Part shown: positions 1-64,000 of the stretch, in pieces
Layout: the number at the start of each line of letters is the position of its first letter
How positions within the stretch are numbered: the first letter of the stretch is position 1
Assembly: GCF_035083965.1 (NCBI RefSeq)
Contig: NC_089724.1
Location: 5,938,001 to 6,002,000, forward strand
Reading direction: 5' to 3'
From: Branchiostoma lanceolatum
Taxonomy: Eukaryota; Chordata; Leptocardii; Amphioxiformes; Branchiostomatidae
DNA: 64,000 nucleotides
Made by a program: the position numbers and the translations under genes
The notes under the pieces: generated by a model
What the model was told of the DNA's origin: nothing
What the model saw: the letters and a program-made list of their open reading frames with translations, nothing else
The model's database searches: none

Positions 1-95
1 TACATGTCGGGTGAGCGACACAGCCGGGATCAAACCCGGGGTTTCTAGTTCCAGAGGCAAGATCGCTAACCACTGGACTACGCACGCTACGTGAA
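1..95 (-). repeat. tRNA-derived SINE head (partial)
   Basis: Read on the minus strand, this stretch has a polymerase III A-box-like block (TAGTCCAGTGGTTAG, about 69-83) followed by a B-box-like block (GGTTTGATCCC, about 29-39). That is the layout of a tRNA-like promoter. No complete cloverleaf is evident and the sequence is cut by the window edge, so a SINE head is likelier than a functional tRNA gene. The SINE at 44,295-44,567 has a similar head. Confidence 0.5.
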
Positions 96-438
96 AAAAA
101 ATTTAAAGGACAATGAACATGAAGCTGGCACGACAGACCTGTTCTTAGACTACTAAAATCAGATATATCTAAAGTATACATCAACGTTCTAACTGCTACA
201 TCTTTTCACTGTATAATGGCATTCTGTCACTGACAATACTTGACTGTCTTGGGTTCTCACATCACAGCGACTTCATATATTTGCATCATGGATGTTGCTT
301 ACATTGTGATAGTGTTGTTTGAACTAATCATGACAGTATAAAAATGACTACACAAATTGACTTTCAAAATCCAATTTTCGGGCCCTTATGTTGCTTTGGA
401 CCCCTTTAACTCTTGTAAGTTGTACCCATTATACTTAC

Positions 439-15908
<15,470 letters not shown>

Positions 15909-16748
15909 CTAAAATAATAACAGCATCACATCAATGTTAGAAATCAATATCAATGGCTTGTTGGCACCATTTGTGAAATTGATTAAAGTTTTCTTCATCG
16001 TTATACACCTTTTTCTACATCACACTTAAGCCTTGTTGGGAAGATACAGATTTTCTACTGCCTTGGAAAAACACTATTTTTGTAAATCTTCTTGGGCAAC
16101 TTTGGGAGAAGTGGTTTTAAATGAAGGGGTATGCCTGTAAAAGTTTTCCCACAGTGCAAAGATTTATTGTTGTTGTTGTTGTTGTCTCACTCAATAATGT
16201 CAATAATATAACAGCATGTGCCCAACCTACTAGTAATCCAAACCTCCTTGCCTATTAAATATACTCAGTCAAAACGCATTTGGATATTTTAGAAATCACA
16301 AAGAAATTCTAAATTCTCTAAACAAATGCACATGATGAATTAAACGCGGTTACCAAGTTGAACACATGCACAAAAGACCTGGGAATTGTTTGAGATTTTG
16401 TTTCATACATTATTAAGATCTTCCCTATGGTGACCAATCCCATCATTTCATCTAACAATCCCTGGAGCTCCGGTGACGTAAGGGTCGGTAAGTCGATCAA
16501 CAAAAATTCTTGTGTATCAACCAATCATCTCATGTCAGAGATAATTAGATCAATATGATTGATGGTATTCCCCAGAGGCCAATTATGTAGCAAATCTAAA
16601 AGACTACAAAAATTATGCAAAAGGTGTAAAATCATGCAGGAACGTGCGATAATCTTAGCTTAATAAGTTTCAAGATACAGATGACAGTGACTCAATATAA
16701 TCTTGTAAAATTTGAGGTTATTTTTGAAACATGATACTGTAATGTTAC

Positions 16749-16976
16749 GTGCCTGTCAGTCCCGGTACTTGCTGCACTGGAAGGCGGGGGTTGGGCCGTA
16801 TCCTTCCCGCGGCCTGCTTTCCGTGGTCCCGGCAACTCTACCGTACTCGTCACCGCTTCTCTTTCCGTCCCTCCTTCCTCTTTTTCTCCCTCTCCGTTCG
16901 TTCCATTCGGTAAAACCGTGCTCAGTTCCGTCTTTGCTTCCATCTTTGATCTGTGTTTACCTTCCCACTTCTGCAA
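16749..16976 (-). CDS. Candidate first coding exon of the WDR49/64-like gene
   Basis: A minus-strand open stretch begins with ATG at 16976 (second ATG at 16943) and can end at a GTAAC donor just before 16749. It encodes a low-complexity, charged and Ser/Pro-rich segment. It lies upstream of the first firm exon (15821-15908) in a GC-rich, CpG-containing stretch suitable for a promoter-proximal exon. Against it: this donor is phase 0, but the next firm exon needs phase 2, so either another small exon is missing or this is only 5' UTR. No family homology is visible. Confidence 0.3.
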
Positions 16977-16979
16977 CTT

Positions 16980-17476
16980 CCTTCCTTCGCTCTGATAGCC
17001 TCGTTTGCCCTCTCACCACCTTTCAGTCATAACGACAAGCATCTCCAACCTATACTGCACTGTGTTTATCGACTGATATCCTTCTACATCACTCTAAATG
17101 CCTAGAAAATCGCATAATCTCCGGCAAAGATCAGGAATCACAACGTGAAATCTGCAACAAGTCGCGATCTGTCACAAGTAGTGGCTCATCTGTAGTGGCT
17201 TGTCAGTTTCCATGGGCGCAAAATCTCGCGCTGTGATTGGTCCATAGATGATCTAATTTGGAGCTGTTCGTTGCTAAGTTTTTACTGCCTATCAATAGAA
17301 TCAGATAGAATTTACTTATTTCCAGATTCTGTAGCAGTTTAGAGGACCTACGAGCTAGAATTATGATAAATTAAGGTTATGGGTTTATTATTTTATCAAA
17401 TAAGATCATTTAGAGGTAATTGGTGAGAAAAAGGTCGGATTAAAAAGGCACCTATATTTCGAACACCTAAAACAAA
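16980..17476. promoter_or_regulatory. Divergent promoter region between the WD gene and the SFT2 gene
   Basis: The 5' ends of the minus-strand WD gene and the plus-strand SFT2 gene face each other here, separated by about 0.5-0.7 kb. The stretch around 16,760-17,000 is GC- and CpG-richer than the flanks. No TATA box is convincing. Head-to-head spacing below 1 kb suggests a shared promoter, but transcription start sites cannot be seen. Confidence 0.45.
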
Positions 17477-20400
17477 ATGGCGGAGCTGAATGCGTCGCTG
17501 AAAGCCTACTTGGCAGAGAGTCGAAACAAAAACGGGTCCAAAAACAAATCTCCAACAGACTCCACTACAAACGGAAGCCTGTCCAACGGGCTGGGGACAT
17601 GGGCGCCCAAGTTACCGTCGTTTCTCGGCGGACAGAAAGACGAGGAGGCCCAAGCAGAGAACGGTAGTAACGGGTGGTTTGGCCAGGCACAGAAGGACCC
17701 ATGTTGTCCCAGTTTGGTGAGTTGGCAACAGTTTATCTTCTCACAGTCATGATTAAAAAATACACATTATTTCTCATCGGCTAATTTTGCGGTACCCTAA
17801 GTACTTTGGAAATATGAGTATTGACGTGACTGTTATCAGATAGCAGTGATTCACTGCGATTTGAGCTGTAAATTATACATGACAAAATTTTTGTCAAATG
17901 TACATGACCTTTACCTGGCCTTTAAATAAGGGAAATACAGAAGTATCATTTTTATCGTTTTTGCTTCTTTTTGTAAAGACAGAACTGTAAATTTTGAGTG
18001 GAAATGGATTTGAAATAGGGTACAATCCGGTACTCTACAAGTTACTTATCTTCAAGCAGATCAATCGGTGGCAATTAAGACAGTATCCAAAGGGCAAAAG
18101 CAGTTTTATTGGCCACTCGTCTTTGCCACCAAATTATAGATCTACTAAGAAGTTGGAGATTAGGCATGAGCCAGATGGCAACGATATATCAGTATTTCCC
18201 TTATAATTTTTGACCCTAGACAAGTTTTTACGCAAAAGTGTCAAATAACCAAATAAAATGTAGTCGATTATTTTGTGTCTTGGCCTCTCCACAGACGAGA
18301 ACACAAAGGATCATGGGATTCATGCTGTGCCTCTGTGCAGGTCTCTTCTGTTTCTCACTGGTGAGTAGATAACGATGGCTGAATTTGAGATCTTCTTCTG
18401 AAGTTGTTGTTCCTTTGCTTGAATCATTAGCTGGTGCAATACCTTTTTTTTTGTATATTTACCATGTCTTATTTGTTTGTTTGTAGTTGTACCTTCTTCA
18501 CTTCACTTACTACCAAGCCTGACTGCTAGCCTGGCTACACTTTACATTTATTCTATCCTGGGTGCCATCCAATTACTACCAGGGCTCCTGTGTTTGCTTA
18601 CCTGTTTTCGGGGAAGTGAGTATAGGAGCCCCCGCCAGTAGAAATTGGATGGCACCCAGGCTACACTTATAATTATACCAGTTGACATTCAGAAATTTTA
18701 GTACCCAATGAACAGAGAGTTTATACACTTCAGAACAACATTAATTTTAAGGAAAAAAAGGAGTCATGTTTTTTTTATATGTTGATAACCTCCAGGCTGC
18801 CATGTACGCTCCAGTCATGATCCTGAAGGCCAGGAAGTTTTCCCTCCTCTACACAATGGGCAGCCTTTTCTTCATAGGCAGGTAAGCCATCAACAGTTAG
18901 AGTGTCTACAGTGGACACATTACCAACTTGGACCATGGCTTATCTGGTCAAGTTGGACCAACACTGGGGTTGACTGACTTGAGTCCTAACCCAACACCTA
19001 GGTTGAGTCCCAACTCGACACCTACGTAGGTAAAGCCCTAACTCTAACAAAGAAAACTATTGTCAATGTTGTTGGTACGAGTTGGTAATGGCCTGACTCG
19101 ACCTGATTCTGTCTACAGTGCTCACATGTTGTGGGTAGCATATTTCTATAAATCTGTAAGGTTGCAGTCAGACTGACCACGTAGACAAGTTATCCTTTAC
19201 ACAGGTGTCAACATATCCGCTAGTTCTGAATCAAAGTTCAACTGTAATTGCCAACACAAAAAAAAGGACTTACTCGCATTTTTTACTGACCAACCCGTCT
19301 TTGTCAAGAATGAGCAATCCACTATTTCAATCTGTGGTGTCACGTTATCCAGATAGAACACGTTGAGCAGTGTCATTTAAAGGAACATTCTACTCCAGAA
19401 GCAGGCATTATCAGACACTAAATTTCTATCTAGTTTGAATCTAGTTTGTTTTGTCAGATTTAAGTTGAGCCTTGAGGCCTGAATGCATTTAGTGAACAGT
19501 ACAGCCGTCAAGATATTGAAGTCCCCAAAGGACCCTTCCAACAATGACAGCTAAGTGTTTCTTACAAAAGTACCAAAATCTCTGTATACCAATAGGGGAT
19601 AGTCTTCAAAAATTTTTGTGTACCTTCCTAGATGTGTGATAGTCACTTGACTGCTTTTGTTGAGCTTATCCCGTCTACTGTTAGCCAGAAAGTGTCCCCA
19701 AAGTTGGCTGCTGTCAGTGTCAGGCTGTGCTCCACTAGTTGTTGTTTACCATATTTTTCTTCCCGTCTGTGTCTCCAGTTTCTCCCTGTTGTGGGGTCCG
19801 TACAACCACATGAAGCACCTCCTGTCCTCCGAGAGGTTACCGTTCACCACCGCGTACTTCGGGTCCATGTTTGCCACATTATACTTCGCTATGGTGGTAA
19901 GTATGTCCGTTAACCCTGTCATACAGCATGATAATTGAGTCTGCAAGCTCTGAATGTTATTTTTGGCAGTAACACGCTTGATGTTCTCTTGATCATCGCA
20001 TGGTTTTGAGGGATCGGCCGATATTTTCAGGTCACCGAGCCCTGTTAAAAATGATAGGATGGATTTTCAGGGGGAAAATATGCGTGACCCTCTGTCGATC
20101 AACTAATATGGCTGAAGTCATGAGCTGTGTGACGGGCTTTAGAGAGAAGTAGAATTGTGATTTAGCTAGGGTTTGCTGGTCACCAACATGGGGGAAATGT
20201 TCTTGTGAATGATAGTGTGTAGCTTACAGCTCAATAAGTGCATGTATGGCAAGATTTGAGGCCTATTGTTGGCGGACACACAAAGGAATGATCTTACAAC
20301 AATTATTTTCTAACCTATCTACAGGAACAGAGCACAATCCTCACAACCGTCTTTGCCATCATACAAATCATCGCGCTTCTGTGGTGAGTGTTCGTCTTTA

Positions 20401-21333
20401 CCCTTTTCCATCAGGATTACAGTTAGTGGTGCATGTAAGAGATTCATTGTGTGTATGAGTTAAAAACAAGGCGATAAGCGACATTTAGACAATCAAGACT
20501 GACTGAGAAGTTATGTTTTCCCCAATATACTGTAAATGCAGAAATATTCACAGGGATTTGATTTCACGGTAGAGAAGAAATTGGGTGTTCCCGGTGGTTT
20601 TAAGCTCGCATTTGAAACAATAGTAGTGCTACAGTCACATAATGGAAACACTTTTCACGGTGGTTTTAAGTTTGCGGTAAAGAGTTCACCGCGAAAACTG
20701 GGAGCATATAACCACCGCGAACATTTCTGTATTTGCAATAGCCCTGCACATACAGTAAAACCATTTTTTAAGTTAATCCGCTACAGTATCAAGAATCTTT
20801 CAATATCATTTTATTTCATTCCACCAGCAGGACAGCTTTGATAGAACAACTTGTCACCTTTCCCGTGGTCTGTGTAGGTTCCGAATCAAATCTGGGAAAC
20901 TATAACTGCGTGCGTCAGACGTTGTGTTGGTCTGTTTATTGGTCAGAAATTACCCGTACAATGGCAGCCAGTGCTGAATTGCTGCAGGGTTTACAATCAC
21001 ATAATACTTGTCAGATACATATTTGCTCCACACTTGCACTTTGTGGAACTGTCGCAAGGGTCTGGGCGACTGCCATTTGGCACCAGCAGGTGACCTCAAT
21101 ACGACCTTCCCCAACCGAAGTCAGGTACCCATTCACACCTGGGTGGAGTGAGTAAAGTCGTGTTAAGTGTGGTATTTGAATACCACAATTCATATTGTTC
21201 CTGTATCTTTTTTTCCTGTGTGCACAGGTATGTGGCCAGCTACATCCCAGGGGGACAGACGGGACTGAAGTTTTTCACCAGGCTCTTTTCCTCAGCAGCA
21301 TCCAAGGCAGTGAAGAGCACAATACCTGTGTGA
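17477..21333 (+). CDS. SFT2D3: SFT2-domain vesicle transport protein (SFT2D3-like), 6 exons
   Basis: Exons are 17477-17716, 18295-18360, 18796-18881, 19779-19896, 20325-20383 and 21228-21333. All have GT-AG borders and compatible phases, giving 224 residues. The start is the first ATG, in an AAAATGG context. An 80-residue Ser/Gly/Asn-rich cytosolic N-terminus is followed by four hydrophobic segments: MGFMLCLCAGLFCFSL, then FSLLYTMGSLFFIGSFSLLW, then the FGSMFATLYFAMV region, then TVFAIIQIIALLW. The family motif RKFSLLYTMGS lies between the first two. SFT2/Got1-type proteins are Golgi/endosome tetra-spanning membrane proteins that aid fusion of retrograde vesicles. The long N-terminus and total length are closer to SFT2D3 than to the shorter SFT2D1/2. 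The assignment to the family is firm; the exact paralogue is less so. Confidence 0.92.
18557..18660. mobile_element. Small foldback/MITE
   Basis: The left arm CCTGGGTGCCATCCAATT and the right arm AATTGGATGGCACCCAGG are exact complements. Imperfect pairing continues inward (ACTACCAGGGCTCCT against AGGAGCCCCCGCCAGT). It lies in intron 2 of the SFT2 gene. Confidence 0.75.
20528..20741. mobile_element. MITE, family B, copy 2
   Basis: It starts TACTGTAAATGCAGAAATATT and ends AACATTTCTGTATTTGCAATA, which are imperfect inverted repeats. It shares the CACGGTGGTTTTAAG and ACCACCGCGAACA inner blocks with the copy at 13,418-13,585. It lies in the last intron of the SFT2 gene and encodes nothing. Confidence 0.75.
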
Positions 21334-22810
21334 GAGATGCACACCCCTAGCCTGGTTTCCACCCTATTCTAGATCCAGAGCGTTTCTTTGATCGCTTCCC
21401 TTGCCAAATAGTCTGGCACCCGTTAATGCTATGGTCCCATTTTCAAAGCGAGGCCCGGCCGGGCAGCTTGTGGGAACGAAAAATGTGATATAAAAGACAA
21501 CAAAAGACACAAAGCGTTAAAAAAATTACTCCTAACCATATATTGTGTATTTTCTTGAAATGCAATTTTATTTTTCCTTTTCGCAAACAGCTTGACCGTG
21601 CCCCACTTTGGAAATGGGACCATAGCATGAAGAAGAATGATTGACATTTGAATATTTAAGTAAAAAATATATATGAGAGCTCCAATTGCCTTGCCTTATT
21701 GTGACAGTCCTTGCAATCACATGGTAACAGGATTCAAAACAGGCATTCGGAAGTTTGGTCCCTGTTACACCGCTTCCGAGAAATATTTGATTCGGAAATG
21801 ATGCAGGACGTAAGGACCAAATGTTTAAATGGGGACGAGGGCCAGATTATTCTGTGAAAAAGCTATGGGAGGAGCTTGAATAGGATTGATACCTGGCTAG
21901 CACTCTCTCACAAAAACGTCTAAGAGAAACTTAACCTTTATGAACTTGAGGAGCATGGACGAGTCAAAGACTTATCCTCACTGTGAGGTACCTTGATGGA
22001 CATATCTTTCACACGACTCTTCCTTCCCTTGAGGAAATGACTTTGAATTTTGTACCACTTAAAATACTTGAATATGCCAAAAATTTGTAACATATAGTAA
22101 GTACATGTGTTTGTCTGAAAACCAGAGCGATTGTTCAAGTTCTGGATGCTGTCATCATACCTACATGTATTACAGTTTGGTCATTATGGTGTTTTAAAAT
22201 TGTGATGGAGTTGGGTATGGTGGAGGAGAGTTGTATTTTTGGCAACTCTATCTGTGTTTTGTATATCTTCTTGCCCATTATCTTACAGAGACTGCTGTAT
22301 TCCACCGAAGTTGTTGCGACTTATAAATAGCATTGTTTTATGTGCAATGGACAGTTAGACTGTTAATTAAAAATGTATGCTATACTGCATATGATATGTA
22401 TATTTATTTATACTGAGTATAAATTTTGACATTTTGTTGTTAATAGCCATGTAAAATTGCCATTTATCCATGGCCTCAGTGAACCTTTTCAATAGTGTTC
22501 TTTGAATTTGATGGTGTTAAATTTTCCTTGAAAACTATCAGGCATGTTTAACATATGATATCATTTCCTAGTGAGAAAACAATATTATTTGTTGAATTTC
22601 ATCCCTATTACTGACATGTCTATGAAGAAGACATTATTACAGTAATACATGCTTGTACATGCTACATGAGAGCAAAATGTGAGGCGTAAGGTTTGGTCCA
22701 GGTGGATTATATCGTTTTCTTTATTGTGTATGATATGATGTAACTAGACAATGACATTATGTAAAGCTATTTAAAGCTACAGCTGTACAGAAAATGTTGC
22801 AATAAAAGAG
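21334..22810 (+). other. SFT2 gene 3' flank / probable 3' UTR
   Basis: After the stop codon there is about 1.5 kb without coding potential, ending near an AATAAA signal at 22801-22806, which is the likely polyadenylation signal. From about 22,010 onward this stretch is homologous to 41,050-41,990, including the poly(A) signal region. Confidence 0.55.
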
Positions 22811-23513
22811 TCTATATAATTATGTGGAAAATTCTGCCTTATTTTTGACCATAAATTCCTTCAAAGTTCTGCTCAAATGAAGTTGCTATGGTATCATTTT
22901 GTGTACATTAATTAGCTCGGCTCGAAATTCAGTTTTGGAAATAGGTGCACTGGTGCAACCCTAGTCCGGGCAAGCTGCCCGATATGATGATGATGATGGT
23001 GCACCCAACCAAAAAAAATAGGTGCACAGAAAGAATTTTGGGTGCACAACATAGAATAAAGTTGTATGTCAGCAAAACATAATTACAAAGTTTAACGCTC
23101 TTAAGAACTTCAATCTGTAATTCTATAGCTATAAAGCTTAAGATTTCAAACAAGTGATACATCAAGTACAACAAAAGGTTTTATTATTTTTTTCTGATAC
23201 ATAACTCAAGAATATTCTGTATACTTACTGTATACTTACTGTTGATACTGCAAACTATCATAAGTGAAATAAGAAAATTGATATAGCAGATATCCTGTAA
23301 TGTGCAAATCGGAGCTTTGGAAAGCTCCACCTCTTCATGTTGAGTCTAGCCACTGGTGCAGTCCCTACAAAAGGAGCAAGAAGAAAAAATACTTTGTTGT
23401 ACAATGTCAGCAGAAAAATCTTGCAAATACCTTGACTGGAACATCACATTACTTATTTGAAAATCACCTGGTGTAAGCTCACACAGAAAGGACAGAAGAC
23501 TTCAGCTGTGTAC

Positions 23514-24109
23514 TTACTGTCCCAAGACTTCCACACGCATGCTGAGGTAACTATTCCATGTCTGCGGCCAGAACCGGACATAACGTGCAGTTACCGACGG
23601 GTCCAACAGGTGGCGCACTTCAGTGTCCTGATCAGAGTTGCCAGAGAAGACCTAGGAGGGTATTGTAAAGAAAGTCAAAGAACAGGCTACCAGCAACCCC
23701 ACACAAAACAAGAGTTTGGAGATCTCATATCTCCATGAAATATATATAATGCAAATTAGACCCTCATTTGGATAATTCACATTGAACCATCTTCACCTTC
23801 ACATAACTTAGTTTGCATAATTTGCTCTTCATTATGTACATCTCTGTCTGCATATAAAATATCATGGAAATCCGTCGTTCCTTTGTTCAGTTATTCCCCT
23901 TGGAAGATTTTGACAAAAACGCCCCTGCAGTTCCAGAGCAAGCTGCCAGGTGGCCAAAACCTACAGCACTTCTTCCTTACATCACAAGCTAAAATAGACC
24001 ATAGCATGTTCAGGTCAAAAGATACAGAAAATGGAAGTTCTGCTGCTGTACCAAGGCCACATACCAGGGGGCCCAAAATCGACCTTAGGCACACACGAAC
24101 ACACACATG

Positions 24110-24175
<66 letters not shown>

Positions 24176-27100
24176 CACAAAACTATACCTCCATTTTTCA
24201 TGGAGATAAAAAGGATCACAAACTGAGATCAACTTTGTTGGAACATAATAATGTTATGCACATAGTTTCTCTAGCTGAAGTAGAACAGGTACATAATTCA
24301 TACATGCAAGTTTAGAGAAAAATTGTGGACTACCAACCTTCTCCCGTCCCAGTTTGTCCAGGTATGTGGACCACGTGGTCCCGTCTCTGCTGAAGCGTAG
24401 TTTGTAGGATTTCACCCACTGATTTCCTGCTGGCCTGCCCTGGGTGATGACTCCAGCTACAGTCGTCTCTGCTCCCATGTCAACCTGAGCAGGGGGAAAA
24501 CGGCATCTTGGTACGCTCGTCAGGGTACCTGTTCTATCTGGCGTCAAGTTTCTCAACCAACATGTTACCAGGTTTCATGTAATAACTGTGTATCATGAGT
24601 GTTTCTCAATGATTACAAATCATACCTGTTTATCATCTTGTCCACCCAAATAACAGAAGTTGTCCAAAGTATGAGCTTAACAAAGAAGGTTATGCTAACA
24701 TTTATAATCAATTATGCAAATGAGGTCCTTACTAGCATATTTTAATTCAACGATGTTCACATAACTTCCAAATGCCATAAGTATGAAATTGCTGTCATTT
24801 TCTCATTAACTATGCAAATCAGGTCTTCATTTGCATACTTTCTATCTATAAACATTCCTCTCTTCTTCAGTTACAAATGTCACTTCGCACATATTTGAAT
24901 AGTCATATCATGGAACACAGCGGGTTTTTGAAATTAGAAATATGATTTGCATAATTATCGTCTTATCATGCAAAGCATCACTTAAGCTATCTACAAACCA
25001 AAACTCAATGATTCGTCAACCCCATCTTGAGATAGTATTTTCGCATTAATCATGCCAATGAGGTCTTCATTTGCATAGTTGATAGCTATGAATATTTCTG
25101 TCTTCCTCAGTTACATATGTCACATGTCTGAGAGTCCTATCATGAAATACGGCGGATATATAAACTTTTCTCATTAATTATGCAAATCATTTTCAGGTCT
25201 CATCAAGACCTACCTACCTACCAAATATCAACACAGTCCATCCAAGCCTTCTCAAGACCTACCCACATACGAAATCACGACAATCCATCCAAGTCTTCTT
25301 GAGTTATGTTGGTCATTTACATACACACATACGCACACACATACAAACGCTACCCAAAACATAACCTTCTCGGCGAAGGTAAAATGCGAAAGTAAATAAC
25401 CACATACAACCAACGGAGGCTTGATGAAAATATGACTGTCAGAGGAAGAAAAACGATTTCATATCAATAAAAAGAAACACGCAATCTAACAACAGATGCG
25501 GCACATGAGTTATATGACAGGGCTCAATACGATTGGCAATAGAGCAAGTTACACCGTGCAGCGTCCCCTCACCTGTAGCCACTCGTTGGTGTTCAGAGGG
25601 TAGTTGGCGCACCAGGCTCCGGCCCATCCGCCCTGGCTTGTGCGACCCTCCTCCGGGGAATGAAGACGAGCTTTGCTTGTGGCACAATCCGGATGTGTTG
25701 TGGATGCAGTGATGTGGCTATCAGGAATAGCGCCGCTCTCCATACCTAGTGGTACTGCAGTACACGGCCGCTACAGGATGGTAAACGTCGTCGTATTCAC
25801 CCATTGTCAACAGCACAATATGAAGTCGTTTAAAGTTCCTTGTAACTCGATGTAAGTTATCGGCTTAGTCTCAAAAAAGTTCGCCTCAAGCTCAAGTTCG
25901 TTTGTTAGCACAAGAACAGATCACGTTATCATATAATGATAACTACAGAACGCGCATCTGTAAGTACAAGGATACCTGTGGGCAGGATGGCTCCCCACAA
26001 CCTCCACATCCACATCCGCCGGGAGGTCCGGGGGGCCCGGGAACACCATCACGGCCGTCCCGCCCGTCTCGTCCGGCCGGCCCTTCAGGACCTCGAAAGG
26101 GACCTGTGACATTTGCAGTGAGATTTTATATCATTGCTAGCTCAGACAGAATTATGGTGATGCTGTTATTCCAATCCAACCGTTTCATGAAAAAGGCACA
26201 AATCAAAGACTCAAACGGCAAACACGCCGATATAAAGCGTAACATAAGAAGAAATATCGGTCAGAATTCTATTCTATTATGTTTCTCGTAAATTATGCAA
26301 ATAAGGTCATAATTTACGTAAAGACATCAGTTGATCATCTTTCCACCGAAATAACCGAAAAGTTATGACAGTGTTATCTTAACGAAGAAGGCCATTCTAG
26401 CATTTTCTGATCAATTATGCAGATTATGCCCTCATTTGCTTAATCTATATTCAACCATGTTCACCTTCACATAACCTGCCAGAAGTATGAACTTCCAGTT
26501 ACTTACCAATACGGAATTACAGTATTTTCCCATTAATCATGCAAATTTGGTCTTTATTTGAACAATTTTATCAATCAATGTCTCTCTATTTCTCAGTTAC
26601 ATATGTTACATTCTTTAATAGTCCTGTCATGGAATGCGGTGGCTTTATCAGGTCTTCTTTTTCGTATTAATTATGCAAATTAGATTCTGATTTGCATAAT
26701 TACTATTTCATTATATCAAGCATCACTTAAGCTATTCACATATCAAATACAAGTTGTACATGTACACAGGATCTAGCTATCCCTTTGTGTTTTGACCACT
26801 AGCTGTAGGGCCCCTGGGGACAGGCCCTGCCGGCAGGGGAATATTTGTCCCAGCGTGCAACGAAAATGTGTTAGGTGTCACATGTAAAAGAGTCTTATCA
26901 TGCAATAAAGCGGATCTATAAACTTCCCTTATTAATTATGCAAATTAGGGGGCCCCAAATTTGATCATTCCAAGGTTTGATAAAGACCTACCGAGCTACC
27001 AAATATCAAGATGATCCACAGAGGCATTCTCAAGTTATCGTGTTCATACACAGACAAACGCACGCTGGGCAAAACACAACTTTCTTGGCGAAGGTAATTA

Positions 27101-28106
27101 AATCAACTGGCATAATTCTCGATACATCTTACGCGTATTCAAATCAGGTCCAAACAAAAGTCTGATATCCTACAATCTAATGGAGATCTCAATAAACAAA
27201 CAAACAAACCGCCAGGTGACGTGACGGAGTCAGTGGGCGATCGTCTGTACCTCCGCAAGGTGGCGTTGTGTCCAGGGACACTGACAGCTTGGTTCGGCTT
27301 CACTTCCTTTGAAAATAGGGTAAAGTTGGTTTAAACGTTTTTACTACTGGTAGCTGCTCCTCTTGCTTGTCTCTTGTAAATACCCTGGAGAATTGTTGAT
27401 TGCTGTATACCCAAAGTGGGAACAAACCAATAAAACAAGAAATCATTGGCAAATGAATACTGGAACATAAAATGAAATTTTATTTCCTTCTGACTAAAGA
27501 CCCATTCCCAGATTTTAAAGAAGCCATTGCTGTACACTTGAATTTGAAATATGAGCCTATTCACGCCTCACGGTGAAATTTTCTTGTCGTTGCGGCAAGC
27601 TACTGGGAAAAACCTACCTCTCCAAAGTTCCCCAAATTTGGTTCCTCAGCATGCCCGATTTGGAACTTGGTTTCCAACACAACCAGTCGCTCCCTCAAAG
27701 ACGCCCCGTCAGCTTTCTCCTTCTGTAACTCCGCACGTTCGCTGTCTAGTTGGGTCTGCAGGGACGACAGTTGGATTTTCAGGGCCGTCATTTCCTCCTT
27801 GTGAGAGTACACTTCCTCATTGTAACTAGCAGCGGCGTCTTGCTTGATCTCCATGGCCAAGGTACGATCCTTCAGCGTCGAGAGCTGGTTATTCGCCTTC
27901 GCTAGTTGATCTCGCAGTTGAGACATTTCTTGAGTAGACTCCTCTCGGACATTCTTGACCCCGTAAGCGAGGAAGACGAGGGCCGCCACGACCAGCACCC
28001 CCGCCCCGGCCGCCACCGCCACCGCCACTGGTCGGACTCCGCCGGGTCGGTCTCGGCGGGCCCGGCCGGGAACCTCGCCTCCGTACGCAACCTTCTCAGA
28101 GCTCAT
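23514..28106 (-). CDS. Gene 1: type II membrane collagen-stalk protein with F5/8C (discoidin) head
   Basis: Exons, in order, are 27618-28106, 27210-27306, 25976-26103, 25573-25770, 24338-24484 and 23514-23651. All phases match, giving 398 residues. Domains: a basic cytoplasmic tail of about 26 residues; one membrane segment (about 27-50); a coiled coil (about 54-155) with heptads such as LRDQLAKANNQLSTL; a juxta-collagen stem with N-glycosylation site HNAT (Asn177) and furin site RRYRR|S (cleavage after about 185). A collagen stretch follows (about 197-225, GRDGRDGRDG then PGPPGPP), then a Cys cluster (CGCGGCGEPSC), then an F5/8C domain (about 239-398) opening with CTAVPLGMESGAIPDS. F5/8C domains bind carbohydrate or phospholipid. 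The coiled coil plus collagen imply trimers, as in transmembrane collagens and EDA. The protein ends VEVLGQ without the usual final Cys of the fold. The function, a sheddable recognition protein, is inferred. Confidence 0.87.
24103..24172. repeat. (AC)n microsatellite in gene 1 intron
   Basis: An (AC)n tract of about 30 units. The paralogous position in gene 4 (about 43,057-43,082) carries a much shorter tract, so the tract has expanded or contracted since duplication. Confidence 0.95.
24690..25380 (+). repeat. Interspersed repeat family A, diverged or tandem copies
   Basis: Multiple ATTATGCAAAT and TCATTTGCATA blocks are present, followed by CTACCAAATATCAACACAGTC and a terminal ACCTTCTCGGCGAAGGT. 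The order matches the copies at 13,090 and 26,810. It lies in an intron of gene 1. Confidence 0.6.
26285..27095 (+). repeat. Interspersed repeat family A, long copy
   Basis: The stretch carries repeated ATTATGCAAAT blocks from 26,290 and the stem CCCCTGGGGACAGGCCCTGC near 26,810. It continues with CTACCAAATATCAAGATGAT and ends in ACTTTCTTGGCGAAGGT at about 27,079-27,095. It lies in the gene 1 intron between the furin-site exon and the collagen exon, which is the inferred head/stem switch interval. Confidence 0.65.
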
Positions 28107-29514
28107 TGCCAGTTTATAGTCTATGACTAAAGGTATGGCAGATAGATAACGTCACTTTCTGTTACCCAAAAGCATCACCGTCTGCAACAGTCGCAATTGC
28201 AATGTTTCCTAGTAAGTAAAAATGCACAGTTCATAGTAAGGTTACTTAATCTGGCGCACTTCATTGGTTGGAGATGTAACATTATCAAGGTCGCTGCCGT
28301 CGCAAAGCACAGTAACATTGACTGGTTGAATGGTACAGGTATAAGGTGTCAATTCCCAACAATGCCACTGCGCACCTTACATCACTACGTCAACATGGCA
28401 GCAACTGGTAAACACCGGTGTCTTTGTTCAGACGAGTGCTCCTGGCTAATAGATTGAAAGGGAAGAACGAGGAAATTTGGTGTCGTTTTTCCTTTTTCAC
28501 TAAACAAAGTGAGACGCGGTGACGGTCATGGTCACTGACACACCGACTCGTAGGACGACTATTCAGAGTAAACTTCGGCTTGTTTATAACTTGAAAGGTT
28601 TTGTATTTTCCATTGTCAACTGCTTTAATTTGTTAACCTTTTATGAACGCTGGCCAAGGTATTGACCCCAAAGACACAATTCCTATTACTGTAGAAATGT
28701 GAGGCAATAAAGGCATAAAAAGCAAACACTAAAAAAACTCATCACCAAGTCAGAAATCTGGGATCTTGCAATTTTGTTTCTGTATATCTTCCAAATATCA
28801 TTATCTTGCAATTTGGCAATATGCTACTATGTTGTGTTTGATATTTCTGCGAGGACTTTGTTTTTCTTGCTTGTGGATGTTATTCACCTGGAAGTGTATA
28901 ACGTTATATGGCGCACTCTATTACGCAGGCCGTCTTGGCAGTACTATATTGGCTATGACAATGAATCTTAACACACTGAATTGTACTGAATCAAATTTAT
29001 TCTAACGCATAGAAATATATTCTTACATCAGACCCCGTCAACAGCAAAGAATCCTTTATCATATCAAATATGGGGTACAGTCTATGGAACACAGCAACCT
29101 CTCGAACAGGAAGTATTAACGTACAATCACAGCACATGTTACCATAGCTGGGAAATATCCATAGGTTTTTCATCCTGCGCAGCGCTATCAGTCATATTCT
29201 ATTTTCTATTCGATGGAAAATATCACTACATCCTGCTTCTACCACCACTTGTGAATTGTGCAGTAGAGTTATCCTGTTCACAAATAGACAAGTCATTCAA
29301 GTACTCTAGGCAAAACATGACTTCCTTTCCAAATCGTCTTGGCTGAAGTGATATAAAGCTTGCTGATTCTGTGTATCGTCATACTTGTCTGAGAGTAATG
29401 AAGTAGTAATATCAAGTTTCGGATACAAAAGAACATAATATCAAAAGAGATTCAAAATATAATGTTTAGGCGTGTTGTTTGATATTGATTTACTTGATAT
29501 AGTGATATGCTATT
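28107..29514. other. Intergenic: gene 1 upstream and gene 2 downstream
   Basis: No gene was found. The first part (about 28,110-28,560) matches the region upstream of gene 2 (35,183-35,640). The second part (28,560-29,514) matches the region downstream of gene 3 (35,640-36,566). It is thus one side of a tandem duplication. Promoter elements for gene 1 should lie just above 28,106, but no single motif is decisive. Confidence 0.6.
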
Positions 29515-32500
29515 TCATGGCAGAACACGGCAGCAACAGTAGTTGGGTCCGCAGTGGTTAGCAGTCCAGGTACAGCCACCACTGAAATAGCGAAATGCTG
29601 CAAGGCCAACTTGTCCAGCGCCAGTCTTGTGGTCGGGTGAAAGGACTGGGCGGTTGTACACATGCACACCATCAATGCACTCTGATGTGCTGGAGAAAAG
29701 AAATCATCATCATCAAAACATGATACTATATAGGATATGGTAAATATACATACATGCATCATGTAGTGCAGATATATGCAATATTTGTCAAAGACTAAAA
29801 TTTCCAAACAAAGCCGCACCTATACTTTTAACCGAAAAGCAATGATGTTGGTCTCATCCTAGGAGCCATGTAGATATATGTAACTAGGGAGCACACCTTA
29901 TCCAAAAAAAGTCAGTGGGAATGACCCCTGTAACAATATGTAACTGTGTATATTTGTAGAATTTTAATGTGTTGTGTAAATGTGCTGTTATGTTATGTAC
30001 TTATGTATATTTGAATGAAAATGTGGAAAAAATGATTTTGGTCACAGAGAACCACAACTTTTAACAAAAATGTCTACTATATATCAAGGACCTCTTTCCA
30101 TATATTTGATAGAAACCTCCTTTTTTATTCGAAAGAAGACTTAACCTGGTCCTCTGTTATAGCTTTGCAGTACAAATGTATTGTAATTAGAAAAACGACT
30201 TTCCATGACAATATTGTAGCACAAACCTTCCCTGGTTGCCAACAGCTGCTCTCATGGCCGCTCTGCGGGACGTGCACATGTCGTTGCACGTCAGACCGTC
30301 CCCGCTACGGGAGCAGTCCCGACGGATGGCGAAGATGAAAGATCGTTGGTCGGTGGCCGCTGTACAGATGCTCTGTGCCAGCTCATCACGGTAGTTGTAG
30401 TAGTCTGTGCCTGATTGAGGAAACGTAGAGAAAATATTGAACGTACAAACATTAGACAGCATATCATTCATTGATATAGAGAAGTATGAATTGATTTGAA
30501 ATATATTCTATAAGCATAGCAACTTGTGTGGTACCTTTTGTAGTTATCGTTTTTTTACCTTGTTCAAAGACAAAACATGTCATATAGATCAAAAGAGTGA
30601 ACTCTGTTCTAACTCATGATGCATTGCATAGACGTTCAAAGTCACAGAAAATGTATTGGAAATGATGTTGACTACTAAGAGGACTCCTGTTTGCTACATG
30701 TGTACAACAATGACTGAAGTGATATAAGAAAAAGTACGAGTGCGGCAATTGATAGAGATCATGAGGCAATGTACTAGAACAATACGTATGTAAACGTGGC
30801 CACATACGTGGAACTTACTTGATCCATTCACTGCTTCAGGTTGTCCAGGGGGACCTTCTGGTCCACGGGAGCCTTCTGGTCCAGGGGGACCTTCTGGTCC
30901 ACGGGAGCCTTCTGGTCCAGGAGGACCCTAAAACATTTATGGTTAGCTATACTCTTTTTTTCTTCAAAAATGCATTCTAGGTATGACGGAGCACTATGGA
31001 TTGCTGCAGATGGTTTTTAATTCTGTCAAATGTTGAAGAATACGCGAACTTAAGTACAGTACACAAAAGCGCAGAAATGTCCTACCTGTTCACAAGACCT
31101 GTTCCAACACCCCCCACACCCTCCACATCCACTGGGAGGCCCGGGGGGTCCGGGAACACCATCACGGCCGTCCCGCCCGTCTCGTCCGGCCGGTCCTTCA
31201 GGACCCCGAGAGGGACCTGCGAATGTTGCAGTTTCAACATACATGGCATTGAACTCCATATTAATTGATATGGAGCTCAATGCCATGTTTGTTGAAACTG
31301 CCCTTATGAGCATTCTCATCAGTCATATATCATCCACGCTCTTTGGAGCCAAATACGGCTAATAGTGTACTTCTTTGATCGTTCTTGTCAATATATCAAA
31401 CATCGATCATCGGCACCAACAAATGCCCACAGCGATGCCGACAAAGATGCTTTCTACAACCTGTTTTCTGACGTCTTAGCTGGAGTTGATCGCCGTGATC
31501 TAACTGTTGTCATGGGTGACTTCAATGCCACAACTGGGACAGATAGATCCGGATACGAGCAGTGCTTAGGACCACACGGGCATGGCACTAGAAACGACAA
31601 TGGGGAGCGCATGCTTCAGCTCTGTCAGCTCCATCACCTGAAAGTTTGTGGCACCTACTTCAAGCGGAAAACGATTCACAGACTCTCTTGGTACAGCAAT
31701 GACGGCCGCACCAAAAAAAGAGATCGACCACATCCTAACCAACCACAGATGGAACTGTGTCCACAACTGCAGAGTGTACCGCAGCGCGGAGTTTGGTAAC
31801 ACAGATCATCGCCTAGTCGTAGCTTCTTGTAAAGTCTCCTTGAAAAATAATAGGCCGTCGGGGCAACAATCTTTCAGAACAGACGTCACAAAACTCCGAA
31901 ACCCTGCCTACTTGCAGAAATTTCGCGAAGAAATCAACAGGAGATTCGCCAACAATCAGTCCACCCCCCCTGATGTAGAGTCAGTGTGGTCTCAGTTTAA
32001 GGACAACATCTCGGACACCACCAGATCAGTCCTTGGGAAGAAAACCAGGAACCACAAACCCTGGATCAGTGAAGACACTCTGAGGATAGTTGAAGCCCGC
32101 AGACAAGCCCGCCTTATTGGAGACAAAACAACCTACAGAGCCCTAAACTCCAGACGACAGGCACTGCTCAGGCGAGACAAGCAATTGTCGCTGTTGCAGA
32201 CTGCAGAGGAAGTGGAAGCAGCCAGCGCCGCTGGAAGGTCTAAAGCCGTGTACGAAGCAGTTCGCAAACTGGCAGGCAAAACCCCTCCACCAGCAGTCGG
32301 CCCTGTGGTGGCTGAAGATGGCAGCGCCCTTCCAACTACACAACAGCAGATGGACAGGTGGAAGGAGTACTACTCCAGCCTTCTTAACAGACCTGCACCA
32401 TCTCCCACCTCTGACCTACTCGACGAACTGGCGGACGCTGCAACACCGGACAGCAACATCAGCACTGACCCTCCTACTGACGACGAGATCAGTAGGGCCG

Positions 32501-35182
32501 TCCGTCAGCTGAAGACCGGCAAAGCTGCGGGATACGACGGCATCCCCCCTGAGCTCCTGAAGAAAGGGGGTGAGTGCATCATCCGCTGGTTGCAGTGCTT
32601 GTTCTCTGCCATCTGGGAAGCCGGAAACATCCCAGAAGACTGGAAGAGAGGAATTATCCTGCCCTTCTACAAAAACAAAGGCTGTAGACGTGAATGCAAG
32701 AACCACCGTGGCATAACTCTCCTCTCTGTCCCAGCCAAGGTATTCAGTATGGTGATACTCAACCGCATTAAGCAACCTCTGGTGAACTCACAGCGCCCTG
32801 AACAAAGCGGCTTCACTCCGGGTAGATCTACCGTAGATAGGATCCTTGCCCTCAGACTGCTTGCGGAGAAGAGGAGGGAATACAGGAAGGCCCTGTTTGT
32901 CGCGTACGTAGACCTCAAAGCCGCCTTCGATTCAGTCCACAGACCATCTTTGTGGAAGCTGTTGCGCGCCAGGGGCATTCCAGTTAAGATCATAAGTCTC
33001 ATCCAGGAACTTTACACAGATACCACAAGCTGCGTCCGAGTAGGAACAAACCTCTCAGACTGGTTTAAACTCCTCAGCGGCGTTCGCCAAGGCTGTGTCC
33101 TGGCCACAACGCTGTTCAACATCGCCATCGACCATGTGATGTCCAGGACTGTTGGCCGAGGCATGTGCGGAACCACCTACGGTGAACACACCTTCACTGA
33201 CATGGATTATGCTGACGACGTGGCGCTACTCGCAGAACTACTCGAAGCACTTGTCAGCACGCTCGAGGTCTTTTCAGCCGAGAGCCAAACCCTGGGTCTA
33301 GAAGTCAGCTGGCTGAAGACTAAGTTGCAGTCTCTCAGTGACTTCCTCGACCCGCCAACTTGCCCACCGATCAACGGAGAGTCAGTCGAGGTAGTCCAAC
33401 ACTTTAACTACCTTGGAAGCGTCAACATCCTGGACTGTAAGTCTGACCAAGATGTCAAGCGCAGACTTGGAATCGCCTCTGCAGCCTTTTCCAGTCTTGA
33501 CCGTGTCTGGCGTTCCAAACATCTCTCCAGAACGGTCAAGCTGAAGATTTACTACACCCTTGTTCTTTCTGTGCTCCTCTACGGAGCTGAGTCCTGGACT
33601 CTCACCAAGGCTCTTAGACAGAAACTGAACTCTTTCGACACCCGGTGCCTGAGGAAGATCGAAGGCATTCGCTGGCAGGACCATGTCACGAACGAAGCAG
33701 TGCGCCGCACAACTAACCAGGTCCCGGTTAGCCAGAAGATCATCAAGCACCAGCTAACCTTCCTGGGTCACACCTCTAGAGCTACACCCACCCAGGAAGT
33801 GGTCAAACTGGTCTCCGCAGCTCCAGACCCAACTTGGAGGCGCCCTAGAGGCCGTCCCAGGAGCAGATGGTAGGACCAAGTGTTCAATGTACTGGACACT
33901 CTGGGAGTCAGCAGAGCCGACTGGAGGACTCTGGCCGAAAACAAAACATCCTGGAGGGAGATGTCTGCAGCCGCCATGCATCTCCCCTGATGCCTGCGGT
34001 TAATTGAATTGAATTGATCATTTGAGCTGAGTCTGCTAAGATGAACAAGACAGTCAACATGTACCTCCTACAAATAAAGACTTGTTGCGTGTTTGATACA
34101 CTGTGTTCTGTGGTTCAATTGGCAATACCAGCTTTGTAGTCCTGTGATTTAGCAGCCTTTTTTTTGCTAGATTTTCTTCTTTTTTTTCGACCGCGCGCAT
34201 TAGTTTTGGGGTCTCAAGAGGATGTCATCCGTTTAAAATTAAGATGGTGTGCCCTAACCTACATACCGTAAAGTGACGTGACGGAGTTAGGCGATCTCCG
34301 GTACCTCCGCAAGGTGGCGTTGTGTTCAGGGACACTGTCAGCTTGGTTCGGCTTCCCGTCCTTCAGAAATAGGGTAAAGTTGGTTTAGACTTCTTAAATT
34401 GCTGCCCATCTTGGCTCTTGTAAATACCTGGGAGAATTCTTAATTGCCGTAATACCTCAACAAAGCAATAAAACAAGAAACCATTGGCCTAGATATTTTG
34501 CTTAAAGCTCGGTTATGTACATTACTGTATGTTGATAGTATTTTACACAAGAATGGAACAAAATGTCAAATTCTACTTCCTTCTAACTAACCCAGTGCCA
34601 AGATTTTGAGGCTTAGAAGCCATTGTTCACTTAAAAAGAGGAGCCTATTTACGCCTCATTGAACTTGGAGCCATGCACGATGAGATTTTATTTCCGTGTT
34701 GCAGCAAGCTACTGGCAAAAAATTACCTTAAAGATTGGAAACTGTTGTTCCTCAGCATGCCCGAGTTGGAACTTGGTTTCCAGCACAGCCAGTCGCTCCC
34801 TCAAAGACGCCCCGTCAGCTTTCTCCTTCTGTAACGCCGCACGTTCGCTGTCTAGTTGGGTCTGCAGGGACGACAGTTGGATTTTCAGGGCCGTCATTTC
34901 CTTCTTGTGTGATGACGCTTCTTCCTTGTCTCTAGCAGCGACGTCTTGCTTGATCTCCATGGCCAAGGTGCGATCCTTCAGCGTCATAAGCTGGTCTTTC
35001 AATTGATACACTTCTTGAGCAGACTTCTCTCGGACATGCTTAACTTCGTGAGCGAGGAAGACGAGGGCCGCCACGACCAGCACCCCTGCCACCGCCACCG
35101 CCACTGGTCGGGCAGAGCCGGGTCGGTCTCGGCGGGCCCGGCCGGGAACCTCGCCTCCGTACGCAACCTTCTCCGCGCTCAT
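29515..35182 (-). CDS. Gene 2: type II membrane collagen-stalk protein with 9-Cys head
   Basis: Exons, in order, are 34727-35182, 34267-34360, 31086-31216, 30819-30927, 30227-30410 and 29515-29689. Phases match throughout, giving 382 residues. The N-terminal exon (tail, membrane segment, coiled coil) is a close relative of gene 1's. The stem has HNAT and furin site RRYRR|S. Two collagen exons follow: the first has GRDGRDGRDG and PGPPGPP then a Cys cluster (CGGCGGCWNRSC); the second has eight to nine triplets built from GPEGSR and GPEGPP. The C-terminal head of about 118 residues has nine Cys, including SIC, RDC, LTC, DMC, SEC, GGC, NHC and a final NYCC, and ends CCRVLP. I do not recognise this head. 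The protein is probably trimeric, membrane-tethered and furin-sheddable. An RTE-like retroelement sits in the intron between exons 2 and 3. Confidence 0.85.
31228..31301. repeat. Near-perfect 34-bp hairpin at a splice acceptor
   Basis: The arms at 31228-31261 and 31268-31301 pair with two mismatches around the 6-base loop TAATTG. On the minus strand the hairpin ends about 11 bases before the acceptor of the first collagen exon of gene 2 (exon 31086-31216). The homologous introns of genes 1, 3 and 4 diverge from gene 2 at exactly this point. Confidence 0.85.
31395..34017 (+). mobile_element. RTE-like non-LTR retrotransposon, 5'-truncated
   Basis: The element carries the end of an apurinic endonuclease domain and a reverse transcriptase, and finishes with short tandem repeats of ATTGA (34,001-34,017). 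A short 3' repeat tail instead of poly(A) is typical of RTE-type elements. The endonuclease begins within its domain (near APTN), so the 5' part is missing. It lies opposite in direction to gene 2, in the intron between exons 2 and 3. Confidence 0.85.
31400..33873 (+). pseudogene. RTE-like endonuclease/reverse transcriptase ORF, frameshifted
   Basis: The endonuclease part includes VVMGDFNATTG and, after a frame change, IDHILTNHRW and NTDHRLV. The frame change lies at or near the A run (about 31,711-31,717), where one base has been gained or lost. The reverse transcriptase then runs unbroken for several hundred codons: GKAAGYDGIPPELLKKGG, NHRGITLLSVPAKVFSMVIL, SGFTPGRST, VDLKAAFDS and the catalytic MDYADDVALLAE, with a C-terminal YGAESWTLTKALRQKL block. 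The stop is at 33,873. Retroelements of this type copy themselves by target-primed reverse transcription. This copy is truncated and shifted, so presumably inactive, though young enough to keep a long frame. Confidence 0.85.
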
Positions 35183-36566
35183 TGCCGGCTTGCAGCGAGA
35201 ATAAGCTACTAAAGAAATGAATTTCTGTTACCCAAAAGTATTACCGGTTGCAACAGTCGCAATAGCAATGTTTCCTAGTAAGTAAAAATGCACAGTTCAT
35301 AGTAGTAAGGTTACTAATCTGACGAACTTCATTGGTTGGAGATGTAACATTATCAGCGTCACTGTGCAAATAACAAAGCACAGTATCATTGACTGGTTGG
35401 GGGTTTGGGCAGGTATTAGGTGTCAATTCCCAACAATGCCACTGCGCACCTCACATCACTACGTCAACATGGCAGCAACTGGTAAACACCGGTGTCTTTG
35501 TTCGGACGAGTGCTCCTGGCCAATAGTTTGAAAGGAAAGAACGAGGAAATTTGGTGTCGTTTTTCCTTTTCCAGTTAACAAAGTGAGACATGGTCACTGA
35601 CACACCGAATCATAGGACGACTATTCAGGGTGAACTTCGCGCTTATTTATAACTTGAAAGATTTTGTATTTTCCATTGTCAACTGCTTTAATTTGTTAAC
35701 CTTTTATGGCTGGCCAAGGTATTGACCCCAAAGACACAGTTCCTAGTATTACTGTAGAAATGTGAAGCAATAAAGGCATAAAAAGCAAACACTAAAAAAA
35801 CTCATCACCAAGTCAGAAATCTGGGATCTTGCAGTTTTGTTTCTGTATATCTTCGAAATATCATTATCTTGCAATTTGGCAATATGCTACTATGTTGTGT
35901 TTGATATTTCTGCGAGGACTTTGTTTTTCTTGCTTGTGGATGTTATTCACTAGGAAGTGTATAACGTTATATGGCGCACTCTATTACGCAGGCCGTCTTG
36001 GCAGTACTATATTGGCTATGACAATGAATCTTAACACACTGAATTGTACTGAATCAAATTTATTCTAACGTATAGAAATATATTCTTACATCAGACCCCG
36101 TCAACAGCAAAGAATCCTTTATCATATCAAATATGGGGTACAGTCTATGGAACACAGCAGCCTCTCGAACAGGAAGTATTAACGTACAATCACAGCTGCA
36201 GCACATATTACAATAGTTGGGAAATATTCATAGATATTTTATCCTGCGCAGCGCTATCAGTCATATTCTATTTTCTATTCGATGGAAAATATCACTACAC
36301 CCTGCTTCTGCCACCACTTGTGAATTGTGTAGTAGAGTTATAGACTCAAGTTCTCTAGGGAAAACATGACTTCCTTTCCAAATCGTCTTGGCTGAAGTGA
36401 TATAAAGCTTGCTGATTCTGTGTATCGTGATACTTGTCTGAGAGTAATGAAGTAGTAATATCAAGTTTCGGATACAAAAGAACATAATATCAAAAGAGAT
36501 TTAAAAGACAATGTTTATGTGTGCTGTTCGATATTGATCTACTTCATGTAGCGATACGCTATTTCA

Positions 36567-39500
36567 CTATGGGCGAACACGGCAGCAACAGTAGTTGGGT
36601 CCGCAGTGGTTAGCCCTCCAGGTACAGCCACCACTGAAATAGCGAAATGCTGCAAGGCCAACTTGTCCAGCGCCAGTCTTGTGGTCGGGTGAAAGGACTG
36701 GGCGATTCACGTACACATGCACACCATCAATGCACTCTGATGTGCTGGAGAAAATAAATCATCATCATCAAAACATGATACTATATAGGATATGGTACAT
36801 GTACATACATTCATCATATAGTGCACATAGATGCAATATATGTCAGACTGAAATTACTTTCCGCACAAAGCCGCCCCTTAGACTTTTCATCGAACAGCAA
36901 TGAGAACCACAACTTTAACAAAAATGTGTACCATATATCAAGGACGTCTTTCAATATATCGAAGACGTTTGATTGAAACCTCTTTTTTTTATGCAAAAAA
37001 AAAGACTTAACCTGGTCCTTTTTTATAGCTTTGCAGTTCAAATGTATTGTAACTAGAAAAATAAAAACGACTTTCCATGACAGTATTGTAGCACAAACCT
37101 TCCCTGGTTGCCAACAGCTGCTCTCATGGCCGCTCTGCGGGACGTGCACATGTCGTTGCACGTCAGACCGTCCCCGCTAGGTCCGGAGCAGTCCCGACGG
37201 ATGGCGAAGATGAAAGATGGTCGGTCGGTGGCCGCTGTACAGATGCTCTGCGCCAGCTCATCACGGTAGTTGTAGTAGTCTGTGCCTGATTAAGGAAACG
37301 TAGAGAAAACATTGAAGGTACCAAAATTAGACAGCATATCATTCATTGATAAAGAGAAATATGGAATTGACAATATGTTCTATATGCATAGCTAAGTGTG
37401 GTACCTTTTGTTACCTTTTATTACCTTGTTCAAAGACAAACAATGGAACACAGATCAAAACAGTGCACTCGGTTCCATTTATCACTGCATATATAGACGT
37501 TTAAAGTCATTGGTCATTTGTACCTTTTGTCGCTATCTTATACCTTGTTCAAAGACAATCAATAACAATACTACATAGTTCTAAACAGTGCACTCTGTTC
37601 CAAAGTCACAGAACATGTACCAGAAATGATGTTGATTACTAAGAGGACAACCTATTCCTGTTTGCAACATGTCACGGTACCCTGTGACCGAGGTAATATC
37701 TTTAAAAAGTAGGTAAAGTTGGTAAAGATCATGATGCTATGTGATAGAACAAGACATATACATGGCCAGCGACACGTGGAACTTGATCCATCCCCTGCTC
37801 CAGGTTGTCCAGGAGGACCTTCCGGTCCACGGGGGCCCTCTGGTCCAGGAGGACCCTAGAAACATTCGTGATTAGCTGTAATCTTTCTTTCTTCAGCAAT
37901 TCTACATGCATTTATAAGACTGGGAGTACTATGTTTTTTTTGTCCCAGATGATGGTAATATATGTATTGCTTTGCAAAAATTGTCACGCCAAAACAAAGT
38001 ACAGAATTTGAGTCCCTTTTATAAGAGGAATGCTGTATTCTTTTCAACAGAATATATATGGGCTTGTTGGATTGGGAACTACAGAGACAACATGTAATAA
38101 TTAATTATCATAAAATGGTTCTACCAAATTTTCAAGTATACAACGCGAACTTGTAAGTACAGTACACAAAATCACAGACATGTCCTACCTGTTCACAAGA
38201 CCTGTTCCAACACCCTCCAAACCCTCCACATCCGCAACAAGAAGGCCCGGGGGGACCGGGAACACCATCACGGCCGTCCCGACCGTCTCGTCCGGCCGGT
38301 CCTTCAGGACCTCGAAAGGGACCTGCGACAAGTTGCAGTGAGGTTTATGGATACATTTAAAAGATACATGATGGTGTGGCAGTAGCACCCTTTACGTTAC
38401 ATGCGTGTCGAGAGCGTTGTAAAAAATACATAAACATCACATACACATTACTCTAGATGATTGCAGTTAATGTCAGACGAGTAACAATAAAAAACTCATC
38501 AAGAGTATTGCAGTCTTAAAACGTCAACTCCGTTGTGAGAAATGCAGTCAATGATCAAGTACAGTGATCATAATTGTTTATAGATAATTCGTTATTCCAG
38601 GGGCATTTAAAGATTAGAGTAATGCATGTTTGCCAACCTATGCCGTAGGGTGTTGTGACAGAGTTGGCCGATCTCTTGGACCGCCGCAAGGGGGCGTTGT
38701 GATCTCCAAGCTTGACGTCATCACCAACTTCAGGTGGTTTCACACCCGGGCCAGCGCGCTGTTGTAGAATGTACAAATTATTACTCATCATCCAAACTTC
38801 TCTGCTCCATAAAGCACAAAATCACAACCCAACTCACCACTCTGTGACCATAACTGTTTCGAATCTGAATTCTTGTCTTCTGAACAGTCTCGGATCAAGA
38901 GTCAATTCCCTTATTAGCAGCCAATGAAAAGTATTAGTCCTGAATGCTGTTTTTCTATTGCTCGTCTTTCTGCATATATGTCAGAGTGTTATTTGGTAAC
39001 ATTTCTGGAATCAACTTTTGCCTCTTCATCCCTCCCTAACTCGACATGGATGACTCTGTTGGCCTCGTGGTAACGATAGTAACATTGTTGAAACGTACGC
39101 GTATTATTATTATAAATGAGTTGTCTACTCAGACCACTAAAATCTATCCGAATTTCCCTAAGCTTACAGACAAAGAAAAGACTATTCTTCTTTTAACTAC
39201 CAAAAACCCACAAATTATAGAAAAGGTGGGACATTACGTCTTCCATTGCTTACAAAAGAGAAGTCAAGCCCTTCACTAGTTATAGACAATTACATTTGTA
39301 TAATTTAGATAAGCAGCTTTTATACCTATTTTGTACACTGTTCTTTTATGTATATTATTTGCATTTAGCCTTCGGGCATGAATTTGCAATAAAATCATTA
39401 TTATTATCACGGTGCTAATTTAAGACATTTTAAGCGCATAAACTCTCCTATAGATCATCATCACCACACGTATCAACACCGATCCACTGTTTACTGCTTC

Positions 39501-40452
39501 CAGCTAAAGTTGAAAAACTCAGATGTGTCGAGTTTTTGCCCGAGGCAGGTTAACTGTGAGGTGTCGCCAGTGACCTAAAGTGTCTAATTATCAGTGGTGT
39601 TCATGCGCATGATATATGTGCAAACCTTGTTGTTGTTTTTTAGAATATAACTTTTAAGACAATCGCAGTTCTTAATGTAACGCCACATGTTCATTGCTTC
39701 AAAGCGATGGTGAATCAAAGTGAGGAAGAGGTCTTAGAAAAGTGAGGAAGAGGTCATGTAACGTTTTATGAGCTGATGCGAGCTGACATAACCAAGAGTT
39801 GGGATTATGACATTGTAGCTTACAGCTGCTGTATTAAAAACCCTTACCTGGTCATAAGAAACAAACGAACAGAATATAAAAGGAGTGAATAACCTTTCTA
39901 AAACTATAGCTTCCTATGGTGTCCTGTCTGAACAGGGAATGCTGGACGTGCAATCAAAGCAAAAGAACTTGTATCGCCCCTTACCTCATGAGAGGTTCCG
40001 TAGGTTGGTTCTTGTACATTTCCGACACCGAGTTGGAACTTGGTTTCCAGCACAGCCAGCCGCTCCCTCAAAGACGCCCCGTCAGCTTTCTCCCTCTGTA
40101 ACTCCGCACGTTCGCTGTCTAGTTGGGTCTGCAGGGACGACAGTTGGATTTTCAGGGCCGTCATTTCCTCCTTGTGAGACAACGCTTCTTCCTTGTCTCT
40201 AGCAGCGGCGTCTTGCTTGATCTCCACGACCAAGGTACGATCCTTCAGCGTCATCAGCTGGTCCTTCAGTTGAGTTGAGTTCTCTCGGACATGCTTAACC
40301 TCGTGAGCGAGGAAGACGAGGGCCGCCACGACCAGCACCCCCGCCCCGATCGCCATCGTCACCGCCACCGTCACTGGTCGGACCGCGCCGGGTCGGTCTC
40401 GGCGGGCCCTGCCGACAACTTCGCCTCTGTACGCAACCTTCTCCGAGCTCAT
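36567..40452 (-). CDS. Gene 3: type II membrane collagen-stalk protein with 9-Cys head
   Basis: Exons, in order, are 39985-40452, 38638-38758, 38189-38322, 37783-37855, 37099-37285 and 36567-36744. The sum is in frame, giving 386 residues. The ATG at 40452 matches the paralogues; an in-frame ATG lies 30 bp upstream. The stem is of the second type: HNAP and furin site RRSKR|S instead of HNAT/RRYRR|S, and the first exon ends in a VQEPTYGTSHE extension. The collagen part is shorter than in gene 2 (second collagen exon 73 bp). The 9-Cys head is nearly identical to gene 2's, with small insertions. Two donors are odd. Exon 2 must use GTTGGC (or GC at TACG|GCATAG). Exon 4 would use GTTCCA, because the four bases GTAA of the gene 2 donor are missing. 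The frame is intact, so the gene is probably still coding. Confidence 0.8.
39103..39413 (+). mobile_element. 3' fragment of a non-LTR retrotransposon in gene 3 intron 1
   Basis: About 305 bp are present here that are absent at the corresponding site of gene 4 (45,777-45,790). The insert contains an open end with KIYPNFPKLTDKEKTILL and KVGHYVFHCLQKRSQAL, which resembles the C-terminal end of CR1/L2-type reverse transcriptase ORFs. It ends AATAAAATC followed by ATT repeats. It is a 5'-truncated insertion; the clade is uncertain. Confidence 0.65.
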
Positions 40453-42477
40453 TGCGAGAATATGACGAGACTTGACCGCCAAAGTTTGTAATTTCTCGCC
40501 GTAGACAACTTTCTGTCAAACCGAGAAAGATATGACAGTGTAGTCCACAATTTTCCCACTCCACTGACAAAAAGAAATGCACAGCTTAGAATAGAAAATT
40601 TCCAGTGGTTGAAGGTCGTTGGTCAAAGGATCTATGACATTCACATATGTATGAAATCAGATTGGTTCGTACAAAGTAAAACCTCTACGTCAACGATTTA
40701 AACTACACCTATTTCCTGGCGATTTTACAGAAAACTGCATGTTTTTTCTCTGAGACAATCTATCGTAGAGACATGTAGGCGACTAATTCCTCATTCGTGA
40801 AAAGCTTTGTTGCTAGCATGCTATCCCTTTGAATAAATGAAGAATTCAGGATCCTCCTCATCTAATCATGAATGTTCTGTCCCCTATCAGTTATCAGTGT
40901 TGTGTGGATAATGAAGCCACCGGAGTGGACATGGCTCTGGTGAATCTACAACACACACGGGTCCGAGGCTAGTACATATCACATGGGGTATGAATGCTTC
41001 AACAACGAAAAAAGACAGACCAAAACGTCAACATGATGAAGTGTTCTGAGACGGACACTTCCTTCCCATGAGGAAATAGTAGTTTAATTTAGTACCAGCT
41101 GAAACATTTGTGGAGCCATTTTCGTAGTAAAGTTTATTTGAAAACCTGTTAAACTAGAACTTTTAAAAGTTCCAGATGTCATCATGCCTTCATGAAGTTC
41201 ATGTATTGAGGTTTGGTCTGGTGTCTTAAAATTTGCGATGTTCATATATGGAGTTGGGTATGGTGGAGGGGGTGGTTGTATTTTTGGCTCTCTGGGTTTG
41301 CATCTCTTCTTTCTAACTATCTTGTCATGCCTTTATTTCATTCTATGTCTTCAGAAACTGTTGTATTCCTCCCAAGTTGATGACACTTCGATTATTAAAA
41401 AACACCGCTTTATGTGCAATGAACAGCTAGACTGTTCATTCAAAAAGAATATGAAACTGCATATGATATGTATAATTTTCTTTTTTACTGAGTATACATT
41501 TTGACAGTTTATTGATAGCCATGTAAAATTGCCATTTATTCCAAGGCGTCAGTGAACATTTTCAATAGTGTGCTTTGAATTTGATGATGTAACATTTTCC
41601 TTGAAAACTATCAGGCATATTTAACATTTTATATCATTTCCTAGTGTGAACCACAATATCATTTGTTGAATGTCATGTCTATTACTGACATGTCTATGAA
41701 GTAGACAGTATTACAGTTATACGTGCTTGTACATGCTACATGAGAGCAAAATGTGAGGCGTAAGGTTCGGTCCAGGTGGATTATATTGTTTCCTTTATTC
41801 TGTATGATGTTATGTAAATAGACAATGACTTTATGTAAAGCTTTATAAAGCTACAGCTGTACAGAAAATGTTGCAATAAAAGAGTCTATATAATTATGTG
41901 GAAAATTCTGCCTTATTTTTGACCATAAATTCCTTCTAAGTTCTGCTCAAATGAAGCTGCTATTGTATCATTTTGTGTACATTAATTACTCAACATTTTG
42001 TGACAAAAAAAACCCTTCTGATTAATAATACATGTATAAGAATCTTAGTATTTCAGTGCATGATAATACTTAGCAAGCTTAGGATTTGATGGATAAAGAC
42101 TAAATGAGAGGATACTGACTGGACATATGAATAAAGTATCAAAGTTGAGGACAAAAAAAACTGAAGGAAATATGTCTATTTGGTGTTGATACTGCAAACT
42201 ATCATAAGTGAAATATGAAAACTGATGTTTGACTTAAAACTGTATAGCAGATATCCTGTAATGTGCAAATCGGAGCTTTGGAAAGCTCCAATTCTTCGTG
42301 TTGAGTCTAGGCACTGGTGCAGTCCCTACAAAGGGAGGAAGAAGAAAAAAATACTTTGTTGTACAATGTCAGCAGAAAAATCTTGCAAATGCCTTTACTG
42401 GAACATCACATTGCTTATTTGAAAATCACCTAGTATGTAAGCTCACACAGAAAATACAGAAGACTTCAGCTGTGTAC
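40453..42477. other. Intergenic: gene 3 upstream and copied SFT2 3' flank
   Basis: No intact gene was found. From 40,453 to about 40,990 the sequence matches, in blocks, the region upstream of gene 4 (54,141-54,470 and 55,180-55,330). From about 41,050 to 41,990 it is a copy of the SFT2 gene 3' flank (22,010-22,910), including an AATAAA at 41875-41880. From about 42,180 on it matches the region downstream of gene 1. Confidence 0.6.
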
Positions 42478-44294
42478 TTACTGGCCCAAGACCTCCACAC
42501 GCATGCTGAGGTAACTATTCCATGTCTGCGGCCAGAACCGGACATAACGTGCAGTTACCGGCGGGTCCAACAGGTGGCGCACTTCAGTGTCCTGATCAGA
42601 GTTGCCAGAGAAGACCTAGGAGGGTATTGTAAAGAAAGTCAAAGAACAGGCTACCAGCAACACCACACAAAACAAGAGTTTGGAGATCTCATATCTCCAT
42701 GAAATATATATAATGCAAATTAGACCCTCATTTGGATAATTCACATTGAACCATCTTCACATAACTTAGTTTGCATAATTTGCTCTTCATTATGTACATC
42801 TCTGTCTGCATATAAAATATCATGGAAATCCGTCGTTCCTTTGTTCAGTTATTCTCCTTGGAAGATTTTGACAAAAACGCCCCTGCAGTTCCAGAGCAAG
42901 CTGCCAGGTGGCCAAAACCTACAGCACTTCTTCCTTACATCACAAGCTAAAATAGACCATAGCATGTTCAGGTCAAAAGATACAGAAAATGGAAGTTCTG
43001 CTGCTGTACCAAGGCCATATACGAGGGGGCCCAAAATCGACCTTAGGCACACACGAACACACACACACACACACACACACAGGCACTATACCTCCATTTT
43101 TCATGGAGATAAAAAGGATGACAAACTGAGATCAACTTTGTTGGAACATATAATGTTATGCACATAGTTTCTCTAGCTGAAGTAGAACAGGTACATAATT
43201 CATACATGCAAGTTTAGAGAAAAATTGTGGACTACCAACCTTCTCCCGTCCCAGTTTGTCCAGGTATGTGGACCACGTGGTCCCGTCTCTGCTGAAGCGT
43301 AGTTTGTAGGATTTCACCCACTGATTTCCTACTGGCCTGCCCTGGGTGATAACTCCAGTTACAGTGGTCTCTGCCCCCACGTCAACCTGAACAGGGGGAA
43401 AACGACATCTTGGTACGCTCGTCAAGGTACCTGTTCTATCTGGCGTCAAGTTTCTCACCCAATATGTTACCGGGTTTCATGTAATAATTGTAAATGGTTA
43501 CTAACATAATTCCGCTAGGTTATATAATACCACCACCATGAAAAGATACGTCCAAACAGATCTCCAACCTTCAACCCAAGGTCGACCCCCAATATAATGC
43601 ACTCCTGTGTCTCTAAACTGTGTATACGTGGGTTGGTGTAGGGGGGTTTGGGGGTGTGGTGTGTGCTGCAGAGATCTCTCAAACCCACTGCTTTTCAAAG
43701 TGGCGGATTAATGTTAATGGGAGTCACTACGTGTAGACATGTTGATGACATTTGTCTTAAAGTTCATGATTTATTATATTCTACTTTCAAAAACAAAGAT
43801 AACAAACGTAGTCAGCGAAAGTCCATAACCACACAGAATCAATGGCGGCTTGATGAAAATATGAATGTCAGAGGAAGAACAACGATTTCATATCAATAAA
43901 AAAAAAACACGCGATCTAACTTTTCAACAACAGACGCGGCATTTGAGTTATACTACACAGAGCACAATTACATACGATTGGCAATAAAGCAAGCTCCAAC
44001 CTGCAGTGTCCCCTCACCTGTAGCCACTGGTTGGTGTTCAGTGGGCTGTTGGCACACCAGGCTCCGGCCGCATGAAGGCGAGCTTTGTTGGTGGCACAAT
44101 GCGGGTGTGTACTGGATGCAGTGATGTGGCTATCTGGAACAGCGCCGCTCTCCATGCCTAGCGGTACTGCAGTGCACGGCCACTATACGATGTAACATAA
44201 TTATTGATGGTAAACGTCGTTTTCACCCATTGTCAACGGTACAATATGAAGTTGTTCAAAGTTACGTGTAGCTTGATGTAACTCATCGGCAATA

Positions 44295-44567
44295 AAAAAA
44301 AATTAAATGAAAATTTAACGGTTCTTGGTGGATGTCAATGTGCAGATGTTGGCACATTGACGCAGCAAATCCGCAGTGTGTTTTTTTGGCACACATTTTA
44401 ATATATTAGTCTAGGTGGCCCGGTGGGCGTCACTCCACAGCCAGAGAAAGCCGTGTAAAGTGCCTTTCCCAAGGGCTTAACGTCCGGGCAAGGCGAGTAT
44501 CGAACTCGGGACCTATTGGTTCCGAGTTCAACGCTCTAACCGTTACGCCACGCAGACGTCACTTATT
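44295..44567 (-). mobile_element. tRNA-derived SINE with 7-bp target duplication
   Basis: GGCAATA occurs on both sides (44288-44294 and 44568-44574), and the element is absent from the paralogous site in gene 1. On the minus strand the head has an A-box-like TGGCGTAACGGTTAGAGCG and a B-box-like GAGTTCGATACTC. A body with CCCTTGGGAAAGGCACTTTA follows, a block commonly seen in SINEs of marine animals. The 3' end on that strand is T-rich rather than A-rich. Confidence 0.8.
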
Positions 44568-46041
44568 GGCAATAGCCTCAGAAAAGTTCGGCTCGAGGTC
44601 CAGTTCGAAGTTAGCACAAGAACAGATCATGTTATCAAATAACAATATCGATCTACAGAAAATGCATCTGTCAGCACAAGAATGCCCTACCTGTGGGCAG
44701 AATGATTCCCCACCCCCTCCACATCCACATCCGCCAGGAGCCCCGGGGGGCCCGGGAACACCATCACGGCCGTCCCGCCCATCTCGTCCGGCCGGTCCTT
44801 CAGGACCCCGAAATGGACCTGTGACAGTTGCAGTGAGATTTATCTTTATGTCATTGCTAGCTTGTTAAAGGCACCCAGAGCATTTTATGAGGCTTGAAAA
44901 CTGGAAATATTCTAGTTGCTGTAATCTTTATGAAATTGGCATTCAATGCCACTGTTTACCACATTTGCGTGCGGATTTCTTATCAAAAGTGCACAAAAGC
45001 GGCACAAAAAAGCTACATGGTTATCTTTTAGTTTCACGCACCTAGTGTAAATAGACCGATACCATAGCCCGCCTGCCTCCGTCAAAACGTAGAAATGCAA
45101 AATTAAAATATAAAAATGCAAATATTTGACGGACATGCAGTGTTGTTGAAACTTGCTATATGTATGAATGACTAAGAATTTGAGTTCTTTATTCAAATTT
45201 CAAGCCTCCCCAAAACACAGTGATCATAATTTCAAGCCTCCCCAAATCAGTGATCATAATTTTTTTATAGATGATTCGTTATTCCAGGGGCATTTAAAGA
45301 TTAGACTAATGCATGTCTGCCAACCTATGCCGTAAGGTGTTGTGACGGAGTTGGCCGATCTCTTGGACCGCCGCAAGGGGGCGTTGTGACCTCCAAGCCT
45401 GACGTCATCACCAACTTCAGGTGGTTTCACATCGGGGCCAGCGCGCTGTTGTAGAATGTACAAGTTCTTACTCATCATCCGAACTTCTCTGTTCCATAAA
45501 GCACAAAATCACAACCCAACTCACCACCCTGTCACCATAACTGTTTCGAATTTGAATTCTTGTCTTCTCGGATCGAGAGTCAATTCCCCTTATTAGCAGC
45601 CAATGAAAAGTATTAGTCCTGAATTCTGGCTTTCATTTGCTCGTCTTTCTGCATATATGTCAGAGTGTTACTTTGTAACATTTCTGGAATCAACTTTTGC
45701 CTCTTCCTTCCTCCCTACCTCGACATGGATGACTCTGTTGGCCTCATGGTAATGATAGTAACGTTGTTGAAACGTACGCGTATTATCATGGTGCTACTTT
45801 AAGACATTTTAAGCACATGAACTCTCCTATAGATCATCATCACCACACGTATCAACACCGATCCACTGTTTACTGCTTCCAGCTATCTAAAGTTGAAAAA
45901 CCAGATATATCGAGTTTTTGCCCGAGGCAGGTTAACTGTGAGGTGTCGCCAGTGACCTAAAGTGTCTAATTATCCGTGGTGTTCATGCGCATGATATATG
46001 TGCAAACCTTGTTGTTGTTTTTGAGAATATAACTTTTAAGA

Positions 46042-46045
46042 CAAT
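46042..46045. other. Target-site duplication CAAT, left copy
   Basis: The four bases CAAT flank the retrotransposon on the left and recur at 53334-53337 on the right. The empty site in gene 3 (near 39,665) has a single CAAT followed by CGCAGTTC. Confidence 0.8.
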
Positions 46046-46428
46046 TGTGAGAGGGGCGAAACTAAGTTAATTAAGTGCAGAACTCTCTCGTTGTGTAACC
46101 GTCTTTAATTAATAGCAGGACTATCGCTATCTTCTGAAGGCTAAGTGTAATTAATCGTACGGAGTTTGGCTTTAGAAGTGACGGCCGTAACGACGTTTTA
46201 ATGATGTTCCCACTAGGGGTTAATTCCGGCGTCGCGACAAGGTTTAGATAAGAGAAGAAATAAAGTGACAGTGGCGGAGTTCCCAGGCAGTCGGTCTCTG
46301 GACTCAAGAGCTGACGGACGCCTAAGTACGAGCCCTGTGTGTGCGGAATACATTCTGTGTCTTGTGTGATTCCTTCCCTCTCTATGCGGGATCTCTAAAG
46401 AACCAAGGGTATTACCACCACCCTCACA
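46046..46428 (+). repeat. 5' LTR
   Basis: It begins TGTGAGAGGGGCG and ends CACCCTCACA (TG...CA ends). It contains AATAAA near 46,258, a candidate polyadenylation signal. It is essentially identical to the 3' LTR. Confidence 0.95.
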
Positions 46429-46430
46429 TT

Positions 46431-46448
46431 TTGGCGACGAGGATGGGA
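46431..46448 (+). promoter_or_regulatory. Putative primer-binding site
   Basis: TGGCGACGAGGATGGGAT lies two bases after the 5' LTR and begins with TGG, the complement of a tRNA CCA end. The tRNA used was not identified. Confidence 0.6.
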
Positions 46449-46764
46449 TTCCGCTGCTACCATCTGGAGAGAAACACGGAGGGGATCATCACGAGGAGCT
46501 AGGCGGAGGGACGAGGACTGGTACCAGCCCGACGACGAGCGCCCGACAGCAAAGGTATGTGGACCCGTTGTGGGTGAAGAGGGAGTAGAGACACTTGCAT
46601 ATGCCGCCGTTAGCTTGACCGCCGTTAGACAAGTTAGATGCCCGTTACTGTGTTGATGTGAAGTTGTTGTTAGTTGAGCCGGGGTTGTTGTATTGCAAGT
46701 AACGCGGAAAGTTGGGTGCGGTTAGGAAGGTCAGAGTGATCGACTGAAGGTTAGGTGAAGAAGA

Positions 46765-47757
46765 ATGTCAGACTCAGAAGAAGAGGGCGCACAGGCCGCT
46801 CAGGCTAGCGTAGTTTATGTTCCGTTCGAACGAAAATGGCCCAAGTTTTCGGGGGTGTCGTCCGGGCAGGCTGTGGAGGAGTGGGTGGAAGAGATGGAGA
46901 GCGCCTTCACCCTCTACAGCACGCCCGACACCCAGAAGGCCGGGATGTTTTACAGAAACTTGGAGGGCCAGGCGAAGCGTGTAGTTGCCGTGATGACGGG
47001 AGATGATAGAAAAAATGTAGCTAAAGTCAAAGCAGCTCTGCAGTCAGCGTTTGGGGACACGGCGCCCGTTTCCGTCATAATGTCCAAATTTTACGCTAGA
47101 GGCCAGGGCAGGGATGAATCCATCAGCATGTACGCCCTGAGCCTGCAGGAGATTATGAAACGGGCGGAGAGAAGAAGGGGCTCAGTGCTAGAAGGGGGAG
47201 ACGCCCTGCTGAGGGATAGGTTCTTAGATGGACTGCGGGACAGGGACCTGGAGCGGCAGCTCCGCCAGTATCTGAGGGCCGCCGTCCCGGCCGATTCCCG
47301 CACGTTCCAGGACATAAGGGAAGAGGCCCTCCACTTGAGCGGGGAGTGGAACCCTCAGGGGGCGGGGGCACGGCAGAATCTAGTGCTCCAAGAGCAGTCG
47401 GTAATAGCCTCCGAAATCGCTAAGTTGAGGGACGAGACTAGTAGGACGTTCGAAGCCCTACGCAGAGAGCTGCAAGGCATGCAGTTAGGGGGGAATAACG
47501 CGTCAATCCCAGGCGGTAATGTTCGTGGTGACCGCGGACGAACACCCCGCCGACCCCAGACAGGCAGTTACCAGCGGGACGATCAGGGCCGTCCCATTTG
47601 CCACTACTGTAAGGAGGCTGGACACATCCAGAGGGAGTGCCCCAATCTAATATGCTTTGGATGTAGGAAACCCGGTCACTTTCAGAGGGACTGTCCCTCC
47701 AACGCCCCTCCACCTAACCCTAACTTCCAGACACAGAACCCCCAGACCCCAAACTAG
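46765..47757 (+). CDS. gag: Retrotransposon gag polyprotein
   Basis: The protein has 330 residues. It opens with an acidic N-terminus, then a capsid-like helical region containing the usual retrotransposon gag pattern (KWPKFSG, then about FYRNLEGQAKRVV). Two CCHC zinc knuckles lie near the C-terminus (CHYCKEAGHIQREC and CFGCRKPGHFQRDC). It packages the element's RNA into particles. It ends at TAG 47755-47757, directly after a heptamer that could cause -1 frameshifting into pol. Confidence 0.92.
   Translation: MSDSEEEGAQAAQASVVYVPFERKWPKFSGVSSGQAVEEWVEEMESAFTLYSTPDTQKAGMFYRNLEGQAKRVVAVMTGDDRKNVAKVKAALQSAFGDTAPVSVIMSKFYARGQGRDESISMYALSLQEIMKRAERRRGSVLEGGDALLRDRFLDGLRDRDLERQLRQYLRAAVPADSRTFQDIREEALHLSGEWNPQGAGARQNLVLQEQSVIASEIAKLRDETSRTFEALRRELQGMQLGGNNASIPGGNVRGDRGRTPRRPQTGSYQRDDQGRPICHYCKEAGHIQRECPNLICFGCRKPGHFQRDCPSNAPPPNPNFQTQNPQTPN
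47748..47757 (+). promoter_or_regulatory. Candidate -1 frameshift site at the gag/pol junction
   Basis: In the gag frame the sequence reads C CCA AAC TAG, which fits the X XXY YYZ slippery pattern directly before the gag stop. Pol is in the -1 frame and is open through this point, so slippage here would join the two products. Whether a stimulatory RNA structure follows was not established. Confidence 0.65.
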
Positions 47758-50700
47758 TTAGGCCCGCAGCCGTGGGACCGGGCTGGCGGGAAGGATCGTG
47801 TGAGTCCCAGGAAACAAGTAGAGGTAGTACTAGTAGTCAGAGTGGTAGCGTAGAGTTAGATTCGGTGTTGGCTAGAACAATTGGCAGGTGTAACATAGTC
47901 GAGGTAGACTTTGAGGGGGTGCCTGTGCCCTGTCTATTAGACACGGGGTCAAAAGTCACGACACTTACACGAGCATTTTTCGAAGCCCACTTCGGAGGCG
48001 GGGGTGAGCGGCTTAAGGACGCCTCTAGTTGGCTCAAACTTACCGGAGCTAACGGCTTACCAATTAAATTTGTAGGGTATTGCGAATTAGATGTAGTGTT
48101 CCGGGGTAAGACGCTACCTAAACGGGGAGTTATCATTGTAGAAGACGAGTGTCGTGGGTCTGCCCCGGGAATATTGGGTATGAATGTGATAGGGGAGTAC
48201 ACACTTGGGGATACTGTCGGACAGAGAGCCAGTACCCACTCTAACCACAGTGACAGTAACAAAGTTTGGCAGAAGGCCGTAAAATCCGCCCACAGACAGG
48301 CTAATTTCGCTCGAGCAGACGGGAGGGTAGGGTATGCAAGAGCGTCAGGTCGTCGGCTGATAACTGTTCCGGCGGGCCACGAGATGATCATCTACGGTAG
48401 GGCCCGGCCAGCTCCGGACAATCGGCCCTACCAAGTTCTCGTGGAACCGCCGGACGCCGGTTGTCTGCCGGCGACGGTGTTAGTCGCTCGATGTTACGCG
48501 GAAGTACGGGGAGGGCGAGTACCGATCCGGGTCGCTAACGTTGGCAAGCAGGACGTACATATTAGTCAGAAAGCTCGTTTAGGTGTGTTATTCTTAGCGG
48601 AATTGCAGAGACCGGAGTCGGTGGAGTTAGAAGCAGTGGGGGAGCAGGAAGTGCAAATTAACTTTGTCCAGTGCCAGGTTACTGTGGATTCTGAGGACGT
48701 CCCACAGCCCTCCCCACCCCGACATGCTAAGGCGTCGGACCCTGATCGTAACAATATGGCCTATGACAAGGTAGATTTAGATGGGGCGGATCTCACGCCA
48801 GAACAGGAGGAGAAACTTGAAGCCTTGTTGCAGAAACACGCTGACGTTTTCTCTAGTCACAAGAAAGATTTTGGCTACACGGAAACAATCAAACACAGAA
48901 TTCCGACGGGAGATACACCTCCTATACGACAGCCCTACCGTAGTATTCCCCCATGTCTGGTTAAAGAGGTCAAACAACACGTCCAAGACATGCTTGATCA
49001 AGGGGTCATAAGGGAAAGCTGTAGCCCTTGGGCCGCTCCCGTAGTGTTAGTTCGTAAGAAAGACGGAGATCTGAGGTTCTGTGTAGACTATAGGCGGCTG
49101 AACGCTAAGACGCATGGTGATGCCTTCCCCCTGCCCCGAATAGAGGAGTCGCTAGCGGCTCTGCAGGGGGCGGCGATATTCTCAACATTGGACATGGCCA
49201 GCGGTTACTTTCAAGTCGCTGTAGACGAAGCGGATAAAGAAAAAACCGCGTTTTCTACTCAATTCGGATTGTACGAATTCAACAGGCTGGCTATGGGCCT
49301 CAAAGGAGCCCCAAGTTCATTTCAAAGGTTAATGCAACACTGTCTAGGAGATCAAAACCTTGAAACCTTGTTAATATACTTAGATGACATCATTGTCTTC
49401 TCCTCTGATTTTGAAGACCATCTGGCACGCTTGGACCTCGTGTTCACCAGGCTGCGAGCGCATGGCCTCAAGCTGCGTCCGGATAAGTGCCATTTGTTCA
49501 AACGGCGAGTCAAGTACTTAGGCCACATTGTGTCGCAGAAGGGGGTAGCCACAGACCCCGAAAAATGTGCAGCCCTGCGGGATTGGCCAGAGCCAAAGAC
49601 CGCGAAACAGGTCAAGTCTTTCTTAGGTTTCTGTTCGTATTATCGAAGGTTTGTCAAGAATTTCGCTAAGATCGCTAAACCCCTGCATAAGTTGACGGTA
49701 GGACAGTCGAGGAAAGGTCGTAAGCAGTCAATGCCCAAGTTCGAATGGTCGTCGGAGTGTCAGCAAGCTTTCGATACCCTTCGCAAACAGTTGACGAGTG
49801 CCGACATATTGGCGTACCCTGATTTTGAGATACCTTTTACTTTGTACATAGATGCGAGCCACGACGGGCTAGGTGCTGTTCTGTCACAAAAACAGAAGGG
49901 GCTTGAACGGGTCATCGCATACGCTAGCAGGGGGCTTAGGCCGACAGAACGTAATATGGATAATTACAGTTCCTTTAAGCTCGAACTGCTAGGTCTCAAG
50001 TGGGCCGTGACCGACAAGTTCAAAGACTACCTATATGGTGCGAAGTGTATCGTGTATACAGATAACAATCCTCTTGCCCATCTGGGTACGGCCCAATTAG
50101 GTGGGGTAGAGCAGAGGTGGGCGGCCAGCCTCGCCAACTTTGATCTTGACATCAAGTATAGGCCGGGTAAATCTAATGTTAATGCGGACGTACTGTCCCG
50201 CCTGCCCGCTTATTCCAGTGATAGGACGGAGGAAGTAGAAGTTATATCGGCTCATGTGTCAAAGGTATGCTGCCAATATTATGTAGAGCCTAAACCGGAA
50301 CCGTTAGCTGTGACACTAGCACAGATAGTAGGAGCTAGTCCGTTTGAGCCAATGCCGACACTCCCAGGCTATTCTCTGACAGATTTGGCTCAGCAGCAGA
50401 GGGATGACCCTGTCATAGAGAGAGTGATGCATTATGTGAGCCGAGGTAGGAAGCCAGATAAGAGGGAACGTGAAGGGGAGCGTAGGGACGTTAACAAAAT
50501 CCTGGGGCAGTGGGACAGGCTGCAACTAAAGGATGGTATTCTGTGCAGGGTCTCGGCCAGTAGTAGAACTGGCCAGGGCGTTAAGCAAGTAGTTCTGCCG
50601 GCAGCTCTCAGAAAGGACGTTTTCTCTCAAGTCCACGGTCGGGCTGGCCACCTAGGTGTCCCGCGCATTCTAGATCTGCTCCGCCATAGGTTTTATTGGC

Positions 50701-51938
50701 TAGGGATGGAGGCAGACATTACAATGTGGATACAGTCGTGTGAGAGGTGTTGCTTGCGTAAAACACGCCCGCCTAATAATAAGAGTCCGCTAGTTAGTAT
50801 ATCCACAACGGCACCTCTAGAGCTAGTGGCCATGGACTATTTGAAGGTAGATAAGGCATCAAGTGGTCATCAGTACGTGCTCGTCATAACGGACCATTTC
50901 ACCAAGTTTACCGTAGCGGTACCAACTAGAGACCAGACTGCGGAAACGACAGCTAAGGTCTTGTGGTCCAAGTTCATCCTGGTGTATGGGTTTCCCAGGA
51001 GACTGCATTCCGACCAGGGGGCTAATTTCTTGTCCGCAACTATCAAAGACTTGTGTAGGTTGTACGGTGGCGTGAAGAGTCGCACTACGCCTTACCACCC
51101 ATCCGGTAATGGCCAATGTGAACGCTTCAATAGAACATTGTTGAATATGCTCGGGACATTATCGAATGACCAGAAGCGCAGGTGGCCGGAGTACTTACAA
51201 GAGTTAGTTTACACTTATAACAACACTCAGCACGCCACCACTGGGTACTCGCCGTATTATATGTTATTCGCAAGGCAGGCTCGCCTCCCATTAGACCTCA
51301 CTTTAGGCATCGATTTGGTAGACGATACCGAAACCGAGGAGGTCACTGCGGACGAATGGGTGAAACAACACCACGAGCGGTATAAATATGTCTACGAATT
51401 AGCCGCTAGAAATGCAGAAGCCGCCAAAGCGGGACAGAAGAGAATGTATGACAGGAACGCACGCACGGCGCCACTGTTGCCCGGGGAACGGGTATTAATT
51501 AGAAACAAGAGGTACAGGGGCCCCAGTAAACTGAAAGATCAGTGGGAACCGATCCCACATGTCGTAGAAAGGCAACCAAACGTGGACGTGCCCGTATACG
51601 TGGTAGTCCCTGAGAGGGGAGGGGGGGCAAGTAGGACCCTACATCGCAATATGCTTGTCCCGTGCATGTTTGCACCTCGCCCGGGTAACGCCCGGCGCCC
51701 ACGTGGCGAGCGAGGTGGTGGGCGTGACCACAATGACGCGATTCACGACGGGGAAGGGAGTGATGAAGAAGACGACCCGCCGATGGTCGTAGTAACCGCC
51801 CCTTTGGCACCTCCCGGAGAGAGGGATTTCCCCGATGACGTAAATGACGAGCCAAGATATCCTGTTAGGGAAAATAGAGGAGTTCCCCCGATTCGTTTTG
51901 CGGATGTGTATGCGACAGTCGTCGCCGCGACAGAGTGA
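47754..51938 (+). CDS. pol: Retrotransposon pol polyprotein
   Basis: The frame is open from the gag stop region and needs no ATG; the first possible independent start is a GTG at 47772. Domains, in residues from 47772: aspartic protease with CLLDTGS (about 55); reverse transcriptase (about 390-580) with LDMASGYFQV and the catalytic YLDDIIVFS (about 537); RNase H with LYIDASHDGLGAVL (about 692); integrase with an HHCC zinc site (HGRAGHLG to CERCCLRK, about 955-1000) and catalytic region with VAMDYLKVD, HSDQGANF and a later Glu in NGQCERFNR; then a basic and acidic C-terminal tail. No stop or frameshift interrupts it, so the copy may still be competent. It was not reconstructed further. Confidence 0.92.
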   Translation, partial: LVRPAAVGPGWREGSCESQETSRGSTSSQSGSVELDSVLARTIGRCNIVEVDFEGVPVPCLLDTGSKVTTLTRAFFEAHFGGGGERLKDASSWLKLTGANGLPIKFVGYCELDVVFRGKTLPKRGVIIVEDECRGSAPGILGMNVIGEYTLGDTVGQRASTHSNHSDSNKVWQKAVKSAHRQANFARADGRVGYARASGRRLITVPAGHEMIIYGRARPAPDNRPYQVLVEPPDAGCLPATVLVARCYAEVRGGRVPIRVANVGKQDVHISQKARLGVLFLAELQRPESVELEAVGEQEVQINFVQCQVTVDSEDVPQPSPPRHAKASDPDRNNMAYDKVDLDGADLTPEQEEKLEALLQKHADVFSSHKKDFGYTETIKHRIPTGDTPPIRQPYRSIPPCLVKEVKQHVQDMLDQGVIRESCSPWAAPVVLVRKKDGDLRFCVDYRRLNAKTHGDAFPLPRIEESLAALQGAAIFSTLDMASGYFQVAVDEADKEKTAFSTQFGLYEFNRLAMGLKGAPSSFQRLMQHCLGDQNLETLLIYLDDIIVFSSDFEDHLARLDLVFTRLRAHGLKLRPDKCHLFKRRVKYLGHIVSQKGVATDPEKCAALRDWPEPKTAKQVKSFLGFCSYYRRFVKNFAKIAKPLHKLTVGQSRKGRKQSMPKFEWSSECQQAFDTLRKQLTSADILAYPDFEIPFTLYIDASHDGLGAVLSQKQKGLERVIAYASRGLRPTERNMDNYSSFKLELLGLKWAVTDKFKDYLYGAKCIVYTDNNPLAHLGTAQLGGVEQRWAASLANFDLDIKYRPGKSNVNADVLSRLPAYSSDRTEEVEVISAHVSKVCCQYYVEPKPEPLAVTLAQIVGASPFEPMPTLPGYSLTDLAQQQRDDPVIERVMHYVSRGRKPDKREREGERRDVNKILGQWDRLQLKDGILCRVSASSRTGQGVKQVVLPAALRKDVFSQVHGRAGHLGVPRILDLLRHRFYWLGMEADITMWIQSCERCCLRKTRPPNNKSPLVSISTTAPLELVAMDYLKVDKASSGHQYVLVITDHFTKFTVAVPTRDQTAETTAKVLWSKFILVYGFPRRLHSDQGANFLSATIKDLCRLYGGVKSRTTPYHPSGNGQCERFNRTLLNMLGTLSNDQKRRWPEYLQELVYTYNNTQHATTGYSPYYMLFARQARLPLDLTLGIDLVDDTETEEVTADEWVKQHHERYKYVYELAARNAEAAKAGQKRMYDRNARTAPLLPGERVLIRNKRYRGPSKLKDQWEPIPHVVERQPNVDVPVYVVVPERGGGASRTLHRNMLVPCMFAPRPGNARRPRGERGGGRDHNDAIHDGEGSDEEDDPPMVVVTAPLAPPGERDFPDDVNDEPRYPVRENRGVPPIRFADVYATVVAATE

Positions 51939-52950
51939 CGCAACTGAGACTGTGTAAAATGACATGTAAAAGCATGATGTGAAGTTTCGGACACTGAGGT
52001 GTGCAGCCATCTTAGGGGGTGATAGACAGCCGGGGGGTTAAGTGGTGTGGGTTCTGGGGAAAGTCAGACTTCGGACGTTGGGCCTCGGTCCTTCAGGGAC
52101 TCATCACCGCTTCAGATAGATAAGATGGCTGTGCCTTCCCAACTCTTATGTATATAATCTTTACTTTGTTTTCTATCTATAGTACTGTTATTACAGGCGT
52201 GAGTAACGACGCTTAGTTAGGTTTAGGGTTGTGTTCGACTGGTTATGAGTAGGTTAAGGTAGTGAGTATCGGTGTTTTGCTGAAGTCAGGTTAGAAAAGG
52301 TTCTCTATGGTGTTGGTCACGGGTGTTTATGGCGGTCAGGCTTGGCGTGTGTGTGGTTGTGTTCTCTCTCCCTTTCCCAGCACAGGCCACAGCAGGCAGA
52401 GGAGTGACGATCAAGTGTCCATCTGGCACTCGTTATCCAGGCCTACCAGGACGACACGAGCCGGCCCACCCTACACAGGGACTCCACCAGCAGCGGGAGG
52501 CGACGCCGGGGAACTTCTCAAGGAAGCCGGTGGGCCCAGCTGCAATTCAGGAGGAGTCGGGGAATGCCGTCCTTGTGCACCGTGCCACGGCGGGATCGGT
52601 GCGAGGCACGCCACACCGCCGACGAGCGAGAAGAGTCGTGACAGGCGCCGAGTCTATGTGAGGAGCTGTGAAGAGCGGAGAACGTTTGTTGAACTTGAAT
52701 ATGAACTGACATACGAGTGTGTTTTCTTAAATGTCCGTTTGAATCTGATGGACAATGAACGAACTTTGTTCCTGTCCTTCGCTTGAACGTTCCAACTGTG
52801 TAAACGTTGTTGAACCGTCATGTTATCTCCAACAGGCAACACTAATCATTATGTATTATAATTAACATGTTTTTTATCTGTTCGTTTGAAAAGGAAAAGA
52901 ATTCCGTACACCATTCGCCGAGGACGGCTCATTAAAAACTCGTGGGTGGG
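51939..52950 (+). other. Retrotransposon region between pol and 3' LTR
   Basis: About 1 kb separates pol from the 3' LTR. An open frame of 159 codons (about 52307-52786) is present, but it is Arg/Gly/Pro-rich, has no membrane segment or recognised domain, and overlaps another open frame. It is therefore most likely non-coding. The nearest purine run is GAAAAGGAAAAGAA at about 52,888-52,901; directly before the LTR the sequence is GTGGGTGGG, so the polypurine tract is not clear. Confidence 0.55.
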
Positions 52951-53333
52951 TGTGAGAGGGGCGAAACTAAGTTAATTAAGTGCAGAACTCTCTCGTTGTG
53001 TAACCGTCTTTAATTAATAGCAGGACTATCGCTATCTTCTGAAGGCTAAGTGTAATTAATCGTACGGAGTTTGGCTTTAGAAGTGACGGCCGTAACGACG
53101 TTTTAATGATGTTCCCACTAGGGGTTAATTCCGGCGTCGCGACAAGGTTTAGATAAGAGAAGAAATAAAGTGACAGTGGCGGAGTTCCCAGGCAGTCGGT
53201 CTCTGGACTCAAGAGCTGACGGACGCCTAAGTACGAGCCCTGTGTGTGCGGAATACATTCTGTGTCTTGTGTGATTCCTTCCCTCTCTATGCGGGATCTC
53301 TAAAGAACCAAGGGTATAACCACCACCCTTACA
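52951..53333 (+). repeat. 3' LTR
   Basis: This copy is the same length as the 5' LTR. It differs only near the end (ATAACC...CCTTACA against ATTACC...CCTCACA). Confidence 0.95.
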
Positions 53334-54140
53334 CAATCGCAGTTCTTAATGTAACGCTACATCTTCATTGCTTCAAGGCGATGGTGAATTAAAGTAAAAC
53401 TCTTAGAAAGTGAGGAAGAGGTCATGTTGTCATGTAACATTTTATGAGCTGATGCGAGCTGACATAACCAAGATTTGGGATTATAACATTGTAGTTTACA
53501 GTTGCCGTATTAAACACCCTTACCTGGTCATAAGAAACAAACGAACAGAATATGAAAGGAGTGAATAACCTTTCTAAAACTATAGCTTCCTATGATGTTC
53601 TGTCTGAACAGGGAATGCTGGACGTGCAATCAAAGCAAAAGAACTTCGGTATCACCCCTTACCTCATGAGAGGTTCCGTAGGTTGGTTCTTGTACATTTC
53701 CGACACCGAGTTGGATCTTGGTTTCCAGCACAGCCAGCCGCTCCCTCAAAGACGCCCCGTCAGCTTTCTCCTTCTGTAACTCCGTCTGCAGGGACGACAG
53801 TTGTATTTTCAGGGCCGTCATTTCCTCCTTGTGAGACGACACTTCCTCGTTGTAACTAGCAGCGGCGTCTTGCTTGATCTCCATGGCCAAGGTGCGGTCC
53901 TTCAGCGTCAAGATCTGGTCATTCGCCTTCGCTAGTTGATCTCGCAGTTGAGACACTTTTTGAGTGGACATCTCTCGGACATTCTTAACTTCGTGAGCGA
54001 GGAAGACGAGGGCCGCCACGACCAGCACCCCCGTCCCGACCGCCACCGCCACAGTCACTGCCTGGTCGGGCCGCGCCGGGTCGGTCTCGGCGGGCCCTGC
54101 CGACAACTTCGCTTACGTTAAGGAGCTTCTCCGAGCTCAT

Positions 54141-55420
54141 TGCGAGAATATGACGAGACTTGACCGCCGAAGTTTAAGATTTCTCGCCGTAGACAACCTT
54201 CTGTCTGACCGTGGACGATATGTCAGTATAGTCCACAGTCCACTGTCTAAATGAATTGCGCAGCTTAGATTAGAAGTGTGGTTGATAATCATTGGTCAGA
54301 AGATCTATGACATGCACATATTCATGAAATATGATTGGTAGGGGTAAGGTAAAATCCTTTAGCAAATGATTTAAACTACACCCATCTCCTGGCGGATTTA
54401 ACGAAAACTACACGCGTTATTTTTAAAGGCGTCTTGTCAATTGATGACGGCGCAGGCGACTCCTCACAATTCCTCCTGTCTTTAAAAGTCTCGATGTTAT
54501 TTATTCACCATTAGGAGGCACTTCGTGTCTCGACAATACATCTTCTCTAATTGAAAACTGACTGCATTACTACAGAGGCAAACAATCACATATGACTTAC
54601 CTGCTCGTTTGAATAAACACAATGGCACACATAATGGCTGACATTTCGTTTCGCTGTCTCAGGCCTTCCTAGCTGCTTTCTACTACACTTCTCGTCACCA
54701 GATCAGTCCGAGAGTTCACTGGGCACTTAGTCACACTATGCAAACAAACCTGACAAACGCAGAAGAGAGGAGCATTCTTAGTTCCACTAAAACCACAAGG
54801 AAACGACTACTGATAGAAAAACAAAATCAACCGAGCTGAAAATTGCCGCTGAAGACCGCAAAACAGCCTTGGGCTAGACTGAGACGCGTCAGGAAAGCAA
54901 AGAAGTCAGAAATTATCTATTTGTAAGATCTACTTCATGAATGGCGATATATAGTCATTGTTGCTTCTCATATGTGGAGTCGATGTCATGTTTTGAATAT
55001 CATCCATCTCTAACACAATTAGATCACATATATCCACCACCCCGGACAAATGTGTCTAAAGAGCTCTCCAATGGAACGTCCCCCAGTTTAAGACACTCTT
55101 GTACATCTTAACTGTGCATTTACTTGGGGGTGCAACACTAAAGATATCTGAAATCCACTGTTTTGGGCGAATGTATGTAACCTGGCGGATAAATGAAGAA
55201 TTCCCGATCCTCCTCGTTTGCTATCATGAATGCACTATCCCCTAATAGTCGGTATTGTGTGGATAGTGCAGCCACTGGAGTGGACAAGGTTCTGGTTAAT
55301 CTACAACACGGACAGGCCCGAGGCTAACGTTATTAAATAAAAAAGCTAATGGAAGATGATTGTTGAACAGCACGACCAAGAAGAGATCAAAATTAAATCA
55401 TTTTTTTTGTCTCAAAATTA
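54141..55420. other. Intergenic: gene 4 upstream region
   Basis: No gene was found. Blocks at about 54,141-54,470 and 55,180-55,330 match the gene 3 upstream region (40,453-40,990). The stretch between them (about 54,470-55,180) has no counterpart there and may be an insertion of unknown type. Confidence 0.5.
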
Positions 55421-55475
55421 ATATTCTTGCATCTGTGTTTAATTAAGTGGGGATTGGGGTTGCGGTTGAGGTTTG

Positions 55476-55648
55476 GGTTAGGGGTAAGGTTAGGGTTAGG
55501 GGTAAGGTCTAGGGTTAGGGTTAGGGTTAGGGTTAGGGTTGGGGTTGGGGTTGGGTTGGGATCGGTTGGGATTGGGGTTGGGGTTCGAGTTAGGGTTAGG
55601 GTTCAGGGTTAGGTCTAGGGTTAGGGTTGTGGTTAGGGTTGGGCTACG
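55476..55648 (+). repeat. Interstitial telomere-like TTAGGG tract
   Basis: A run of TTAGGG units is present, with about five perfect consecutive copies near 55,513-55,541. Degenerate forms (TTGGGG, TTGGGA, TTAGGGG) surround it. TTAGGG is the telomere repeat of chordates. The G-rich strand is the plus strand. Confidence 0.9.
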
Positions 55649-55649
55649 G

Positions 55650-58600
55650 CTAATTAGGGTCAAAGGTTTGTTTACATGTCAGCTGTTCTGTCTCGTATTA
55701 TGAACTAAAAGGCACCTGTTATCTTTTTGTAGGAGAATATGTTTTTTTATAAATTGGAATTCATAATAGTACTGTTATGAAAGCCTTTTTAAGTGTATTT
55801 TGTAACAGGCTTCTCATGTCAGCCATAACTGTCCTAGCTAAACAATACCATGTCAAAGTCAAGTAGCAGGTACTTCGTCTAGTTTGAAAAGATACCTGAG
55901 CTATATAACAAAGCCGTCTATCCTATTTATCGACTAAGTCTTAACAAGGTTAGGTGTATGCACATGTAGCCCAGTGTAGCACTGCCTCCCAGTGACAAGC
56001 GTGCCAACTGCAGCATACCTAGCACCAGAATGTATCTATAACATGTCATACTAGACTGACACCTTGTAAACAGTGTGGCCTCGAAAGGTCTCCTCCAGCA
56101 ATTCCGGCTTAAAGATTCACAATAATAGACCACTGCACATTCTACATGCACTAAATGTTATTCAGACAAAAACACCATCATCTGTTTTAATATTTCTGAA
56201 GGAAAGTCAACATAACAATAAATTCTGTGCCCAAACTCTATTCCCAGGATTCCAAAATGATACGTTACAGCTCCCGATACAGAAGCTTTGTATAACCTTC
56301 AAACCACCATTTACCACAGTCTCCCCTAAAGACGTCACTCTCAGACGTATTTGTGTCTGAATAACATTTAGAGGAGGTTCAATGTGCAGGTTTGCTCCGC
56401 TGCAGTTCGTACAATTGTCACTAAGAGGCAGTGCTGCACTGTGCTACATGTACATACACCTAGAGCTAAATATCCTTGTTAAAACCTATAAGCCTTTTCC
56501 TTCATTCTGCAACACTCAATGTATCTACAGCTTTCCCCTAGTGAGAATTTTGCTCAATATATGTAATGACATTTGCTTCGTTTTATCGGCCTAGTCTTAT
56601 ATGCATTTATCGGGAATGGTCGCGTGCACCTCTAATAGGGTGCCGCGAAACCCCCATACGGTGCGTATTTGGGCTTGAAAACAATCGCAAAACCTTGGAA
56701 ATTCTGGTGAAAAATAGCTCAACTCTGTCTGAAAAAAATTCGTTTCGCACGAGTTGTTTAGACACCTTGTCTTAGTACGTAAAACGAGTACGGCGCGTAA
56801 TATTTCTCCCGAGTCCGTCATCTTGAATTTGGCCCTCTTCGGGAGACTAAACAGTTAGCGCCTACGCCTAGTAAAAAGTAAAGAGCAGGGTTTAAACCAT
56901 TAAAATCCTATTTTGGTGGGATGTTTTGTGAAATCTGAGCAGTATAGGAGTGGCTGTGGTGGGATAGACTCTGTATTTGCTGAATTAGTTAAAATAGATG
57001 GCCTGTCTCTACATTGTGGGTTTTGGCACGCCCCTGATATAGTGGGATGGTCTTCAACTGGGTGTGTGAAGCTTGTAGGACCTATCCAAGGGCTCTGATT
57101 AGGGAGGGGGCGGTTATCTGGAGAGGAACCGTATAGAATTTGTCAGGAATGCATCTTATGACACAACTGGTTAGTATTTGAGGGTAAGTTTTTGTAGTCT
57201 GATGTTTTGATTCCTGAGATAATGACACCTTCTTTTTCTTCACTTCCCCATAGGGCTACATGCATTACTAGCATTTATTGTAACTGTTTAGTCTCCCCTC
57301 ATGTCACGTGACCCAACCAATAGTAAGGATCTTATGCCGGCTGTCCTGACCATTCTTTCAGATCAGTGGTCCATGTCTGACGAGGACGCCGCCTATGTCC
57401 CTCACCCTCCGCATTTCCATTCATTTGAGTTAGGGTGCCCTTCGCTTTGGATGTGCGTCCAAATCAATGTGCATTTTTGTCTCTTCTTCACCAGTGACAG
57501 GAAGCTGATAAGTGGACTTTGTGACCCTGTCCCTAATCTCCCTGATTGAACTGCAGTCTTCTGTCTGCAGATTCAAAGGACTAAGGTAGGTGAATTCGTA
57601 TACTGTTCTCTGTCGGAAGGGCCAGTCACTAAGCATTTAGTCTTCTCATTGCTGACTTCAAAGCCATATCTCCTGCAAGTTGAGTCCAGCCTACCAACGT
57701 GGAAGTTGGTCTTGTTATGAGACATCAATTAAGTCCACGTCGTCCGGAAATAGAAGGTGGCTGAATTTAGTGTTAACAGAGCTTCTCTCATCCCTGACGG
57801 AATCCCACTGAAGTAAGTGAACACTCACCGAGCTCGTCGCCTGTCATGGCTGTGCTTTTTGAAGCCCTCTATAGTGCTACAATCGAGTTGATAATCCTCG
57901 ACTAATGTTGAAGCGACGCATCACTGCCGGAGTCCGTTTTCCCATATTTTGTTGAGTCATTTTTGTAGTCCACAAATGTTTGATACACTGATTTTTATGT
58001 TCTTCTCGCAGATCAAACGTAGACTGAAAATATGCTCAGCACAGGACCTGTCTTCTTTAAAATCTGTTACAACAATTAATGGAGAATATTTTGACAAGTT
58101 CTGTTGTCAATAACCAACTGCCATTATTATAATTTATGCTTTAAGAATATTCCCCTCATTTTAAGACACTTATCTTTTAAAATTGTAAATCTTACTTTAC
58201 TACGCAACAATTCTTATAATAAAAATTTAAAAAAGTCATGTTATTGGAAAGAAATTTCTTACGTAATAAACGGTGAAAATAATCCGGGTTTATAGCATTT
58301 ACAAAAACTCCAGACGTTGTAAGACATATACACAAACGAGCTCATGGGAAGAGTTTTTTCCCGACGAAAAATATGGCACACATTAATAATACACACCATA
58401 CCGTCGGATGAGAGTGTATCAAAGGACATTTTAAAGATGTTTGAGGAAAAATCTTCCTGGTCAGGAAGGATGAACAAAACTAAACACGCAGAGTATGGTA
58501 TACCGAATAATAGATTCTTCCTTTTTTGTTCTTTCACATCTTTTCTTTGACTGTGGGATTGACCTTCTACAATATTAGTATCCATTTTCCGAAATTTTCT

Positions 58601-59747
58601 TTTGCAATCTGTGAGCATGTATTTTCTCATTTTTCAGCTGCTTTGTACGATTTACAGTATGGTTGAAAACTTTTTACTCTATTTTTGGAAACGGACGAAA
58701 ATTGATGCTTGCGCGGATGCCATCCGTCCAATAAACAACATGGCCTAATGGTCACTGTTTCGTCATATGCATCGGGTATCTCCGGGAGACTTTTGATGAC
58801 GCCGCTGTAGGATGGGTTTTCTTACCTCATATTGTTTCAAAGTTTCACCTGTAAATATCCTTATAACCTTTATGTCTTTTTCATCGAGCAGTCTGCTGAT
58901 CCGGTTGTTAAATATGATAAACTGCTAAATTTGATTGTCTTGTATTAATACGTATCCATCCCATCGGCACTGTTAACAAACCAACGGATTTTCAGAAAAA
59001 GAATTTACTCATACATGAGATATTTGGACAAAGACAAACATTTGGAAACTGCATCATTCCACTTTTCATCACTTTTATCTACGTATACATGCAACCATAG
59101 AACAATCATGGCTTTGTCTAACACCAGTGCAGCATTTACAACTAACGTTCAGTTACACTTGACACAATTATGACATTTCTTTCATTTACTCATTAATAAC
59201 TTGTCGTCTATTTAATTTTATTGACTCAAACAGTCATATGTTTCATGATATGACGTGCATTCCAGGATCTAGGAGGCAGATCTATCTAGCTGTGCCTAAA
59301 ATAAAGCATGGTTAGCATTCGCAAGGTATGCAAAACCCTTCCCTACGTGATTGAAATGTTTAATGCTGATGTGCATATGTATTATAAGAGAATAAGAGAA
59401 TACCGTAATGCTGATGTAAAGATGTAAACGTCAGATGATTTAATACCGCTATATAATAAATGTGACGATAAAGACTACTAAGTTCTTTGTGTTACACCAA
59501 AAACTTATTGCCTTAAGAAAACCTTTATGTCAATAATGGCATAGATACTATACTGGTACCCAGAAAAATCCTCACTACACATTCGTTCAATATGGAGCAT
59601 GATGATGATGATGATGATGATGATGTTGATATGCAAATATTGTACCCTGCAAGTAGCAGACCTAAGAGCGAGAACCAGATTCTTGTCGTAACGTTATGAT
59701 ATTATATCATTATCATGCACCTTGATTTTTCATTGTACCTCTACCAG
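55650..59747. other. Intergenic / possible upstream part of the SPT gene
   Basis: Apart from the TIR element at 56,841-57,297 and an (ATG)n-type tract near 59,600-59,625, no exon could be supported. The missing first exon or exons of the serine palmitoyltransferase gene should lie here, but none could be identified with confidence. Confidence 0.45.
56841..57297. mobile_element. Non-autonomous element with 17-bp terminal inverted repeats
   Basis: GGGAGACTAAACAGTTA at 56841-56857 and its exact complement at 57281-57297 bracket 457 bp without coding capacity. No clear target duplication was seen, so the superfamily is open. Confidence 0.65.
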
Positions 59748-62700
59748 GGTGGTCGCAAGTCCTCGGAAGATTATGAATCAACACCTTTCCTGGCAGCATG
59801 GTGGACGTACCTCAGCCTTGCTATTCTCGTTGCGTTTGGCTACCTGCGAGATTTTCTAAGGAGGATCGGGCTGGACAAAAATCACTCTGCCGATGGGAGA
59901 AAGAATATGAAGGTCAGGAAATAATTCGATAAATTCAGGACTCACCGAGTAAATGATTTTGAATAAACTTTCCTTTTTAATTATGCAAAGTAGTTTACTT
60001 AAAACCTAATCATCTTGAGATTTTATACATACCTACCGACAGACTAAATATGAAGACAATCCATCCGGGCATTGTTGACTTATCGCGTTCACTAGTAGAC
60101 ACACAAAAACACGCTCGGTAAAATATAACCTTCTCGGCGAAGGTGACTATTTCAGTCGGACAGAAAGGCAATTATTTTTATGGTAACGGACGATAAAAGC
60201 AGAGCTTCATAACTGATTGTGAGCGACGGGTACAAAGACGCAGTTATGGCTGCAACCCAACATGATAACGAATTCAAAAATACCTAACGTTGAGATACTT
60301 GCAATGGTTGAGAGCAACAATAGCGTAGGAAAAGTTTATGTCTGCTTAGTCATTTTTTGTATAGGTGAATTTTCGCTGTAGCTGAGAGTGCTCCTGAGCA
60401 GGCTACCTTTGTGTTCATGTGTGTGCACACTGACATTTGTAAGACAATGGTCAGGGGATTAGTGTTTACGTCACCCCCCCTTCCAATTCTTAGATATCAT
60501 ACATTCTTGGGTCTTATGTTGATAGATTTGCATTTTGCTGTGTCCAGAATATGTAGAAGGCTTTTTTCCGTGGCCACCACTCATGAGGCTTTTGGAAGTA
60601 GGGTCGAAAAAAGGCCCCCGCTACATTTTTTATCGTTAAACCTGCAAAACGAATCACCTTCAAGGGCACGCGCATCTTCTTACCTGAGTACAACTCTTCC
60701 ACAGTCCTGGAACAATGCTAGTTAGAAAATGTTATATTTCCTTAGCATTAAGGATTCGTATTGCTCTTTTCGCAGGAGTTTGTTCCCGTGTCATTTGAGA
60801 GTTTCGTCGACAGGAATATTCTCAAGCGCGTGAATCACTGTGTTAGCCGACCGATCAGCAGTCCTCCCACGGTAGAAGTTGACGTTTTGGAAAGGACCAG
60901 TGACGATGGGAATTGGCACTTCAGGTTAGCTATATAAGAATTGTTTTGCTTCGGACAAAACATCTATAGTTGACACAATTGGAACATTTCTTGTTTATAT
61001 TCCATTGAAACAGCTGAAGTTTCCCCATTACATTTTTGGATAATTCAAACGTGAGACTCGTATTTCTCTCTAGGTTAACAGGAAGGAAGAGGAGATGTAT
61101 CAATCTTGCCTCCTATAACTACCTTGGGTTTGCGGAGAATGAGGGCCCTTGTGTAGATGCCACTGCCCATGCCTTGCAGCTATACGGTGCAGGAGTTTGC
61201 AGCACCAGACATGAGCTCGGTAAGTTTCTTCAAGGCACTTTAGCCTACAATGATAGTCTTTCCCATACTGAAGTATCACTTTCTTGCTCATCAATTCAAG
61301 ACTGATCGATGATGACGTGGTCCATGTTTTGAGGCCTGTCTTGGGGCCAAAGATGCAGGCTTACTCAGTTGCGGTTCTAATTGATAAATATCTATTTCTT
61401 TATAACAAAAGGTAACTACAGAATACATGAAGAACTGGAGAGGACAACAGCAAGATTCCTGGGTGTGGACGACGCCATCACCTTCGGCATGGGTTTCTGT
61501 ACCAATTCTATGAACATCCCAGTCCTCGTGGGTGGTAAAGTAGGTATCTGTTAACTTTTCAGATGTAGTAGAATAGGTAGCCTAGGTGGATTTTAAGGCC
61601 GACATGAGTCTTACATTTTTGTACCAATTCAATGAACATCCCAGTCCTCGTGGAGAGGTAAAGTAGGTATCTGTTTTCAGATGTAGTAGAATCGGTAGCC
61701 TAGGTGGATTTTAAGGCCGACATGAGTCTTACATTTTTGTACCAATTCAATGAACATCCCAGTCCTCGTGGATGGTAAAGTAGGTATCTGTTTTCAGATG
61801 TAGCAGAATAGGTAGCCTAGGTGGATTTTAAGGCCGACATGAGTCTTAGATTTTTGTGACGTACCTGTATCTGTGACGTTATGTTTGCACCACGGCCGCA
61901 AAGGATATGTGGCAATGGGAAAACACACAAGCAAGTAAGATTTTATAAACATGATAACATAAAGGTGCGTGGCTATGAGTTATGGTTGTCAAAATCTGTG
62001 TATGGCAGGTCATCTGGGTAATCTTTAGTCTCATGTCAGATACCAGGCTTTTCAACTGAAACATACGAAAAGAAATGCTGTATTCTCAGGGCTGCTTGAT
62101 CTTGAGTGACGAGAAGAATCATGCCTCGATCGTGTTGGGTGCGCGGCTATCTGGATCTGTCATCAAAGTCTTCAAACATAACGGTAAGCAGAGTGTATTT
62201 GCTAGATGGTCTTCTGCCCTCGACGTTTGTTATGAATTCTTGCAAACATCATCCGGAAATTGTCGTCATAAGAAACCCAACTATTTTACCAGATATAGAC
62301 GATTTGGAGGAGAAACTGAGGGAAGCAATCATTAACGGCCGACCCAAGACACGCTGGGCATGGAGGAAGATCCTGATCATAGTGGAGGGGATCTACAGCA
62401 TGGAGGGCTCCATCGTCAAGCTGCTCGAGGTCATCCGTCTGAAAAAGAAATATGGGGCCTACTTGTACCTGGACGAAGCACATAGCATCGGGGCCTTGGG
62501 GGAGACGGGCAGGGGGGTGACTGAGCACTGGGGGGTGGACCCCAGGGACGTGGACATTATGATGGGCACATTTACCAAGAGCTTTGGGGCTGCAGGGGGC
62601 TATATTGCAGGATCAAAGGTTAGTTTTACCTAGTACGTAAGGCAAAGCGATCGAACCTCAGACTCTGGAGAAAGCATAACAATATCTGGTCTAGAAGTGC

Positions 62701-63643
62701 AATGCGGCTTCGCTACTGCATGTGTGATTAGCCCAGCACACTGCAACCCTCCCACTCTTTTCACGAAATGTGATCGGTTTCTTCAAGGGCAGGGGATTGA
62801 CGCTTGCGGTTTACATTTGAAGCTCTTTAGAAACGAATGCAATCCTTTACATTTTTTACAACATGTTCTATATGAGGCCAACCCTAAAGTTGAGCTCCAG
62901 CCCACTGATCCACGGAATTTGATCCATATGGCAAAGCAGCGTGGTTTTGTTACCCCTTGCGCCAAAAAAAACATTCAAATATTCATTGGTCAAAGGGAGA
63001 TGGTCAAATATAGAATTTGTTAGAAACTATATCATATTCTTTTTCAGGAATTGATCAACCACCTTCGAGCGTACTCCCACAGCACGCTTTACGCGTGCTC
63101 CATGTCAGCTCCAGTAGCACAACAAATCATATCCTCCATGAAGATAATTATGGGTGAGGATGGTACAGACAAAGGTATGGTTTGCTGAATGCCTTGGGAA
63201 AATAGACGAAATACGGCCATAAAGACGTGACTACCCGGCTGTGCTGATTTTATACTTTCGGTGTTAACTAACTTAATACAAACATCAGTTATGGTTAACT
63301 TGAAGATAAAAAAATCAAGTGTTAGATTTCTCTCTAAATGACATCTTCATGATCTCTAAATACAACATTAAAATTCTGCCAGCTGTATGGGAGAGGTGTT
63401 TCAACTTTTTGTAAGTATCGGATAAATGAAATCAAATTGTGAGAGGGATTTTACATCACGGTTCATAAAGATTCTTTCTTTGTATAATTTCACATATCAC
63501 TGAGCAGGTAAACTCAGGATTGCCCGACTGGCAACAAACACCAGGTATTTCCGACAGCGTCTGCGGGAGATGGGCTTTATCGTCTGTGGTGATGAGGATT
63601 CACCTGTTGTACCTTTACTCGTCTGTGTGCCTGCAAAAATCCT
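59748..63643 (+). CDS. SPTLC2: Serine palmitoyltransferase subunit 2/3 (partial, 8 exons)
   Basis: Exons are 59748-59912, 60776-60924, 61074-61219, 61412-61539, 62090-62183, 62293-62618, 63048-63174 and 63508-63643, with consistent phases. The product condenses serine with palmitoyl-CoA, the first step of sphingolipid synthesis at the ER, together with subunit 1. Visible features: one N-terminal membrane segment ([20 protein letters not shown]); the fold-type I aminotransferase core with [41 protein letters not shown] and [14 protein letters not shown]; the PLP-lysine motif [13 protein letters not shown] (exon 62293); then [14 protein letters not shown] and EDSPVVPLL. The lysine shows that this is the catalytic subunit type (SPTLC2/3), not SPTLC1. 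The 5' start is not fixed: an ATG at 59715 reads through the acceptor but has no family similarity. The 3' end lies beyond 64,000. Confidence 0.93.
59965..60144 (+). repeat. Interspersed repeat family A, short copy
   Basis: The copy carries TTTAATTATGCAAAG, then CTACCGACAGACTAAATATG and AATCCATCCGGGCATT. It ends ACCTTCTCGGCGAAGGT, matching the order of the other family A copies. It lies in an SPT intron. Confidence 0.65.
61499..61856 (+). repeat. Three tandem copies of an exon end plus donor
   Basis: Units start at 61499, 61621 and 61739 (122, 118 and 118 bp). Each contains the last ~40 bases of SPT exon 4 (ACCAATTC, then AACATCCCAGTCCTCGTGG), the donor AAA|GTAGGT and about 75 bp of intron. 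The second and third units differ from the first at a few bases. Confidence 0.9.
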
Positions 63644-64000
63644 GTAAGTTACTCAACGTGTTGAAAAATACATACCAGCATTAGTACAATTGCTTTTAAA
63701 ACACGATTGGCGATAAAAAAAACATGTTAGGGGTCAGCGGGCCAAATCAAGTCGATCCTAGTGATCCCATCACAATAGGACACTGATAGGTGGTGCTCTT
63801 CATACGGGATTTTGGACGAAAAGGGCTGATGAGTACCAGTTTTGTACCTACTAGACCCCGGGCCGGGATGGACGTTTTCCCTAATCCCTAGTAAAATTCA
63901 ACTCCTCTATATAAAGCTTGGAGAGCGCAAACAAAACCAACTAAGGTAATCGGCAGGAAACCGAAGGATGTAAATAGCGAGACTCGAACGTCATTTCGCA
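63644..64000. other. SPT intron reaching the window edge
   Basis: No further exon was found after the donor at 63,644. The last 60 bases contain AGCGAGACTCGAACGTCA, vaguely like a reversed B-box, but too little is present to call a SINE. Confidence 0.5.

What the first reader, a model, noticed from the sequence alone, without database searches (positions are those of the whole stretch)
22010..54140. Four-gene cluster with heads and stems recombined in a chequerboard
Seen: four consecutive minus-strand genes share one architecture. By C-terminal head and collagen exon they group 1+4 (F5/8C) and 2+3 (9-Cys). By N-terminal exon and furin-site exon they group 1+2 (RRYRR|S) and 3+4 (RRSKR|S). Both groupings are sharp, and the change falls in the intron between the furin-site exon and the collagen exon (genes 1 and 2: similarity starts near 27,216/34,273; genes 3 and 4: near 38,563/45,258). 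Inference: unequal exchange or gene conversion at this intron swaps recognition heads onto different stems, a modular diversification system for membrane-tethered, sheddable collagen-type recognition proteins.
Basis: partly seen in the sequence, partly recalled or inferred. Interest (0 to 1): 0.88.

Follow-up and report, generated by a model that had tools for sequence, protein, structure and literature searches.

The report
Lancelet genes with swapped heads
Four neighbouring lancelet genes for cell-surface proteins carry two kinds of binding head on two kinds of stem in all four combinations, most likely because copying errors that cut inside the genes, at one particular place, joined old stems to other heads.

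Summary
The window is Branchiostoma lanceolatum: gene 1's model equals a database protein over 403 residues. The chequerboard is real in the DNA, with corrections. Heads and the 3' part of the collagen exon group 1+4 / 2+3; furin exons and flanks group 1+2 / 3+4. The core of exon 1 instead holds a 1+4 / 2+3 patch. The "9-Cys" head has ten invariant cysteines. Gene 4 is frameshifted before its membrane anchor.

Mechanism: 27,204-31,232 (stem 1, intergenic, head 2) and 34,261-38,339 (stem 2, intergenic, head 3) are two copies of one ~4 kb unit that is out of phase with the genes, so one tandem duplication explains genes 1-3. Gene 4 pairs a head-1-like with a stem-3-like block and could be the reciprocal product. 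Conversion-like patches overlie this.

Trees: stem classes are older than the B. floridae split; heads group by species. B. floridae models hold all four combinations plus a pentraxin head. A second B. lanceolatum protein set has gene 1's head (97-98%) on another stem. Functional diversification is unproven. Verdict: a well-resolved, probably recurrent form of exon shuffling.

The parts
23346..28106 (-). Gene 1 (Y stem, F5/8C head): exons 28106-27618 (anchor+coil), 27306-27210 (furin RRYRR|S), 26103-25976 (collagen), 25770-25573, 24484-24338, 23651-23518, 23364-23346 (F5/8C, stop)
   Evidence: model, open; identical to P0009 over 403 aa
29515..35182 (-). Gene 2 (Y stem, ten-Cys head): exons 35182-34727, 34360-34267 (furin RRYRR|S), 31216-31086 and 30927-30819 (collagen), 30410-30227 and 29689-29515 (head)
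   Evidence: not found as a representative of its own (nearest P0001, 85% overall)
36567..40452 (-). Gene 3 (K stem, ten-Cys head): exons 40452-39985, 38758-38638 (furin RRSKR|S), 38322-38189 and 37855-37783 (collagen; database model runs to 37762), 37285-37099 and 36744-36567 (head)
   Evidence: P0001 differs only at the exon 4 donor
42307..54140 (-). Gene 4 (K stem, F5/8C head), exon 1 frameshifted: exons 54140-53663, 45445-45325 (furin RRSKR|S), 44818-44691 (collagen), 44182-44018, 43386-43240, 42615-42482, 42325-42307
   Evidence: frameshift at 54061-54064; database model P0039 starts at a downstream Met
27204..31232 (.). Unit U1: stem 1 + intergenic + head 2 and collagen exon of gene 2
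   Evidence: collinear homology to U2, 88.0% over 3692 aligned columns, windows 67-99.5%
34261..38339 (.). Unit U2: stem 2 + intergenic + head 3 and collagen exon of gene 3
22015..26142 (.). Head block of gene 1 with 3' flank, homologous to 41054-44862 (gene 4)
   Evidence: no match found for 24590-25385
41054..44862 (.). Head block of gene 4 with 3' flank
   Evidence: no match found for 43492-43814
38562..41050 (.). Stem block of gene 3 with 5' flank, homologous to 45248-55400 (gene 4); firm to 40971/55326, weak beyond
45248..55400 (.). Stem block of gene 4 with 5' flank, interrupted by an LTR element 46046-53333
26104..27209 (.). Furin|collagen intron of gene 1 (switch point), largely a dispersed repeat (26330-27095)
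31217..34266 (.). Furin|collagen intron of gene 2 (U1|U2 junction), holds a reverse transcriptase ORF 31642-33873 (+)
38323..38637 (.). Furin|collagen intron of gene 3
44819..45324 (.). Furin|collagen intron of gene 4
23598..24059 (.). Conversion-like tract with 42562-43017 (gene 4): at most 2 mismatches in 456 columns
   Evidence: 0 of 5000 shuffles reach it; noncoding columns alone: 428, 0 of 5000
28890..29137 (.). Conversion-like tract with 35953-36206 (intergenic): at most 2 mismatches in 248 columns
   Evidence: 0 of 5000 shuffles

Best explanation
The array grew by unequal exchanges whose breakpoints lie between the furin-site exon and the collagen exon (in or at the edge of a phase-1 intron), so the repeat unit is out of phase with the gene. 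SHOWN by the DNA: [stem 1 - intergenic - head 2] and [stem 2 - intergenic - head 3] are two copies of one unit. Starting from F5/8C-on-Y followed by ten-Cys-on-K, one tandem duplication of that unit yields genes 1, 2 and 3, with gene 2 as the chimera. SHOWN: gene 4 is a head-1-like block joined to a stem-3-like block at the same intron. INFERRED: gene 4 is the matching deletion (reciprocal) product of such an exchange, rejoined in tandem, or the unsplit form of the gene whose two halves are now head 1 and stem 3. SHOWN: near-identical patches, best read as later gene conversion, overlie the duplications. INFERRED from protein trees and other protein sets: swapping has recurred, since the stem classes are older than the B. 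lanceolatum / B. floridae split while heads group by species. INFERRED function: type II membrane-anchored coiled-coil trimers with a furin site just before a short collagen stretch, so that the collagen-plus-head part can be shed; swapping puts recognition heads under different stems and upstream regions.
For: Collinear U1/U2 homology through about 1.4 kb of intergenic DNA. The furin|collagen intron is phase 1 in the open models of genes 1-3, and gene 4's furin exon has the length of gene 3's and its collagen exon the length of gene 1's, so stem-head joins stay in frame. Interiors of the four introns are unrelated; that of gene 1 is largely a dispersed repeat and that of gene 2 holds a reverse transcriptase ORF. 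Stem tree: the K class (7 rows, B. lanceolatum and B. floridae-type together) has support 100/99; stem groups 2+3 and 1+4 are rejected (p-AU 0.0012 and 0.0002; 0.0025 and 0.00004 after trimming the out-of-frame start of gene 4). Head trees: the five B. lanceolatum F5/8C heads form one clade (96/91), the three K-stem F heads as a clade are rejected (p-AU 0.00096), and gene 3 + the B. floridae K-stem ten-Cys head are rejected (0.0021). Head type changes at least 7 times on the stem tree of 26 labelled tips, the highest number possible; 927 of 1000 bootstrap trees need 7, the others 6. P0018 is 79/72% to gene 1 in exons 1/2 but 95/97/98/98% from the collagen exon on. Conversion-like tracts.
Against: All four combinations also occur among B. 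floridae models (the K-tenCys one rests on a single model, P0003, that lacks the furin exon), so the chequerboard could be ancestral, with heads kept alike within a species by conversion; then the swap is not recent. The core of exon 1 groups 1+4 / 2+3, against the simple history. Breakpoints cannot be read because the introns share only short edges, and for heads 2/3 the switch could lie inside the collagen exon. The reciprocal origin of gene 4 is one of at least two histories. The stem tree is weakly resolved inside the Y class (12 of 25 inner branches of the whole tree open). P0018 and the B. floridae proteins are gene predictions; chimeric predictions in lancelets are documented (PMC4967905, abstract and section 12 read); P0018's collagen exon is also 95% to P0011. 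One member (gene 4) has lost its anchor in this sequence.
Confidence: 0.75

Rival explanations
1. Ancestral chequerboard plus concerted evolution: all four combinations existed before the lancelet species split, and segment-limited gene conversion has since kept like heads alike and like stems alike within each species.
For: All four stem-head combinations are present among B. floridae models. Conversion-like tracts in head 1/4 and between intergenic regions. Heads group by species. Exon 1 is a mosaic.
Against: It still needs the out-of-phase duplication to explain the homologous intergenic regions 1-2 and 2-3, so it changes the date, not the origin. The least similar parts of both duplications are similarly diverged (windows to K 0.2-0.45), which fits either view.
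Confidence: 0.3
2. Assembly error: alleles or haplotigs of one or two genes were placed in tandem.
For: Lancelets are extremely heterozygous, and haplotypes assembled as separate loci are a known hazard (PMC9673378, passages read). Part of head 1/4 is 99% identical.
Against: 15 of 19 windows of U1/U2 and 12 of 17 windows of head 1/4 are below 95% identity, some at 67-80%, more than I recall for lancelet alleles (a few per cent). Only the gene-4 copy carries the LTR element and the frameshift. Predicted proteins of B. floridae, and a second B. lanceolatum set, hold the same family with several of these combinations.
Confidence: 0.06
3. Head exchange is mainly an RNA event: read-through and cross-gene splicing in the tandem array join first exons of one gene to downstream exons of another.
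For: B. floridae models X8, X9 and X11 share an identical first 138 residues (exon 1) with three different downstream modules; X10 and X11 share the last 239 residues with different first exons; X5 and X9 share the last 160. Exon phases allow it.
Against: The DNA here is already recombined, so RNA is not needed. The predicted switch is at exon 1|2, not at furin|collagen. Such isoforms can arise by mis-mapping of reads between near-identical copies. I saw no such chimera among the B. lanceolatum representatives found, but the other members of those clusters could not be inspected.
Confidence: 0.12
4. Plain neutral birth-and-death of a tandem family, with no selected role for recombination at this place.
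For: dN below dS in both head pairs; one of four genes broken; lancelets show high exon rearrangement generally (PMC4284660, section 14 read).
Against: Three head types on the same stem classes across species, with as many head changes on the stem tree as possible. Recurrence does not by itself show selection.
Confidence: 0.45

Closest known systems
Lancelet exon shuffling (Huang et al. 2014, PMC4284660; passages and section 14 read)
   Same: Subgenic exon rearrangement in lancelets, phase-1 bias, mobile-element fragments enriched in the rearranged regions.
   Different: That is a genome-wide statistic between assemblies. Here one array shows the event in DNA: unit, junction, intergenic homology and conversion-like patches, with protein-level support from a second species.
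MACIT collagens and colmedins/ectodysplasin (collagen-bearing type II membrane proteins; PMC7848082, passages read)
   Same: N-terminal anchor, coiled coil, furin-type site just before the first collagen stretch, C-terminal ectodomain.
   Different: Collagen part is very short and below Pfam's cut-off; heads are F5/8C, an unnamed ten-Cys domain or pentraxin, not olfactomedin or TNF; tandem array with swapped heads.
Chimeric genes from tandem duplication with intragenic breakpoints / Lepore-type unequal crossover (recalled; only a search listing was seen)
   Same: A duplication unit out of phase with genes makes a fusion of neighbour 5' and 3' halves.
   Different: Seems to recur at one place in a family, and both partner and recombinant combinations are kept.
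Clustered, recombining invertebrate recognition families such as sea-urchin Sp185/333 or snail FREPs (recalled)
   Same: Tandem, variable, segments reassorted.
   Different: Here whole unrelated head domains are exchanged rather than sequence elements of one domain; no immune role is shown.

Membership tests
F5/8 type C (discoidin) domain proteins | PF00754 above gathering score | tested here: met
   Gene 1: 109.5 bits, cut-off 28.2; gene 4 as P0039: 115.6; PDB sequence matches to factor VIII/V and neuropilin chains
Collagen triple-helix proteins (PF01391) | Pfam gathering score reached | tested here: not met
   Gene 1 12.0, gene 2 24.0, P0001 16.7 bits against 27.2; 8-11 unbroken G-X-Y triplets in the first run. 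The other-stem relative P0002 reaches 30.3
MACIT / collagen-like type II membrane proteins | Furin-type site just N-terminal to the first collagen stretch | tested here: met
   RRYRR|S or RRSKR|S about 20 residues before GRDGRDG in 4 of 4 genes; cleavage itself not testable here
MACIT / collagen-like type II membrane proteins | N-terminal signal anchor, type II | tested here: inconclusive
   One hydrophobic stretch after an Arg-rich start, read from the sequence only; gene 4 is out of frame there
Colmedins | Olfactomedin head | tested here: not met
   No olfactomedin model listed for genes 1 and 2 or for seven relatives
Collectins (database name 'collectin-12-like') | C-type lectin domain | tested here: not met
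   No C-type lectin model listed for gene 2 or P0001
Pentraxins | PF00354 head on the same stem | tested here: met
   B. floridae P0023 only: 134 bits, cut-off 25, on a K stem; its head has no match in the window
Out-of-phase tandem-duplication chimeras | One repeat unit that starts inside one gene, crosses the intergenic region and ends inside the next, present twice in tandem | tested here: met
   27204-31232 and 34261-38339
Out-of-phase tandem-duplication chimeras | Breakpoint sequence identifiable | tested here: inconclusive
   Intron interiors unrelated, holding a reverse transcriptase ORF or a dispersed repeat in two of four; short edges not diagnostic for heads 2/3

The most novel reading that the evidence does not exclude
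A combinatorial surface-protein array: tandem lancelet genes in which interchangeable heads (F5/8C, a new ten-Cys domain, pentraxin) are reassorted onto interchangeable, sheddable stems by meiotic unequal exchange at one fixed phase-1 intron, and additionally by cross-gene splicing of first exons, so that haplotypes and individuals carry different head-stem repertoires used in recognition.
Probability: 0.2. Interest if true: 0.85.

Novelty: new variant of a known kind. Interest (0 to 1): 0.58.

Why it matters
Whether lancelets really shuffle protein domains unusually fast is disputed (PMC4284660 against PMC4967905). This array gives a case that does not rest on gene predictions: the swap is visible in the genomic DNA, with its unit, junction and overlying conversion-like patches. 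If the swapping segregates within species, as P0018 hints, it becomes a place to measure the rate of domain exchange directly and to ask whether head-stem combinations matter for recognition.

Tried and rejected

Rejected: 'same grouping in all exons'; whole-array haplotig artefact. Left open: ancestral chequerboard with conversion.

Stem tree rows: of the 37 proteins, 24 were used with the four window genes. Dropped were P0001, P0009, P0039 (same genes as 3, 1, 4) and P0003, P0014, P0024, P0028, P0031, P0034, P0035, P0037, P0040, P0041 (broken, fused or partial models, or simply not picked). In some searches and 66 gene 4's stem began with about 16 out-of-frame residues; one search repeats the stem tree without them. 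Genes 1+2 are not each other's nearest on the stem tree (gene 1 joins P0011 and P0010); holding them together is not rejected (p-AU 0.088). In the F-head tree gene 1 joins P0018 (89/82), and 1+4 as a pair is neither in the best tree nor rejected (0.23). The third conversion test (stem 3/4) was weaker: all columns 0 of 5000 shuffles, noncoding alone 21 of 5000. Which parent species a hybrid-labelled protein comes from cannot be told. That P0018 and P0011 come from assembly BraLan3 is inferred from a different contig length and gene-symbol names, not stated by a tool. That X8-X11 belong to one locus is inferred from numbering and shared sequence.

No paper on this cluster was seen in the listings; the library is partial.

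Full report
WHAT THE WINDOW IS. No whole genome is held for the window. Gene 1's translated model is identical over 403 residues to a Branchiostoma lanceolatum protein (P0009), so the window is from the European lancelet. Gene 3 matches P0001 except for one splice choice, and P0039 is the downstream part of gene 4. Gene 2 did not turn up as a representative of its own in the head search; its nearest, P0001, is 85% identical. The genes lie in the order 1-2-3-4 along the + strand and are transcribed from right to left.

ANATOMY. Each gene has an anchor-and-coiled-coil exon, a furin-site exon, a collagen exon and head exons; genes 2 and 3 have a second collagen exon. The furin|collagen intron is phase 1 in the open models of genes 1-3. 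Heads 1 and 4 are F5/8C domains. Heads 2 and 3 are a domain without a Pfam model, with ten cysteines invariant in 10 of 10 aligned proteins. Of 8 proteins found with it, 7 are lancelet and 1 is from a mussel (P0008, 37% identity). The collagen stretch is short and below Pfam's cut-off. Gene 4 has 4 bases more than gene 3 at 54,061-54,064 and is out of frame before the anchor.

IS THE CHEQUERBOARD REAL? Yes, with limits. In four-way alignments the furin exon has 24 of 25 informative sites for 12|34, and the collagen exon 9 of 11 for 14|23, all in its last 50 columns. Exon 1 is not sharp: pair identities run from 86 to 91%. Its ends support 12|34 (14 sites), but a central patch supports 14|23 (6 sites plus an indel), with 3 sites for 13|24. 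With flanks included and 13|24 sites left out, the clustering has p = 0.00025 in shuffles. The heptad of that indel is present in some and absent from other K and Y stems, in B. lanceolatum as in B. floridae, so it assorts independently of stem class.

THE UNIT IS OUT OF PHASE WITH THE GENES. Self-comparison shows one collinear block, 27,204-31,232 against 34,261-38,339 (88.0% over 3,692 aligned columns). It starts 6 bp past gene 1's furin exon, runs through stem 1, the intergenic region, head 2 and its collagen exon, and stops 16 bp before that exon. The second copy does the same with stem 2 and head 3. Between the copies lies gene 2's furin|collagen intron, which holds a reverse transcriptase ORF. 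A tandem duplication of this unit in a two-gene array (F5/8C on Y, ten-Cys on K) produces genes 1, 2 and 3 in the order seen. The short edge before the collagen exon is no better conserved between genes 2 and 3 than between other pairs, so on that side the switch may lie in the intron or in the first part of the collagen exon, which has no informative 12|34 or 14|23 sites before column 82.

GENE 4. Head 1 with its 3' flank (22,015-26,142) matches 41,054-44,862, including 39-44 bp of intron before the collagen exon. Stem 3 with its 5' flank (38,562 to 40,971, weakly to about 41,050) matches 45,248 to 55,326 (weakly to about 55,400), including 76 bp of intron after the furin exon, and interrupted there by an LTR element (46,046-53,333, LTRs 99.5% alike). 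The two gene-4 blocks meet at the same intron, and gene 4's 3' flank begins about where gene 3's 5' flank ends. Gene 4 thus looks like 'head 1 plus stem 3' without the U units. It may be the reciprocal deletion product of the exchange that made genes 1-3, or the unsplit form. The data here do not decide. The intron interiors are unrelated among the four genes; in gene 1 most is a dispersed repeat and in gene 2 there is the reverse transcriptase ORF, so breakpoints cannot be read.

LATER CONVERSION. Divergence is patchy in both duplications. In head 1/4 a tract of 456 columns has at most 2 mismatches (23,598-24,059 / 42,562-43,017), and among noncoding columns alone the longest such run is 428; 0 of 5,000 shuffles reach either. 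In U1/U2 an intergenic tract of 248 columns behaves likewise. For stem 3/4 the result is weaker in noncoding columns (21 of 5,000). Other windows fall to 67-80%. The tracts are best read as gene conversion.

TREES. Stem tree (28 rows): the K class, holding B. lanceolatum and B. floridae-type sequences, has support 100/99. Stems 2+3 and 1+4 as pairs are rejected (p-AU 0.0012 and 0.0002; 0.0025 and 0.00004). Genes 3+4 are supported (98/90; 99/88). Genes 1+2 are in the same class but not each other's nearest (holding them together: p-AU 0.088). F5/8C tree (19 rows): the five B. lanceolatum heads form one clade (96/91), and the three K-stem heads are rejected as a clade (0.00096). Ten-Cys tree (11 rows): 2+3 together (92/90, not starred), gene 3 with the B. 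floridae K-stem head rejected (0.0021), all Y-stem heads rejected (0.0008). On the stem tree, head type needs at least 7 changes over 26 labelled tips, the highest number possible; 186 of 300 label shuffles also need 7, and 927 of 1,000 bootstrap trees need 7. In other words, heads are spread over stems much as if at random.

OTHER GENOMES. B. floridae models include Y-F5/8C, Y-tenCys, K-F5/8C, K-tenCys (one model, P0003, without a furin exon) and a K stem with a pentraxin head (P0023 PF00354 134 bits). P0018, from what appears to be another B. lanceolatum assembly, matches gene 1 at 79% and 72% in exons 1 and 2 and 95-98% from the collagen exon on: the same switch point in another haplotype, unless the prediction is chimeric. 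Among B. floridae predictions, X8, X9 and X11 share an identical first exon (138 residues) with different downstream modules, while X10/X11 and X5/X9 share 239- and 160-residue C-termini. This hints at cross-gene splicing at intron 1. Banyai and Patthy (PMC4967905, abstract and section 12 read) warn that such lancelet predictions can be wrong, so these points are secondary to the DNA evidence.

HOW IT PROBABLY WORKS. By analogy with membrane collagens XIII, XXIII and XXV, colmedins and ectodysplasin (PMC7848082, passages read), an N-terminal anchor and coiled coil would trimerise the chains, and a proprotein convertase would cut just before the collagen stretch to release the head trimer. This is inference: no cleavage, binding or expression was tested. 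The head pairs in this window show dN below dS (0.042/0.158 and 0.020/0.043), which gives no sign of diversifying selection in these pairs.

CONCLUSION. The explanation is an out-of-phase tandem duplication and related exchanges at one place in the gene, overlaid by conversion, probably recurrent in the family. It is a new variant of known exon shuffling. An adaptive diversification system remains a hypothesis.

Noticed in passing
55448-55643: Interstitial telomere-type array (TTAGGG-like) directly beyond the upstream edge of the gene 4 block.
   Followed up: no
46046-53333: LTR retrotransposon (gag-like ORF, RT, RNase H, integrase; + strand) in gene 4 intron 1, LTRs 383 bp and 99.5% alike, hence probably young.
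   Followed up: partly
31642-33873: Reverse transcriptase ORF (+, LINE-like by my reading) inside gene 2's furin|collagen intron, at the U1|U2 junction.
   Followed up: partly
54061-54064: Four extra bases in gene 4 exon 1 relative to gene 3 put the anchor out of frame; a B. lanceolatum protein with the same first 26 residues but an intact anchor exists (P0018).
   Followed up: partly
37762-37783: Gene 3 lacks four bases at the exon 4 donor present in gene 2; the database model uses a donor 21 bp on, adding a Cys-containing insert.
   Followed up: yes
30843-30927: 36-bp repeat inside gene 2's second collagen exon (2.4 copies); gene 3's exon is 36 bp shorter.
   Followed up: no
4275-7628: Long + strand ORF that looks like a leucine-rich-repeat receptor, with about ten 84-bp repeats coding [14 protein letters not shown] units (identity judged by eye).
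   Followed up: no
61018-63023: Plus-strand exons resembling serine palmitoyltransferase (judged by eye), with a 118-bp tandem repeat at 61494-61857.
   Followed up: no
29515-30410 and 36567-37285: Unnamed ten-cysteine domain, in lancelets and once in Mytilus (P0008); no family model and no solved relative found.
   Followed up: partly
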